Shown in pieces: positions 1 through 64,000 of a stretch of 64,000 nt of DNA. The translations under genes and the position numbers were made by a program. This DNA is from Streptomyces davaonensis JCM 4913. Lineage in GTDB: Bacteria; Actinomycetota; Actinomycetes; Streptomycetales; Streptomycetaceae. Within the stretch, counting starts at the first letter, position 1. Each line of letters starts with the position of its first letter. The DNA is taken from positions 7,294,126 through 7,358,125 of the forward strand of contig NC_020504.1 of assembly GCF_000349325.1 (NCBI RefSeq), given 5' to 3'. The notes beneath the pieces were generated by a model. That model was not told where the DNA came from. It saw only the letters and a list, made by a program, of their open reading frames with translations, and did not search any database.

Positions 1-863
1 AGGCAGCCGCGCAGCCGCAGCCGGTCGTGCTCGGTGAGGGCGGGCCGCACCACTCCGGCGTACAGCCCGTCCCCCAGATCGCCGAGGGATGCGTGGTTCA
101 GCGGCACGGACGTGGAGTCCCGGCAGCGCTCCCACACCTGTCGCGCGGCCAGTGCTCTCCGCGCCTCGGTCATGTTCGCGTCACGGAGATCGACCTGGAC
201 GAGCACCGAGGTCGCCTCGCTCTCGTCCGCCCGCTCGTCCCGGGTCTGGGTGAGGTTCGCGAGCCCCACGATCAGCGCGGCCAGCAGCGCGGCGCCCACG
301 ACGCCGACGGCGACGACCCGTGCGGTCCGGCCCGGGGAGGGCGGGGCGCCGACCGGTGGCAGATCCTCCAGATCGCCGGGGGCGGCCGGATCGGGCGCGG
401 TCAGCACGGCCAGCCGACCGGCGAGACGGCGCTCGGCGGGCCTCGCCGTGGCCGACGCGATCCGCTGGACGACCCAGGCGATCCCGGACAGGGCGACCCC
501 GGCGACCATGAGCACCGGCACGAAGACGTACGTCCGCTCGGCCGGCTCGTCCAGCCACCGGAACCGGCCGTTGCCGTTGCCGCCGGGCTCCGGCTCGGGC
601 TCGGGGGCCGCACGCAGCCGGGCGAGGGCGTCGTCCTGCCGCGCGGCCAGCTCGCGCTGGCGTCGGTCGCTGTCCCGCTGCCGCTGCTCGATCCGCGCCA
701 GACGTCCCAGAATCACCAGGCCGAACAGCATCACCTCGACCACCAGCAGCAGCACCCCGCAGATCATGGCCCGCTGCCACTGCCACCGGTACAGGTAGAT
801 CACGAGATAGGTGCCCGCCCCGGCCGCGGCGAGCCCTCCGAAGACGTACGCGATTCTCCTCAT
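1..863 (-). CDS. Predicted four-TM membrane protein (3' end outside window)
   Basis: Reading leftward from an ATG at 863 the frame stays open to the window edge, giving at least 287 residues. Two hydrophobic segments come first (about residues 5-25 and 33-53), then an Arg/Gln-rich charged stretch that could form a coiled coil (about 54-85), a third segment (about 112-133) and a fourth (about 180-203) leading into an extracytoplasmic part. I do not recognise a family. Its ATG overlaps the TGA of the upstream PEP-utilising gene (ATGA), so the two should be translationally coupled. The function is unknown; the coupling suggests a shared role. Confidence 0.75.
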   Translation of the reverse strand, partial: MRRIAYVFGGLAAAGAGTYLVIYLYRWQWQRAMICGVLLLVVEVMLFGLVILGRLARIEQRQRDSDRRQRELAARQDDALARLRAAPEPEPEPGGNGNGRFRWLDEPAERTYVFVPVLMVAGVALSGIAWVVQRIASATARPAERRLAGRLAVLTAPDPAAPGDLEDLPPVGAPPSPGRTARVVAVGVVGAALLAALIVGLANLTQTRDERADESEATSVLVQVDLRDANMTEARRALAARQVWERCRDSTSVPLNHASLGDLGDGLYAGVVRPALTEHDRLRLRGC

Positions 864-3005
864 GACCCGTCCCCCAGCCGTACGTCACCTGCCGTCCCGT
901 CGACGGTGAGGCGGGCGCCGACCGGGAAGCGGTGGACCGCGTCCGCGGCGCCGACGACCGCGGGGAGGTGGAACTCCCTGGCCAGCACGGCCAGATGGGA
1001 CAGCGGGCTGCCGGTCTGCGCGACCAGTCCGGTCAGTCCCGGCAGCAGCGGGGCGAGGGCGGGGTCGAGGGTGCGGACGACGAGCACCGGGTCCGGCGGG
1101 CGCGGCGCGCTGCCGTCCCACGCCGTACCGACCGCGCGCCCGCCGGAGACACCGCGCAGGCCGTCGCCGCGGCCGCTGTTCCGGTCGGCGACGACGAGTC
1201 CGCCGTCCGCGAGCCGGAAGGCGTCGGGGAGCGGGGGAGTGGCGGCGGGCGGTGTACGCCGCGCGAGATCGGCGGGCAGCCCTTCGCCCTGGAGCGCGTC
1301 TACCAGCTCCGGCCAGCGGAGCAGCCCGATCCGCTCCGCGCCGAGACCGGCCCGCCGCGCGACCTCCCGCACCAGCCGGATCTGGAGCTCCTGTATCCAG
1401 CGGATGCGCAGGCGCAGGGCTTCTCGGGGCGGGAGGGCGGCGGGGGAGGTGGTTCGGGCGGGGAGGCGGTCCTTGCCGGGATCGGAGCCGTGGCGCGTGC
1501 TCATGCCGTCCTGGCCGGGGAGCGCCGTCGCCGGGGCTTGTTCCGGCTGGGCCGTCGGCAGGTGGACGTCGTGCAGCAGGCTCGGTGCCGTCAGGGCGAG
1601 GACCACCGGATCCGTGGCGACGATCCGCTCGTCGGGCACCCCGCGCGCGCGGGCCGCCGCGAGGGCGGCCAGGGCCGTGCCCGCGGCCGTGCGGCCTGTC
1701 GGGGACTCGCGCAGAAGGGCGCCCGCGAGGGCCTCCTGGGCATGCAGCGAGACCAGGGCCCGGCGGGTCCAGCGCAGCTCGTCGGTGAGGGCGGCCGAGG
1801 AGAGGCCGGCCGGTCCCGGTACCTCGGCCAGCCGCCGGTCCACGTCCGCCACGAGGTCCGTGGCCAGTCCGGGCAGCGCGGCGCCGAGGCGGCCCACCCG
1901 CCAGGCCGCCGCGAGCCGGCGCGCCCCCGGCGCCGGGTTTGAGCAGTGCCAGCCACCGGTGCTTCGGCGGCACCGCGCCGAGCAGCCGCAGATCACCGGC
2001 CGCGCGCCCGCCGACGGCTCGGACCACCGGCGCCGCCCGCAGCAGTCGGCGCGGCGCGGTGCCGCCGATGTCCAGCGCGGCGGCGAGACCGTGGGCCATC
2101 GGTGCCAGCCACAGGTCCTCCTCCAGCGGCTGGAGCTGGTCCGGCAGCGTCTCCGCGACCGGCCCGGGCCCCAGCAGCCGCGCCCGGCGGACCGGCCGTG
2201 CCGCCATCGCCGTGATCGGGCGGCTCTGGAACAGCCACAGTCGGCCGTCCGCATCGAAGCCGAACTCGATGTCCTGCGGCCCGCCGAACACCCGCCGGGC
2301 CTGCCGGGCCAGCCGGGCCAGCCGGAACAGCTCACCCCGCGTGAGCAGCGCGTCGGCGTCGGCGGGCTCGGTGCGCAGCACTCGCCCGCGCCCGCTCAGC
2401 CGGTAGTTCGTGCCTGCCTGCGCCCCGCTGACCAGGCTGTCCGGCCCGCCGCGCACCGCGCTGACCAGCATCCGGTCGGCCCGTCCCTCGACGGGGTCGG
2501 CACCGAACATCACGCCGCCGACCCGGGCGATGAGCATCGGCTGGACCAGCACCGCCATCGGCGCGACCGACCCGTCCGGCCTGCGCGCCGAGTCCAGCAC
2601 GGTCCGCACGGCCGTACGGAAGTCCCGCCAGCCCCGCACATCGAGCACCGAGGCGAACTGGCCCGCGAGCGAGGACTCCTCCGTGTCCTCCTGCGGCGAG
2701 GAGGAGCGCACGACCAGTGCGCGGCTGCCGCCGTCGGACAGCTCCTGCCAGGCCCGGCGCAGGGAATGCGGGTCGCCTTCCGCTCTGTACGGGATCACGA
2801 AGCCGGGGAGCACCGGCAGTCCGGCCCCGGCCGCGCGGGCGAGATTCGCGGCCTTGGACCCGGCCTTGGCCGTCACGGCGGCGAGAGGCTGTTCCAGCGG
2901 GACGGTGGCCGGGCCGTACGTCTGTGTCAGACCGAGGGCCACCTCGCCCCGGGGCTCATCCCCGTCGCGTGCACCTTCTCCGTGACGTTCGTCGAGCGTC
3001 GTCAT
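860..3005 (-). pseudogene. PEP/pyruvate-binding, PEP-utilising enzyme (rifampin phosphotransferase / PEP synthase-like), frameshifted
   Basis: The start is ATG 3005, with GGAGGG six bases upstream. The N-terminal part is a PPDK-type ATP-binding domain (VVRSSSPQEDTEESSLAGQF, then GVMFGADPVEG and the IEFGFDADGRLWLFQSRPI end block). The C-terminal part is a swivelling phosphohistidine domain with SHLAVLAREFHLPAVVG. Between them the frame breaks at a run of five C (1924-1928, + strand). Removing one base joins both halves into about 714 residues. Domain order and length fit the rifampin-phosphotransferase / short PEP-synthase group, which carries phosphate from ATP through a His; the substrate here is unknown. 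Both halves keep family motifs, so the shift is either recent or a sequencing error. Confidence 0.75.
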
Positions 3006-3202
3006 CGAGCACCCTCCAGGACCGGCCGCCAACAGGGGGGACGCGCGGGGTGGGCCCTGCGCCTGACGGCGGAACGAAGGATGGGACGGACCACTGCCGG
3101 CCCGTGTGGACACGACAGAGATACGCCTCCTGCTCCGATGATCCCACTGCTGTTCCGATCCATGTAGCCCGGAAGCCACTTTTCGGACACATCGGAGAAG
3201 AT

Positions 3203-4624
3203 TTACGGATCCGGAAACGTTGCGCAGAGCGCGTCCAGCGCCACCGCATAGGCGTGCTCGGAGGGGGTTGCATACCCCACGACCAACCCGTCATAGGCCG
3301 CTACGGCGGGCTCCGCGGCCCCCGGATGCCGGAACGCGGCGAGCCCGTCCAGGGCCACCCCGGCCCGCTCGGCCCGCGCGACGGTGGCCGCCTCGGTGCC
3401 GGGCGGCAACCGCAGCACCGCGTGCAGCCCGGCCGCCACCCCGGTGACCTCGATGTGCGGCGCCCGCTCGGCCAGCGCGGCCACGAGCCGGTCCCGGCGG
3501 CCGCGGTACCGCTGCCGCATCCGCCGCACATGACGGTCGTACGACCCGCGCGCGATGAAGTCGGCGAGGCTCAGCTGGTCCAGGACGCTCGCCCAGGCCT
3601 CCCGCTCGCCCTTGGCCGCGAGCACGCCCTCGACGTACCGCTCGGGCAGGACCATCCAGCCCAGCCGCACCGCCGGGGACAGGCTCTTGCTCACCGAGCC
3701 GACGAAGATCACCCGCTCGGGGTCGAGTCCCTGGACGGCTCCGACGGGCTTGCGGTCGTAGCGGAACTCCCCGTCGTAGTCGTCCTCCACGATCACCGCG
3801 TCACGCGCGCGTGCCCAGTCGATCACGGCGGCGCGGCGGGCGGCGTGCAGCGGGCCGCCCGTCGGGAACTGGTGCGCGGGGGTGAGCAGGACGCCCCGCT
3901 CGCGGCCCAGCCGGTCGATCCGGGCGCCGTCCTCGTCCAGGGGCAGCGGTACGGTCCGCACTCCCGCGCGGGTGAGCAGTTCCCGGTGGAAGGGCAGCCC
4001 GTACGCCTCCACGGCCAGCGGACTGCGCAGCACCCGCCCCTCGAACAGCAGCCGCAGCGCGTGCGCGAAGCCGGAGCAGATGACGATCCGGTCCGGGTCG
4101 CAGCGGACGCCACGCGCGCGGGGGAGGTACTCCGCGAGCGCCTCCCGCAGCTCCACGCGCCCGGCCGGATCACCGGGCCCGAACACCTCGTTCGGCGCCT
4201 GCTGAAGGGCCCGCCGGTAGGAGGCGAGCCACTCCCCGCGCGGGAAGCCCGAGACATCCGGGGTGCCCTGACGCAGGTTGTGCCGCGGGCCACGCGCGCG
4301 TGGAGGAGTCTTCCCGGGCACTTTCCCGGCGTGTCGCGGCGGCTCGGCCCGTTCGGCGACCCGGGTGCCCGAGCCCTGCCGGGCGGTCAGCCAGCCCTCG
4401 GCGACCAGCTCCGCGTACGCGTCGGCCACCGTGTTCCGTGCGACGCCCAGGTCGGCGGCGAGGGAACGGTACGGCGGCAGCCGGGTGCCGGGGGCGAGTC
4501 TGCCGCCGCGCACGGCGTCGCGCAGGGCGTGGATCAGAGCGGCCCGTCTGCCGCCCGGCCCGGACAGCTCCAGATGCAGATCCGCGCCGATGCGCTCCGC
4601 GGAATTGACCCATGATTCGGACAC
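3203..4624 (-). CDS. MocR/PdxR-type transcriptional regulator (GntR HTH + aminotransferase-like domain)
   Basis: The 473-residue protein has an N-terminal GntR winged helix (about 18-90, with GTRLPPYRSLAADLGVARNT) followed by a fold-type I aminotransferase-like domain. The PLP lysine is in GSVSKSLSPAVRLGW and the aspartate region is IVEDDYDGEF. MocR proteins bind PLP and often regulate a divergent neighbour. Here the divergent gene is the AhpD-like CDS at 4672, and the 47-bp gap holds a CCTAC...GTAGG inverted repeat (4635-4639 / 4658-4662) that could be the operator. Regulation of that neighbour is inferred. Length is normal for the family. Confidence 0.92.
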   Translation of the reverse strand: MSESWVNSAERIGADLHLELSGPGGRRAALIHALRDAVRGGRLAPGTRLPPYRSLAADLGVARNTVADAYAELVAEGWLTARQGSGTRVAERAEPPRHAGKVPGKTPPRARGPRHNLRQGTPDVSGFPRGEWLASYRRALQQAPNEVFGPGDPAGRVELREALAEYLPRARGVRCDPDRIVICSGFAHALRLLFEGRVLRSPLAVEAYGLPFHRELLTRAGVRTVPLPLDEDGARIDRLGRERGVLLTPAHQFPTGGPLHAARRAAVIDWARARDAVIVEDDYDGEFRYDRKPVGAVQGLDPERVIFVGSVSKSLSPAVRLGWMVLPERYVEGVLAAKGEREAWASVLDQLSLADFIARGSYDRHVRRMRQRYRGRRDRLVAALAERAPHIEVTGVAAGLHAVLRLPPGTEAATVARAERAGVALDGLAAFRHPGAAEPAVAAYDGLVVGYATPSEHAYAVALDALCATFPDP

Positions 4625-4671
4625 GAAAATGCACCCTACAGGGGGTCTTTCGGGGCCGTAGGTTATGAGTC

Positions 4672-5154
4672 ATGACGATGAACACGCTGCTCGACGCCAA
4701 GGCCCCCCGGATGAACTTCGCCAAGACCGCCCCGAAGATCAACCGCGCCGTCGTCGCCTTCGACGCCGCCGCCCGAGAGGGCCTGGACCCGACGCTGGTC
4801 GAGCTCATCCAGATCCGTGCCTCGCTGCTCAACAACTGCGCGTACTGCCTGCACATGCACACCAACGACGCCCGCAAGGCCGGTGAGACCGAGGACCGGC
4901 TGCACCTGGTCGCGGTCTGGCGCGAGGCCCGCCACTTCTTCACCGAGAAGGAGCAGGCGGCCCTGGCCCTGACCGAGGCGGTCACCCTGGTCTCCGACGC
5001 TGGCGTCCCGGACGCCGTCTACGCCGAGGCGGCGGACCGGTTCGACGAGACCGAGCTGGCTCACGTGCTGGCCCTGATCCTCACGATCAACACCTGGAAC
5101 CGCATGGCCCTGGCGGTGGGCAAGGTGGCGGGGACGGACGAGCGGCAGGGCTGA
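4672..5154 (+). CDS. Carboxymuconolactone decarboxylase / AhpD-like protein
   Basis: The 160-residue cytoplasmic protein has the AhpD core motif: NNCAYCLHMHTNDARKAG, with the redox CxxC pair and following His, about residues 56-73. Family members act as alkylhydroperoxidase-type peroxidase partners. Many are annotated only from the fold, so the substrate is unknown. It is divergent from the MocR regulator. No Shine-Dalgarno sequence is visible. A TAGGTT -10-like hexamer (4659-4664) ends seven bases before ATG 4672, so a leaderless message is likely; that supports 4672 over the in-frame ATG at 4678. Confidence 0.9.
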   Translation: MTMNTLLDAKAPRMNFAKTAPKINRAVVAFDAAAREGLDPTLVELIQIRASLLNNCAYCLHMHTNDARKAGETEDRLHLVAVWREARHFFTEKEQAALALTEAVTLVSDAGVPDAVYAEAADRFDETELAHVLALILTINTWNRMALAVGKVAGTDERQG

Positions 5155-5173
5155 ACCCGCCCGGGCCGTGCGC

Positions 5174-6661
5174 TCAGGCCGTCATGGGGCGGTCGTACGG
5201 CGAGATCGGCGCCGGCAGGCGTGAGCTTCCCGTCAGCCGGCGGTCGACGGCGGCCGCCACCGCCCGGCCCTCGGCGATCGCCCACACGACGAGCGACTGC
5301 CCCCGGGCGGCGTCCCCGGCCGCGAAGACTCCGGGGACGTTCGTGGCGAACTCGGCGTCCCGGGCGATCGTCCCCCGGGGCTCCAGCTCGACCCCCAACT
5401 GCCCGATCAGCCCGTCCTCCCGGTCCGGCCCGGAGAACCCGAGCGCGAGCAGCACGAGTTCGGCCGGAATCGCCCGACCCGTGCCGGGCCTGGGCCGCCG
5501 TTTCGAGTCGACCTCGACCAGGTGCAGCCACCGTACCCGCCCGTCCTGGTCCCCCGTGAAGCGCAGCGTGGACGCCGCGAACAGCCGCGCGTCGGCGTCC
5601 GCGGCGGGCGCCGTCCCCAGCTCCCCCGCCTCCTCATGGGCCGCCGAGAGCCGGTAGACCTTCGGGTACGTCGGCCAGGGCTCGGTGTCCTCGTCGCGCT
5701 CGGCGCCGGGCTGGGCGTAGATGTCGAGCTGGGTCACCGAAGCGGCGCCCTCCCGGACGGCCGTGCCCAGACAGTCGGCGCCGGTGTCACCGCCGCCCAC
5801 GATGACGACGTGCTTCCCGGCGGCGGACAGCGGCGAGGTCTCGATGTCCCCCTCGCACACCCGGTTGGCCAGCGGCAGATACTCCATCGCCTGATGGATC
5901 CCGGTCAGCTCCCGCCCCGGCACGTCCAGCTCACGCCACGCGGTCGCCCCCGTGGCGATCACGAGCGCGTCGTAGCGCGCCCGCAGTTCCGCGGCCCCGA
6001 TGTCCCGCCCGACCGCCGCGGACGTACGGAACTTGGTCCCCTCGGCCCGCATCTGCCCCACGCGCCGCTCCAGTTGCCCCTTCTCCATCTTGAACTCGGG
6101 GATGCCGTACCGCAGCAGCCCGCCGATCCGGTCGTCCTTCTCGAACACGGCGACCGTGTGCCCGGCCCGGGTCAGCTGCTGGGCCGCCGCGAGCCCCGTG
6201 GGCCCCGACCCGATCACCGCGACGGTCCGTCCCGACAGCCGGTCCGGCGGACGGGGCGGGGCGAACCCCAGCTCCCAGGCGCGGTCGGCGATGGCGCACT
6301 CGACGTTCTTGATGGTGACCGCGGGCTGATTGATGGCGAGCACACATCCCGCCTCGCACGGCGCCGGGCACAACCGCCCGGTGAACTCGGGGAAGTTGTT
6401 GGTGGCGTGCAGCCGGTCGGCGGCTGTCCGCCAGTCCTCCCGGGACACCAGGTCGTTCCACTCGGGGATCAGATTGCCGAGCGGACAGGCGTCGTGGCAG
6501 AACGGTACGCCGCAGTCCATGCACCGGTCGGCCTGTTTGCTCACGATGGGCAGCAGCGCCCCGGGGACATAGACCTCGTCCCAGTCCCTGACCCGCTCCT
6601 CGACCGGGCGACGGGGCCAGTCCTGGCGAGGAGTGGTCATGAATCCCTTGGGATCGGCCAT
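5174..6661 (-). CDS. gltD: Glutamate synthase small-subunit (GltD)-type oxidoreductase
   Basis: The 495-residue protein matches full-length GltD. An N-terminal domain carries the Cys clusters for 4Fe-4S centres (CMDCGVPFCHDACPLGN near residue 47 and CPAPCEAGC near 98). An FAD Rossmann motif (VAVIGSGPTGLAAAQQL, about 150) and an NADPH Rossmann motif (VVIVGGGDTGADC, about 287) follow, with the GVFAAGDAARG end block. GltD passes electrons from NADPH to the GltB large subunit for glutamate synthesis. No gltB lies beside it here, so it may be a paralogue serving another partner. The ATG at 6661 has AAGGGAGA upstream. Confidence 0.9.
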   Translation of the reverse strand: MADPKGFMTTPRQDWPRRPVEERVRDWDEVYVPGALLPIVSKQADRCMDCGVPFCHDACPLGNLIPEWNDLVSREDWRTAADRLHATNNFPEFTGRLCPAPCEAGCVLAINQPAVTIKNVECAIADRAWELGFAPPRPPDRLSGRTVAVIGSGPTGLAAAQQLTRAGHTVAVFEKDDRIGGLLRYGIPEFKMEKGQLERRVGQMRAEGTKFRTSAAVGRDIGAAELRARYDALVIATGATAWRELDVPGRELTGIHQAMEYLPLANRVCEGDIETSPLSAAGKHVVIVGGGDTGADCLGTAVREGAASVTQLDIYAQPGAERDEDTEPWPTYPKVYRLSAAHEEAGELGTAPAADADARLFAASTLRFTGDQDGRVRWLHLVEVDSKRRPRPGTGRAIPAELVLLALGFSGPDREDGLIGQLGVELEPRGTIARDAEFATNVPGVFAAGDAARGQSLVVWAIAEGRAVAAAVDRRLTGSSRLPAPISPYDRPMTA

Positions 6662-6777
6662 GGCCGTCTCCCTTGCGTGCGGGGTGGGGCCGCGCGTCGT
6701 CGAACGCGTCGTCCGGCGGCACTCTTCCGGCCACGATACGTCTCATTCGCCCCTTGCGCTTTTCCTCGGTTTTTCGC

Positions 6778-7257
6778 TCAGGTAAGCGCCAGCACGTAGG
6801 AGACGGCGGCGGCGGACGAGGCGACCATGCGCACGTGGTTCCAGGCCGTCCACTCGCGCACATACGTGGTCCAGTACGCGGTGGCCTCGGACGTACCCGC
6901 CTCCACCTTCATCAGCGCGTCGTTGCGGGGCACGTTGGCGACCATGGTCACGCCGAACGAACCGAACAGATACAGCGCGCTGCCCAGCAACAGCTCCACG
7001 GTCCCCTCGTCCGGCCACAGCACGAACGTCACCACCGCGAGCACCGCGCACAGCACGGCGGAACCGATGAACACGATCATGAACGCGGGGGTCACGGCGG
7101 CCACGTTGATCGCCTGCATCGCCGCGACGCCCTGCGCGGGCGGCAGTGCGGCGAGCCCCTTCATCACGAAGGTCGAGAACGCGCAGAACACGCCGGCCAC
7201 CAGACCGGTCCCCAGCACACCCAGCACGGTCAGTACGAAGTACGGCCCATCGATCAT
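6778..7257 (-). CDS. DUF1772 (anthrone oxygenase-like) membrane protein
   Basis: The 159-residue protein has four predicted membrane segments (about 6-28, 52-76, 83-102 and 140-158). The NVPRNDAL and W..Y.REWTAWNHVR motifs are typical of DUF1772. The family is named after fungal anthrone oxygenases, but the role of bacterial members is mostly unknown. ATG 7257 was chosen because it opens the first transmembrane segment directly and has a GAG-containing site about eight bases upstream. It is probably a single-gene unit; no function is claimed beyond the family. Confidence 0.85.
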   Translation of the reverse strand: MIDGPYFVLTVLGVLGTGLVAGVFCAFSTFVMKGLAALPPAQGVAAMQAINVAAVTPAFMIVFIGSAVLCAVLAVVTFVLWPDEGTVELLLGSALYLFGSFGVTMVANVPRNDALMKVEAGTSEATAYWTTYVREWTAWNHVRMVASSAAAVSYVLALT

Positions 7258-7412
7258 CACAACCTCAACTCCCCATCGCCGCCGGGGATCCTTCCCGGCA
7301 CCACCTGACACCACAAGTGAATTCCCCTGAGCGGCCGTATCCCATGGCCGATCGGCGCGGGGCCATAAGCGAGAGTCCAGCTCGGAGGGGGTGCGGTCGT
7401 GAGCCGGCGCTC

Positions 7413-8108
7413 TCAGCCCGCCTCCGCCTCGGGCTCGCGCCAGCCTCTCAGCACCGCCTCCACCCCCGCCGCGATCCGCCGCCGGGCCTCGTTCCTGGGC
7501 ACCCCGCTCATCAGCAGGTGGTCGTACGGCGTGTCCAGATGCCGTACGGACGCGGCGACCGCCGAGGTCACGGCGGCCTCGGACAGCGCGCGCCCCGCCG
7601 CGCTCCGGCCGACCCGCCCGCTGCCCCGCACCGAGGCGTGCGCGGCGGTCGCGGCGGCCCGGTCCGCCGGGCAGCCCGGGAACAGTCGCCGTATCTCCGC
7701 CGCGAACGCCTGCGTGAACCGCGCGTCCTCGGCGGCTCTGCGCCGCGCGTCCCGCTGCCGTCGGCGCCGTCTGGCCTCGGCGTCCGCGAGGCAGCGCGCC
7801 TCGGCGCGGGCCAGCCCCGCCTCCTCGACGAGGACGCCCTGCCGCTCGTAGCGCCCCTTGCGCCGGTTGAACCGCACCACCACCGCCGACAGCGTGCTCT
7901 CCTCCCGGGACCGGCGGGTCAGCGCGGTGTCGCCGCGCGGCAGGAACACCAGATGCCCGAGGTCCGCGCAGTCCAGGCACCGCGGCGCCCCGTCCTCCAG
8001 CACCAGCAGCGACACCGGCCCGCCCCGGCACTCGGCACAGTGCCGTCGCCGCAGCGGCTGGACGACGAGAAGTCCGGTGCGGTGCGGGGGAGTTGCCAGG
8101 TGTGCCAT
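7413..8108 (-). CDS. DUF2293 domain protein with N-terminal zinc-ribbon-like Cys pairs
   Basis: The protein is about 231 residues long. It begins with two Cys pairs resembling a zinc ribbon (HCAECRGG and RCLDCADLG, about residues 16-50), then an Arg-rich stretch, and ends with the DUF2293 block (TPYDHLLMSGVPRNEARRRI). The molecular role of DUF2293 is not known; the basic composition and Cys pairs suggest nucleic acid contact. The start is uncertain: ATG 8108 is used, but in-frame GTG codons lie just upstream. The gene is divergent from the uridine-kinase-like gene. Confidence 0.8.
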   Translation of the reverse strand: MAHLATPPHRTGLLVVQPLRRRHCAECRGGPVSLLVLEDGAPRCLDCADLGHLVFLPRGDTALTRRSREESTLSAVVVRFNRRKGRYERQGVLVEEAGLARAEARCLADAEARRRRRQRDARRRAAEDARFTQAFAAEIRRLFPGCPADRAAATAAHASVRGSGRVGRSAAGRALSEAAVTSAVAASVRHLDTPYDHLLMSGVPRNEARRRIAAGVEAVLRGWREPEAEAG

Positions 8109-8178
8109 ACCCGGTTCATTCCCCCCGAGGTGCACGGGCACCACCCCCGGCGCCGGGCGCTGACGCATCATGGGCCGT

Positions 8179-8811
8179 GTGCGACTCGAAGCGATCACCT
8201 GGGACCGGCTCGGCGACCTCCTCGCCGAGCGGCTGCTCGACCTCAAGCCCGCCGACGGCAGTCCCTGGCCGCGCATCGCCTTCGACGGCGCCCCGGCCGC
8301 CCGCCCGGGAGACCTCGCGGAACGCGTCGGCGAGGCCCTGCGCACCCGCGGCCGCCCCTCGCTCGCCGTCGGCGCCGAGGGCTTCCTGCGCCCCGCCTCG
8401 CTCCGACTGGAACACGGCCGCCGGGACGTCGAGGCGTACTACGACGGCTGGTTGGACACCGGCGCCCTGTGGCGCGAGGTCTTCGGTCCCCTCGAACCCG
8501 GCGGCGACGGCCGCGTCCTGCCCGACCTGTGGGACCCGGTCACCGACCGGGCCACCCGCAGCCCCTACGTCCCGCTCCCGCCCGGCGGCGCCCTGTTGCT
8601 GCACGGCCCCCTCCTCCTTCGGCACTGGTTCCCCTTCGACCTGACCGTCCACGTCCGCCTCTCCGCGGGCGCCCTGCGCCGCCGCACCCCCGAGGCCGAC
8701 CACTGGACCCTCCCCGCCTTCGAGCGCTACGAGGACGAGACCGACCCGGCCACTGCCGCCGATGTCCTGGTCCGCGCCGACGACCCCCGCCACCCCGCCT
8801 GGAACGGCTGA
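8179..8811 (+). CDS. Uridine kinase-like protein with altered P-loop
   Basis: The 210-residue protein resembles actinobacterial 'uridine kinase' proteins in overall pattern (IAFDGAP near residue 31, a YYDGW block, and a late RRTPEADHW...FERYEDE segment). Where true uridine kinases have GxxGxGK(S/T), this one reads DGAPAARPG and lacks the lysine, so nucleotide binding is doubtful. GTG 8179 was preferred because a CATCAT hexamer ends seven bases upstream, which fits a leaderless start. An ATG at 8170 in frame would add three residues. The role is unknown. Confidence 0.8.
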   Translation: MRLEAITWDRLGDLLAERLLDLKPADGSPWPRIAFDGAPAARPGDLAERVGEALRTRGRPSLAVGAEGFLRPASLRLEHGRRDVEAYYDGWLDTGALWREVFGPLEPGGDGRVLPDLWDPVTDRATRSPYVPLPPGGALLLHGPLLLRHWFPFDLTVHVRLSAGALRRRTPEADHWTLPAFERYEDETDPATAADVLVRADDPRHPAWNG

Positions 8812-8947
8812 CCGCGCGGTCCGGCAGGTCCCGAGATACCGCCCTCCTCTGAGGTGCGCTCGCCGTTCGGCGCGGCGAGAATGTAGGGCGCCGGGACTAG
8901 CGGTGCGTCCTGCGCCGCGCCGGCCGTCCGGCATCGGGAGGTACTCC

Positions 8948-9376
8948 ATGACCACTGCCGGAGACATCATGCACCGCGGCGCCCAGTGGATCCCGGCGCA
9001 CGAGACCCTGGACCGTGCCGCCCAGCTGATGCGTGACCTCGGCGTCGGCGCCCTGCCCATCGGTGACTCGAACGACCGGCTCTGCGGCATCCTCACCGAC
9101 CGCGACATCGTCGTCGGCTGCGTGGCCATGGGACACGACCCGGCCAAGGTGACCGCAGGCGAGATGGCCCAGGGCACACCGCGCTGGGTGGCCTCGGACG
9201 CCGACGTCGGCGAGGTGCTCCAGGTGATGCAGGATCACCAGATCCGCCGACTGCCCGTCATCGAGAACAAGCGGCTGGTCGGCATGATCAGCGAGGCCGA
9301 CCTGGCCCAGCACCTGACGGAGGACCAGATCGCGTCGTGGGCCGAGAGCGTCTACGCCAGGACCGCGGGGCGCTGA
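8948..9376 (+). CDS. Tandem CBS-domain protein
   Basis: The 142-residue protein consists almost entirely of two CBS domains (about 8-60 and 73-128), with the GILTDRDIVV and GMISEADLAQHL strand-helix signatures. CBS pairs bind adenosine nucleotides and sense energy or ionic state. A free-standing pair probably modulates a partner protein. The convergent neighbour is a CorA-type transporter, but partnership with it is only speculation. The ATG at 8948 has GGGAGGT six bases upstream. A strong hairpin follows the stop. Confidence 0.92.
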   Translation: MTTAGDIMHRGAQWIPAHETLDRAAQLMRDLGVGALPIGDSNDRLCGILTDRDIVVGCVAMGHDPAKVTAGEMAQGTPRWVASDADVGEVLQVMQDHQIRRLPVIENKRLVGMISEADLAQHLTEDQIASWAESVYARTAGR

Positions 9377-9398
9377 GCGGAACGCATCGTGCGGAGTG

Positions 9399-9420
9399 CG
9401 TCCCCGCCGCGGCGGGGACG
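9399..9420. terminator. Bidirectional terminator between CBS gene and corA
   Basis: A perfect 22-bp palindrome (10-bp arms CGTCCCCGCC) lies in the 49-bp gap between two convergent genes. It has no long T-run, as is usual in this GC range. Confidence 0.7.
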
Positions 9421-9425
9421 CCCCC

Positions 9426-10553
9426 TCACAGCCAGCCGTTGCGCCTGAAGCCGCGGTAAAGGCTCAGACAGGCCACGGCTATCACGCCTATGACCAGCGG
9501 ATACCCGAACTTCCAGTGCAGCTCCGGCATGTGGTCGAAGTTCATGCCGTAGACCCCGCAGACCATCGTCGGCACCGCGACCAGCGCGGCCCAGGCCGTG
9601 ATCTTCCGCATGTCCTCGTTCTGCGCGACGGTGACCTGCGCGAGGTGTGCCTGGAGGATCGAGTTGAGCAGTTCGTCGAAGGAGGCGATCTGCTCCCTGA
9701 CCCGCAGGAGGTGGTCGGAGACATCGCGGAAGTACGCCTGTATCTCCGGGTCGATCACCCGCAGCGGCCGGGTGGCCAGCTCATCCAGCGGTCGGGCCAG
9801 CGGGGCCACCGCCCGCTTCAGTTCGAGGAGTTCCCGCTTGAGCTGGTAGATCCGGCCTGGGTCGACCCGCGCGCCCGCCTCCGCGAACACATCCGTCTCC
9901 ACCTGGTCGATATCGGCCTGCACCGAGTCGGTGACGCTCAGATAGTCGTCCACCACGTGGTCCGCGATGGCGTGCAGCACCGCCGCCGGGCCCTTGGCGA
10001 GCTGCTCGGGCTGTGACTCCAGCTCCTCGCGCAGCGGACCCAGTGAGCCATGCCGGCCGTGCCGCACGGTGATCACGAAGTCCTCGCCGGCGAAGACCAT
10101 GATCTCGCCGGTGTCCACGACCTCGCTGGTCGCCGTCAGCTCTTCGTGCTCGACGTAGCAGACCGTCTTGAACACCGCGAACAGCGTCTCGTCGTAGCGC
10201 TCCAGCTTGGGACGCTGATGGGCCTCGACAGCGTCCTCGACGGCCAGTGGATGCAGCTCGAACAGCTCGGCGATGCCCGCGAACTCCTGGTCCGTCGGCT
10301 CGTGCAGGCCGAGCCAGACGAAACCGTCGCCGCGCTTGCGCACCCGCTCCACTATGTCGACCAGGTCGCCGCTCGCGGGGACGCGTGCCCCCTCGCGGTA
10401 GCTCACACAGTTCACCACGGAGGAACCCAGCGGGGAGCGGGCCGGGTGGCTCAGGTCGACGCGGGGGCGCCGCCGGGCCAGTCGGGCCACCTTGCGCAGG
10501 CCGCCGACCGTGCCGAGGCTCGTGACCTTCCGCAGATTTCCTGCCATGGACAT
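9426..10553 (-). CDS. corA: CorA-family Mg2+/Co2+ transporter
   Basis: The 375-residue protein has a long cytoplasmic N-terminal domain and ends with two membrane helices. The first helix carries the family motif YGMNFDHMPEL (near residue 338), followed by the second helix (about 350-366) and a basic tail. CorA proteins form pentameric channels for Mg2+ and other divalent cations. ATG 10553 has GAGGAG seven bases upstream and is preferred over the in-frame ATG at 10547. The ribosome site is duplicated (see the repeat at 10555-10582). Confidence 0.93.
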   Translation of the reverse strand: MSMAGNLRKVTSLGTVGGLRKVARLARRRPRVDLSHPARSPLGSSVVNCVSYREGARVPASGDLVDIVERVRKRGDGFVWLGLHEPTDQEFAGIAELFELHPLAVEDAVEAHQRPKLERYDETLFAVFKTVCYVEHEELTATSEVVDTGEIMVFAGEDFVITVRHGRHGSLGPLREELESQPEQLAKGPAAVLHAIADHVVDDYLSVTDSVQADIDQVETDVFAEAGARVDPGRIYQLKRELLELKRAVAPLARPLDELATRPLRVIDPEIQAYFRDVSDHLLRVREQIASFDELLNSILQAHLAQVTVAQNEDMRKITAWAALVAVPTMVCGVYGMNFDHMPELHWKFGYPLVIGVIAVACLSLYRGFRRNGWL

Positions 10554-10554
10554 C

Positions 10555-10582
10555 TGGATCTCCTCGCGTGGATCTCCTCGCG
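10555..10582 (-). repeat. Tandem 14-bp repeat duplicating the corA ribosome-binding site
   Basis: The 14-mer TGGATCTCCTCGCG (+ strand) occurs twice head to tail. Read on the minus strand, each copy carries GAGGAG, so the corA leader has two Shine-Dalgarno sequences 14 bases apart. Only the proximal one is at a normal distance from the ATG. Confidence 0.85.
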
Positions 10583-10763
10583 CCGTTCTTCCGCGCTGGT
10601 TGCGCCAGTGTGCCAGGTCGGCGTGAGAGCCGGGTAAGCCTGTGGGAGCAGGTCATTCCGCTTGGTTCCCGGCTGTGGACAACTCGCCTCACCGGGGTCG
10701 TGAGCGCCTTCCCGGTGCGCGTCGACCACTCCGGACAAGACGGATAACTGGGATGATCGCGGC

Positions 10764-11558
10764 ATGACGCGAACCGACGGGTATCTCCTGGACAACCGGC
10801 AGAGTGAAGCCGGCGAGCGTTTCGACGCCTTCGCCGCCCTCTTCGATCCCACGACCTTCCGGCACTTCGAAGCCCTGGGCGTAGGCGCCGGTTGGCGCTG
10901 CTGGGAGGTCGGCGCGGGCGGCACCTCCGTGGTGTCCTGGCTCGCCAAGAAGGTCGGGCCGACCGGACGGGTGGTGGCAACCGACATCGACACCTCACGG
11001 GTCGCGGCGGCCGCCCGGCCGCCGGTCGAGGTGCGCGTCCACGACGTGGGAACCGAGGAACCGCCGGGGGAGGGCTTCGATCTGGTACATGCCCGGCTCG
11101 TCCTCGTTCATGTCCCGGACCGGGAACGGGCGTTGCGGTCGATGATCGACGCGCTGCGGCCCGGCGGACGGCTCATCGTGGAGGACGCCGACCCCGGCCT
11201 CCAGCCCCTTGCCTGCCCCGACGAACACGGCCCCGAACAGCAGTTGGCGAACCGGCTGCGCCAAGGCTTCCGCAAGCTCCTCGCCGACCGGGGCGCCGAT
11301 CTCTCCTACGGGCGCAGGCTCCCGCGGCTGCTGCGGCAGGCCGGGCTTCAGCGGGTCGAGGCCGACGCGTACTTCCCGGTCGCCTCGCCCGCCTGCGCGG
11401 CCCTGGAGTCGGCGACGATCCGCCAGGTCCGCGACCAGCTCGTCGCCGCGGACCTCGCCACCGACCAGGACGTCGACCGCCACCTGGCCAATGTCGCCTC
11501 AGGCCGCATGGACCTGGCCACGGCCCCGATGATCTCGGCGTGGGGGCGAAAGGGCTGA
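10764..11558 (+). CDS. SAM-dependent class I methyltransferase
   Basis: The 264-residue protein has motif I WEVGAGGTSVVSWLAKKVG (about 48-66), an acidic motif II (VVATDID) and the FDLVHARLVLVHVPDRERAL motif IV region typical of small-molecule methyltransferases. The substrate is unknown. GATGAT ends six bases before ATG 10764 and no Shine-Dalgarno sequence is visible, which suggests a leaderless transcript. The gene is divergent from corA across 210 bp and stands alone. Confidence 0.88.
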   Translation: MTRTDGYLLDNRQSEAGERFDAFAALFDPTTFRHFEALGVGAGWRCWEVGAGGTSVVSWLAKKVGPTGRVVATDIDTSRVAAAARPPVEVRVHDVGTEEPPGEGFDLVHARLVLVHVPDRERALRSMIDALRPGGRLIVEDADPGLQPLACPDEHGPEQQLANRLRQGFRKLLADRGADLSYGRRLPRLLRQAGLQRVEADAYFPVASPACAALESATIRQVRDQLVAADLATDQDVDRHLANVASGRMDLATAPMISAWGRKG

Positions 11559-11595
11559 GGCGGACGGGGAGCCCGCAGCTCGCCCACGGCCTCCG

Positions 11596-12510
11596 TCAGT
11601 CCGCCCCCGGCGGTCTCCCGCCCACCCGCTGCACCGCCGACGCGCCCGCCCGGCACCCCTCCCGTGCCGCATCCTCGGGGTCCGTGCCCCTGAGCAGCGC
11701 GGCGAGGAAGGCACCGGTGAAGGCGTCGCCCGCTCCGGTCGTGTCGGTCGGGGTCGCCGGTGCCGCCGGAATACGGGCGCGTACCGTGCCGCCCTCCGCC
11801 ACCAGCGCACCGGCCGCGCCCTGCTTGACGACGACCAGCGGGATCTGGCGGCTCAGCTTGGCTGCCGCGTCCGCCGCGTCGGGCAGCCCCGTCAGCAGGC
11901 AGGCCTCGTCCCGGCTGGGCAGCAGGACCTCGACGCCGTCGACGAGGGCGAGGAACCGGTCCACCCCCAGGTCCACCAGGAACCCGGCCGACGCCGGATC
12001 CAGGCTCACCGGCACCCCACGCGCGCGGGCCGACTCGAGGGCCGCCGCCACCAGCGCCCGGCTCGGCTCGGAGAACAGCAGATAGCCCGACAGATGCAGC
12101 CGGGCCACACCGTCCAGCAACGCCTCCGACCAGTCGTCGGCGTCCAGCCGTAGCGAGGCGCCGCTGTCCGTCAGGAACGTCCGCTCGGCCGCCGCCTCTG
12201 CGTCGACCAGGCAGATCACCGTCCCGGTCGGCGCCCGGGGGTCGACGACGAGATGCGGCCGTACGCCGCAGACCGCGAGTTCCCGCTCGTGCCAGGCCGC
12301 CGCGTCCGCGCCCACCCGCCCGAGCAGCCGTACCTCCGCGGCCGCGGAGTACGCCGCCCAGCAGGCCACATTGGCGCCCGCGCCGCCCGGCACGGTCCGG
12401 ATCGCGGCGGCCGTGTCCGTGCCCGGGGCGAGCGGGCCCCGGTGCCGGGCGATCACGTCCGTGACGACATCGCCGACGACCAGCAGGGCACCGTCCGGCG
12501 CGGTCGTCAC
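11596..12510 (-). CDS. psuK: PfkB-family kinase, probable pseudouridine kinase
   Basis: The 304-residue PfkB-type sugar kinase has the N-terminal glycine motif (PGGAGANVACWAAYSA, about 42-57) and the C-terminal signature DTTGAGDAFTGAFLAALL with the catalytic Asp. The family phosphorylates ribose-like substrates. Assignment to pseudouridine rests on context: its GTG start overlaps the TGA of the pseudouridine-5'-phosphate glycosidase gene (GTGA). PsuK makes pseudouridine 5'-phosphate, which PsuG splits to uracil and ribose 5-phosphate. Confidence 0.85.
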   Translation of the reverse strand: MTTAPDGALLVVGDVVTDVIARHRGPLAPGTDTAAAIRTVPGGAGANVACWAAYSAAAEVRLLGRVGADAAAWHERELAVCGVRPHLVVDPRAPTGTVICLVDAEAAAERTFLTDSGASLRLDADDWSEALLDGVARLHLSGYLLFSEPSRALVAAALESARARGVPVSLDPASAGFLVDLGVDRFLALVDGVEVLLPSRDEACLLTGLPDAADAAAKLSRQIPLVVVKQGAAGALVAEGGTVRARIPAAPATPTDTTGAGDAFTGAFLAALLRGTDPEDAAREGCRAGASAVQRVGGRPPGAD

Positions 12511-13415
12511 GCCCGGGCCCAGGCCGCCGCGATCCGCGCCGCCAGCCGTACGTTGCCGCGCACCGCCGCCAGATTGGCGTCGAGCGAGGCTCCGTCGGTG
12601 TGCCGAACCAGGTAGTCGAGCAGGAACGGCGTGACGGCCTGGCCGGTGACGCCCTCCTCCTCGCACGCGTGCAGCGCCTCGGCGAGCACACGCGCGTGCA
12701 GCCCGGGATCCAGCTGCTCCGCCTCCGGTACGGGGTTGGCGACGATCAGCGCCGACTCCGGGCCGTCCAGAGCGTCCTGAGCCCGCATCACCTCCGCGAC
12801 CTCCTCCGGGGAGCGCAGTGTCCAGTCCACCGGATGTCCCGAGTCCGACAGGTAGAAGCCGGGGAAGCGGTCGGTGCCGTACCCGGCGACCGCGACCCCT
12901 AGCGTCTCCAGCCGCTGGAGCGTGGCCGGCACGTCCAGGATCGACTTCACGCCCGCGCAGACCACCGTGATCCGGGTGCGCGCCAGCAACCCCAGGTCGG
13001 CCGACTCGTCCTGGGTCACCGTCCACTCCCGGTGCACCCCGCCGAGCCCGCCCGTCGCGAACACCCGCACGCCCGCCAGCCCTGCCAGCAGGGCCGTCGC
13101 CGACACGGTGGTCGCCCCGCTCGCTCCGGCCGCCACCGCGAGCGGCAGATCGCGGTGACCGAGCTTGCGGATCCCGTCCTCGTTGGCGACCCGTTCCAAC
13201 TGCTCCTTGTCCAGGCCCACATGGGGGCGCCCGTCCAGCACGGCGATCGTCGCGGGCACGGCACCCGCGGCGCGTACGACGTTCTCCAGCTCAAGGGCCA
13301 CCTGGAGGTTGCGCGGGCGGGGCAGCCCGTGCGCGATGATCGTGGACTCCAGGGCCACCACGGGTCGACGCGCGTCGATCGCGTCCCGTACCTCTTCCGA
13401 CACCACCAGCACCAC
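12507..13415 (-). CDS. psuG: Pseudouridine-5'-phosphate glycosidase (PsuG/IndA family)
   Basis: The 302-residue protein carries the family blocks VALESTIIAHGLPRP (about 18-32), ATIAVLDGRPHVGL, ATGGLGGVHR, GYGTDRFPGFYL and VTPFLLDYL. These enzymes cleave the C-C glycosidic bond of pseudouridine 5'-phosphate. The same family is called IndA in indigoidine clusters, but no pigment genes are present here. GTG 13415 was chosen because AGGAGG lies seven bases upstream. The overlap with the downstream PfkB kinase makes a two-gene RNA-nucleoside salvage operon. Confidence 0.93.
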   Translation of the reverse strand: MVLVVSEEVRDAIDARRPVVALESTIIAHGLPRPRNLQVALELENVVRAAGAVPATIAVLDGRPHVGLDKEQLERVANEDGIRKLGHRDLPLAVAAGASGATTVSATALLAGLAGVRVFATGGLGGVHREWTVTQDESADLGLLARTRITVVCAGVKSILDVPATLQRLETLGVAVAGYGTDRFPGFYLSDSGHPVDWTLRSPEEVAEVMRAQDALDGPESALIVANPVPEAEQLDPGLHARVLAEALHACEEEGVTGQAVTPFLLDYLVRHTDGASLDANLAAVRGNVRLAARIAAAWARA

Positions 13416-13514
13416 GCGCCCGCCTCCTGTCGTTCGGTTCTCCCTCATCCCTGGCGAGCCCGGCGGCCGGTCAAACACTTGCGGCCGGTGGGGGACGACA
13501 CCAGCCTGGGACGC

Positions 13515-13943
13515 ATGACCGACCACACCGCACGAATCGACCATGTCGTCCTCTGGGTGAGCGACCCGATCGCGTCGACCGAGTTCTACGAGAAGACGCT
13601 GGGCACGGAGCCGGTACGGCTCGCCGAATTCGCCGCGGGACAGGTGCCGTTCCCCTCGGTGCGGCTCAACGAGGAGACCATCATCGACCTGATGCCGCAG
13701 ACCATGGCGGCACGGATGAAGATGCTCCCGGGCGCCGTGGAGAGCGCGGGACACCCGGTCAACCACGTCTGTGTCGCCCTCCCGGCGGACGCCTTCGACG
13801 CACTGCTCGGCCGCCTGGAGGGCAGCGCGGTGCCGGTCTCGGAGATCTCCCACGACTCCTTCGGCGCCCGCGGCCCGGCCAGGCGCAGCTTCTACTTCCG
13901 CGACCCGGACGGGAACGTCTTCGAGGCCCGGCACTACGACTAG
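13515..13943 (+). CDS. VOC-family (glyoxalase/bleomycin resistance-like) protein
   Basis: The 142-residue protein has the paired beta-alpha-beta-beta-beta pattern of the vicinal-oxygen-chelate fold: IDHVVLWVSDPIASTEFYEKTLG at the start and FYFRDPDGNVFEARHYD at the end, with His and Glu in metal-ligand-like positions. The substrate cannot be inferred. It is a single gene between psuG (divergent) and ogt (convergent). The ATG at 13515 has no clear Shine-Dalgarno sequence. Confidence 0.88.
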   Translation: MTDHTARIDHVVLWVSDPIASTEFYEKTLGTEPVRLAEFAAGQVPFPSVRLNEETIIDLMPQTMAARMKMLPGAVESAGHPVNHVCVALPADAFDALLGRLEGSAVPVSEISHDSFGARGPARRSFYFRDPDGNVFEARHYD

Positions 13944-13957
13944 AGCCCGGCGAAGGT

Positions 13958-14512
13958 TCAGAACAGCGGCTCGGGCAGCACGCCCTCCAGCGCCAGCAGC
14001 TTTCGCTTGGTCTCCAGGCCGCCCCCGAAGCCCCCGATGCCGCCGTCGCTCTCCACGACCCGGTGGCAGGGCACGACCACGGGCAGCGGATTGGCGCCCA
14101 TCGCCATGCCCACCGCCTGCGCGGCGCCCGGCTGGCCGACCCGCCCGGCCAGATCGCCGTAGCCGACGACCGAGCCGAACGGCACTCCGGTGGCCAGCTC
14201 GCGCAGCACCTGCCGGTTGAAGCCCGAGATCAGCGACCAGTCCAGGGGCAGCTCGAAGTCGTGTCGCTCGCCCGCGAAGTACGCCTTCACCTGGCGTATC
14301 GCCTCGGCGAGCAAGGGGGAGTCGGGCGCCTCGACCGGTTCGCCGCCCAGCCGGGAGCCGAGCCGGTCCAGGGCCCGGTCGCGCACCGCGTCGGTGGCGT
14401 GGAAGACGACATTGACCACGCCCTCGCGGGTCGCGGCCAACAGCAGCGGACCGATGTCGGTGTCGACGACGGCCCACACGACCTGCTGCTCGTACTGCCC
14501 ATGGCTGTCCAT
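13958..14512 (-). CDS. ogt: Methylated-DNA--protein-cysteine methyltransferase
   Basis: The 184-residue protein has the active-site block LPVVVPCHRVV, with the alkyl-acceptor Cys near residue 149, a helix-turn-helix-like region before it (PFGSVVGYGDLA...) and the IGGFGGGLETKRKLLALEG tail. It removes methyl groups from O6-alkylguanine in a suicide reaction. There is no Ada regulatory domain, so induction must come from elsewhere. The promoter at 14520-14542 matches a DNA-damage motif exactly and ends seven bases before the ATG, implying a leaderless message. Confidence 0.95.
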   Translation of the reverse strand: MDSHGQYEQQVVWAVVDTDIGPLLLAATREGVVNVVFHATDAVRDRALDRLGSRLGGEPVEAPDSPLLAEAIRQVKAYFAGERHDFELPLDWSLISGFNRQVLRELATGVPFGSVVGYGDLAGRVGQPGAAQAVGMAMGANPLPVVVPCHRVVESDGGIGGFGGGLETKRKLLALEGVLPEPLF

Positions 14513-14519
14513 GCGTCCC

Positions 14520-14542
14520 ACCGTACGGCCGGGCACTGACAA
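14520..14542 (-). promoter_or_regulatory. RecA-NDp-like DNA-damage promoter of ogt
   Basis: On the minus strand the site reads TTGTCAGTG, eight bases, then TACGGT, an exact fit to TTGTCRGTG-N8-TANNNT. The last T is followed by seven bases and then the ogt ATG at 14512, so transcription should begin at or next to the start codon. Confidence 0.8.
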
Positions 14543-14543
14543 C

Positions 14544-14580
14544 GCCCCGGGGAACCGGCACCGCACCGGCTCCCCGGGCC
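14544..14580. terminator. Hairpin between the ogt promoter and GDPD gene
   Basis: Near-complementary arms of about 15 bp (GCCCCGGGGAACCGG and CCGGCTCCCCGGGCC) follow the stop of the minus-strand glycerophosphodiesterase gene. This is a likely terminator, insulating ogt from that gene. Confidence 0.6.
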
Positions 14581-14584
14581 CGGG

Positions 14585-15460
14585 TCACCCTCCTTGCACG
14601 GCGTCGCGCACCACGTCGGGCTTGTTGGTGATGATCCCGTCGACGCCGTACCCGGCGACCCGCCGGGCGTCGGCCGCGGTGTCGACGGTCCAGGTGAAGA
14701 CCTCCAGCGAAGCGCCGTGCGGCCCGGTGAAGGCGTGCACGGCGGCGACATAGCCCGTGGAGATCGAGCCGTGGGCGGGGTTGATCTGGTCGGCGAACTC
14801 GGCGTACGCGGGCAGCTCCGCCACGTTCGGCGTGCCGAGGAACCCGGTCCTGACGGCCGGCTTGAGGTCGCGGACGGTGCGCAGGGTGTCCGCGCCGAAG
14901 CTCTGCACGATCAGCCGCCCGGCCACATGTTCCCGGTCGAGCCAGCCCTCGTTGCCGAGCACCTTCAGGGTCTGCCGCTCGATGCCCGGGTACAGGACGG
15001 GGTTCTTGATCTCCAGGAGCAGCTTCTGGTGGTTCCGCTCGACGCGGTGCAGGTACCGCTCCAGCGTCGGCACGCGCGCGCCCGCGTACTCGGGGCCGAA
15101 CCAGCTGCCGGCGTCCAGGCGTGCGATCTCCGCGGCGGTGAAGTCCTTCACCTTCCAGGGCGCCCGGCCCGGGAAGACCTGCTCCACATCGGTGGTGCGC
15201 ATCAGGTTGTCGTCGTGGAGGACGACCAGCTCACCGTCCTTGGTGCGCTGGACGTCGTTCTCGACCCACTGGATGCCCTGTTCGGCCGCCTTGTCGACGG
15301 CGGCGAGGGTGTTCTCGGGCGCGTAGGCCGAGGCGCCCCGGTGGGCGAGGATCACCGGCGGCTCGCCGGTGCTGCCCGCCCGGGCTGTGGAAGTCGGCAG
15401 CAGGAAAGCGGCGGTCCCCAGGAGCGCGGAGGTCGTGGCGGCAACTGCGCGCGCGTGCAT
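14585..15460 (-). CDS. Secreted glycerophosphodiester phosphodiesterase
   Basis: The 291-residue protein has an N-terminal signal peptide (about 1-28: hydrophobic core, then ARA) followed by a GDPD TIM-barrel. The motifs VILAHRGASAYAPENT (catalytic His), ENDVQRTKDGELVVLHDD and LLLEIKN (metal ligands), and the GVDGIITNKPD end are present. The family hydrolyses glycerophosphodiesters to an alcohol plus glycerol 3-phosphate, which would feed phosphate or carbon scavenging outside the cell. ATG 15460 has AAGGAG at good spacing. Confidence 0.93.
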   Translation of the reverse strand: MHARAVAATTSALLGTAAFLLPTSTARAGSTGEPPVILAHRGASAYAPENTLAAVDKAAEQGIQWVENDVQRTKDGELVVLHDDNLMRTTDVEQVFPGRAPWKVKDFTAAEIARLDAGSWFGPEYAGARVPTLERYLHRVERNHQKLLLEIKNPVLYPGIERQTLKVLGNEGWLDREHVAGRLIVQSFGADTLRTVRDLKPAVRTGFLGTPNVAELPAYAEFADQINPAHGSISTGYVAAVHAFTGPHGASLEVFTWTVDTAADARRVAGYGVDGIITNKPDVVRDAVQGG

Positions 15461-15620
15461 GCGTACTCCTTCTGTCGAACATCACGGTCAGCACCACTGT
15501 GACAGCAGAGCGTCAACAGCAAGGGGTTGCGCCATGGCCATCGATTGAATGGGGTTGCCCAAGTCCGTTCACCACTGCCGCACAACTGGGGCAGGGCCGT
15601 GTTTCTTTGCCGGAAAATCG

Positions 15621-15649
15621 TTCGACCATTCCGGTGGGGGTCATACTCT
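15621..15649 (+). promoter_or_regulatory. Probable promoter for the MHYT gene
   Basis: TTCGAC (15621-15626), a 17-bp spacer and TACTCT (15644-15649) form a housekeeping-type promoter. CCGGAA/TTCCGG arms (15610-15615 / 15629-15634) overlap the -35 and could be an operator. The leader of about 85 nt contains a GACCGC/GCGGTC hairpin. The rest of the 15461-15739 gap shows no gene. Confidence 0.5.
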
Positions 15650-15739
15650 CTGCACTCGACCCTGACCGCTCGGGCGGTCCTGGGAGGGGGTGCACATCAG
15701 CACATTCCAGGATGTAAGAGGGCGGAAGGACAGCCGCGC

Positions 15740-16609
15740 ATGCAGGGCACGGTCGACGGATTCAGCTACGGCCTCGTCACACCGCTGGTGGCCTACCTCA
15801 TGGCCTGCCTCGGTGGCGCCCTCGGCCTGCGCTGCACCACCAGAGCCATGCTCGTCACCCGCTCCTGGCGCCCCGGCTGGCTGGCCCTCGGCTCGGCGGT
15901 CATCGGTTCCGGCATATGGACCATGCACTTCGTCGCGATGATGGGGTTCACCGTCGAGGGGACCCCGATCCACTACGACAAGCCGATGACGTTCGCGAGC
16001 CTCGCCGTCGCCGTCGTCATGGTCGGCGTCGGGATCTTCATAGTCGGCTACAAGGGCGCCCGCGGCACGGCCCTGTTCACCGGCGGCACCATCACCGGGC
16101 TCGGCATAGCCTCCATGCACTACCTGGGCATGGCCGGCCTTCAGCTCGACGGCAAGCTGGAGTACAACACGCTCACCGTCGCCGCGTCCGTCGCCATAGC
16201 GATGGCCGCGGCCACCGCCGCCCTGTGGGCCGCCGGACAGGTCCGGGGCTTCGTGTGGAGCGTGGGCGCGAGCCTCGTCATGGGCCTGGCCGTGAGCGGA
16301 ATGCACTACACCGGAATGGCCGCCCTCAGCGTCCATCTCCACAACGCCCAGAGCACGGCTACCGGCGACTCGCCCGCGGCCGTGCTCGCGCCCATGATGA
16401 TCGGCCCGCTCGCCTTCCTGCTGCTGGCCGGAGTCGTCGTGATGTTCGACCCGCTCATGGTGATGGGCAAGCCCGACCCGGCCGTCGTCGACGACGACAA
16501 GCCCGGCGTCCCGGCCCACAGCTCCCCCGCCCACACCGCCCGCCACCCCCGGCTCCGCACCCGCCGCACCGTCGGCGAACGCCGCTCCCGCACCCCGCAG
16601 AACAGGTGA
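15740..16609 (+). CDS. MHYT-domain integral membrane sensor
   Basis: The 289-residue protein has about seven membrane segments and three repeats of the MHYT signature (WTMHFVAMM near residue 58, SMHYLGMA near 125, GMHYTGMA near 190). The ligand residues Met, His and Tyr are thought to bind copper or sense O2, CO or NO. Many MHYT proteins carry GGDEF/EAL domains, but this one ends in a basic Pro/Arg-rich cytoplasmic tail. It therefore signals, if at all, through another protein. It sits 39 bp upstream of uvrB, which has its own promoter. Confidence 0.9.
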   Translation: MQGTVDGFSYGLVTPLVAYLMACLGGALGLRCTTRAMLVTRSWRPGWLALGSAVIGSGIWTMHFVAMMGFTVEGTPIHYDKPMTFASLAVAVVMVGVGIFIVGYKGARGTALFTGGTITGLGIASMHYLGMAGLQLDGKLEYNTLTVAASVAIAMAAATAALWAAGQVRGFVWSVGASLVMGLAVSGMHYTGMAALSVHLHNAQSTATGDSPAAVLAPMMIGPLAFLLLAGVVVMFDPLMVMGKPDPAVVDDDKPGVPAHSSPAHTARHPRLRTRRTVGERRSRTPQNR

Positions 16610-16619
16610 CCCGGCCGCG

Positions 16620-16642
16620 TTGTCAGTGGGTGGCCGTACGGT
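16620..16642 (+). promoter_or_regulatory. RecA-NDp-like DNA-damage promoter of uvrB
   Basis: TTGTCAGTG (16620-16628), eight bases and TACGGT (16637-16642) match TTGTCRGTG-N8-TANNNT exactly. The ATG of uvrB is at 16649, six bases after the -10, and there is no Shine-Dalgarno sequence. Leaderless transcription is expected. Confidence 0.8.
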
Positions 16643-16648
16643 GGATCC

Positions 16649-18775
16649 ATGCGGCCCGTTTCCAGCATCGAACGCACGGTGGCGCCCTTCGAGGTCGTCA
16701 GCCCCTACCAGCCCAGCGGCGACCAGCCGCAGGCCATCGCCGACCTCGCCCGGCGCATCCAGGCAGGTGAGAAGGACGTCGTCCTGCTCGGCGCGACCGG
16801 CACCGGCAAGTCCGCCACCACCGCGTGGATGATCGAGCAGCTCCAGCGCCCCACCCTGGTCATGGCACCGAACAAGACCCTGGCCGCGCAGCTGGCGAAC
16901 GAGTTCCGGGAGCTGTTGCCGAACAACGCCGTCGAGTACTTCGTCTCGTACTACGACTACTACCAGCCCGAGGCCTACGTCCCGCAGTCGGACACCTACA
17001 TCGAGAAGGACTCCTCCATCAACGAGGAGGTCGAGCGGCTGCGCCACTCCGCCACCAACTCGCTGCTCACCCGCCGCGACGTCGTCGTGGTCGCCTCGGT
17101 GTCCTGCATCTACGGCCTCGGCACCCCGCAGGAGTACGTGGACCGCATGGTCCCCCTCAAGGTCGGCGAGGAGATCGACCGCGACCAGCTGCTGCGCCGC
17201 TTCGTGGACATCCAGTACACGCGCAACGACGCGGCCTTCACCCGGGGCACCTTCCGGGTGCGCGGCGACACCATCGAGATCTTCCCGGTCTACGAGGAGC
17301 TGGCCGTCCGCATCGAGATGTTCGGCGACGAGATCGAGGCGCTGTCCACACTGCACCCCCTCACCGGCGAGATCATCAGCGACGACGAGCAGCTGTACGT
17401 CTTCCCGGCCTCCCACTACGTCGCGGGCCCCGAGCGCCTGGAGCGCGCGGTCAACGACATCGAGAAGGAACTGGGGGAGCGCCTGGCCGAGCTGGAGAAG
17501 CAGGGCAAGCTCCTGGAGGCCCAGCGGCTGCGCATGCGCACCACCTACGACATCGAGATGCTCCGCCAGATCGGCAGCTGCTCCGGCGTGGAGAACTACT
17601 CGATGCACTTCGACGGCCGCCTGCCCGGCTCCCCGCCCAACACCCTGCTCGACTACTTCCCGGACGACTTCCTGCTCGTCATCGACGAGTCGCATGTGAC
17701 CGTGCCGCAGATCGGCGCCATGTACGAGGGCGACGCCTCCCGCAAGCGCACCCTCGTGGACCACGGCTTCCGGCTGCCCTCCGCGCTCGACAACCGCCCG
17801 CTGAAGTGGGAGGAGTTCCAGGAGCGCATCGGCCAGACCGTCTACCTCTCGGCCACCCCGGGCCAGTACGAGCTCTCGCGCTCCGACGGCGCGGTCGAGC
17901 AGATCATCCGCCCCACCGGCCTGGTCGACCCGGAGGTCGTGGTCAAGCCCACCGAGGGCCAGATCGACGACCTGGTGCACGAGATCCGGACGCGCACCGA
18001 GAAGGACGAGCGGGTCCTGGTCACCACCCTCACCAAGAAGATGGCCGAGGATCTCACCGACTACTTCCTGGAACTGGGCATCCAGGTGCGCTACCTGCAC
18101 AGCGACGTCGACACCCTGCGCCGGGTGGAACTGCTGCGCGAACTGCGCGCCGGTGAGTACGACGTCCTGGTCGGCATCAACCTCCTGCGCGAGGGCCTCG
18201 ACCTGCCCGAGGTCTCCCTGGTGGCCATCCTCGACGCGGACAAGGAGGGCTTCCTGCGCTCGGGCACCTCCCTGATCCAGACCATCGGCCGCGCCGCGCG
18301 TAACGTCTCCGGCCAGGTCCACATGTACGCCGACAAGATCACCCCGGCGATGGAGAAGGCCATCGACGAGACCAACCGCCGCCGGGAGAAGCAGGTCGCG
18401 TACAACAGGGCCAACGGCATCGACCCGCAGCCGCTGCGCAAGAAGATCAACGACATCGTCGCGCAGATCGCCCGCGAGGACGTCGACACCGAGCAACTGC
18501 TCGGCTCCGGCTACCGCAAGAGCAAGGACGGCAAGGGCGCCAAGGCTCCCGTGCCCGCCCTGGGCGCGAAGTCGGCCAAGAGCAAGGGCAAGGCCAAGGA
18601 GGCCGTGCCCACCGACCGGCCGGCCGCCGAGCTCACCGAGCAGATCGAGGAGATGACCGCGCGGATGCGCGCCGCCGCGGCCGACCTCCAGTTCGAGATC
18701 GCGGCCCGGCTGCGCGACGAGGTCTCCGAGATGAAGAAGGAACTGCGCCAGATGAAGGAGGCGGGCCTGGCCTGA
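16649..18775 (+). CDS. uvrB: Excinuclease ABC subunit B
   Basis: The 708-residue protein has the full UvrB layout. Walker A is [16 protein letters not shown] (Lys at residue 55). The beta-hairpin region includes [21 protein letters not shown], and the DEAD-like motif is [13 protein letters not shown]. The helicase C-terminal half includes [27 protein letters not shown] and QTIGRAARN, and a C-terminal UVR motif (about 660-700) binds UvrC. UvrB verifies damage loaded by UvrA and positions UvrC for incision. A Lys/Ala-rich linker precedes the UVR motif. The gene is monocistronic with its own promoter. Confidence 0.98.
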
Positions 18776-18842
18776 CGGGGCAGGAGAGACCGCGCGGGGG
18801 CCGCAGTGTTGCAAGACCGACACAAAGTGCGGACCTGGGTTA

Positions 18843-18857
18843 GGCACTGTCAGTGCC
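18843..18857. promoter_or_regulatory. 15-bp inverted repeat overlapping the terD -35 region
   Basis: GGCACT-GTC-AGTGCC is a perfect inverted repeat lying over the CTGTCAGTG element of the terD promoter. It could be a second operator, or chance symmetry created by the promoter motif itself. Confidence 0.45.
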
Positions 18858-18869
18858 CCTGCGTAGGGT
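18847..18869 (+). promoter_or_regulatory. RecA-NDp-like promoter of the terD block
   Basis: CTGTCAGTG (18847-18855), eight bases and TAGGGT (18864-18869) match the damage-promoter consensus with one mismatch, in its first base. It lies 57 bp before the terD GTG. It would drive terD and, 62 bp after terD, the TerD-FtsK-like gene. Confidence 0.65.
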
Positions 18870-18926
18870 TCTCGTCATCCGCGGACTCCGCGGAAACAGG
18901 GGACAGTTCGAGAGGGGATTCAGCAC

Positions 18927-19505
18927 GTGACCGTCAACATGACCAAGGGTCAGGCCATCAGTCTTCAGAAGAACGACGGCGGCAGCCTGACCGCGGTGCG
19001 CATGGGTCTCGGCTGGCAGGCAGCCCCCCGGCGTGGCCTGTTCGGCTCGCGCACCCGCGAGGTCGACCTGGACGCCTCCGCCGTTCTGTTCGCCGACAAG
19101 CAGCCGGTCGACGTGGTCTTCTTCCGTCACCTGGTGAGCGACGACGGCTCGGTCCGGCACACCGGTGACAACCTGGTCGGCGGCGTCGGCCAGGGCGGCG
19201 ACGACGAGGCGATCCTCGTCGACCTGGCCCGCGTCCCGGTCCACATCGACCAGATCGTCTTCACTGTGAACTCCTTCACGGGCCAGACCTTCCAGGAGGT
19301 GCAGAACGCCTTCTGCCGTCTGGTCGACGAGACCAACGGCCAGGAGCTCGCCCGCTACACGCTCGCGGGCGGCGGCGCCTACACCGCCCAGATCATGGCC
19401 AAGGTGCACCGCACCGGCCCGAGCTGGACGATGACGGCCATCGGCACGCCCGCCAACGGCCGTACCTTCCAGGACCTGATGCCGGCGATCCTGCCGCACC
19501 TGTAG
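18927..19505 (+). CDS. terD: TerD-family stress protein
   Basis: The 192-residue single-domain TerD has the calcium-site blocks intact: EVDLDASAVLF (about 44-54), HTGDNLVGGVGQGGDDEAILVDL (about 76-98) and the VHIDQIVFTVNSF strand. TerD proteins bind Ca2+ and belong to tellurite and general stress systems whose biochemical output is still unclear. GTG 18927 follows GAGAGGGG. It appears co-transcribed with the TerD-FtsK-like gene. The promoter suggests induction by DNA damage, linking it with uvrB upstream. Confidence 0.95.
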   Translation: MTVNMTKGQAISLQKNDGGSLTAVRMGLGWQAAPRRGLFGSRTREVDLDASAVLFADKQPVDVVFFRHLVSDDGSVRHTGDNLVGGVGQGGDDEAILVDLARVPVHIDQIVFTVNSFTGQTFQEVQNAFCRLVDETNGQELARYTLAGGGAYTAQIMAKVHRTGPSWTMTAIGTPANGRTFQDLMPAILPHL

Positions 19506-19567
19506 GTCCCACCGGCGAGCAGCACACTTCACGACACGAGACACAGCGACACAGGGGGACGAAGGCG

Positions 19568-21580
19568 ATGACGGCCGAGCTGGTGCGGGGACAGAATCAC
19601 CCGCTCTCCCAGGCCCGTCTTGAGATCCGGGTCTCGGCCGGCGCGCCGATCGTGGCGGGCGCCACGCTCGGCGACGAGAACGGCAAGGTCCACGGCACGG
19701 AGTGGGTGGCCCATCCGGGCGCGCCCACCCAGCCGGGCCTGGAGGTCTCCCGGCAGGCGGCCGCCGACCATCGCCTCGCGGTGGACCTGGACGCCGTGCC
19801 CGAAGTTGTGCACCGGGTCAGTGTGCTGCTCGCCCTGCCCACCGGCGTGGGGGGCCCGGTCCGCTTCGGCGCGGTCGCCGCCCCCTTCATCGCGGTCACC
19901 GGCCTCGACGGCACCGAGGTGGCCAGCTACACCATCACCGGCCTGGACGCCGAGTCGGCCGTCGTTGCCCTGGAGCTCTACCGCCGCCAGGGCGCCTGGA
20001 AGGTGCGCGCCATAGGCCAGGGCTACGCGGGCGGCCTCGCCGAGCTGCTCGCCGACCAGAACCTGCCCGAGGCCGGCACGCTGGCGAACAGCATCAACGA
20101 CGCGGTGGCCCAGGGCATGGCCCGCTCGGTCCCGGCGCCCCCGTCGCGTACGGCGGACTCCGACCGGCACAGGCCGCAGACGGCGCCCGCCGTGGGCCCC
20201 GACCAGGGCGGCCCCACCCCCACCTCGCCGTACGGCACCCAGGGCGCCCCCGGCGCCGTACCGCCGTCGCCCGCGACACCGCCGTACGGTGAGCCGCCGC
20301 AGAACACGCCCGCGTCCGGCTACCCGGCCGCGTCCGGCGATCCGTCCGCCACCAGCGGCGGCGTCAACTACAGCCACCCGCGGCGGCAGAACACGACCCC
20401 GCCGCCGCCCGCCCCGCCCGCGCCCCCGGCCCAGCCGGGTCAGCCCGGTCAGCCCGTCGCGGGCGACGCCACCGGCTGGTCCATGGACGAGCGGCTCTAC
20501 AACCAGGTCTGGGGCATGTTCGAGGACCTGGCGCGGACGACCGCCGCGTACCGCAGCGCCGTCGACTTCGCCGACTCGCGCATGGAGAAGGAGCTGGACC
20601 AGGTCCTGTCCGATCCGCGCAGCCGGATCGGCGGTCAGGGCGACGCCGCCCGCGAGGCGGCCCAGGCCAAGCACGCCCAGCTCGTGGACCAGGCCAGGGC
20701 CACCCTCGACCGGGACCTCGCCCAGCTCACCGCCGAGGTCGATGTCGTCGAGCCCGCGCTGCCCCCGCCCTACGCCCGCTGGGACAACCCGGTCTGGCAT
20801 GCCTACCGTGTGCCGATGGAGACGCCCATGGCGGTGCGCCTGGGCGATCTGCACCTGCCCGAGAGCGATCCGCTGCGGATCCCGATGCTGGTCCGGCTGC
20901 CGCTGGAGCGCGGTCTGTGGATCGACAGCGGAGCGTCCGGATCGCTGGACGGCGCGTTCCACGACTCGCACGATCTGCGCCGGCTCGCCCTGGAGACGGC
21001 CGTGGCGCATGCGGCCCGGCTGCTCGCCGTCTATCCGGCGGGCGACTTCACGGTCCATGTCATCGACCCGGCCGGTTCCGGCGCCCAGCCGCTCGCGCCG
21101 CTGGTGCAGACCGGTGTGCTCGCCGCTCCGCCCGCCGTCGGCGCGGCGGGGGTGACGGAGCTCCTCGGCCGTCTCACCCAGCGCGTCGACCTGGTGCAGA
21201 TGGCGGTGCGCGGTGGCGCGCCCGAGTCGCTCCCGCAGGGCTTCGACACCTCCGAGCAGCTGCTGATCGTCAATGACTTCCCGCACGGCTTCGACGACCG
21301 GGCCGTGAACCAGCTGCGCTATCTCGCGGACGAGGGCCCGTCCGTCGGCGTCCATCTGATGATGGTCGCGGACCGCGAGGAGGCCTCCGCCTACGGCCCG
21401 CTGCTGGACCCGTTGTGGCGTTCGCTGCTGCGACTGACCCCGGTGCCCGAGGACCACCTCGCCGACCCCTGGGTGGGCCATGCCTGGACGTACGAGCCCC
21501 CGCTCGTGCCGCCCGGCAGTCAGGTGCTCCAGCAGGTGCTGACCCAGGTCGCCGCGGCCCGCCGCTCCTGGAACCGGTGA
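19568..21580 (+). CDS. TerD-like domain fused to a degenerate FtsK/HerA-like domain
   Basis: The 670-residue protein has three parts. Residues 1-175 are a TerD-like beta-sandwich that lacks the DLDAS and GDxxxG calcium motifs of its neighbour. Residues 176-300 are a Pro/Gly-rich disordered linker. Residues 300-670 have the layout of an FtsK/SpoIIIE-type ATPase: a strand, WIDSGASGSLDGAFHDS in the P-loop position (about 450), VHVIDPAG, LLIVNDFPHGFDD in the Walker B position (about 564), and SVGVHLMMVADRE, similar to FtsK RaxGIHLI-type segments. The P-loop lysine is absent, so ATP hydrolysis is doubtful. ATG 19568 has GGGGGACGAAGG upstream. Confidence 0.85.
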   Translation: MTAELVRGQNHPLSQARLEIRVSAGAPIVAGATLGDENGKVHGTEWVAHPGAPTQPGLEVSRQAAADHRLAVDLDAVPEVVHRVSVLLALPTGVGGPVRFGAVAAPFIAVTGLDGTEVASYTITGLDAESAVVALELYRRQGAWKVRAIGQGYAGGLAELLADQNLPEAGTLANSINDAVAQGMARSVPAPPSRTADSDRHRPQTAPAVGPDQGGPTPTSPYGTQGAPGAVPPSPATPPYGEPPQNTPASGYPAASGDPSATSGGVNYSHPRRQNTTPPPPAPPAPPAQPGQPGQPVAGDATGWSMDERLYNQVWGMFEDLARTTAAYRSAVDFADSRMEKELDQVLSDPRSRIGGQGDAAREAAQAKHAQLVDQARATLDRDLAQLTAEVDVVEPALPPPYARWDNPVWHAYRVPMETPMAVRLGDLHLPESDPLRIPMLVRLPLERGLWIDSGASGSLDGAFHDSHDLRRLALETAVAHAARLLAVYPAGDFTVHVIDPAGSGAQPLAPLVQTGVLAAPPAVGAAGVTELLGRLTQRVDLVQMAVRGGAPESLPQGFDTSEQLLIVNDFPHGFDDRAVNQLRYLADEGPSVGVHLMMVADREEASAYGPLLDPLWRSLLRLTPVPEDHLADPWVGHAWTYEPPLVPPGSQVLQQVLTQVAAARRSWNR

Positions 21581-21690
21581 CCCTGATCTGACCTTTACAA
21601 AGCATCGGTAAAGCCACCCTGAGCTTGGCTTTTGGTCTTTCTTTTACCTCACTCTTTACCTTTCCTTGGCGATTGGGTTACTCTCCTTTG

Positions 21691-21763
21691 TACGGAGGGG
21701 GAGTGCTCCTGACCTCCGGCAGCGACGACAACGCTGACCTTTGCCGTTCTGAACTGCCGGAGG
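21691..21763 (+). promoter_or_regulatory. Structured terC leader, candidate translational riboswitch
   Basis: Arms CCTCCGGCAG (21713-21722) and CTGCCGGAGG (21754-21763) pair perfectly over 10 bp and bury GGAGG, the terC ribosome site, which lies four bases before GTG 21768. The same CCTCCG can instead pair with CGGAGG at 21693-21698, freeing the ribosome site. A GGGGAGT element sits between the alternatives, and a small CAGCG/CGCTG hairpin lies in the loop. TerC genes are classic yybP-ykoY (Mn2+) riboswitch targets, but the second conserved loop of that class is not recognisable. The likely promoter is TTTACC-N18-TACTCT, just upstream. Confidence 0.55.
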
Positions 21764-21767
21764 CGCA

Positions 21768-22769
21768 GTGGATGTTTCCGTGACCCTGTGGGTCCTGACG
21801 ATCGTGGGCCTCGCCGCCCTGATCGCGGTCGACTTCTTCATCGGCCGCAAGCCGCACGACGTGTCCATCAAGGAAGCCGGGATCTGGACCGTCGTCTGGA
21901 TCGCCCTCGCCGGACTCTTCGGCCTCGGCCTGCTGCTCTTCGGCGGCGGGCAGCCGGCCGGTGAGTTCTTCGCCGGCTTCATCACCGAGAAGTCGCTGAG
22001 CGTCGACAACCTCTTCGTCTTCGTCCTGATCATGGCGAAGTTCGCGGTGCCCTCGCAGTACCAGCAGCGCGTGCTGCTCGTCGGCGTGCTCATAGCCCTG
22101 GTCCTGCGCGCGATCTTCATCGCCGCCGGTGCCGCGATCCTCGCCAGCTTCGCCTGGGTGTTCTACCTCTTCGGCGCCTTCCTGATCTGGACCGCCTGGA
22201 AGCTCATCCAGGAGGCCCGCGCCGACGACGAGGAAGAGGAGTTCGAGGAGAACAAGCTCCTCAAGGCCGCCGAGCGCCGCTTCGGTGTCGCCGACCGTTA
22301 CCACGGCACCAAGCTGTGGATCGAGCAGAACGGCAAGCGGGTCATGACCCCGATGCTCGTCGTGATGCTCGCGATCGGTACGACGGACGTCCTGTTCGCC
22401 CTCGACTCCATCCCCGCGATCTTCGGCCTGACGCAGGACCCGTACATCGTCTTCACCGCCAACGCCTTCGCCCTGATGGGCCTCAGGCAGCTGTACTTCC
22501 TCATCGGCGGCCTGCTGAGGAAGCTGGTCCACCTGAGCTACGGCCTGTCGGTCATCCTCGGCTTCATCGGCGTGAAGCTGGTCCTGCACGCCCTGCACGA
22601 GTCCGGGGTGCATGTCCCGGAGATCAGCATTCCGGTCTCGCTCGGCGTCATCTGCTCGGTCCTGATCGTCACCACGATCACCAGCCTCCGTGCCTCCAAG
22701 AAGCAGGTGGCGGCCGAGGCGGCGCAGAAGGAGAGCGAAGGCGCTCCGAAGGACAGCATCGGGGCCTGA
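21768..22769 (+). CDS. terC: TerC-family membrane protein (metal exporter type)
   Basis: The 333-residue protein has about nine membrane segments with TerC signatures: LIAVDFFIGRK, EKSLSVDNLFVFVLIMAKF (conserved acidic pair in the membrane) and a second half with DVLFALDSIPAIFGLTQDPYIVFTANAFALMGLRQLYF. The family includes Mn2+ exporters (Alx, MeeF/YceF) and tellurite-resistance proteins that may load metals onto exported proteins. The ribosome site is within a competing hairpin, suggesting translational control. A strong terminator follows. It lies next to the terD block, though with its own leader. Confidence 0.95.
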   Translation: MDVSVTLWVLTIVGLAALIAVDFFIGRKPHDVSIKEAGIWTVVWIALAGLFGLGLLLFGGGQPAGEFFAGFITEKSLSVDNLFVFVLIMAKFAVPSQYQQRVLLVGVLIALVLRAIFIAAGAAILASFAWVFYLFGAFLIWTAWKLIQEARADDEEEEFEENKLLKAAERRFGVADRYHGTKLWIEQNGKRVMTPMLVVMLAIGTTDVLFALDSIPAIFGLTQDPYIVFTANAFALMGLRQLYFLIGGLLRKLVHLSYGLSVILGFIGVKLVLHALHESGVHVPEISIPVSLGVICSVLIVTTITSLRASKKQVAAEAAQKESEGAPKDSIGA

Positions 22770-22792
22770 CGGCTTCGGGCGTAGAAACAACC

Positions 22793-22840
22793 ATCACCGG
22801 GAGTGACGCGTGCCGATTGCCGCGTGACGCTCCCGGTGAT
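22793..22840 (+). terminator. terC terminator
   Basis: Perfect 11-bp arms ATCACCGGGAG (22793-22803) and CTCCCGGTGAT (22830-22840) are followed by a T-rich stretch (TGCTTTGTT). Confidence 0.85.
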
Positions 22841-22898
22841 TGCTTTGTTCTGAGCGCGTTCCCCGGCCAGGGGGCGCAGTGGCCGGCGGAGGTAATCC

Positions 22899-23201
22899 GT
22901 GAAGTTCGTGCAGATCATCGACTTCGAGACCGAGCGGCTCGACGAAATGGAACCGCTGCTGGAAGAGGCGCGGCAGCGCAACGCGGGCCGGGAGGGCGGC
23001 CCCACCCACCGCATCCTCCTCAAGGACCGTGACACGCCGGGGCGTTACCTCTCCCTGATCGAGTTCGACTCGTACGAGGAGGCCATGCGCAACAGCGAGG
23101 ACCCCGAGACGACCAAGATGGCCGAGCAACTGGGTGCGTTGTGCACCCGTGAGCCCCGCTTCGTCAACTGCGATCTGCTGGACTCCAGCGACCTGAAGTA
23201 A
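22899..23201 (+). CDS. Small conserved protein, dimeric alpha-beta-barrel type
   Basis: The 100-residue protein has a ferredoxin-like beta-alpha-beta pattern (MKFVQIIDFE, then helix, then HRILLKDRDTPGRYLSLIEFDSYEEAMRNSEDPET). This resembles antibiotic-biosynthesis-monooxygenase and stress-response dimeric barrel proteins. No catalytic residue can be assigned. GTG 22899 has GGAGG seven bases upstream. It is flanked by terminators on both sides and is therefore monocistronic. Confidence 0.8.
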   Translation: MKFVQIIDFETERLDEMEPLLEEARQRNAGREGGPTHRILLKDRDTPGRYLSLIEFDSYEEAMRNSEDPETTKMAEQLGALCTREPRFVNCDLLDSSDLK

Positions 23202-23214
23202 CCCAGCGGCAGGC

Positions 23215-23247
23215 GACGGGCCCCATGGCCGACGTGCGGGGCCCGTC
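23215..23247 (+). terminator. Terminator of the small alpha-beta-barrel gene
   Basis: Perfect 10-bp arms GACGGGCCCC (23215-23224) and GGGGCCCGTC (23238-23247) lie just after the stop at 23201. Confidence 0.75.
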
Positions 23248-23268
23248 CGCCTTTGCGACGATCGCTGC

Positions 23269-24333
23269 ATGATCACTCGGCTGAGGTCGCTCACCACCCG
23301 GTGGACGGCCTTCGTGCCGGTGCTCTCGGTCGTCCTGTTGGCCCTCACCTGGAGCCGGGATCTGCCCGGCGCGGTCGTGGCCGTGGTGACGCTGGTACTC
23401 GCCGGAGCCGTCCTGGCCGCCGTCCACCACGCGGAGGTCGTCGCCCACCGGGTCGGCGAGCCCTTCGGCTCCCTGGTCCTCGCGATCGCGGTCACGGTCA
23501 TCGAAGTCGCCCTGATCGTCACCCTGATGGCGGACGGCGGCGACAAGAGCGCCACCCTCGCGCGGGACACCGTCTTCGCGGCCGTGATGATCACCTGCAA
23601 CGGCATCGTCGGCCTGTGTCTACTGGTCGCGTCCCTCCGCCACGGCACCGCGATCTTCAACCCCGAAGGCACCGGCGCCGCCCTGGCGACCGTCGCCACC
23701 CTCGCCACGCTCAGCCTGGTCCTGCCGACGTTCACCACCAGCAAGCCGGGCCCGGAGTTCTCCAGCGTCCAACTGACCTTCGCCGCGCTCTCCTCACTCA
23801 TCCTCTACGGCCTGTTCGTCGCGACCCAGACCGTGCGGCACCGCGACTACTTCCTGCCCATCACCCGGCAGGGCGAGGTGATCACCGCGGACGCTCACGC
23901 CGACGCGCCCTCCGCCCGTACCGCGCTGATCAGCCTGAGCCTGCTGGGCCTGGCCCTGATCGGCGTCGTAGGGCTCGCCAAGGCGGTCTCGCCCACCATC
24001 GAGTCCGGGGTGGAGTCGGCCGGTCTCGGCCACGCCGTCGTCGGAGTGATCATCGCGATGCTGGTGCTGCTCCCCGAGACGATCGCCGCGCTGCGCTCCG
24101 CCCGCCGCGACCGCGTGCAGACCAGCCTGAACCTCGCGCTCGGCTCGGCGATGGCCAGCATCGGCCTGACCATCCCCGCGGTCGCCCTGGCGACGATCTG
24201 GCTCTCCGGGCCACTCGTCCTCGGCCTCGGCGCCACCCATATGCTGCTGCTCGCCCTGACCGTCGTGGTCAGCTCCCTGACGGTGGTGTGCCCGGCCGCG
24301 CCACACCCCTCCAGGGCGGGGTGCACCTGGTGA
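23269..24333 (+). CDS. chaA: ChaA-type cation/proton antiporter, C-terminal frameshift
   Basis: The 354-residue CAX-superfamily protein has about eleven membrane segments. Both alpha-repeat signatures are present: GEPFGSLVLAIAVTVIEVALI (about 64-84) and VLLPETIAALRSARRD followed by LALGSAMASIGLTIPAVA. It exchanges Ca2+ or Na+ for H+. After SSLTVV the frame changes at GGTGGTGTG (24282-24290): the family ending (PGRATPLQG, then a last membrane helix ending LELAINP) continues in the +2 frame to a stop at 24371. A two-base TG expansion explains this. As written, the last helix is replaced by a short tail. Confidence 0.85.
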   Translation: MITRLRSLTTRWTAFVPVLSVVLLALTWSRDLPGAVVAVVTLVLAGAVLAAVHHAEVVAHRVGEPFGSLVLAIAVTVIEVALIVTLMADGGDKSATLARDTVFAAVMITCNGIVGLCLLVASLRHGTAIFNPEGTGAALATVATLATLSLVLPTFTTSKPGPEFSSVQLTFAALSSLILYGLFVATQTVRHRDYFLPITRQGEVITADAHADAPSARTALISLSLLGLALIGVVGLAKAVSPTIESGVESAGLGHAVVGVIIAMLVLLPETIAALRSARRDRVQTSLNLALGSAMASIGLTIPAVALATIWLSGPLVLGLGATHMLLLALTVVVSSLTVVCPAAPHPSRAGCTW

Positions 24334-24343
24334 TCTTCTCCGC

Positions 24344-25666
24344 CTATCTGGAGCTGGCGATCAATCCATGACCAACGTCGGCGCCACCACCGGCGCCGGG
24401 GCGGGTCTCCGGCAGCAGCGCGAAGCAGCCGAGGCTGAGCAGCGCGATCCCGGTCAGATACGCCCCCACTCCCCACGGCACCCGCCCGCCCTGCTCGGCG
24501 AGCGCGGTCGCGGCGAGCGGCGTCAGCGCGCCGCCCAGGACCCCGCCGAGGTTGTAGCCGACCGCGGCACCGGTGCAGCGCACCCGCGGTTCGTACAACT
24601 CGGGCAGATACGCGGCGATGACGGCGAACATCGTGATGAACGCCAGCATCGCCCCCAGGAAGCCGAGGAACATCAGCAGCGGCGCGCCGGTGGCGAGCAG
24701 CGCGACCATCGGGAACATCCACACCGCGGCCGCCGCGCACCCGGCCAGGCACAACGGCCGACGCCCGTACCGGTCCCCGAGCAGCGCCACCAACGGGGTC
24801 AGCGCCCCCTTCACCAGGACCGCGCCCATGATGCAGACCAGCATGACCGTACGGCTCACCCCGAGCCGTTCCGTCCCATAGGCGAGGGACCAGGTCGTGA
24901 CGGCGTAGAAGATCGCGTACCCGATGGCCAGCGCGCCGGCGGTGAGCAGGACGAGCCTCCAGTGGTCGCGCACCACCTCGGCGAGGGGCACGCGCGCGTG
25001 CTCGTCGATCTCCAGGAACTGCGGGCTCTCGGTGAGCGACGACCGCAGCCACAGCCCCGCCACGGCGAGCACCCCCGCCGCCCAGAACGGCACCCGCCAT
25101 CCCCACTGCGCGAACTGGGCCTCGGTCAGGGAGGCCGCCAGCAGCAGCGTCACCCCGTTCGCCAGCAGAAACCCGACCGCCGGGCCCACCTGCGGAAAGC
25201 TCGACCACAGCCCGCGCCGCTCGGCGGGCGCGTGCTCCGCCGTCAGCAGCACGGCCCCGCCCCACTCCCCGCCGAGCCCGAGCCCCTGGAGAAAGCGCAG
25301 GACGAGCAGCAGCACGGGAGCGGCCACCCCGATCGTGTCGTACGTCGGCACACAGCCGACCGCGACCGTGGAGGCGCCGGTCAGCAGCAGCGAGGCGACG
25401 AGGACCGGCCGCCTCCCGTGCCGGTCCCCGATGTGCCCGAACAGCACGGAGCCGAGCGGCCGTGCCACGAACCCCACCCCGAACGTCCCGAACGCGGCCA
25501 GGGTCCCCGCCACCGGCGAGAACGTGGGGAAGAACAGCGGCCCCAGGACCAGCGCGGCCGCGGTCCCGTAGACGAAGAAGTCGTAGAACTCGATGGCCGT
25601 CCCGGCGAGCGAGGCGGCCGCGAGCCGGAGCATGGAGGGCGCCCTTACGGTGCGTACGTCGTGCAT
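24344..25666 (-). CDS. MFS transporter, metabolite:H+ symporter (MHS) family
   Basis: The 440-residue protein has twelve predicted membrane segments with MHS/ShiA-type marks: AGTAIEFYDFFVYGTAAALV in the first helix, GHIGDRHGRRPVL between helices 2 and 3, LQGLGLGGEWGGAVLLTAEHAP in helix 4 and GDRYGRRPL after helix 8. Relatives carry shikimate, proline/betaine or dicarboxylates; the substrate here is open. Its 3' end overlaps the intact-frame end of chaA (to 24371). ATG 25666 has no Shine-Dalgarno sequence, so the start is uncertain; ATG 25632 is an alternative. Confidence 0.9.
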   Translation of the reverse strand: MHDVRTVRAPSMLRLAAASLAGTAIEFYDFFVYGTAAALVLGPLFFPTFSPVAGTLAAFGTFGVGFVARPLGSVLFGHIGDRHGRRPVLVASLLLTGASTVAVGCVPTYDTIGVAAPVLLLVLRFLQGLGLGGEWGGAVLLTAEHAPAERRGLWSSFPQVGPAVGFLLANGVTLLLAASLTEAQFAQWGWRVPFWAAGVLAVAGLWLRSSLTESPQFLEIDEHARVPLAEVVRDHWRLVLLTAGALAIGYAIFYAVTTWSLAYGTERLGVSRTVMLVCIMGAVLVKGALTPLVALLGDRYGRRPLCLAGCAAAAVWMFPMVALLATGAPLLMFLGFLGAMLAFITMFAVIAAYLPELYEPRVRCTGAAVGYNLGGVLGGALTPLAATALAEQGGRVPWGVGAYLTGIALLSLGCFALLPETRPGAGGGADVGHGLIASSR

Positions 25667-25728
25667 GCAGCGTCAACTACCCACGGTGACCGAGGGTTAC
25701 GGGGGCGCGTGGACGCGGCCGCCGAGGC

Positions 25729-26775
25729 TCAGTACGTGACGGTGATGCGCCGGTCCGGTCCGTCGACCCGGACGAGGCCGCCGTAGGGGATCACGAGTTG
25801 CGGGTCGGTGTGGCCGAAGTCCACATCGAAGACGATCGGCGTGGTGGGTGCATACATGCGCATGGCCCGCAGCACGGCTTCGCGCTGATCGGCGGCATAA
25901 CGAGCGGCCTCCTCCGGGCCGTTGGGCCGCTCGAAGGACCAGGTCTTCGCCCGGCCCATCAGCAGCGCGGAGAAGCGCTGGAGCAGCGCCCGCTCGCCCA
26001 TGTTGCGCAGGGTCCAGAAGACCTCGTTGGCGCTCGGCATCTCCTCCGACGTCTCCAGCAGCAGCACGCCGCCGTCGAACTCCGCCAGGTCGCGCGGGAT
26101 CTCACGGTCGGCCATCAGCAGCCAGCCGAGGATCTCCAGACAGCCGCCCCAACTGCGGCCCTCCACCACCCGGTCGGCGTTCACCCAGGTCCAGCCGGCG
26201 GCCGGACGCGTCTCGGGCTCCGCCTCGAAGGTGGCGGGGTCCGCCCAGTCGCGGTTGATGTCGTTCCAGCGCTCGGCGGGCTTCAGTTCGTAGGCCCCGG
26301 AGGTGAACAGCGCCGCGCGCAGCGAGTCGGCGGTCTGCGGGTGCATGGCGCCGGGGCGGCCCAGCTCGCACATCACCGTCGCGCCGTGGTAGCCGACGAT
26401 CCCGGTGTTGCGCAGGAACGCGAGCAGGTTGGTGTTGTCGCTCATCCCGAAGAACGGCTTCGGATTGGCGCGGATCAACTCCCGGTCAAGGAACGGCAGT
26501 ACGGTGATCTGGTCGTCGCCGCCGATGGACGCGATCACCGCCTTGATGTCCGGGTCGGCGAAGGCGGCGTGGATGTCGGCGGCCCGCTCCTGGGGTGTGG
26601 AGCCCATCTTGCGGGTCGCCGGGTACTCGACCGGTACGAGGTCGTATTCCTTGCGCAGCCGCTCCAGGCCCAGTTCGAAGGGGCGCGGGAGGAGTCCGGG
26701 CAGGCCCGCGCCGGCCGAGATGACGGCTATGCGGTCGCCGGGGGAGGGCTTGGGGGGATACGAGATCGTCGTCAT
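25729..26775 (-). CDS. S66-family serine carboxypeptidase (LD-carboxypeptidase / MccF-like)
   Basis: The 348-residue protein begins with PGDRIAVISAGA. It contains FFGMSDNTNLLAF, with the nucleophilic Ser about residue 114, and VEGRSWGGCLEIL and LLLETSEEMP, which carry the oxyanion and Glu regions. The HTDPQLVIPYGG end carries the likely catalytic His. S66 enzymes either cleave the LD-bond in murein tetrapeptides or detoxify microcin C-like aminoacyl nucleotides (MccF). The longer MccF-like spacing is closer here, but the role cannot be fixed from sequence. It is divergent from aroQ. Confidence 0.9.
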   Translation of the reverse strand: MTTISYPPKPSPGDRIAVISAGAGLPGLLPRPFELGLERLRKEYDLVPVEYPATRKMGSTPQERAADIHAAFADPDIKAVIASIGGDDQITVLPFLDRELIRANPKPFFGMSDNTNLLAFLRNTGIVGYHGATVMCELGRPGAMHPQTADSLRAALFTSGAYELKPAERWNDINRDWADPATFEAEPETRPAAGWTWVNADRVVEGRSWGGCLEILGWLLMADREIPRDLAEFDGGVLLLETSEEMPSANEVFWTLRNMGERALLQRFSALLMGRAKTWSFERPNGPEEAARYAADQREAVLRAMRMYAPTTPIVFDVDFGHTDPQLVIPYGGLVRVDGPDRRITVTY

Positions 26776-26877
26776 GCCGGGCAGGGTACGGGCCGTCACC
26801 GCGCCCTCGCACCGTGATAAACCGGGTCTGAGCAGCGGTCCTCGACGGGCCGCACCGTCGAACGGACCGGAGGAACC

Positions 26878-27351
26878 GTGCCCCGCACCCTGGCCAACGC
26901 CCCGATCATGATCCTCAACGGCCCCAACCTGAACCTGCTCGGCCAGCGTCAGCCCGAGATCTACGGCTCCGACACCCTCGCCGACGTCGAGGCGATGTGC
27001 GTCAAGGCGGCGGCCGCGCACGGCGGGACGGTGGACTTCCGTCAGTCCAACCACGAGGGCGAGCTGGTCGACTGGATCCATGAGGCGCGGCTGAACCACT
27101 GCGGGATCGTGATCAACCCGGGCGCCTACTCGCACACGTCCGTCGCGATCCTGGACGCGCTCAACACCTGTGACGGACTGCCGGTGTTGGAGGTCCACAT
27201 CTCCAACATCCACCAGCGCGAGTCCTTCCGGCACCACTCCTACGTCTCGCTGCGCGCCGACGGGGTCATCGCCGGCTGCGGGGTGCAGGGCTACGTGTTC
27301 GGCGTCGAGCGCGTCGTGGCGCTGGTGGGGGCGGCGCAGGCCAAGGCGTGA
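26878..27351 (+). CDS. aroQ: Type II 3-dehydroquinate dehydratase
   Basis: The 157-residue protein has [18 protein letters not shown] (the flexible active-site lid with Arg and Tyr), [34 protein letters not shown] and [19 protein letters not shown] with the catalytic His. It dehydrates 3-dehydroquinate in the shikimate pathway and works as a dodecamer in this family. GTG 26878 has GGAGGAACC directly upstream. It is monocistronic, followed by a strong hairpin. The neighbouring MHS transporter might bear on shikimate uptake, but this is only a guess. Confidence 0.97.
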
Positions 27352-27416
27352 TACCGCTGCCAGGTGTAATACCCGTTGCCCATGGGCGGGCGCCCCTTAC
27401 CGGCGGGCGCGCTCCT

Positions 27417-27455
27417 GGGCCGCCGGTCAAGGGCGGGGAATGAGACCGGCGGCCC
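27417..27455 (+). terminator. aroQ terminator hairpin
   Basis: Perfect 12-bp arms GGGCCGCCGGTC and GACCGGCGGCCC surround a 15-nt loop. Outer GCTCCTG / CAGGAGC arms extend it. It lies 65 bp after the aroQ stop; the rest of the 280-bp gap holds no gene. Confidence 0.7.
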
Positions 27456-27560
27456 GTACCGCGCAGGAGCCGTCATCCTGCTGCGGACTGCTTCCAGTTG
27501 ACTACGCAACGGCACAGGCGCGGGAGCGCGCGCAACGCGCGGGTGCGTGTGAAGGGTTCA

Positions 27561-27618
27561 CACGGGGCGCGCGAGCCGCGGTGCACACCGGCGCGCGGAA
27601 GTGAACGCGCGCCCCGTG
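27561..27618 (-). terminator. Terminator of the MBL hydrolase gene
   Basis: Perfect 13-bp arms CACGGGGCGCGCG (27561-27573) and CGCGCGCCCCGTG (27606-27618) lie 14 bp beyond the minus-strand stop at 27632. Confidence 0.65.
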
Positions 27619-27631
27619 CACACCTCGCCGC

Positions 27632-28288
27632 TCACCACCCCCGCGCGTGCCACTCCGGCAGGTGCGGACGCTCCGCGCCCAGCGACGTGTCGTTGCCGTG
27701 CCCCGGATAGACCCAGGTCTCGTCCGGGAGGACGTCGAAGATCTTCGTCTCGACGTCGTGGATCAGGCTGGCGAACGCCTCCGGATCCTTACGGGTGTTG
27801 CCCACACCGCCCGGAAACAGACAGTCCCCCGTGAAGACATGGGGGTGCCCGTGCGGGTCGTCGTAGACCAGGGCGATCGAGCCCGGTGTGTGCCCGACCA
27901 GGTGGCGTGCGGTGAGTTCCACGCGCCCCACGCGGATGACGTCCCCGTCGTCGACCAGGACGTCGGTCGGCACCGGGATGCCCTCGGCGTCCGCGCGCCC
28001 CGCGTAGGTGCGCGCGCCGGTGGACTCGACGACCTGCGCCAGTGCCTGCCAGTGGTCGCCGTGCTGGTGGGTGGTGACGACGGACTTGATGCCGTCGTCA
28101 CCGATCATGCCGAGCAGCGCCTGCGCGTCGTTCGCCGCGTCGATCAGCAGTTGCTCGTCCGTGGCCCGGCAGCGCAGCAGATAGGAGTTGTTGTCCATCG
28201 GGCCGACCGCGATCTTGGTGATCATCAGGTCCTTGAGCTCGTGCACGTCCGCCGGGCCGCCGACCGTCACCTCTCCGCTGTACGTCAT
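27632..28288 (-). CDS. Metallo-beta-lactamase-fold hydrolase (glyoxalase II-like)
   Basis: The 218-residue protein has THQHGDHW (the HxHxDH metal motif, about 93-100), VGHTPGSIALVYDD, FTGDCLFPGGVGNT and a final YPGHGNDT. This set is typical of hydroxyacyl-thiol hydrolases. In actinobacteria the thiol may be mycothiol. The upstream gene, a mycothiol-dependent-type DinB protein, ends nine bases before its ATG, so the two form an operon and could share thiol chemistry. The substrate is unproven. Confidence 0.92.
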   Translation of the reverse strand: MTYSGEVTVGGPADVHELKDLMITKIAVGPMDNNSYLLRCRATDEQLLIDAANDAQALLGMIGDDGIKSVVTTHQHGDHWQALAQVVESTGARTYAGRADAEGIPVPTDVLVDDGDVIRVGRVELTARHLVGHTPGSIALVYDDPHGHPHVFTGDCLFPGGVGNTRKDPEAFASLIHDVETKIFDVLPDETWVYPGHGNDTSLGAERPHLPEWHARGW

Positions 28289-28297
28289 GGCGGCAGC

Positions 28298-28984
28298 CTA
28301 TAGCGGGGGAAGCGTCGGCAGGGGCCCGCCCACGGCGGTCAGCGCCGAGCCGTCGCGGCGGCCGCAGAGCCAGCCGAGCACGTCCGCCGGACGTCCGGTG
28401 ACGGTGATTGTCGCAGCCTCGTCGCGGCCGGTGCGCCGCACGATGCCGCCCTCCTCCTCGATCAGCGTGGCGGGGACGTCGGGGTGGCCCAGGAACCGCT
28501 CGGCGAGGAAGTCCGACTCGCGGCGCACGAACTCCTCGGGGAGGTCCTCCAGCTCGTACCCGATGCCGAGGTCCACGTGGTGCAGCTCCACCTCGGCCCA
28601 CCGCCGGAACGGCACCCGGGACGCGGAGTCGGTGACGCCGCCCCGCAGCTCCACGGTCCGCGACCAGTCCGCGGGCGCGTCCCCGACCCGCGCGAGGCGG
28701 GCCGCGCTCTCGCGCACGTCCGCGAGCTGGACGTCGAGGGCGCGCGGCGCGTCCCGCTCGATGTCGGCGTCCCGGGCCTCGGCGGAGGCGTACATGGGGC
28801 GCCCCTCGAAAACATTCACGAGGGCGTCCGCGTTGCGGGCGAGGTGGGCGAGGACATGGCCGCGGGTCCAACCGGGCAGCCGTGACGGCTCGGCGACCGA
28901 GGCGTTGTCCAATTTGGCGGCAGCGGTGAGCAGCCGTTCGGTCGCGTCACGTACAGACGCCAGGTCATGAGCGTGATCAATCAT
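28298..28984 (-). CDS. Maleylpyruvate isomerase / mycothiol-dependent DinB-like enzyme
   Basis: The 228-residue protein has an MDMPI N-terminal helical bundle ([21 protein letters not shown], about 36-56, with metal-ligand His; [13 protein letters not shown], about 130-142, with two more) and the small C-terminal domain ending in [13 protein letters not shown]. Members use mycothiol in place of glutathione for isomerisation or conjugation. The exact reaction is not predictable. It is the first gene of an operon with the MBL hydrolase. It is divergent from uvrA across 223 bp. Confidence 0.9.
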
Positions 28985-29129
28985 GCTGCTGACCTTAGCC
29001 CCGCCACACCTTTGGGTGAAGGTGGTGAAGCAGGGCCGTAAATCGAATGCACGTGCTATAGGGTCGGAACCGGCGTCGGGCATGCTGGATGGGCCGGGGA
29101 TTGTTACGCATCCAGGAATCCGACCGGCG

Positions 29130-29152
29130 TTGTCAGTGGCTCCCCCTAGTCT
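29130..29152 (+). promoter_or_regulatory. RecA-NDp-like DNA-damage promoter of uvrA
   Basis: TTGTCAGTG (29130-29138), eight bases and TAGTCT (29147-29152) match TTGTCRGTG-N8-TANNNT exactly. Transcription should start near 29159, giving a leader of about 50 nt before GTG 29208 (GAAAGGTG upstream). Confidence 0.8.
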
Positions 29153-29207
29153 GAGAAAGACGGGGGCCCCGCCCCTGTCACCACTCTCAAGAAAGGTGCG
29201 GACCGGC

Positions 29208-32249
<3,042 letters not shown>

Positions 32250-32270
32250 GCCCGTCCCGCCGTACACAGC

Positions 32271-32309
32271 GACGCGCCCCCGCGGAGAACTCCCGCGGGG
32301 GCGCGTCGC
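32271..32309. terminator. Bidirectional terminator between uvrA and the YceI gene
   Basis: Perfect 16-bp arms (32271-32286 and 32294-32309) with a 7-nt loop lie in the 62-bp gap between convergent stops. Confidence 0.9.
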
Positions 32310-32311
32310 GT

Positions 32312-32866
32312 TCACTCGCCCTCGGGCTCCATGAACTCCATGTCGAGCTGGATCTTCACGACATCGCCGAGCAGCCCGGCCCCGAAGTCGAGCCCGAAGT
32401 CGCTGCGCCGGATCTCTCCGGTCGCCTCGAACCCGGCGTGCCGCCTGCCGTTGAAGTCGCCGAGACCGCCGAACTCCACGGCCAGAGTCACCGGACGGGT
32501 CACCTCCCCGATGGTCAGCTCACCCTCCATCGACCAGTCGTCACCCACCCCGGACACCCGGGTCGAGCGGAACGTCATCGTCGGCCGCGTCTCCACGTCC
32601 AGCAGATCGGCGGCGCGGGTGTGGGCGTCACGATCGGCGTTCCCGGTGTCGATCGAGGCGAGCGCGATCTCGGCGCTCACCCGGATCTCCTCGGCCCGCT
32701 CACCGACGTACAGCTCGGCGGTCACCTCGCGGAAGCGGCCGCGCACCTTGGCGATCCCGAGGTGGCGGATGGTGAAGTTGACGGCCGAGTGCAGCGGGTC
32801 GAAGGGCCACTGCCCGGGGGCGAGCGGCAGGGTCACAGCGGTGTTCACAGCGTTGTCCTGAGTCAT
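32312..32866 (-). CDS. YceI-family lipid-binding-like protein
   Basis: The 184-residue protein spans a YceI lipocalin-like barrel: WPFDPLHSAVNFTIRHLGIAKVRGRF at the start, DTGNADRDAHTRAADLLDVETRPTMTFRST in the middle, and FEATGEIRRSDFGLDFGAGLLGDVVKIQLDMEF at the end. There is no signal peptide, so unlike E. coli YceI it is cytoplasmic. Family members bind isoprenoid or amide lipids. ATG 32866 has GGTGGAGG nearby. It is monocistronic and divergent from the XRE regulator. Confidence 0.93.
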   Translation of the reverse strand: MTQDNAVNTAVTLPLAPGQWPFDPLHSAVNFTIRHLGIAKVRGRFREVTAELYVGERAEEIRVSAEIALASIDTGNADRDAHTRAADLLDVETRPTMTFRSTRVSGVGDDWSMEGELTIGEVTRPVTLAVEFGGLGDFNGRRHAGFEATGEIRRSDFGLDFGAGLLGDVVKIQLDMEFMEPEGE

Positions 32867-32966
32867 GCCTCCACCCTGCGACCGCCGGGGGAGGGAAGGG
32901 AGGCCGCGTCGAGGGTGGTAGTGGGAGGGCCACGATCCGGTGAGGTCCGCGCGGTACGTTGCCAGG

Positions 32967-33821
32967 GTGAGCGAGAACGAGCTGGGAGCCTTCCTGCGCA
33001 GCCGCCGCGAGGCCGTGGAGCCCGCCGAGGTCGGGCTGCCCACCGGACCGCGCCGCCGCACCCCGGGCCTGCGCCGCGCCGAACTGGCCACCCTCGCGGG
33101 CGTCAGCGTCGAGTACGTCACGCGCCTCGAACAGGGCCGCGACCGCAACCCGTCGCCCCAGGTCCTCGGCGCCCTCGGCGACGCCCTCCAGCTCACCGTG
33201 CCCGACCGGGTCCTGCTGCGCCGCCTCGCCAAGGAGGCCGACGGCGGCCGTCCGTTCTGCGGCCGGGCCGAACCGCCCACCCGGACGGTCCGGGCAGGAC
33301 TGCGGGCCATGCTCGACCGCCTGGAACCCACCCCGGCCGTGCTGCTCAACTGGATCGGCGACATCATCGCCCACACGCGAGGCTACGAACGGCTCGTCCG
33401 CCCGCTCGGCCTGCTCGACGCGGACCAGCCCAACCTGCTCCGGTACGTCTTCACCGACGAGCGTGCCCGCACCGCGTTCCCCGGCTGGCAGCGGCTGGCC
33501 GACGAGCAGGTCGCCCACCTGCGCAACGAGGCCGCCCTGAAGGACCCGTACGTCGCCGCGCTCGTCGACGAACTGACGGTCACCGCGGGCGCCGCCTTCA
33601 GCGACCGGCTCGCCGCGGTGCCCGCGGCGCCCCGGCGCACCGGTTCCGACGTCGTCGCCCACCCCGAGGCGGGCACCCTGCGGCTGACCTACGAGACCCT
33701 CGCGCTCCCAGACGACGGCCAGCGCATGGTCGTCCACCTGCCCGCCGACGAGGCCACCGCCACCGCGCTCGACCGCCTCAACGGCCGCACCCCGGGCGGG
33801 TTGCGCGCGGTCAGCGGCTGA
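32967..33821 (+). CDS. XRE-family regulator with MmyB-like ligand domain
   Basis: The 284-residue protein has an N-terminal helix-turn-helix (LRRAELATLAGVSVEYVTRLEQGRDRNPSPQVLGALGDAL, about 34-73) followed by the MmyB-like domain (LLNWIGDIIAHTRGYERL, PNLLRYVFTDERAR, ...LTYETLALPDDGQRMVVHLP). The type is common and expanded in Streptomyces and often controls a neighbouring oxidoreductase. The divergent YceI gene is a possible target. TACGTT ends six bases before GTG 32967, suggesting a leaderless start. Confidence 0.9.
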   Translation: MSENELGAFLRSRREAVEPAEVGLPTGPRRRTPGLRRAELATLAGVSVEYVTRLEQGRDRNPSPQVLGALGDALQLTVPDRVLLRRLAKEADGGRPFCGRAEPPTRTVRAGLRAMLDRLEPTPAVLLNWIGDIIAHTRGYERLVRPLGLLDADQPNLLRYVFTDERARTAFPGWQRLADEQVAHLRNEAALKDPYVAALVDELTVTAGAAFSDRLAAVPAAPRRTGSDVVAHPEAGTLRLTYETLALPDDGQRMVVHLPADEATATALDRLNGRTPGGLRAVSG

Positions 33822-33827
33822 GGCGGG

Positions 33828-34751
33828 TCAGCGAGGCAGGGGTACGTCGGCCAGTTCGGCGGCGTACGGCGGCTCCGCTCCCGCGCGTGAGCAGGTGATC
33901 GCCGCCGCGCGCGCCGCGAAGCGCAGCAGGCCGGTCCAGTCGTCCGCGCCGAGCCGCGCCACCGACTGAGGGGACAGTGCGTCGCGGGCGGCGAGACCGT
34001 GCAGCAGGGCCGCGTTCACGGTGTCCCCGGCCCCGATGGTGTCCACGACCTCGACCTTCTCGCCCGGTACGGAGTGCTCCGCGCCGTCGCGGGTGAAGAC
34101 GCTGAGACCGTCACCGCCGTGGGTGACCACCACGGCCGCGGGGCCCTCGGCCAGCCACGCGCGCGGGGTGCCGCCGAGCCACTCGGCGTCCTCCGCGGAC
34201 AGCTTCAGCAGCGACACCGAGGGCAGCCAGCCGCGGAAGCGGGCCCGGTAGGCGTCCGGGTCGGGGATCAGCCCCGGGCGGATGTTGGGGTCGAGGGCCG
34301 TGAACACGCCCCGCGCGGAGGCGGCGCGCAGCAGCTCCTCGTAGGCGGTGGCACCCGGTTCCAGGACCAGCGAACAGGTCCCGAAGGACACCGCGCGCGT
34401 GCCCTCGGGCAGGGCGGCGAGCGCGGTGAACAGGCGATCGGCGGTGCCGTCGACGTAGAAGGAGTAGGCGGCCGAGCCGCCCTCGTCGACGGTGGCGACC
34501 GCGAGCGTCGTCGGCTCGGACCCGCGCTGCACGTGCGACACGTCGACCCCGGCCTGCCGCAGCCCGTCGAGCAGGGCCTCGCCGAAGGCGTCGTGGGAGG
34601 TGCGGGAGCAGAAGGCGGTGGGGGAGCCGAGGCGGCCGAGGGCGACGGCCGTGTTGAAGGGGCCGCCGCCGAGCGCCGGGCGCAGGCTCGCGAGGGCGCC
34701 CGTGCCCTGCGGCACCAGGTCGATCAGGGCCTCACCGGCGACGACGATCAC
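33828..34751 (-). CDS. PfkB-family fructokinase-type sugar kinase
   Basis: The 307-residue protein carries GEALIDLVPQG, the GGGPFNTAVALGRLG sugar-binding block (about 28-42), LDPNIRPGLI and the C-terminal DTIGAGDTVNAALLHGL with the catalytic Asp. These fit fructokinases of the ScrK/FrcK type. It phosphorylates a hexose at the cost of ATP; fructose is the best guess. GTG 34751 overlaps the stop of the LacI-type regulator (GTGA) and has AAAGGAA eight bases upstream. The pair forms an autoregulated operon. Confidence 0.9.
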   Translation of the reverse strand: MIVVAGEALIDLVPQGTGALASLRPALGGGPFNTAVALGRLGSPTAFCSRTSHDAFGEALLDGLRQAGVDVSHVQRGSEPTTLAVATVDEGGSAAYSFYVDGTADRLFTALAALPEGTRAVSFGTCSLVLEPGATAYEELLRAASARGVFTALDPNIRPGLIPDPDAYRARFRGWLPSVSLLKLSAEDAEWLGGTPRAWLAEGPAAVVVTHGGDGLSVFTRDGAEHSVPGEKVEVVDTIGAGDTVNAALLHGLAARDALSPQSVARLGADDWTGLLRFAARAAAITCSRAGAEPPYAAELADVPLPR

Positions 34752-35782
34752 GGGGCGGTTCCTTTCGCTGGGGGCTGTTCGGGGCAGCCGCACGAGGTGC
34801 GGTGGACGAAGGCGCAGTCGAGCCGCACGGTCCGGGCCGGCCGGTCGGGCTCGGCGAGCCGGTCCAGGAGCACGCGTACGGCGCGGGCGCCGAGCTCCTT
34901 GCTGGGCTGGGCGATCGCGGTGAGCCGGGGCTCGAAGAGGTCGGCCCAGTCGAAGTCGTCGAAGCAGCACAGGGCGATGTCGCCGGGCACGGACAGGCCA
35001 CGGGCGCGCAAGGCGCGCAGGGCGCCGATGGTCATCGCGTTGTTGGCGGTCACCAGGGCCGTGGGCGGCGCGGCGAGGGAGAGCAGGGCCGCGGTGGCGC
35101 GTTCGGCGCCGGCGGACTCCGAGTCGCCGTGCACGATCAGCCGCTCGTCGTGGGCGAGCCCGGCGTGCGCGAGCCCGTGCCGGTAGCCGGTGATCCGCTC
35201 ACGGGTGGTGCTGAGCCCGGGTCGCCCCGCGACCAGTCCGATCCGCCGGTGGCCCAGCTCCGCGAGATGGGTGACCAGCTGCGTCGTCGGCTCGGCGCTC
35301 TCGGCGCACACCTGGTCCACATGCGGTCCCGCGTCCGTCACCAACCGGTCCAGGAACACGGACGGTACGGCGTGCCGACGCAGGTAGGCCAGGAGGCCGC
35401 CCGGGTCGGCGGAGGGCGCCACGATCATGCCGTCCACGCGCCGCTCGTGCAGCAGCTGGACGACCTTGCGCTCGTGCTCGGGATCGTCGTGCGGATCGGC
35501 GATGAGCAGGCTGTAGCCGTGCTCCAGGGCACCGGCCTCGACGCCCTGGAGGATCTCCGTGAAGTAGGGATTGCTGATGGCCGACACCGCGAGGCCGATC
35601 GAGCGGGTGCGCGCGGTCACCAGGGAGCGGGCCAGGGAGTTCGGGGTGTAGCCGAGCCGGTCGATGGCGTCGAGGACGGCCTGGCGGGTGTGGGGGAGCA
35701 CCGGGCGGGTGTCGTTGAGGACGTGCGAGACGGTCGCCACGGAGACGCCCGCGTCCCGGGCCACGTCGGCCATGGTCGCCAT
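34748..35782 (-). CDS. LacI-family sugar-responsive repressor
   Basis: The 344-residue protein has a LacI helix-turn-helix and hinge (MADVARDAGVSVATVSHVLNDTRPVLPHTRQAVLDAIDRLGYTPN region, about 4-48), then a periplasmic-binding-like effector domain (SNPYFTEILQGVEAGALEHGY...) and a C-terminal FDDFDWADLFEPRLTAIAQP block. It probably represses itself and the downstream fructokinase through the palindrome at 35850-35879. The effector is likely a sugar or sugar phosphate. GGGAGG precedes ATG 35782. Confidence 0.93.
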   Translation of the reverse strand: MATMADVARDAGVSVATVSHVLNDTRPVLPHTRQAVLDAIDRLGYTPNSLARSLVTARTRSIGLAVSAISNPYFTEILQGVEAGALEHGYSLLIADPHDDPEHERKVVQLLHERRVDGMIVAPSADPGGLLAYLRRHAVPSVFLDRLVTDAGPHVDQVCAESAEPTTQLVTHLAELGHRRIGLVAGRPGLSTTRERITGYRHGLAHAGLAHDERLIVHGDSESAGAERATAALLSLAAPPTALVTANNAMTIGALRALRARGLSVPGDIALCCFDDFDWADLFEPRLTAIAQPSKELGARAVRVLLDRLAEPDRPARTVRLDCAFVHRTSCGCPEQPPAKGTAP

Positions 35783-35849
35783 CGCGCACCTCCCTCTCCG
35801 GCCGGGTCCGTCGCTGCCTCTGGCCGGGAAGGTATCCCATCCGGGCGCC

Positions 35850-35879
35850 GACGTAAACGCTTGCGCAAACGTTTACGTC
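35850..35879. promoter_or_regulatory. LacI-type operator
   Basis: A 30-bp palindrome with arms GACGTAAACG and CGTTTACGTC, imperfect at one base pair only, has the AAACG...CGTTT halves and CG-rich centre typical of LacI/CcpA-class operators. It lies 67 bp upstream of the regulator gene and 88 bp before the Rieske gene, so either or both may be controlled. Confidence 0.8.
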
Positions 35880-35967
35880 ATAACCTTCGAGAGCCGCCCC
35901 CCGCCCGGCCCCGCCACCCCCGGCCGGTATCGTCGCCCTGCCCGCCCTCTGACCTGTGGAGACCCGC

Positions 35968-36396
35968 ATGCCCGGCCGCCCGACCCCGTCCCGTCGCACC
36001 GTCCTGCGCGGAGCGGCCCTCACACCCGTCGCCGGTCTTGGCCTCGCCGCGTGCTCACCGGGCGGGGAGACGGTGGACGCCGAACCGACCGCACCGGTCG
36101 ACCTGGGCGCGGAGAGCGAGGTCGCCAAGGGCGGCGCGAAGCTGTACCGGGATCACAACGTGGTCGTCAGCCGGGACGCGAACGGCACCCTGAAGGCGTA
36201 CAGCACGATCTGCACGCACGCGCTGTGCCCCATCAACAAGCTGGAGGGGACGAAGCTCATCTGTCCCTGTCACGGCAGCGAGTTCGACGCCACGAGCGGC
36301 GAGGTGCTGGCCGCGCCCGCGTCCGTGCCGCTGAAGGAGCTGCCGGTGGAGGCGAAGAACGGCCGGGTCGTGGCGGGACCGGCCGCTACCGCCTAG
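35968..36396 (+). CDS. Tat-exported Rieske (2Fe-2S) lipoprotein
   Basis: The 142-residue protein has a twin-arginine signal (SRRTVLRGAALTP) with a lipobox LAAC (Cys about 29), so it should be exported folded and lipid-anchored. The Rieske cluster ligands are CTHALC (Cys-x-His) and CPCHG (Cys-x-x-His), about 77-102, followed by the GSEFDATSGEVLAAPA loop. Small Rieske lipoproteins of this type are electron carriers of unknown partner in actinobacteria. ATG 35968 with GGAG upstream is preferred over the in-frame GTG at 35956. Confidence 0.92.
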   Translation: MPGRPTPSRRTVLRGAALTPVAGLGLAACSPGGETVDAEPTAPVDLGAESEVAKGGAKLYRDHNVVVSRDANGTLKAYSTICTHALCPINKLEGTKLICPCHGSEFDATSGEVLAAPASVPLKELPVEAKNGRVVAGPAATA

Positions 36397-36412
36397 GCCC
36401 CCTCCGAGGCGC

Positions 36413-37405
36413 TCACTCCCAGTCCCACCCGATTCCCACGATCCCCGTCCGCAGCCGTGGCTCGACGAGGTGGACCGAGTGGTGGAGCGGGCTGATCGGG
36501 AGTTCCTGACGGCCGCTGCGCGGGGCCGCCGCCGAGTGCTGGACGAACCGGTGACAGCGCAGCGGAAGCAGGCTCTCCGCGAAGCGGACCTGGAGCGCGT
36601 ACTGGCCGCCCGCGTGACCGAACCCCCGCGCGTACTCGCGGGACACACCGGCCGTGCCGTCCTCGACTCCGTACCGGAAGAGGAAGGTGTCGCCGGAGCG
36701 CAGCCGGGTGTCGAAGAGCAGCTCGGCGACGAGGACACCGGTGTCGTGGTGCCGCAGGACCCGGCCCGTGCGGCAGTTCTCCAGGGCCTGTACGCGCATG
36801 AGGTCGGGCGTGCAGCCGGGGTCGCCGTGGTAGACGGCCAGGAAGCGGTCGACGCCGTCCCGGTGGGCGCGCACGATGTGGTGCGCCTCGCGGTCCAGGA
36901 GCTCGCGCCGGTCGCCGATCCGTACCCGCTCGTGCAGCCCGAGGATGTGCAGCCCGCCGTCGGCCGGGGCGTCCAGCTCGGCGAGCAGCCCCGCAAGGAC
37001 GCCGTCGGCCTCGACGAGGGAGCGGTAGGAGCGGGCCGCGGGCCGACGCTCCGCGGTGCCTTCGGTGTTCTCGGCGAGGAGCCGGATCAGGGACTCCTCC
37101 GGCAACTGGAGGATCTCCTCCAGCGCGCGCACCGCGCGGAGCGACTCCGGGCGCTGCGGTCTGCGGGCGCCTTGCTGCCAGTAACTCAGGCTGGTGACGC
37201 CGACCTTGACCCCGTGGCGCGACAGATGGTGCTGGACGCGCTGGAGCGGCAGCCCGCGCGCGGCGATGGCGGCCCGCAGGGCGACGTGGAAGGGGCCGCC
37301 GCTGAGCACCGAGTCGAGTTCCGGGACCGGTATCGCGTCCCCGGCCACGTCCGGCTCCGCGGTGGCGACGGCGGCGCCGTCCGCGTGCTGAGGGGCGTGC
37401 GGCAT
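36413..37405 (-). CDS. Streptomyces-type HTH regulator of unknown target
   Basis: The 330-residue protein has an atypical helix-turn-helix (VQHHLSRHGVKVGVTSLSYWQQGARRPQRPESLRAVRALEEIL segment, about 55-100), then a long domain rich in His and Arg (RVRIGDRRELLDREAHHIVRAHRDGVDRF...; FLFRYGVEDGTAGVSREYARGFGHAGGQYALQVRFAESLLP). I recognise no named family for the second part. The gene is divergent from uvrC. Three TGAAGCG repeats lie in the shared 189-bp gap, one within a GTGAAGCGTTCAC palindrome, and may be its sites. Confidence 0.82.
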   Translation of the reverse strand: MPHAPQHADGAAVATAEPDVAGDAIPVPELDSVLSGGPFHVALRAAIAARGLPLQRVQHHLSRHGVKVGVTSLSYWQQGARRPQRPESLRAVRALEEILQLPEESLIRLLAENTEGTAERRPAARSYRSLVEADGVLAGLLAELDAPADGGLHILGLHERVRIGDRRELLDREAHHIVRAHRDGVDRFLAVYHGDPGCTPDLMRVQALENCRTGRVLRHHDTGVLVAELLFDTRLRSGDTFLFRYGVEDGTAGVSREYARGFGHAGGQYALQVRFAESLLPLRCHRFVQHSAAAPRSGRQELPISPLHHSVHLVEPRLRTGIVGIGWDWE

Positions 37406-37420
37406 TGCAGGGGCCTTTCT

Positions 37421-37529
37421 GTGAAGCGTTCACGACGGCTGGTCGGACCGTACGTGCGGGAGGCAGGTGCCCGCCCCGAGTTCCCCCGCATTGAAGCGTG
37501 TTGACCAAGCCCCGACAACACCTGAAGCG
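37421..37529. repeat. Three TGAAGCG repeats in the regulator-uvrC gap
   Basis: TGAAGCG occurs at 37422-37428 (inside the palindrome GTGAAGCGTTCAC, 37421-37433), 37492-37498 and 37523-37529, all on the + strand. They are candidate binding sites of the regulator encoded at 36413-37405. Confidence 0.5.
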
Positions 37530-37564
37530 GAGGCATCCCCACCGTTGTCCACAGCCTCGCCGCG

Positions 37565-37587
37565 CTGTCACCCCTCGCCAGTAGGGT
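37565..37587 (+). promoter_or_regulatory. Degenerate RecA-NDp-like promoter of uvrC
   Basis: CTGTCACCC, eight bases and TAGGGT (37582-37587) keep the TGTCA core, the N8 spacing and the TANNNT -10 of the damage motif but lose the GTG part. The uvrC ATG is at 37595, seven bases after the -10, so the message should be leaderless. Confidence 0.45.
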
Positions 37588-37594
37588 GTGAAAC

Positions 37595-39577
37595 ATGGCC
37601 GACCCCTCCAGCTACCGCCCCAGGCCGGGACAGATCCCGGACTCCCCCGGGGTCTATCGCTTCCGTGACGAGCACCGCCGGGTGATCTACGTCGGAAAGG
37701 CGAAGAGCCTGCGCCAGCGCCTTGCGAACTACTTCCAGGACCTGGCCGGACTGCATCCGCGCACTAGGACGATGGTCACCACGGCCGCGTCCGTGGAGTG
37801 GACGGTGGTGTCCACGGAGGTCGAGGCGCTCCAGCTGGAGTACTCCTGGATCAAGGAGTACGACCCCCGGTTCAACGTCAAGTACCGCGACGACAAGAGC
37901 TATCCCTACCTCGCGGTGACGCTGAACGAGGAGTTCCCGCGCGTGCAGGTGATGCGCGGTCACAAGAAGAAGGGCGTGCGCTACTTCGGGCCGTACGGCC
38001 ACGCGTGGGCGATCCGCGACACCGTCGACCTCCTGCTCCGCGTCTTCCCCGTGCGCACCTGCTCGGCCGGAGTCTTCAAGAACTCCGCCCGCACCGACCG
38101 CCCCTGTCTGCTCGGCTACATCGGCAAGTGCTCCGCGCCCTGCGTGGGCCGCGTCTCGCCCGAGGAACACCGGGAACTGGCCGAGGAGTTCTGCGACTTC
38201 ATGGCCGGGCGCACCGGCACCTATCTGCGCCGCCTGGAGAAGCAGATGATGCTGGCGGCCGACGAGATGGAGTACGAGCGGGCCGCCCGGCTGCGTGACG
38301 ACATCGAGGCCCTGAAGAAGGCCATGGAGAAGAGCGCGGTCGTGCTCGCCGACGCGACCGACGCCGACCTGATCGCCGTCGCCGAGGACGAGCTGGAGGC
38401 GGCCGTGCAGATCTTCCACGTCCGCGGCGGACGCGTGCGCGGCCAGCGCGGCTGGGTCACCGACAAGGTCGAGGAGATCACCACCGGCGCCCTCGTCGAA
38501 CACGCCCTCCAGCAGCTCTACGGCGAGGAGACCGGGGACTCGGTGCCCAAGGAGGTCCTCGTCCCGGCCCTGCCCGACCCGGCGGAGCCGGTCCAGGAGT
38601 GGCTCACCGAGCGCCGTGGGTCGAACGTCTCGCTGCGCATTCCGCAGCGCGGCGACAAGAAGGCGCTGATGGAGACCGTCGAGCGCAACGCCCAGCAGGC
38701 CCTCGTCCTGCACAAGACCAAGCGGGCCTCCGACCTGACCACGCGCTCGCGCGCGCTGGAAGAGATCGCCGACGCCCTCGGCCTGGACAGCGCGCCGCTG
38801 CGGATCGAGTGCTACGACATCTCGCACCTCCAGGGCGACGACGTGGTGGCCTCCATGGTCGTCTTCGAGGACGGCCTCCAGCGCAAGGGCGAGTACCGCC
38901 GCTTCCAGATCAAGGGCTTCGCCGGCCAGGACGACGTCCGTTCCATGCACGAGGTGATCTCCCGCCGCTTCAAGCGGTACATCGCCGAGAAGGAGAAGAC
39001 TGGTGAGTGGGCCGACGGTGAGGACCCCCTCACCGAGGACGACGGCCGCCCCAAGAAGTTCGCCTACCCGCCCCAGCTCGTCGTCGTCGACGGCGGGCAG
39101 CCCCAGGTCGCCGCCGCCAAGAAGGCCCTGGACGAGCTGGGTATCGACGACATCGCCGTCTGCGGTCTCGCCAAGCGTCTGGAGGAGGTCTGGCTGCCCG
39201 GCGAGGACGACCCGGTGGTCCTGCCCCGCACCAGCGAGGGCCTGTATCTGCTCCAGCGGGTCCGTGACGAGGCCCACCGCTTCGCGATCACCTATCAGCG
39301 AGCCAAGCGAGCCAAGCGGTTCCGGTCCAGCCCGCTGGACGACGTCCCGGGCCTCGGCGAGACCCGCAAGCAGGCGCTGATCAAGCACTTCGGTTCGGTG
39401 AAGAAGCTGCGATCGGCGACAATCGACCAGATCTGTGAGGTTCCGGGCATAGGTCGCAAAACGGCCGAGACCATTGCCGCGGCCTTCGCCCAGGCGGCCC
39501 CGGCCGCGCCCGCCGTGAACACGGCGACTGGAGAGATCATGGAAGACATGGACGACCTACGGGGGCAGGAGACATGA
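37595..39577 (+). CDS. uvrC: Excinuclease ABC subunit C
   Basis: The 660-residue protein has a GIY-YIG nuclease domain ([27 protein letters not shown], about 16-42), a Cys cluster ([15 protein letters not shown]), a UVR motif ([20 protein letters not shown]), an RNase H-like C-terminal nuclease ([34 protein letters not shown]) and helix-hairpin-helix DNA-binding repeats ([34 protein letters not shown]). It makes both incisions around damage verified by UvrB. Its stop overlaps the rapZ start (ATGA), so it leads the uvrC-rapZ-yvcK-whiA operon. Confidence 0.98.
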
Positions 39578-40530
39578 CCGAGCAGGAAAAGCAGACGCGA
39601 CAAGAACCACCCAAGGAAAACGGAGCACAGGTGAGTACGCCCGGCGAGGCAGCCCCGGTCCCCGAGGCCGCCATCCCCGAGCTGGTGATCATCTCCGGCA
39701 TGTCCGGAGCGGGCCGCTCGACCGCCGCGAAATGTCTGGAGGACCTCGGCTGGTTCGTCGTCGACAACCTGCCGCCCGCGCTGATCCCCACCATGGTGGA
39801 GCTCGGCGCCCGCTCCCAGGGCAACGTCGCCCGGATCGCGGTCGTCGTCGACGTCCGTGGCCGCCGCTTCTTCGACAACCTCCGCGAATCGCTCGCCGAC
39901 CTCGACACCCGGGGCGTCACCCGGCGCATCGTCTTCCTGGAGTCCTCCGACGAGGCCCTGGTGCGCCGCTTCGAGTCGGTGCGCCGCCCGCACCCCCTCC
40001 AGGGCGACGGCCGGATCGTCGACGGCATCGCCGCCGAGCGCGAGCTGCTGCGCGAGCTGCGCGGCGACGCCGACCTGGTCATCGACACCTCCAGCCTCAA
40101 CGTGCACGAGCTGCGCGCCAAGATGGACGCCCAGTTCGCGGGCGAGGAGGAGCCCGAGCTGCGGGCCACCGTGATGTCCTTCGGCTTCAAGTACGGCCTG
40201 CCCGTCGACGCCGACCTCGTCGTCGACATGCGCTTCCTGCCCAACCCGCACTGGGTCCCGGAGCTGCGCCCGTACACCGGCCTGAACGAGGAGGTGGCGG
40301 CGTATGTCTTCAACCAGCCCGGCGCCAAGGAGTTCCTCGACCGGTACACCGAGCTGCTCCAGCTGATTGCCGCAGGCTACCGTCGTGAGGGCAAGCGCTA
40401 TGTGACCATCGCGGTCGGCTGCACCGGTGGCAAGCACCGTTCGGTGGCCACCTCGGAGAAGCTGGCCGCGCGGCTCGCCGCGCAGGGTGTGGAGACGGTG
40501 GTCGTACACCGGGACATGGGACGCGAATGA
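39574..40530 (+). CDS. rapZ: RNase adapter RapZ / P-loop nucleotide-binding protein (YvcJ)
   Basis: The 318-residue protein has Walker [10 protein letters not shown] (about 42-50), [70 protein letters not shown] and the C-terminal [14 protein letters not shown] block. Family members bind nucleotides and, in E. coli, guide RNase E to GlmZ; in Gram-positive bacteria the role is less clear. An acidic N-terminal extension of about 35 residues precedes the fold, and an in-frame GTG at 39631 could be an alternative start. It overlaps uvrC and yvcK by four bases each. Confidence 0.97.
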
Positions 40531-41594
40531 CAGGACGTACACCGCGGCTGATCAGGGTGGGCCGGGGTTCCCCGGAGAGACGCATCAGCCGCCCCGCGGA
40601 GGCCCGCGGCGGCCGGCCGCGCCGCCGGGGCACCCAGCCCAAGGTCGTCGCCCTCGGCGGCGGCATGGGCCTGTCCGCCTCGCTCGCCGCACTGCGCCGG
40701 ATCACCGGCGACCTCACCGCCGTCGTCACCGTGGCCGACGACGGCGGCTCCAGCGGGCGCCTGCGCGACGAGCTGGGCGTCCTGCCGCCCGGCGATCTGC
40801 GCAAGGCGCTGGCCGCGCTGTGCGGCGACGACGACTGGGGACAGACCTGGTCCCGGGTGATCCAGCACCGCTTCACCTCCCAGGGCGACCTGCACGACCA
40901 CGCGGTCGGCAACCTGCTGATCGTCGCCCTGTGGGAGCAGCTCGGCGACCACGTCCAGGCCCTGGACCTGGTCGGCAAATTGCTCGGCGCGCACGGGCGC
41001 GTGCTGCCCATGTCCGCCGTACCGCTGGAGCTCCAGGCGCTGGTCAAGGGGCACGATCCGGAGCGGCCCGAGGACGTGGACACCGTGCTCGGCCAGGCCA
41101 CCGTCGCCCTCACCCCCGGTGAGGTGCAGTCCGTGCACCTCGTGCCGCACGACCCGCCCGCCGTCCCCGAGGCCGTCGCGGCGGTCCTGGACGCCGACTG
41201 GGTGGTCCTGGGCCCCGGGTCCTGGTTCTCGTCGGTCATCCCGCACCTCCTCGTGCCCGAGCTGCTGGACGCGCTGACGGAGACCAAGGCGCGCCGGGTA
41301 CTCTCGCTGAACCTCGCGCCGCAGCCCGGAGAAACCGAAGGCTTCTCCCCGCAGCGTCATTTGGAGGTTTTGGGACGACACGCCCCTAAACTCGCCCTGG
41401 ACGTGGTGCTGGCCGACGAGGCAGCCGTGCCCGACCGCGAGGTGCTCACCGAGGCCGCCAAACGGTTCGGGGCCGCGGTCGAGCTGGCTCCGGTCGCCCG
41501 GAGGGACGGAACTCCGCGGCACGACCCGGAGCTGCTGGCCGCCGCGTACGACCGTATTTTTCGGATGCATGGAAGGATCGGCCCATGGCGATGA
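40527..41594 (+). CDS. yvcK: YvcK/CofD-like gluconeogenesis and morphology factor
   Basis: The 355-residue protein has [21 protein letters not shown] (about 40-60), [39 protein letters not shown] and [18 protein letters not shown], which define the CofD/YvcK fold. YvcK binds UDP-sugars and supports cell-wall synthesis on gluconeogenic carbon. A basic N-terminal extension of about 38 residues is typical for Streptomyces. The reading frame overlaps whiA by ten bases, giving tight coupling. Confidence 0.97.
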
Positions 41595-42574
41595 CGGCAG
41601 CGGTGAAGGACGAGATCTCCCGGCTCCCCGTCACCCGGACCTGTTGCAGGAAGGCGGAGGTCTCCGCCGTTCTGCGGTTCGCCGGCGGCCTCCACCTGGT
41701 CAGCGGGCGGATCGTGATCGAGGCGGAGCTGGACACCGCGATGGCGGCCCGCCGGCTCAAGCGGGACATCCTGGAGATCTTCGGCCACAGCTCCGAGCTG
41801 ATCGTGATGGCACCGGGCGGACTGCGCCGCGGCTCGCGCTACGTCGTCCGGGTCGTCGCCGGCGGTGATCAGCTGGCCCGGCAGACCGGCCTGGTCGACG
41901 GGCGGGGCCGCCCGATCCGCGGCCTGCCCCCGCAGGTCGTCTCCGGCGCCACCTGTGACGCCGAGGCCGCCTGGCGCGGCGCCTTCCTGGCCCACGGCTC
42001 GCTCACCGAGCCCGGCCGCTCCTCCTCCCTCGAGGTGACCTGCCCGGGCCCCGAGGCCGCGCTCGCGCTCGTCGGCGCCGCACGTCGGCTCTCCATCGCC
42101 GCGAAGGCCCGCGAGGTGCGCGGTGTGGACCGCGTGGTCGTCCGCGACGGCGACGCGATCGGCGCCCTGCTCACCCGGCTCGGCGCCCATGAGTCCGTGC
42201 TGGCCTGGGAGGAGCGGCGGATGCGGCGCGAGGTCCGGGCCACGGCGAACCGCCTCGCCAACTTCGACGACGCCAACCTCCGCCGCTCCGCGCGCGCGGC
42301 CGTCGCCGCCGGTGCCCGGGTCCAGCGCGCCCTGGAGATCCTCGGCGAGGAGGTCCCCGAGCACCTCGCCGCCGCCGGACGCCTGCGCATGGAGCACAAG
42401 CAGGCCTCCCTGGAGGAGCTGGGCGCGCTCGCCGACCCGCCGCTCACCAAGGACGCCGTGGCCGGCCGGATCCGCCGGCTGCTCGCGATGGCCGACAAGC
42501 GCGCCCAGGACCTCGGCGTCCCGGGCACCGAGTCCAGCCTCACCGAGGAGATGGCCGACAACCTCGTCGGCTGA
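41585..42574 (+). CDS. whiA: Sporulation regulator WhiA
   Basis: The 329-residue protein has an N-terminal degenerate homing-endonuclease (LAGLIDADG-like) domain with [22 protein letters not shown] and a C-terminal helix-turn-helix ([31 protein letters not shown], about 276-306). WhiA acts with WhiB to start sporulation septation in Streptomyces and is also conserved across Gram-positive bacteria. ATG 41585 (GGAAGG upstream) is used; ATG 41591 is an in-frame alternative. The order uvrC-rapZ-yvcK-whiA is highly conserved. A terminator follows. Confidence 0.98.
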
Positions 42575-42587
42575 CGCCCGCTCACCA

Positions 42588-42630
42588 CGCCGGTGGCCGC
42601 GCCCACTTGGGCGACGGCCACCGGCGTTTT
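42588..42630 (+). terminator. whiA operon terminator
   Basis: Perfect 12-bp arms CGCCGGTGGCCG (42588-42599) and CGGCCACCGGCG (42615-42626) are followed by TTTT. Confidence 0.92.
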
Positions 42631-42719
42631 CGTGTCCTGAGGCGCCCTTGACTCGATCATGGAGTGTCATGAGCCTGGCATCTGTTCGCTGACGTGGCGA
42701 ACCCACACCAGGGGGGTTC

Positions 42720-45674
42720 ATGAGACACAGAGCGAGATCGATCCTCGCTGTCGGCGCGCTCCTGATCGGCGGAGCGAGCTTCGCACCCATCGCCCAGGCA
42801 CAGAACGGCAGTTCGGACACACCCGGTTCGGACGAGGTCAAGGTCTTCCGCGCCGAGGTCACCAAGCAGCAGATCCCGCTGCTGCTGGCCGCCGGACAGG
42901 ACGGCCACGAATTCAGTGAGCAGGCGCCCGAGAAGGGCACCGCCACGATCGAGGTCTACCTCACCGACGCCCAGGCCGAGAAGCTGGAGAAGCACGGCGT
43001 CGAACTCACCGAGCACACCCTGTCCGCCAAGGCCGAACAGCGCGTCGAGGCCGCCGCCGAAGGCGTCTTCCGCCCCTACAGCGGCAGCGGTGGCCTGAAG
43101 GAGGAGATCCTCCGGGCCGGCCAGGAGAACCCCGGCCTCACCAAGGTCGTCTCCATCGGGAAGACCGTCACCGGCCAGGACATCCTCGCGCTGAAGCTCA
43201 CCAAGAACGCCAAGAACTCCAAGGACGGCGCCAAGCCCGCCGTGCTGTACATGTCCAACCAGCACGCGCGCGAGTGGATCACCCCGGAGATGACCCGCCG
43301 GCTGATGCACCACTACCTGGACAACTACAAGTCCGACCGGCGCATCAAGAAGATCGTCGACAGCACCGAGCTGTGGTTCGTGCTCTCGGCCAACCCCGAC
43401 GGCTACGACTACACCTTCCAGGACGACGGCGACCGCCAGTGGCGCAAGAACCTGAAGGACGTCAACGCCGACGGCGTCATCAGCACCGGCGACGGCGTCG
43501 ACCTCAACCGCAACTTCCCCTACAAGTGGGGCTACGACAACGAGGGTTCGTCCCCCAACCCCACCAGCCAGACCTATCGCGGCGACGCCCCGGGCTCGGA
43601 GCCGGAGACCAAGGCGATCGACGCCTTCCAGAAGCGCATCGGCTTCGAACTCGGCATCAACTACCACTCGGCCGCCGAACTCCTCCTCTACGGCGTCGGC
43701 TGGCAGGTGGCCACGAACACCCCGGACGACGTCCTCTACAAGGCACTGGCCGGAACCCCCGACAACTCCGCGATCCCGGGCTACCACCCGCAGGTCTCCT
43801 CGGAGCTGTACACCACCAACGGCGAGGCCGACGGACACGCCTCCAACGTCAACGGCCTGGCGATGTTCACGCCCGAGATGTCGACCTGCCAGACCGCCTC
43901 GAACGTCGACCTGAACGACGCCTGGCTCCCCGGCGACTGCCAGTCGGTCTTCACCTTCCCGGACGACGAGAAGCTGATCCAGCAGGAGTTCACCAAGAAC
44001 GTCCCGTTCGCGCTCTCCGTCGCCGAGTCCGCCGCCCACCCCGACCAGCCGGTCTCCGCGCTCGGCCTGAAGGCCGCCGACTTCACCCCGGCGCCGTTCA
44101 CCACGTCGTACTCCCGCGGCGCCGACCAGGAGATCTCCGTCGTCGCCCGTAAGGCGCTGCGCGACAAGGAGCTCAAGTACCGCGTCAACGGCGGCCGTAC
44201 GCACGACATGGCGCTCCGGCCCTGGAAGGGCGGCGAGACCTACGGCGGTGCGGACAACCTCCACTTCGACGAGTACCGCGCCAAGGCCGCCGACGGCGAT
44301 CAGGGCGATCGGGTCGAGGTCTGGTTCACCGGCGAGACCAGGAGCGGCAAGAAGGTCTCCAGCGAGCACTTCACCTACACCGTCGCCGAACGCCCGCGCG
44401 CGGACGTCCTCGTCGTGGCCGAGGAGGGCGTGGCCGCGACCCAGGCGCAGACCTACGTCGACGCGCTGAAGGCCAACGGCCACAAGGCGGTCGTCTGGGA
44501 CGTCGCCACGCAAGGAGCGCCGGACGCGCTCGGCGTGCTCGGCCACTTCGAAACCGTCGTCCACTACACCGGCGCCGGCGTCCCCGGCAACGCCACCCAG
44601 CTCCAGCTGCGCGCCTTCCTCAACGAGGGCGGCAAGCTGATCGAGGCCGGCGAACAGGCGGGCGGCAACGTCGACCTCGGCGGCGGCACCCTGTCCAACG
44701 ACTTCAGCCAGTACTACCTCGGCGCCTACAGCCGCACGTCGCTGCCCGGGGCCACCGCCTTCGAGGGCTCCGGCGGAATCGCGGGCGCCCAGGGCACGCT
44801 GGCCGGGGCACCGGGCAACCCGCTGAACGCGGCCGGGTCCTACAGCGTCACCTCCGAGACCCTGCCCGCGGACACGTTCCCGCAGTTCGCGAGCGCCGGG
44901 GCGGGCCGCTACCCGGGCGCGGTCAACCCGTACGGCCCGTACGAGGGCAGCTACATGGCGGCCGTCACCCACAGCGACTACGCCTGGAACCGCCTCACCC
45001 GCACCGTCGACCTCACCTCCGTGACCGCCGCGGACGCCCCCAAGCTGCGCACCCGCATGCTGTGGAGCACCGAGCCGGGCTACGACCACGCCGTACTGGA
45101 GGCCCGTACCGCGGGCGGTGACGACTGGACCACGCTGCCGGACCTGGGCGGTGCGACCGGCACCGCGGTGCCCGAGGAGTGCTCGGCCGGGTACTTCATC
45201 CAGGCTCACCCCGCGCTCAAGCGGTACCTGACGCTCGCCGGAGGGGCCTGCACCCCGTCCGGCACCAGCGGCTCCTGGAACAGCTTCACCGGCGCTTCGG
45301 CCGGCTGGCAGGAGGTCTCCTTCGATCTGTCCGCCTACGCGGGCCGGACCGTGGAGCTCTCCCTCGGCTACATCACCGACCCCGGCTCCGGCGGACGCGG
45401 CGTTCTCGTCGACAACGCCTCCGTCGTGATCGGCGGCAGCGAGACCCAGACCGAGGGCTTCGAGACCTCGCTCGGCGCCTGGAGCACCCCCGGCCCACCC
45501 GCGGGCAGCCCCGCGGTCGTCAAGGACTGGGCCCGCGTGGGCCAGCTCTTCCAGACGTACGGCGCGGTCACCACACACGACACCGTGCTGCTCGGCTTCG
45601 GCCTGGAGCACGTGGTCGCCCCGGCCGACCGGGCGGCCCTGATCGGCAAGGCGCTCACCGCCCTCGACGGGTGA
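42720..45674 (+). CDS. Large secreted M14 zinc carboxypeptidase
   Basis: The 984-residue protein has a signal peptide (about 1-27, ending AQA). A propeptide-like region (about 40-120) is followed by the M14 catalytic domain: SNQHAREWITPEM with the HxxE zinc ligands, ANPDGYDYT, DLNRNFPYKWG and INYHSAAELLLYG with the third zinc His, then FTPEMST, probably the catalytic Glu. A calcium-like insert DVNADGVISTGDGV precedes NRNF. The last 500 residues hold a possible class-I-amidotransferase-like (GATase) module (DVLVVAEEGVAATQAQTYVDALKANG...) and a beta-sandwich with MAM/jelly-roll character. It should release C-terminal amino acids outside the cell. Confidence 0.93.
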   Translation: MRHRARSILAVGALLIGGASFAPIAQAQNGSSDTPGSDEVKVFRAEVTKQQIPLLLAAGQDGHEFSEQAPEKGTATIEVYLTDAQAEKLEKHGVELTEHTLSAKAEQRVEAAAEGVFRPYSGSGGLKEEILRAGQENPGLTKVVSIGKTVTGQDILALKLTKNAKNSKDGAKPAVLYMSNQHAREWITPEMTRRLMHHYLDNYKSDRRIKKIVDSTELWFVLSANPDGYDYTFQDDGDRQWRKNLKDVNADGVISTGDGVDLNRNFPYKWGYDNEGSSPNPTSQTYRGDAPGSEPETKAIDAFQKRIGFELGINYHSAAELLLYGVGWQVATNTPDDVLYKALAGTPDNSAIPGYHPQVSSELYTTNGEADGHASNVNGLAMFTPEMSTCQTASNVDLNDAWLPGDCQSVFTFPDDEKLIQQEFTKNVPFALSVAESAAHPDQPVSALGLKAADFTPAPFTTSYSRGADQEISVVARKALRDKELKYRVNGGRTHDMALRPWKGGETYGGADNLHFDEYRAKAADGDQGDRVEVWFTGETRSGKKVSSEHFTYTVAERPRADVLVVAEEGVAATQAQTYVDALKANGHKAVVWDVATQGAPDALGVLGHFETVVHYTGAGVPGNATQLQLRAFLNEGGKLIEAGEQAGGNVDLGGGTLSNDFSQYYLGAYSRTSLPGATAFEGSGGIAGAQGTLAGAPGNPLNAAGSYSVTSETLPADTFPQFASAGAGRYPGAVNPYGPYEGSYMAAVTHSDYAWNRLTRTVDLTSVTAADAPKLRTRMLWSTEPGYDHAVLEARTAGGDDWTTLPDLGGATGTAVPEECSAGYFIQAHPALKRYLTLAGGACTPSGTSGSWNSFTGASAGWQEVSFDLSAYAGRTVELSLGYITDPGSGGRGVLVDNASVVIGGSETQTEGFETSLGAWSTPGPPAGSPAVVKDWARVGQLFQTYGAVTTHDTVLLGFGLEHVVAPADRAALIGKALTALDG

Positions 45675-45823
45675 GACCGGACTCCGAGCGACCCCACTCT
45701 CCGTGAGGAAGAGGTGACAGGACGGTGAAGCCCAGGGGCGGTCCGTACCCCTACTGGCGGGTAAGGAACGCCTGCCCGTGTATGCGGCATCTCGATGTCA
45801 CCACGGGGGCCTCAGGGAGGTAG

Positions 45824-46909
<1,086 letters not shown>

Positions 46910-46938
46910 TCCCCGGAGCAGGCACTTCGATGTGAGAG

Positions 46939-46978
46939 CAGGGCCCGGGCGGCGCAGGGACGCGCCGCCCGGGCCCTG
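46939..46978 (+). terminator. gap terminator
   Basis: Perfect 17-bp arms (46939-46955 and 46962-46978) with a 6-nt loop lie 30 bp after the gap stop. This is the strongest hairpin in the window. Confidence 0.92.
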
Positions 46979-47043
46979 ACTCGCGTAAAGACCGGCCCAC
47001 TTAGGATCACGAGCATCACGCACACTCCTCGGGAGCCCTCTCA

Positions 47044-48255
47044 ATGAAGACGATCGACGAACTTCTCGCCGAAGGCGTCGCAGGCAAGCGGGTCTTCGTC
47101 CGCGCCGACCTGAACGTGCCGCTGGCCGGCACCACGATCACCGACGACGGCCGTATCCGCGCCGTCCTGCCCACCGTCAAGGCCCTCGCCGAGGCGGGCG
47201 CCCGCGTGATCGTGGCCTCCCACCTGGGCCGCCCCAAGGGCGCCCCGGACCCGGCCTTCTCACTCGCCCCCGCGGCCGCGCGCCTCGGTGAACTGCTCGG
47301 CGCGGACGTCGCCTTCGCCACCGACACGGTCGGCGAGTCGGCGCGCTCCACCGTCGCGGGCCTCGCCGACGGCCAGGTCGCCGTCATCGAGAACCTGCGC
47401 TTCAACGCCGGCGAGACCAGCAAGGACGACGCCGAGCGCGCCGGCTTCGCCCGCGAACTCGCCGCCCTCGCCGACGCCTACGTCGGTGACGGCTTCGGCG
47501 CCGTGCACCGCAAGCACGCCTCCGTGTACGACCTCCCGGCCGAGCTGCCGCACTACGCCGGCTACCTCATCGCCACCGAGGTCGGCGTCCTGAAGAAGCT
47601 CACCGAGGACGTCAAGCGGCCCTACGCCGTGGCCCTCGGCGGCTCCAAGGTCTCCGACAAGCTGGCCGTCATCGACCAGCTCCTCGGCAAGGCCGACCGC
47701 ATCCTCATCGGTGGCGGCATGGCCTTCACCTTCCTCAAGGCCAAGGGCTACGAGGTCGGCACCTCGCTGCTCCAGGAGGACCAGATCCCGGCCGTCACCG
47801 AATACCTGGAGCGCGCCGAGAAGCTGGGCGTCGAACTGGTGCTCCCGGTCGACGTCGTGGTCTCCCCGGGCTTCCCGGACCTGAAGGCCAAGGCGCCCAC
47901 CGAGCACACCGCCGTCGACGCGGACCGGATGCCCGAGGGGCAGCTGGGCCTGGACATCGGCCCGAAGACCGGCGAACTGTACGCCGGAAAGCTCACCGAC
48001 GCCGCGACCGTGTTCTGGAACGGTCCCATGGGCGTCTTCGAGCACCCCGACTACGCCGAGGGCACCAAGGCGGTCGCCCAGGCCCTCGTCGACTCGGACG
48101 GGTTCACCGTCGTCGGTGGCGGAGACTCCGCCGCTGCCGTGCGTACGCTCGGTTTCGACGAGAACGCGTTCGGCCACATCTCGACCGGTGGCGGCGCCTC
48201 CCTCGAATACCTCGAGGGCAAGACGCTCCCCGGCCTCGCCGCACTGGAGGACTGA
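47044..48255 (+). CDS. pgk: Phosphoglycerate kinase
   Basis: The 403-residue protein has the N-domain [11 protein letters not shown] and ASHLGRPKG substrate-binding blocks, ENLRFNAGE and [15 protein letters not shown]. The nucleotide-binding C-domain shows [25 protein letters not shown] and GGGDSAAAV and ends in [13 protein letters not shown]. It makes ATP from 1,3-bisphosphoglycerate. It is the first gene of the pgk-tpiA pair, with the tpiA start only four bases after its stop. Confidence 0.98.
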
Positions 48256-48259
48256 CCCG

Positions 48260-49036
48260 ATGAGCACGCGCACGCCGCTGATGGCGGGCAACTGGAAGAT
48301 GAACCTCAACCACCTCGAGGCCATCGCCCACGTCCAGAAGCTCGCCTTCGCCCTCGCGGACAAGGACTACGAGGCCGTCGAGGTCGCCGTCCTGCCGCCC
48401 TTCACCGACCTGCGCTCCGTGCAGACCCTGGTCGACGGCGACAAGCTGAAGATCAAGTACGGCGCCCAGGACATCTCGGCGCAGGACTCCGGCGCCTACA
48501 CCGGTGAGATCTCCGGCCCGATGCTGGCCAAGCTGAAGTGCACGTACGTGGCCATCGGCCACTCCGAGCGCCGCCAGTACCACAACGAGACCGACGAGAT
48601 CGTCAACGCCAAGGTCAAGGCCGCCTACAAGCACGGCCTGACCCCGATCCTGTGCGTCGGCGAGGAGCTGGACGTCCGCGAGGCGGGCAACCACGTCTCC
48701 CACACCCTCGCCCAGGTCGAGGGCGGTCTGAAGGACCTCCCGGCCGAGCAGGCCGAGACCATCGTGATCGCCTACGAGCCCGTCTGGGCCATCGGCACCG
48801 GCAAGGTCTGCGGCGCCGGGGACGCCCAGGAGGTCTGCGCGGCCATCCGCGGCAAGCTCGCCGAGCTGTACACGCAGGACGTCGCCGACAAGATCCGCAT
48901 CCAGTACGGCGGCTCGGTGAAGTCCGGCAACTGCGCCGAGATCATGGCGCAGCCCGACATCGACGGCGCCCTGGTCGGCGGTGCTTCGCTGGACGCCGAC
49001 GAGTTCGTCAAGATCGTGCGCTTCCGCGACCAGTGA
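48260..49036 (+). CDS. tpiA: Triosephosphate isomerase
   Basis: The 258-residue TIM barrel has MAGNWKMN (Lys near residue 13), [18 protein letters not shown] with the catalytic His, [12 protein letters not shown] with the catalytic Glu and flexible lid, and [16 protein letters not shown] plus [10 protein letters not shown] for phosphate binding. ATG 48260 was chosen because homology begins there and GGAGG lies nine bases upstream, within the end of pgk. It is translationally linked with pgk. Confidence 0.98.
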
Positions 49037-49070
49037 GTATGCGGTAGCGGCGATCCGTCGTACCCTTGCG

Positions 49071-49096
49071 GGGGCACAGCCCGGTGGCTGTGCCCC
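49071..49096 (+). terminator. tpiA-secG intergenic hairpin
   Basis: Perfect 11-bp arms GGGGCACAGCC and GGCTGTGCCCC enclose a 4-nt CGGT loop, between tpiA and secG. It is a terminator or attenuator that would lower read-through into secG. Confidence 0.8.
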
Positions 49097-49132
49097 TGTC
49101 GTCCATCCAGATCCGAGGAAGTTGGTCCAGCC

Positions 49133-49369
49133 GTGGTTATGGGGTTCTCGATCGCCCTGATCGTGTTCAGCGGGCTGCTGATGCTGCTGGTGCTGATGCA
49201 CAAGGGCAAGGGCGGCGGCCTCTCCGACATGTTCGGTGGCGGGATGCAGTCGTCCGTCGGCGGCTCCTCGGTCGCCGAGCGCAACCTCGACCGGATCACC
49301 GTCGTGGTCGGTCTGCTGTGGTTCGCGTGCATTGTCGTGCTCGGCCTTCTGATGAAGGTGAACAACTGA
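49133..49369 (+). CDS. secG: Protein-export membrane protein SecG
   Basis: The 78-residue protein has two membrane helices (about 3-22 and 56-74) joined by the conserved cytoplasmic loop KGKGGGLSDMFGGG. SecG stimulates SecYE translocation. GTG 49133 is preferred over ATG 49139 because GAGGAAG lies about eleven bases upstream of the GTG. Position after tpiA is the usual one in high-GC Gram-positive bacteria. Confidence 0.95.
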   Translation: MVMGFSIALIVFSGLLMLLVLMHKGKGGGLSDMFGGGMQSSVGGSSVAERNLDRITVVVGLLWFACIVVLGLLMKVNN

Positions 49370-49386
49370 CCGGCACGCACAATCCG

Positions 49387-49498
49387 TACGTAAGGCCCCA
49401 TGTTCGGTACGCGCAGCTGAGCGCGGCCTATCATGGGGCTTGCGTCTTGATATGGGGCCTGTAACTCCAATCACTGGACGCGCGTTGGGCCTTACGTA
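49387..49498 (+). repeat. Long inverted repeat in the leader of the RbpA-family gene
   Basis: Arms TACGTAAGGCCC (49387-49398) and GGGCCTTACGTA (49487-49498) are perfect over 12 bp and enclose 88 nt that include two ATGGGGC copies. A second inverted pair, CGAAGCGA/TCGCTTCG, follows at about 49515-49539. The 198-bp gap 49370-49567 holds no gene. It may be a structured leader or small RNA. Confidence 0.55.
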
Positions 49499-49567
49499 GA
49501 CTGAGGCGCTCGCAACGAAGCGAAACGCCGACTCGCTTCGCGGCACCATCACGCAGGGAGTTACACC

Positions 49568-49903
49568 GTGGCAAGTGGCAACGCGATCCGAGGAAGCCGG
49601 GTCGGGGCGGGGCCGATGGGCGAGGCCGAGCGCGGCGAGTCCGCGCCCCGGTTGCGCATCTCCTTCTGGTGCTCCAACGGGCACGAGACCCAGCCCAGCT
49701 TCGCCAGCGACGCGCAGGTCCCCGACACCTGGGACTGCCCGCGCTGCGGCTTTCCCGCCGGGCAGGACCGGGACAACCCGCCGGACCCGCCGCGCACCGA
49801 GCCCTACAAGACGCACCTGGCGTACGTGCGGGAGCGGCGCAGCGACGCGGACGGCGAGGCGATCCTCGCCGAGGCGCTCGCCAAACTGCGGGGCGAGATC
49901 TAG
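49568..49903 (+). CDS. RNA polymerase-binding protein, RbpA family (divergent paralogue)
   Basis: The 111-residue protein has the RbpA layout: a basic N-terminal tail (NAIRGSRVGAGP), a small core with zinc-type ligands (CSNGHE and CPRCGFP, about 35-63) and the sigma-interacting end (PPRTEPYKTHLAYVRERRSDADGEAILAEALAKLRGEI). RbpA stabilises the open complex with the principal sigma factors. The sequence differs clearly from the classical Streptomyces RbpA (different core and shorter end), so I take it as the second paralogue. GTG 49568 has GGGAG seven bases upstream. Confidence 0.88.
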   Translation: MASGNAIRGSRVGAGPMGEAERGESAPRLRISFWCSNGHETQPSFASDAQVPDTWDCPRCGFPAGQDRDNPPDPPRTEPYKTHLAYVRERRSDADGEAILAEALAKLRGEI

Positions 49904-49982
49904 AACTTGAGGACCGGCCAGGCGCCCATCGGTGCCTGGCCGGAGCTGTATCGCGGGCCGCCGCTCCCCGGGCCCCGGCCGA

Positions 49983-50005
49983 TTGTCAGTGGTGCCCTCT
50001 ACGGT
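49983..50005 (+). promoter_or_regulatory. RecA-NDp-like DNA-damage promoter of the MFS exporter
   Basis: TTGTCAGTG (49983-49991), eight bases and TACGGT (50000-50005) match TTGTCRGTG-N8-TANNNT exactly. It lies 45 bp before the GTG at 50051. Confidence 0.75.
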
Positions 50006-50050
50006 TTGTGCATCGATCTTGTGCATCGGGCGCAATCGTGAGGGGGAGAC

Positions 50051-51319
50051 GTGACGACGGTCGAGACGGGGGACGTGCGCGCACCGGCGTGGCGCGGTGG
50101 GTTCGGACGGCTGTGGAGCGCCGCCGTGCTCTCCAGCTTCGGCGACGCACTGCGTACGGCCGCGCTGCCGCTGCTCGCCGCGACACTGACCGACCGGCCC
50201 CTGCTCATCGCCGCGGTCACCGCCTGCGGCTATCTGCCCTGGATCGTCTTCGGGCTGCTGGGCGGCGCCGTCGCCGACCGGGTGGACCAGCGGCGCGCGA
50301 TGTGGACGGTGGACGCGGTACGCGGACTGCTGGTCGCCGCTTTCGCCGTGGCCGTCGCGCTCGGACACGCCTCGATCGGCCTGCTGATCGCGCTGGCCTT
50401 CGCCCTGACCACGCTTCAGACCCTCTTCGACAACGCCTCGACGGCGCTGCTGCCCGCCCTGGTGGACCCCGCCGAGCTGGGCAGCGCCAACGCCCGGCTG
50501 ATGACCGGACAGCGGGTCGCCGGCGGACTGCTGGGCGCCCCCGCGGTGCCGCTGCTGCTCGCGGCCGGGGCGGCGGTGCCCTTCGCGGCCGACGCGGTCA
50601 CCTTCCTGGTGGCCGCCGCGCTGGTGGCCTCGCTGCGGACCGAGCCGCCGCAGCGCAAGCCCAGACCCGCGGGCAGCACCCTGCGCCGGGAGATCGCCGA
50701 AGGACTGCGCGCCCTGTGGCGGGACCGAGCCCTGCGCGGCCTGTGCGCCGCGACCGCCCTGTGCAACATCGGCATGGGCGCCCTCATCGCCACACTGGTC
50801 CTGCTGGTCACGGGCTGGCTGGACGCCGGCAGCACCGGATACGCGGTCGCGATGACGGCGTACACCGTCGGCAGCCTGACCGGCGGTCTCGCCGGGGGCG
50901 CGCTCGTCGCCCGGATCGGGCGGGTGCGGGCGGTACTGCTCGCCGGGACCGTGCAGATCGGCGCGCTCCTCGCGATGGGCTCGATACGTCATCTGGCCGC
51001 CCTGGGCCTCGCCCTGGCCGTGTTCGGGTTCATGGGGATGGTGTGGAACGTCAACACCACGACCCTGATGCAGCAGCGCACCCCCGCCGACCTGCTGGGC
51101 CGCGTGAGCTCGGCGTTCAGAACCCTCGGTGTCGCCGGGGCCCCGGTGGGCGCGCTGCTCGGCGGCGCCGCCGCCACCGCCTGGGGACTGAACAGTCCCG
51201 CCCTGCTCGCGGCCGCGTTCTTCGTCCTGTCCGTCCTCGCGCTGATACCTGTGCTCAAGGTGGACGTATTTGTTGTTGCCCCGCACGACGACAGCACGAC
51301 CGCTCACGTCACCCGCTGA
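50051..51319 (+). CDS. MFS exporter (EntS/drug-efflux type)
   Basis: The 422-residue protein has twelve predicted membrane segments. The loop after helix 2 reads GGAVADRVDQRRAM, the MFS motif A form of the MFS_3/EntS group, and FDNASTALLPALVDPAELGSANARL and QQRTPADLLGRVSSAFR are further group marks. These proteins export siderophores or drugs; the substrate is unknown. The promoter matches the DNA-damage motif, so it may expel a genotoxic compound. GTG 50051 has AGGGGGAGA directly upstream. Confidence 0.9.
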   Translation: MTTVETGDVRAPAWRGGFGRLWSAAVLSSFGDALRTAALPLLAATLTDRPLLIAAVTACGYLPWIVFGLLGGAVADRVDQRRAMWTVDAVRGLLVAAFAVAVALGHASIGLLIALAFALTTLQTLFDNASTALLPALVDPAELGSANARLMTGQRVAGGLLGAPAVPLLLAAGAAVPFAADAVTFLVAAALVASLRTEPPQRKPRPAGSTLRREIAEGLRALWRDRALRGLCAATALCNIGMGALIATLVLLVTGWLDAGSTGYAVAMTAYTVGSLTGGLAGGALVARIGRVRAVLLAGTVQIGALLAMGSIRHLAALGLALAVFGFMGMVWNVNTTTLMQQRTPADLLGRVSSAFRTLGVAGAPVGALLGGAAATAWGLNSPALLAAAFFVLSVLALIPVLKVDVFVVAPHDDSTTAHVTR

Positions 51320-51372
51320 TCAACTAGGTTGGGACCAGCGGGGACAGGTACGAAAGAAGGCTGAAGTCCGAG

Positions 51373-53025
51373 ATGAACCAAGACGGCCGTACCCGGCTCA
51401 ACCAGACGCCCGAGTGGACCGCACTGACCAAGCATCGCGAGCAGCTCGGCGAGGTGCGGCTGCGCGAGCTGTTCGCCGCCGAGCCCGGCCGCGGCTCCGC
51501 GTACACGCTTCGGGTCGGCGACCTGTACATCGACTACTCCAAGCACCTCGTCACCGACGAGACACTGCGCCTGCTGCGTGAGCTGGCCGCCGCCACCGAT
51601 GTGTTCGGGCTGCGGGACGCCATGTTCCGCGGTGACCGCATCAACCTCACCGAGGACCGGGCGGTCCTGCACACCGCGCTGCGCGCCCCGCGCGAGGCGG
51701 TCGTCGAGGTGGACGGCGAGAACGTCGTCCCCGGGGTGCACGCCGTCCTCGACAAGATGGGCGACTTCGCCGACCGCGTCCGCTCCGGCGCGTGGACCGG
51801 CCACACCGGCAAGCGCATCAAGAACGTCGTCAACGTCGGCATCGGCGGCTCCGACCTCGGCCCCGCCATGGCTTACGAAGTGCTGCGCGCCTTCACCGAC
51901 CGCGAGCTGACGGTCCGCTTCGTGTCCAATGTCGACGGCGCCGATCTGCACGAGGCCACCCGCGACCTGGACGCGGCGGAGACGCTGTTCATCATCGCCT
52001 CCAAGACCTTCACCACCATCGAGACCATCACCAACGCGACCTCGGCGCGCAATTGGCTGCTGAGGGAGCTGAACGCCGGTCAGGAAGCCGTCGCCCGGCA
52101 CTTCGTGGCGCTGTCCACGAACACCGAGAAGGTGACGGAGTTCGGCATCGATCCGGCGAACATGTTCGAGTTCTGGGACTGGGTCGGCGGCCGCTACTCC
52201 TACGACTCGGCGATCGGCCTCTCCCTGATGATCGCCATCGGCCCGGACCGCTTCCGCGAGATGCTCGACGGATTCCGGCTGGTCGACGAGCACTTCAGGA
52301 CCGCCCCCGCCGAGTCCAATGTGCCGCTGCTGCTGGGCCTGCTGGGCATCTGGTACGGCAACTTCCACGACGCCCAGTCGCACGCGGTGCTGCCGTACAG
52401 CCACTACCTCTCCAAGTTCACGGCGTATCTCCAGCAGCTCGACATGGAGTCCAACGGCAAGTACGTCGGCCGGGACGGACTGCCGGTCCAGTGGCAGACC
52501 GGGCCGGTTGTGTGGGGCACGCCGGGCACCAACGGGCAGCACGCGTACTACCAGTTGATCCATCAGGGCACCAAGCTGATCCCGGCGGACTTCATCGGGT
52601 TCGCCAAGCCGGTCGCCGAACAGAGCGAGGAACTCAAGGCGCAGCACGACCTGCTGATGGCGAACTTCTTCGCCCAGACGCAGGCGCTGGCCTTCGGCAA
52701 GACGCCGGACGAGGTCCGTGCGGAGGGGGTGCCGGAGGAGCTGGTCGCCCACAAGACGTTCCAGGGCAACCACCCGACGACCACGATCCTCGCCCGTGAG
52801 CTGACGCCGTCGGTGCTCGGACAGCTCGTCGCGCTCTACGAGCACAAGGTGTTCGTCCAGGGTGCCGTCTGGAACATCGACTCCTTCGACCAGTGGGGCG
52901 TGGAGCTGGGCAAGGTGCTCGCCAAGCGGGTCGAGCCCGCGCTGACCGAGGGCGCCGAGGTGCCGGGTCTGGACGCCTCCACCAAGGCGTTGGTCGCCAA
53001 GTACCGCGAGCTGCGCGGGCGGTGA
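51373..53025 (+). CDS. pgi: Glucose-6-phosphate isomerase
   Basis: The 550-residue protein of classical type has [17 protein letters not shown] (phosphate loop), [40 protein letters not shown] with the catalytic Glu region, the MESNGK block and [10 protein letters not shown] near the end. It interconverts glucose 6-phosphate and fructose 6-phosphate. It follows the exporter gene by 53 bp and may also be read from its own promoter. It completes a glycolytic neighbourhood with gap, pgk and tpiA. Confidence 0.97.
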
Positions 53026-53057
53026 CCCGGAAGCGGGCTGCGAGGAGTAGCCATGCC

Positions 53058-55340
53058 TCAGGCGACGGCGCTCAGCGTGTCCGTCAGTCTTCGCCTCGCA
53101 GCCCTCGTCGCGGGCACCGCCGCCACCGCTGCTGCGCCTGCCACCGCCGCCGCGCCGAACACCAGCAGGAGCGCGGCGGACGGGGCGTTCGCTATTCCTG
53201 CCCCCACGCCGCTCGATCTGCCCTGCGCGTCGATCAGCCACCGGCCCAGCGGTGCCCCCAGCGCCGTGCCCGCCACCACCGCCACCAGTGCCGTGAAGGC
53301 CGTCGCTGTGATCGTGATGCCGATGATCTGGCGGGGGGAGAGGCCGATGGCCTTCAGGGCCAGTAGGTCGCGTTCGCCCTCGCGGACCATGCCGCCGATC
53401 GCCGTGAGGAGTTCGATCAGGCCGATCAGGGCCAGGATCGTGATCAGGCCGACCACCACCCCGCGCAGGGGTGAGAGACCGTCGGCCGGGTTGGGGACGG
53501 TGTGGACGTCGAGGTGGCCGTGGCCGGCCGAGGTCAGGCGGGCCGCGACCGTGGAGGCGTCGGCGCCGGGGTGGAGCTGGAGTTCGTAGCGGCTCGGGGT
53601 GAGGCCGGGGTCGTTCTCGCGGAGGGTGTCGAGCGAGGTGGAGATCGTGCGCCCGGCGTTCTCCGGCTCGATGCTGCGGCCGACGATGTGCAGGATCTGC
53701 GGCTCGTCGCCGACCGTCATGCGGACCCAGTCGCCGACCTCGGCGTCCAGCAGGTTCAACAGGCCCTGTCCGGCGACCGCCTCGTCCGGGCCGTCCGCCG
53801 CGCGGCCCTCGGCGAGGGCGTGCGGGTAGGGGGCCTCGCGGGTGCCGAGGCCGCGCAGCGCGATCGTGGAGGTCTGGCCCGGAACCAGTGCCGCGACCTC
53901 GACGCCCGGGTAGACCGCGGCGACCTGCGGATCGTCGTCCAGCAACGCGCGGGCGTCGCGGGCGCCCATGCCGGAGTCGGTGTGGACCGTGAGCGCTGTG
54001 GGCAGGCCGATCTGCTCGGGGCGGCTCTGGAAGCGGTCGATGGTGCTCCAGGCGCTGAGCGCGACGACGATCAGCAGCAGGGGCAGGGCGAGCCGGGCGA
54101 CGGTGGCGAGGGTGCGCGGGCGGCGGGCGAACGCGGTGTGCCAGCCCAGCACCAGCGCGGGGGACAGCCGTACCCCCAGCAGTCGCCGGACCGGACCCGA
54201 CAGGCCGGCGCCCGCCGAGGAGGCCGGCCGGGGCACCGGCACCGGAGGCACCCGGCCCGCCCGCCAGGCCGCGAGGCCGGTCGTCGCGGCGATGAACAGG
54301 ACCGCGCAGACCGGGACGGCGAACAGCACCACCGCGTGCCCGGGCAGCCCCTGCCACACGCCGACCGCGTCGCCGAGCCGCCCCGGGAGCCGGTTGCCCA
54401 GGGCCTCGGTGAGGGCTGCCGCGGACACGGCGCCCAGCAGAGCGTAGGCGAGATGCTGGAGCAGATAGACGCGGACCACCTGGCTCGGGGTGAAGCCGAT
54501 GGCCTTGAGGATGGAGATGTCGCGGAGGTGGCCGCGGATGCGGGTGGCGATCGCCCCGTGCACCGCGAGTCCGGCGGCGATCAGCGCGCCCAGGCCGAAC
54601 AGGCCCAGCACCTGGCCGAGCAGCCGGTTGTCGCCCTGTTCCTCGGCGCGTGCCTGCTTCCAGGTGGTGACCTCGCCGACCGCGCCGGCGCCCAGCTCGG
54701 TGACGGCGCGCTGGACGGCGTAGTCGGTGTCCTCGGGGTCCGTCAGGCGCAGGCCGGTGACCTGGCCGTTCGGGTCGCGTACAGCGGAGGGCAGGGCCCA
54801 GACCAGTCCGGGCCGCTCACCGGGTCGGTAGCGGGGCTCGGCGCTGTCGGCGACGCCGAGGACGGTCAGGGTCCGGGCCGTGCCGGGGAGGGTGAGGGTG
54901 TCCCCGGGGGCGGCGAGCAGGGTGCGGGCGAGGCGGGATTCGAGGACGACTCCGTCGGGGGTCGCCGGGTCCAGCCAGTGGCCTGAGGCGATCAGCGGGC
55001 GGCCGACGGACGGCCGGTCGGGGGTGCCGCGCAGTTCGACCGCGGCGCGGGCGCCCCGGGAGGCGAGGGTGGTGGACGCGGTGGGGTAGGGGCCGGCGAC
55101 CGCGGTGACGCCGTCCAGCGCGTTCAGCCGGCCCGCGTCGGCGGTGTCGGCCGTGTGCAGCCAGACGTGGGCACCACGGGACTGGGTGAACACGCGCTGC
55201 CAGGGATTGGTGGCGTAGCCGAACAGGGCAGTGGCCAGCAGCAGGGAGACGACGACGCCCGCGGTGGCGAGGACCAGGAACAGTGCCTCGCCGCGGTGCG
55301 TACGCAGATCGGAGTGCGCCCAGCGCAAGGTGGCTCGCAT
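53058..55340 (-). CDS. ABC exporter permease with two FtsX domains
   Basis: The 760-residue protein has an N-terminal membrane helix, a large extracytoplasmic MacB-like domain, three helices of a first FtsX module (about 245-355), a second anchor near 400-435, a second extracytoplasmic domain and a last FtsX triplet (about 630-750). ILKAIGFTPSQVVRVYLLQHLAYALLG and LLALKAIGLSPRQIIGITITATAFTALVAV are the matching FtsX cores. It works with the ATPase encoded upstream (77-bp gap). Substrates of such PadR-linked exporters are often antibiotics or lipids; none can be named here. Confidence 0.93.
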   Translation of the reverse strand: MRATLRWAHSDLRTHRGEALFLVLATAGVVVSLLLATALFGYATNPWQRVFTQSRGAHVWLHTADTADAGRLNALDGVTAVAGPYPTASTTLASRGARAAVELRGTPDRPSVGRPLIASGHWLDPATPDGVVLESRLARTLLAAPGDTLTLPGTARTLTVLGVADSAEPRYRPGERPGLVWALPSAVRDPNGQVTGLRLTDPEDTDYAVQRAVTELGAGAVGEVTTWKQARAEEQGDNRLLGQVLGLFGLGALIAAGLAVHGAIATRIRGHLRDISILKAIGFTPSQVVRVYLLQHLAYALLGAVSAAALTEALGNRLPGRLGDAVGVWQGLPGHAVVLFAVPVCAVLFIAATTGLAAWRAGRVPPVPVPRPASSAGAGLSGPVRRLLGVRLSPALVLGWHTAFARRPRTLATVARLALPLLLIVVALSAWSTIDRFQSRPEQIGLPTALTVHTDSGMGARDARALLDDDPQVAAVYPGVEVAALVPGQTSTIALRGLGTREAPYPHALAEGRAADGPDEAVAGQGLLNLLDAEVGDWVRMTVGDEPQILHIVGRSIEPENAGRTISTSLDTLRENDPGLTPSRYELQLHPGADASTVAARLTSAGHGHLDVHTVPNPADGLSPLRGVVVGLITILALIGLIELLTAIGGMVREGERDLLALKAIGLSPRQIIGITITATAFTALVAVVAGTALGAPLGRWLIDAQGRSSGVGAGIANAPSAALLLVFGAAAVAGAAAVAAVPATRAARRRLTDTLSAVA

Positions 55341-55417
55341 CGGCTCAGGCTCCCCGGGGATCGTCGCACGGGCGCAAGGCCTTGGACCGTGGCAGGGAGA
55401 CGACGTACGCGCCCATG

Positions 55418-56170
55418 TCAGTCCCTGAGCTCCAGTACGCCCGATATGCCCGAGCGGCGCGGCGGGGTGGTGTCGGCGAGGGCCGCGTCGTCGGCTATGC
55501 GGCCGTCGAAGAAGCTGATCACGCGGTCCGCCGCGCTCGCCAGCCGGGCGTCATGGGTGACCAGCAGGATCGTCTGGCCGCGCTGGTGGAAGCGGGACAG
55601 CAGGCGCATCACCTCGCGGGTGCCCTTGCTGTCGAGGCTGCCCGCGGGCTCGTCGGCCAGCAGCAGCGCGGGATGGTTGACCAGGGCGCGGGCCAGTGCC
55701 ACCCGCTGCTGCTCACCGCCGGACAGCTCGCCCGGCATGCTGCGCGCCTTGCCGTCGAGGCCGAGCTCGGCCAGCAGCTCCTCCCGCTCCGCGCGGGCCT
55801 TCCTGGGCGGGACTCCGGCGAGCAGGGCGGGCAGCTCGACGTTGTCGGCGACCGACAGGTTCGAGACCAGGTTGAAGAACTGGAAGACGATGCCGATGCG
55901 CTTTCTGCGCTCCACCGCCCAGCGCGCCTCGCTCCAGGTGTCCGTGGGCACACCGTCCAGGCGGATGGTGCCGCTGTCCGGCCGCTGGAGTCCGCCCAGC
56001 AGATGCAGCAGCGTCGACTTCCCGGCGCCCGAAGGGCCGGTGATCGCCACGAACTCGCCGCCCGCCACCCGCAGGTCGACCCCGCGCACGGCGTGGGCCG
56101 GGGCGCCCTCGCCGTGGTGAGTCTTGACCAGGCGCTCGGCGTGCAGCACGGGAGCGGGACCCTCGCTCAT
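55418..56170 (-). CDS. ABC exporter ATPase (MacB/LolD type)
   Basis: The 250-residue protein has Walker A GPSGAGKST (about 45-53), the Q-loop FQFFNLVSNLSVADNVELPALLAG, signature LSGGEQQRVALARALVNHPALLLADEPAGSLDS and the switch THD. It powers the FtsX permease. Its ATG overlaps the stop of the PadR gene (ATGA). A short C-terminal extension reads PPRRSGISGVLELRD. Confidence 0.96.
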   Translation of the reverse strand: MSEGPAPVLHAERLVKTHHGEGAPAHAVRGVDLRVAGGEFVAITGPSGAGKSTLLHLLGGLQRPDSGTIRLDGVPTDTWSEARWAVERRKRIGIVFQFFNLVSNLSVADNVELPALLAGVPPRKARAEREELLAELGLDGKARSMPGELSGGEQQRVALARALVNHPALLLADEPAGSLDSKGTREVMRLLSRFHQRGQTILLVTHDARLASAADRVISFFDGRIADDAALADTTPPRRSGISGVLELRD

Positions 56171-56682
56171 TCCAGCTCCTCCAGCTCTTCCTGGCAGCGC
56201 TCCAGCCAGTCGAGGTCGGCCTGGAGATGCAGCATCGCGCCCTCTATCAGCAGATGGGCGATGCGGTTGTCGCGGTCTTCGGCGGCGGCCAGCTTGGAGA
56301 GGGTACGCATGGTGGTGAGGTACTGGCGCCGCTGTTTGTTGATGAGGGCGATCTGGTCGGCGAGGCCGGACTGGGGAGCGAGAGCCAGCTTCATGAAGAA
56401 CTCGTCCCGCACCCGCGGCTCGTCCTCGGTCTCCTCGAACCAGGCGCTCAGCGCCTCGCGCCCGGCGTCGGTGAGGTGGTAGACCTTCTTGTTGGGCCGG
56501 CTGGACTGCTGTACGTCCTCGCCCTCGATCAGTCCCGACTTCTCGAGGCGGCCGAGGGTGACATAGATCTGGCCGACGTTCGGCTGAGGGTACGCCGAGC
56601 CCAGCATCCGCTCAAGGTCCTGCTTGAGCTCGTAGCCGTGCGCGGGGCCGCGCGCGAGGAGTGCCAGGAGGGGCAGGCGCAC
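56167..56682 (-). CDS. PadR-family transcriptional repressor
   Basis: The 171-residue PadR type has a winged helix (LLALLARGPAHGYELKQDLERMLGSAYPQPNVGQIYVTLGRLEKSGLIEGE, about 5-55) with the conserved Tyr/Leu-Gly-Arg block, then a helical dimerisation domain. PadR regulators often control an adjacent multidrug exporter, as here, where the three genes overlap or nearly so. GTG 56682 has AGGAGG nine bases upstream. The candidate operator is the ATACC/GGTAT region near 56736-56750. Confidence 0.93.
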   Translation of the reverse strand: MRLPLLALLARGPAHGYELKQDLERMLGSAYPQPNVGQIYVTLGRLEKSGLIEGEDVQQSSRPNKKVYHLTDAGREALSAWFEETEDEPRVRDEFFMKLALAPQSGLADQIALINKQRRQYLTTMRTLSKLAAAEDRDNRIAHLLIEGAMLHLQADLDWLERCQEELEELE

Positions 56683-56735
56683 TCGTGCAGTCCTCCTAGG
56701 TCCTCGGTAATGTGCGACGGACCCTAGTATCGCGC

Positions 56736-56755
56736 ATACCTAACGGGTATACATG
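56736..56755. promoter_or_regulatory. Shared 20-bp motif, copy A (padR / binding-protein gap)
   Basis: ATACCTAAC-N4-ATACATG recurs exactly at 58142-58161 apart from the four central bases. Copy A also contains the inverted halves ATACC/GGTAT. It lies between divergent padR and the binding-protein gene and is a candidate operator for both. Confidence 0.6.
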
Positions 56756-56804
56756 GCCTCTGACCCGGGCGACGATGCCCGTGCCGGTGTACAGGGAGGA
56801 ACCT

Positions 56805-58067
56805 ATGCGGTGGATACACGCCGCCGGTAGGGGCCTCCTCGCACTGCTGGTGGTTCTGACCGGATACGCGGCCTCCGGAGTGCAGGCCGGAGAGGCAGGC
56901 GGGCGCGGTCCGCTGACCCTCGCCACCGCAGGTGATCTCACCGGCTATCTCGGCCCGCTGCTGGAGGGCTGGAACCGCACGCATCCCGGTGAGCGGGTCA
57001 CCCTCGTCGAGCTGCCGGACTCCGCCGACGAGACCCACGCCCAGATGACCACCGACCTGCGGGACGACGGGCGCGGCCGGTTCGACCTCCTCAACATCGA
57101 CGTCAACTGGACCTCGGAGTTCGCGGCGGCGGGCTGGATACGGCCGCTGCCGCGCGAGAGCTTCCCGCTGGACTCCTTCCTGCCCCCGGTCGTCGACACG
57201 GCGACCTACGACGGACGCCTGTACGCCGTCCCCTACGTCACCAACGCCGGTCTGCTCCTCTACCGCAAGGACGTCCTCGCCGCGGAGGGCCTCGAACCGC
57301 CGCGCACCTGGGCCGAGTTGGAGCACCTGGCGAAGACCGTCGCCCCGGAACACGGACTCGACGGATACGCGGGCCAGTTCCTGCCGTACGAAGGGCTCAC
57401 CGTCAACGCCGCCGAGGCCGTCTACTCGGCGGGCGGCTCCATCCTCGGCGGTGAGGGTGAGCGCGTCACCGTCGACTCGGCAGCCGCGCGGGAGGGCATC
57501 GGGTTCCTGGCGCGCGGGGTGCGCGAGGGCTGGATCCCGCAGCGGGCGCTGGCCTACAAGGAAGAGGAGTCCAAGCAGGCCTTCCAGGACGGCCGCCTGC
57601 TCTTCCTGCGCAACTGGCCCTACGCCTATGTCGTCGCCGACGCCGAGGGCTCGCCGGTCGCCGGGAAGGTCGGCGCCGTGCCGCTGCCGGGTCCGGACGG
57701 GCCGGGCACCAGTGTGCTCGGCGGCTCCAACCTGGCCGTCTCCACGCACGCCCGGCACCCCGACTCCGCCGCGCGGCTGATGGCGTACCTGACCAGTGAA
57801 CCCGTGCAGCGCCAGGTGCTGACGCGGGGTGCGCTGCCGCCGGTGCGGGCGGACCTCTACGAGGATCCGGAACTCATCAGGGAGTTCCCGTACCTTCCGA
57901 CGCTGCGCGAGAGCGTGCTCACGGCCGCGCCGCGCCCCAAGAGCCCGCGATACGACCAGGTCAGCCTGGTCGTGCAGGCCGTGGTGCGGGACGCGATGAC
58001 CGGGCATGCCACGCCCGAGTCGGCGGTCCGGCGGCTGGCACGCGAGCTGGCGGCGATCTCTCGATAG
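56805..58067 (+). CDS. ABC importer solute-binding protein (family 1) with altered lipobox
   Basis: The 420-residue MalE-type binding protein has GDLTGYLGPLLEGWNRTHPGERVTLVELP near the start, DLLNIDVNWTSEFAAAGWIRPL, GRLYAVPYVTNAGLLLYRKDVLAAEG and the SNLAVSTHARHPDSAARLMAYLTS block. The signal peptide (about 1-28) contains LTGY where a lipobox LTGC is expected; the codon at 56865-56867 is TAC, one base from TGC. It may be secreted free instead of anchored. GGGAGGA precedes ATG 56805. It heads the sugar-uptake block. Confidence 0.92.
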   Translation: MRWIHAAGRGLLALLVVLTGYAASGVQAGEAGGRGPLTLATAGDLTGYLGPLLEGWNRTHPGERVTLVELPDSADETHAQMTTDLRDDGRGRFDLLNIDVNWTSEFAAAGWIRPLPRESFPLDSFLPPVVDTATYDGRLYAVPYVTNAGLLLYRKDVLAAEGLEPPRTWAELEHLAKTVAPEHGLDGYAGQFLPYEGLTVNAAEAVYSAGGSILGGEGERVTVDSAAAREGIGFLARGVREGWIPQRALAYKEEESKQAFQDGRLLFLRNWPYAYVVADAEGSPVAGKVGAVPLPGPDGPGTSVLGGSNLAVSTHARHPDSAARLMAYLTSEPVQRQVLTRGALPPVRADLYEDPELIREFPYLPTLRESVLTAAPRPKSPRYDQVSLVVQAVVRDAMTGHATPESAVRRLARELAAISR

Positions 58068-58083
58068 TTACTTGTTAAGTAAC
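58067..58083. repeat. 17-bp palindrome after the binding-protein stop
   Basis: GTTACTT-GTT-AAGTAAC is AT-rich and perfect, and starts on the last base of the TAG stop. It is a possible operator or mRNA processing signal; no T-run follows. Confidence 0.5.
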
Positions 58084-58098
58084 GCAGACGTCTCATTC

Positions 58099-58119
58099 GG
58101 GCCCTACGGGGCCCTTTTT
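58099..58119 (+). terminator. Terminator of the first binding-protein gene
   Basis: GGGCCC-TACG-GGGCCC is followed by TTTTT (58115-58119), giving a compact hairpin with a true U-tract. Confidence 0.85.
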
Positions 58120-58121
58120 CA

Positions 58122-58152
58122 TTGACACCCCCAGGTTGCCGATACCTAACAT
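58122..58152 (+). promoter_or_regulatory. Promoter of the GH13 gene
   Basis: TTGACA (58122-58127) lies 19 bp before TAACAT (58147-58152), or 17 bp before CCTAAC. The ATG is at 58159 with no Shine-Dalgarno sequence, so the transcript is probably leaderless. Confidence 0.55.
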
Positions 58153-58158
58153 GCATAC

Positions 58159-58161
<3 letters not shown>
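58142..58161. promoter_or_regulatory. Shared 20-bp motif, copy B (GH13 promoter)
   Basis: The second copy of ATACCTAAC-N4-ATACATG overlaps the -10 and the start codon of the glucosidase gene. A repressor here would block initiation directly. Confidence 0.6.
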
Positions 58162-59769
<1,608 letters not shown>

Positions 59770-59834
59770 TTCCCGTCGACCTCGCCGAGTTCTGATTTTC
59801 CGTCAATTCCCCATCCTTTGAAGGGACATCAAAG

Positions 59835-61160
59835 ATGATGCGACGACGCTCCACCCTCATCATGAGCTGCACCGCCCTCGCCCTGGCGCTCGGCGCCACC
59901 GCCTGCGGCGGCGAGCCCGTCTCGGCCGGCGGCGGCGACCAGTCGCTCGGCGGCCAGACGGTCACCGTGGCCGGGGTCTGGTCCGGCAGCGAGCAGAAGA
60001 ACTTCCAGAAGGTGCTCGACGCCTTCACCGAGAAGACCGGCGCCAAGACCCAGTTCGTCTCCACCGGCGACAACGTCTCCACCGTCGTCGGCAGCAAGAT
60101 CGAGGGCGGCAACGCCCCCGACGTCGTCATGGTCCCGCAGGTCGGCGTCCTCAAGCAGTTCGCCCAGCAGGGCTGGCTCAAGCCCCTGTCGAAGCAGACC
60201 GAGAGCGCGGTCGACGCCAACTTCGCGAGCGTCTGGAAGAGTTACGGCACCGTCGACGGCGCGTTCTACGGCCTCTACTTCAAGGCCGCCCACAAGTCGA
60301 CCGTCTGGTACAGCCCCGAGGCCCTCGAACAGGCCGGGGTCGAGCCGCCGCGCAGCTTCGACGCCATGATCGAGGCGGGCCGCACCGTCTCCGACTCCGG
60401 GCTCGGCGCGTTCTCCGTCGCCGGACAGGACGGCTGGACGCTCACCGACTGGTTCGAGAACGTCTATCTCTCCCAGGCCGGACCCGAGAAGTACGACGCC
60501 CTCGCCGCGCACGAGCTGAAGTGGACCGACGCCAGCGTGGTGAAGGCGCTCACCACCCTCGGCACGCTCTTCAAGGACGAGCAGCTCATAGCGGGTGGCC
60601 GGGACGGTGCCCTGAACACCGACTTCCCCGGCTCGGTCGAGCAGGTCTTCGGACCGAAGGCGGAGGCCGGCATGGTCTACGAGGGCGACTTCGTCGCGGG
60701 CGTCGCCAAGGACCAGTTCGGCCGGTCCATCGGCGACGACGCCAACTTCTTCCCCTTCCCGGCAGTTGAGGGCGGCGAGGCACCGGTCGTCAGCGGCGGC
60801 GACGCGGCCGTCGTCCTGAAGGACGGCAAGAACCAGAAGGCCGCCCAGGCGCTGGTGGAGTTCCTGGCGACGCCGGAGGCCGCCGAGGTGTGGGCCGACG
60901 CGGGCGGCTTCCTCTCCCCGAACAAGGCGCTGGACTCCGCCGCCTACAGCGACGGTGTCACCCGGGCGACCGCCAAGTCCCTGATCGCCGCCGGGGATTC
61001 GGTCCGCTTCGACATGTCCGACCAGGCACCCGCGGCCTTCGGCGGCACCAAGGGCACCGGCGAGTGGAAGATCCTCCAGGACTTCCTGCGCGACCCCTCG
61101 GACCCGAAGGCGACCGCGGCGAAGCTGGAGGCCGCGGCGGCCAAGGCGTACAAGGGCTGA
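59835..61160 (+). CDS. Alpha-glucoside-type ABC importer binding lipoprotein
   Basis: The 441-residue lipoprotein has the lipobox ATAC (Cys about residue 24). The mature part has GQTVTVAGVWSGSEQKNFQKVLDAFTEKTG, PDVVMVPQVGVLKQFAQQGWLKPL, YGLYFKAAHKSTVWYSPEALEQAG and FPFPAVEGG...VSGGDAAVVL, similar to AglE-type binding proteins. AAGGGA precedes ATG 59835. Six bases after its stop comes the first permease, making a binding protein-permease-permease operon. No ATPase gene is present, so the importer probably uses a shared MsiK-type ATPase encoded elsewhere. Confidence 0.94.
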   Translation: MMRRRSTLIMSCTALALALGATACGGEPVSAGGGDQSLGGQTVTVAGVWSGSEQKNFQKVLDAFTEKTGAKTQFVSTGDNVSTVVGSKIEGGNAPDVVMVPQVGVLKQFAQQGWLKPLSKQTESAVDANFASVWKSYGTVDGAFYGLYFKAAHKSTVWYSPEALEQAGVEPPRSFDAMIEAGRTVSDSGLGAFSVAGQDGWTLTDWFENVYLSQAGPEKYDALAAHELKWTDASVVKALTTLGTLFKDEQLIAGGRDGALNTDFPGSVEQVFGPKAEAGMVYEGDFVAGVAKDQFGRSIGDDANFFPFPAVEGGEAPVVSGGDAAVVLKDGKNQKAAQALVEFLATPEAAEVWADAGGFLSPNKALDSAAYSDGVTRATAKSLIAAGDSVRFDMSDQAPAAFGGTKGTGEWKILQDFLRDPSDPKATAAKLEAAAAKAYKG

Positions 61161-61166
61161 CGCACC

Positions 61167-62513
61167 ATGACCGCGACCCTCGTGAAGTCGACGAGCCCCC
61201 CGCCGCACGCGCCGTTGCCCCAGCGGGCCCGGCGCCTGAAGCGGCGCGGGCGGATCGTCGCCCTCCTCTTCGTCCTCCCCGCGCTGCTGCTGCTCGGCGC
61301 GCTCGTCGTCTACCCCGTGCTGTTCTCCATCGGCCGCAGCTTCTTCGACGCCTCCGGCACCGAGTTCGTGGGCGGCGAGAACTACTCCGAGATGTTCCGC
61401 GACCCGGCCACCCTCAAGGCCGTCCGCAACACCGCGATCTGGGTGGTGGTGGCCCCGGCCCTGCTCACCGGTCTCGGCCTGATCCTCGCCGTGCTGGTGG
61501 AGAAGGTCCGCTGGGCCACCGCCTTCAAGCTGCTGCTGTTCATGCCGATGGCGGTGTCCTTCCTGGCCGCCGGCATCATCTTCCGGCTCGCCTACGACGA
61601 GGACCCCGACAAGGGCGTCCTCAACGCCGCCGCGGTCTCCGTCCATGACGCTCTCAAGGGGACCTCGGCGTACCCGACGGCCCGTGCTCGTGACGGCCAG
61701 GGCCTGACACAGGGCGCGGACGGCTCGTACGCGGCCAACGCCTCGGTCGGCGAGTCGGTGGCGCTCGGCCTGGTCGGTGTCCCGCCCAAGGAACTGCCCG
61801 CGTCCGCGAAGCCCGCGCGGGAGGCGGCCGCCGCGCCCGGTGAACTGAGCGGCGTCGTCTACCTGGACTTCACGCCCGGTGGGGGAGGGGAGGAGGGCAA
61901 GGTCGACCCGCGGGAAAGCGGCCTGCCGGAGATCGAGGTCGAGGCGGTGCGCGACGGTCGTACGGCCGCCACGACGACCACCGCCTCCGACGGCACCTTC
62001 CGCTTCGCCGACCTGGAGCAGGGCTCCTATGACGTACGGCTCCCTGCCTCGAACTTCGCCGCGCCCTATGAGGGGATCTCGTGGCTCGGGCCGGTGCTCG
62101 TCACCCCGGCGATCATCGGGGCGTATCTATGGATCTGGACCGGGTTCGCGATGGTGCTGATCGGGGCCGGGCTCGCGACGTTGCCGCGGGACGCGCTGGA
62201 GGCGGCGCGGATGGACGGGGCCAATGAGTGGCAGATCTTCCGGAAGATCACCGTGCCGTTGCTCGCGCCCGTGCTGACCGTGGTGTTCGTGACCCTCGTG
62301 ATCAATGTGATGAAGGTCTTCGATCTCGTCTACATCATCGCGCCGGGGCCGGTGCAGGAGGACGCCACCGTGCTCGCCACGCAGATGTGGCTGGTGTCGT
62401 TCGGCGGCGGCAACAACCAGGGGCTCGGCAGCGCGCTGGGCGTGCTTCTCCTGCTCCTCGTCGTCCCCGCCATGGTCTTCAACCTCCGCCGTTTCCGAAG
62501 GAGTCAACGATGA
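61167..62513 (+). CDS. ABC sugar permease (AglF type) with an inserted extracytoplasmic domain
   Basis: The 448-residue protein is longer than the usual roughly 300-residue MalF-class permease of actinobacteria. Membrane helices lie at about 28-52, 84-108, 112-136, then 310-340, 375-395 and 418-438. The EAA loop DALEAARMDGANEWQIFRKITVPLLAP is intact. Between the third and fourth helices is an insert of about 170 residues that ends in a Cna-B/SpaA-like fold: GLPEIEVEAVRDGRTAAT, DGTFRFADLEQGSYDVRLP. It should lie outside the membrane beside the binding protein. Confidence 0.93.
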   Translation: MTATLVKSTSPPPHAPLPQRARRLKRRGRIVALLFVLPALLLLGALVVYPVLFSIGRSFFDASGTEFVGGENYSEMFRDPATLKAVRNTAIWVVVAPALLTGLGLILAVLVEKVRWATAFKLLLFMPMAVSFLAAGIIFRLAYDEDPDKGVLNAAAVSVHDALKGTSAYPTARARDGQGLTQGADGSYAANASVGESVALGLVGVPPKELPASAKPAREAAAAPGELSGVVYLDFTPGGGGEEGKVDPRESGLPEIEVEAVRDGRTAATTTTASDGTFRFADLEQGSYDVRLPASNFAAPYEGISWLGPVLVTPAIIGAYLWIWTGFAMVLIGAGLATLPRDALEAARMDGANEWQIFRKITVPLLAPVLTVVFVTLVINVMKVFDLVYIIAPGPVQEDATVLATQMWLVSFGGGNNQGLGSALGVLLLLLVVPAMVFNLRRFRRSQR

Positions 62514-63349
62514 ACGCGGTCCGCCGTGCCCTCGGGAGCAGTGCGGTGCAGGTCTTTCTGGTCTTGGTCGGCCTGGTGTGGGTGACCCCGCTGGCGGGGT
62601 TGCTGATGTCCTCGCTGCGGTCGGCCGAGGACACGGCGCGGGGTGGCTGGTGGACGGTGTTCTCCAGCCCCGGCCAGCTCTCTCTCGACAACTACTCGGC
62701 GCTGCTGGAGAACGCGGGGATCACTCGGGCGTTCTGGAACACGGTGCTGATCTCGGTGCCGACGACCGTGTTGGTGGTGGTCCTCGCTGCGCTCGCCGGA
62801 TACGCCTTCGCCTGGCTTGACTTCCCCGGTCGGGACGCGGTTTTCCTGGTCGTGGTGGCGCTGTTGGTGGTCCCGGTGCAGGTCGGGCTGCTGCCGGTGG
62901 CCAAACTCTTCGGTCAGCTGGGGTTGTTCGGCACGATTCCCGGAGTGGTGCTGTTCCATGTCGCCTACGGGCTGCCGTTCGCGGTGTTCCTGTTGCGGAA
63001 CTACTTCGCCGAGTTGCCGAAGGAGATGCTGGAGGCTGCGCGCATGGACGGGGGCGGGGAGTGGCGGATCTTCACGCGGCTCGTGCTGCCGGTCGGACGT
63101 CCCGCGATCGCCAGTCTCGCCATCTTCCAGTTCTTGTGGGTGTGGAACGACATGCTGGTCGCCCTGCTCTTCGCAGACAGCTCGTCCCAGCCGCTGACCG
63201 TGGAACTCCAGTCCCAGATACGGCAGTTCGGCAGCAACATCGATGTGCTGGCGCCGGGGGCTTTTGTGTCGCTGGTGGTGCCGGTGGTCGTCTTCTTCGC
63301 GTTCCAGCGGCACTTTGTGCAGGGGGTGATGGCGGGTTCGGTGAAGTAG
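62510..63349 (+). CDS. ABC sugar permease (AglG/MalG type)
   Basis: The 279-residue protein has six predicted helices and the EAA loop EMLEAARMDGGGEWRIFTRLVLPVGRPAIAS. It ends FFAFQRHFVQGVMAGSVK, the usual MalG-type ending. Its ATG overlaps the stop of the first permease (ATGA) and has GAAGGAG six bases upstream. Its last roughly 75 codons are repeated in inverted orientation at 63764-63988, which I take as an assembly artefact. Confidence 0.95.
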   Translation: MNAVRRALGSSAVQVFLVLVGLVWVTPLAGLLMSSLRSAEDTARGGWWTVFSSPGQLSLDNYSALLENAGITRAFWNTVLISVPTTVLVVVLAALAGYAFAWLDFPGRDAVFLVVVALLVVPVQVGLLPVAKLFGQLGLFGTIPGVVLFHVAYGLPFAVFLLRNYFAELPKEMLEAARMDGGGEWRIFTRLVLPVGRPAIASLAIFQFLWVWNDMLVALLFADSSSQPLTVELQSQIRQFGSNIDVLAPGAFVSLVVPVVVFFAFQRHFVQGVMAGSVK

Positions 63350-63402
63350 GTTTTCGCCCCCGCCGCCCCTACCCTCCCCCAGAGGGGGGACCCCACCGTC
63401 CC
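63125..63402 (+). repeat. Inverted duplication, left arm
   Basis: This stretch covers the last 225 bases of the MalG-type gene plus 53 bases beyond. It is repeated as an exact reverse complement at 63711-63988; coordinate sums are constant at both ends, so there are no indels. Confidence 0.9.
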
Positions 63403-63710
63403 TCTCGGGCGCGGGCGAGATCCAAGCCCCGGCAGCAGGTGCACAGGGCCGCCAGCGCACCCGGTGGCTGTTGGACGCGGCGGCGGCTTCCCAGCTGCCG
63501 CGGTCGCTGTACCCGCCGGCGTCGCCGTGAGTCGGGGGCGCCGGGGGTTGATTCGCCCCCCGCCGCCCCTACCCGTCCCATCCCAGGGGGCTTGCCCCCT
63601 GGACCCCCGCTCCTCAAACGCCGGAGGGGCTGTCTTTAGCCCGTCCGGCGTTTGAGGACGAGGCCCCTTCAGGGCCGAGGCGGGGGTCGTGGGGGCGGGC
63701 AGCCCCCACG
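63403..63710. other. Gene-free spacer between the inverted arms
   Basis: This 308-bp stretch has no believable gene; open frames in it are low-complexity Pro/Arg/Gly. It holds the dispersed palindrome at 63612-63657 and short G/C runs typical of Streptomyces intergenic DNA. Confidence 0.7.
63612..63657. repeat. Dispersed Streptomyces-type intergenic palindrome
   Basis: Perfect 14-bp arms CCTCAAACGCCGGA and TCCGGCGTTTGAGG lie around a GGGGCT...AGCCCG core. The same palindrome is frequent after genes in Streptomyces genomes, where it acts as a terminator-like repeat, and it is a plausible point of misassembly. Confidence 0.8.
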
Positions 63711-63988
63711 GGGACGGTGGGGTCCCCCCTCTGGGGGAGGGTAGGGGCGGCGGGGGCGAAAACCTACTTCACCGAACCCGCCATCACCCCCTGCACAAAG
63801 TGCCGCTGGAACGCGAAGAAGACGACCACCGGCACCACCAGCGACACAAAAGCCCCCGGCGCCAGCACATCGATGTTGCTGCCGAACTGCCGTATCTGGG
63901 ACTGGAGTTCCACGGTCAGCGGCTGGGACGAGCTGTCTGCGAAGAGCAGGGCGACCAGCATGTCGTTCCACACCCACAAGAACTGGAA
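63711..63988 (-). repeat. Inverted duplication, right arm (carries a partial copy of the MalG-type gene, 63764-63988)
   Basis: This is an exact reverse complement of 63125-63402. Read on the minus strand it encodes the last part of the permease (from FLWVWNDML to GVMAGSVK) and is cut off by the linker. It should not be counted as a second gene. Confidence 0.88.
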
Positions 63989-64000
63989 CTAGCTAGCTAG
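63989..64000. other. Artificial contig linker
   Basis: CTAGCTAGCTAG places stop codons in all six frames and interrupts a conserved coding sequence. It is a typical spacer used to join contigs and is not biological sequence. Confidence 0.9.

Follow-up and report, generated by a model that had tools for sequence, protein, structure and literature searches.

A predicted PafBC-type DNA-damage regulon with RecA-NDp promoters across the genome of Streptomyces davaonensis

RecA-NDp promoters of mycobacteria, which belong to the PafBC regulon, follow the published consensus tTGTCRgtg-8nt-TannnT (PMC5656591). In Mycobacterium smegmatis, PafB touches the -26 element, and residues R181, Y196, R204 and R208 have roles in the sensing of single-stranded DNA (ssDNA) (PMC11804915). 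A variant, TGTCAC-N10-TA-N3-T, has been described in M. tuberculosis (PMC8151990). In the genus Streptomyces, RecA-NDp promoters were described for two S. coelicolor genes, recA and the UV-inducible SCO6735 (PMC5087735). According to Stratton et al., the PafBC motif of M. smegmatis appeared from a first motif search not to be conserved in S. venezuelae, and it was left open in that paper whether a PafBC-type damage response exists in Streptomyces or not (PMC9380542).

Our present results describe candidate promoters of this type in S. davaonensis. Shared with the mycobacterial regulon are the consensus (PMC5656591), the PafBC pair located by pafA and overlapping members such as recA, uvrA, uvrC and ruvC (PMC8223512). 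The genus is another one, 62 of the 70 strict cores carry A where the consensus has R, and the S. davaonensis members Wadjet II, MFS exporter, TerD, NACHT and SUKH are not named for the mycobacterial regulon in the parts of these sources available. With the Streptomyces recA and SCO6735 promoters (PMC5087735, PMC9411070) our sites share promoter type, genus and one gene, recA; those two papers deal with single genes, whereas here the whole genome and samples of the genus were counted. We propose with high confidence that the sites, about 70 in strict form, are sigma-A promoters of the PafBC-dependent (RecA-NDp) kind and that they make up a DNA-damage regulon spread over the genome. The proposal rests on the motif excess, the repair genes that follow the sites, PafB and PafC with their sensing residues kept, the missing -35 box and conservation in the genus.

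Candidate promoter sites in the window and in the genome

The window is a stretch of 64,000 nt of NC_020504.1, and the coordinates of the sites and genes listed below are window positions. Four exact matches to TTGTCAGTG-N8-TANNNT, and one at terD with a single mismatch, had been noticed in the sequence-only reading; scanning of the window recovered all five, the terD site having C for the first T, and, at up to two mismatches, no further match. Shuffled versions of the window (n=100) contain on average 0.49 matches at this tolerance, with a maximum of 2, and for the long core five matches compare with 0.02 expected (200 resamplings). With the short core published for M. tuberculosis, TGTC(RG or AC)-N10-TANNNT, exactly six sites are found in the window, where 30 first-order Markov resamplings lead one to expect 0.1. 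The sixth site, at uvrC, had been called degenerate; it does depart from the long core at three positions, but it is better described as the known TGTCAC variant of M. tuberculosis (PMC8151990). All six sites are correctly oriented, and their distance to the start codon, given earlier as 6-57 bp, is 7 bp for ogt, 6 for uvrB, 57 for terD, 55 for uvrA, 7 for uvrC and 45 for the MFS gene. The sites and their genes are as follows.

13958..14512, minus strand: ogt, O6-methylguanine DNA methyltransferase (Pfam PF01035, PF02870), predicted leaderless
14520..14542, minus strand: predicted PafBC-type (RecA-NDp) promoter of ogt, exact match, -10 TACGGT at 14520-14525
16620..16642, plus strand: predicted PafBC-type promoter of uvrB, exact match, -10 TACGGT at 16637-16642
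16649..18775, plus strand: uvrB, open reading frame with Pfam UvrB domains, predicted leaderless
18847..18869, plus strand: predicted PafBC-type promoter of terD, one mismatch, -10 TAGGGT at 18864-18869
18927..19505, plus strand: terD, TerD-domain protein (PF02342), leader of 57 bp from the -10
19568..21580, plus strand: 670-aa TerD-domain protein (Pfam PF02342) 3' of terD, possibly on the same transcript
29130..29152, plus strand: predicted PafBC-type promoter of uvrA, exact match, -10 TAGTCT at 29147-29152
29208..32249, plus strand: uvrA (Pfam UvrA domains), start chosen by script at GTG 29208 because of a ribosome-binding site
37565..37587, plus strand: weak predicted PafBC-type promoter of uvrC, TGTCAC variant, short core, -10 TAGGGT at 37582-37587
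37595..39577, plus strand: uvrC (Pfam UvrC domains), predicted leaderless
49983..50005, plus strand: predicted PafBC-type promoter of the MFS gene, exact match, -10 TACGGT at 50000-50005
50051..51319, plus strand: MFS transporter gene (Pfam MFS_1, MFS_3)

A scan of the whole genome, proposed earlier as a check, found 70 strict sites (34+36) of the form TGTCRGTG-N8-TANNNT against 0+0 for the reversed pattern. The long core with up to one mismatch gives 54+54 matches, 34 of them exact, against 1+1. Strict sites precede recA, uvrA, uvrB, ruvC, recQ, dnaE1, dnaX, ssb and others; in our own grouping, genes of replication, repair or dTTP supply lie downstream of 26 of the 70, where the downstream frame was picked by a script from third-position G+C and some picks may be wrong. 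Further predicted targets are Wadjet II, the MFS exporter, TerD, NACHT and SUKH proteins. A PafBC-type regulon that includes non-repair members, as expected earlier, has good sequence support. A DarG-like macrodomain protein, which at 35.8 bits is under the model cut-off, is one more target and perhaps the counterpart of SCO6735. Some of the 70 could be chance matches: those at an IS630-like transposase and at a low-G+C gene at 8729804, and two that lie 240 bp away from the start codon chosen.

At 34 of the 70 strict sites the start codon is located 6-7 bp past the -10. This predicted leaderless layout is new here, its transcription start points being inferred from the spacing between -10 and start codon, and it suggests translation independent of a Shine-Dalgarno leader.

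PafBC and the alternative readings

The genes of PafB and PafC adjoin pafA, in the order pafA-FKBP-pafB-pafC. Closest PDB matches of both proteins are the M. smegmatis PafBC chains (E 4e-52 and 1e-51), and in the alignment the ssDNA-sensing residues of PafB (R181, Y196, R204 and R208 in M. smegmatis numbering) are all four identical. The site consensus is the same as that published for mycobacteria (PMC5656591), an identity already stated in the sequence-only reading. That PafBC binds the sites, senses ssDNA and brings about damage induction in S. davaonensis too is presumed by analogy with mycobacteria: PafBC would use its WYL domains to bind ssDNA as this accumulates. Sigma-A RNA polymerase would find no -35 contact at RecA-NDp sites, and PafBC would provide one at the -26 element TGTCRGTG, after which polymerase would open the -10 TANNNT, 8 bp 3' of this element. 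About half of the transcripts would then begin on the start codon, whereas the rest would have a leader, in many cases one that includes a ribosome-binding site.

Another activator, ClgR or a different WYL protein, might read the element and leave PafBC a secondary role, which we regard as highly unlikely. The box recognized by ClgR is GTTCGC-N4-8-GCG, and in this form it lies near only 1 of the 70 sites. On the other hand, the S. davaonensis genome holds ten WYL-domain matches, and a study cited in PMC5656591 found that in M. smegmatis this P1 element is also recognized by ClgR. Against such a role of ClgR or its like, PafB and PafC are clear orthologs that retain the sensing residues, and it is PafB that contacts the -26 element in M. 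smegmatis (PMC11804915).

More unlikely still is that the genes are SOS genes controlled by LexA repression and that the TGTCAGTG element is incidental. LexA of S. venezuelae binds recA, ruvC-ruvA, lexA, dnaE2-dinP, alkB and, weakly, uvrA (PMC9380542), and a LexA-like box is retained at S. davaonensis recA, which carries CGAACATCCATTCT, containing CGAACATCCATTC as known from the SOS box at S. venezuelae recA. The 14-mer CGAAC-N4-GTTCG is present with up to two mismatches at 27 of the 70 sites (a count without control), with one mismatch at terD. However, a perfect GAAC-N4-GTTC box, searched from -300 to +150, was found at 0 of the 70 sites, and LexA control of the whole set is therefore rejected; moreover, the element is conserved at uvrB and at the MFS gene, neither of which appears among the LexA targets in the available part of PMC9380542. 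The proposal of a LexA-independent repair regulon stands as far as a PafBC-type regulon is concerned, which is well supported by sequence, whereas "LexA-independent" is too strong for some members, since S. venezuelae LexA binds recA, ruvC-ruvA and weakly uvrA (PMC9380542). Dual control by LexA and PafBC is likely at recA, ruvC and perhaps uvrA, the targets common to both regulons; otherwise the 70 sites differ from that regulon in carrying another element and no perfect LexA box, and LexA acts there by repression while activation is inferred here.

That the sites are plain housekeeping sigma promoters which resemble the motif by accident has practically no probability: their -10 TANNNT is of ordinary sigma-A type, and terD relatives lacking the upstream element keep the -10 context GCGTAGGGT in 8 of 14 cases, but this reading is rejected because the spacing is wrong, with TTGTCA 11 bp before TA versus 16-19 bp for a -35 box, and because a TTGACA-like -35, sought 16-19 bp from the -10, was found at only 1 of the 70 strict sites (63 of 840 control positions), besides which 70 sites stand against 0 reversed controls.

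Conservation in the genus and beyond

The PafBC-type promoters are widely shared in the genus Streptomyces, where all 19 genomes counted have strict sites, 24-72 each, in total 959 versus 11 controls. For uvrB and uvrC, 30 loci each were taken from 41 genomes. The exact core is present at 29 of 30 uvrB loci; at uvrC the exact long core is found in 12 of 30 and a core with at most one mismatch in 20 of 30; at all 30 loci of either gene the start codon follows after 6-7 bp. For the MFS gene, 30 loci were taken from 61 genomes; orthologs (58-100% identity) have the exact core in 22 of 23 cases and paralogs (41-43%) in 0 of 7. At uvrB and at the MFS gene the spacer letters vary while the element is kept. 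At terD (29 of the 30 uvrB loci) the exact core occurs in only 15 of 29, and its membership in the regulon, claimed before, is therefore retained as lineage-dependent.

At class level, 11 of 192 genomes with a PafB match have zero strict sites, and four genomes without such a match have 3 sites versus 1 control, too few for a test of loss. In the phylum sample of 296 genomes, a strict site is present in 156 and a PafB-like match in 225. Outside the class most genomes of this sample are near the control count, many of them with PafB-like matches, which may not be PafB.

A probable exporter and an anti-plasmid operon among the predicted targets

The MFS protein is probably a drug-type exporter, judged from domain matches; it scores 181 bits against NCBIfam TIGR00900, under the cut-off of 319.6. 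Conservation of its promoter among orthologs is new here.

The Wadjet type II operon (G000:C1:6877755; L155:1285-9744) comprises JetA2, JetB2, JetC2 and JetD2 together, as known for this SMC-nuclease type, and each gene of the four has a PADLOC match at E <= 3e-127. It differs from described Wadjet in its predicted PafBC-type leaderless promoter, present likewise in 21 of 25 close relatives. JetA had a match in 53 of 150 genomes, and 30 loci were taken from these. A literature search, including the available part of PMC9122601, found no report of a PafBC-type promoter on Wadjet, and this predicted promoter on an anti-plasmid operon appears to be new. In one Streptomyces Wadjet II lineage, we give about even chances that the leaderless PafBC promoter lets the damage sensor trigger plasmid destruction together with repair and export, PafBC being an alarm for incoming single-stranded DNA as well as for damage.

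In phage contigs, the leaderless motif was found in at least 120 stretches, as was the reversed control. Among the 120 matches listed for each, those with G+C above 0.6 number 11 for the motif versus 2 for the control; 8 of these motif stretches, but neither control stretch, open a frame of at least 100 codons. A signal in high-G+C phage contigs is suggestive only.

The fit of PafBC and RecA-NDp sites in Streptomyces runs counter to the remark on S. venezuelae in PMC9380542, and a PafBC-type damage response very probably exists in this genus; about 70 candidate promoters are now available for testing. If the damage sensor indeed governs export and plasmid defence, this would connect DNA repair with DNA uptake and with genotoxic compounds, and such a tie would fall in the main antibiotic-producing genus.

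Predicted damage-promoter sites in the window and the chromosome

The promoter type is already known at Streptomyces recA and SCO6735, and its regulator, PafBC, from mycobacteria; new, relative to the portions of the literature available to us, are a genome-wide list of sites, a leaderless habit, and a Wadjet operon and an exporter as members. All six sites proposed in the sequence-only reading (before ogt, uvrB, terD, uvrA, uvrC and the MFS exporter gene) exist and are correctly placed. The short core published for M. tuberculosis (TGTCGG, TGTCAG or TGTCAC, then N10-TA-N3-T; PMC8151990) matches the window at precisely these six places, with 0.1 matches expected. The uvrC site had been called degenerate; its placement stands, but the description does not, since it is the TGTCAC variant of this core.

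The genome-wide scan suggested by that reading found 70 matches to TGTCRGTG-N8-TANNNT in the 9.56 Mb genome, in which the window spans C1:7294126-7358125 (34 matches on the forward, 36 on the reverse strand), versus none for the backwards pattern. Sites are present in 19 of 19 genomes of the genus (24-72 each; 959 in total versus 11 controls). The remaining 177 genomes of the class hold 2139 sites versus 81 controls, with more sites than controls in 158, equal numbers in 14 and fewer in 5. Two genomes of family f80, G538 and G555, have 118 and 198 strict sites versus 17-63 in the family's 15 others. Few of the surplus sites (14 and 17) are leaderless, and a repeated element carrying the motif may therefore be involved.

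The downstream ORF was chosen by script for all 70 sites; all ORFs were scanned with Pfam, some additionally with NCBIfam and PADLOC, and gene names are our reading of the domains. By our own grouping, 26 of the 70 targets serve replication, repair or dTTP supply, as a raw count.

Targets of the 70 sites, read from domains
Repair and replication: recA, uvrA, uvrB, ogt, radA, ruvC, rarA, nth, xseA
Helicases: two UvrD-type, recQ, two RecD2-type, DinG/YoaA, HelY-type
Glycosylases and nucleases: uracil-DNA glycosylase, AlkZ-like glycosylase, ExoIII-type nuclease, PD-(D/E)XK nuclease
Replication and dTTP supply: dnaE1, dnaX, rpsF (ssb downstream), thyX, MFS-dTMP kinase fusion
Other, named: miaB, dapF, moaA, folB, mycothiol S-transferase, ECF sigma factor
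Other: TerD, the window's MFS gene, ABC transporter, NACHT, SUKH, DUF4132 and DUF4365 proteins, unknowns

The fusion gene (L163:3531-6725, a locus extracted from the chromosome), directly preceded by its site, encodes a protein of about 1064 amino acids that joins an MFS-type part to a dTMP kinase domain (TIGR00041, above cut-off). A DarG-like macrodomain protein, weakly matched (35.8 bits versus a cut-off of 250) and also counted among the 26, could correspond to SCO6735, for which a RecA-NDp promoter and induction by UV have been published (PMC5087735, PMC9411070). Some sites may be fortuitous, for example that at an IS630-like transposase.

Predicted leaderless layout

An in-frame start codon lies precisely 6 or 7 bp past the motif at 34 of the 70 sites (ATG 25, GTG 9), where transcription should begin, that is, on the start codon itself. 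Offsets 0-5 and 8-20 have 0-2 start codons each and single later offsets at most 6; nine start codons fall at offset -2, within the final bases of the motif. Any RTG at 6-7 bp occurs at 464 of 959 sites in the 19 genus genomes, at 157 of 297 in 16 genomes of another family (f3) and at 244 of 801 in 17 f80 genomes (213 of 485 minus the two extreme ones). At uvrB and uvrC the start codon keeps this distance in 30/30 loci each; the exact core is kept in 29/30 at uvrB and 12/30 at uvrC (20/30 with at most one mismatch). Leaderless transcripts make up 21.0% of primary starts in S. coelicolor (PMC4895711), and a search of partial literature texts found no report tying PafBC promoters to leaderless mRNA.

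The same layout occurs in viral contigs (L299 onward): among the matches listed, 11 of 120 are G+C-rich (for example L321, L327, L345, L359, L379 and L382), and with the pattern reversed 2 of 120 are. Phage genes might use the damage activator of the host.

PafBC and LexA

A single adjacent pafB-pafC pair lies downstream of pafA and an FKBP-type gene. The products match M. smegmatis chains 7p5x_AY (PafB, E 4e-52) and 7p5x_AX (PafC, E 1e-51). In M. smegmatis PafB, R181A, Y196A or the joint change of three arginines abolishes binding of ssDNA (PMC11804915); R181, Y196, R204 and R208 are all identical here. A TTGACA-like hexamer (at most two mismatches) 16-19 bp upstream of the -10 was found at 1 of 70 sites versus 63 of 840 control positions, which fits sigma adaptation, with PafBC replacing the -35 contact. 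PafB is matched in 192 of 196 class genomes; the other four hold 3 sites versus 1 control, 11 of the 192 have no site, and beyond the class most genomes of the phylum sample have no clear motif excess. Dependence on PafBC is thus not founded on co-loss, and the proposal rests on the consensus and mycobacterial work.

The regulon had been read as LexA-independent. This must be qualified for recA, ruvC and uvrA: in S. venezuelae, LexA binds recA, ruvC-ruvA and, weakly, uvrA (PMC9380542). Because these genes carry PafBC-type sites here, they are probably under both LexA and PafBC, an arrangement that a review describes for mycobacteria (PMC8223512). PMC9380542 also remarks that, by an initial motif search, the PafBC motif of M. 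smegmatis seems not to be conserved in S. venezuelae, and notes that a similar response in Streptomyces is still to be shown. Our site counts in 19 genomes of the genus speak against absence of the motif from it.

Proposed exporter, TerD and Wadjet members

Among the non-repair members proposed, the exporter (50051-51319) has become the firmer, with the exact core at 22 of the 23 orthologs, the window's own gene among them (58-100% identity), versus 0 of 7 paralogs. It is followed by a phosphoglucose isomerase gene (PF00342, 51373-53025). TerD is less firm (15 of 29 loci exact). Eight of the 14 terD loci without the exact upstream element retain the -10 context GCGTAGGGT (own -10 at 18864-18869), pointing to a switch in promoter type.

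The site at C1:6877755 lies 7 bp ahead of the JetA start of a complete JetA2-B2-C2-D2 operon (Wadjet II; L155:1256-9744, extracted from the chromosome). The nearest named relatives of this JetA, 88-93% identical, are from Streptomyces species, and JetA-like matches occur in 53 of 150 genus genomes. Thirty loci from those 53 were compared: the 12 close ones (70-100% identity) have the motif exactly in 7 and with at most one mismatch in 8, versus 0 and one (mismatched in the -10) of 18 distant loci. A second set comprised 70 loci from named genomes. The 25 with 81% identity or more are exact in 21 cases and within one mismatch in all 25; of the 45 with 77% or less, 3 match exactly and a further 5 have a single mismatch. 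RTG follows at 6-7 bp in 33/33 loci with at most one mismatch. The promoter is kept within a lineage of close relatives.

Another site (C1:8729804) precedes a low-G+C DUF4365 gene. Some 12 kb away lies another JetA-like gene, only distantly related (8741749-8742936, 30% identity); this region is possibly a defence island.

The boldest reading of the Wadjet promoter is that a plasmid-destroying SMC system would stand under an activator responding to ssDNA damage.
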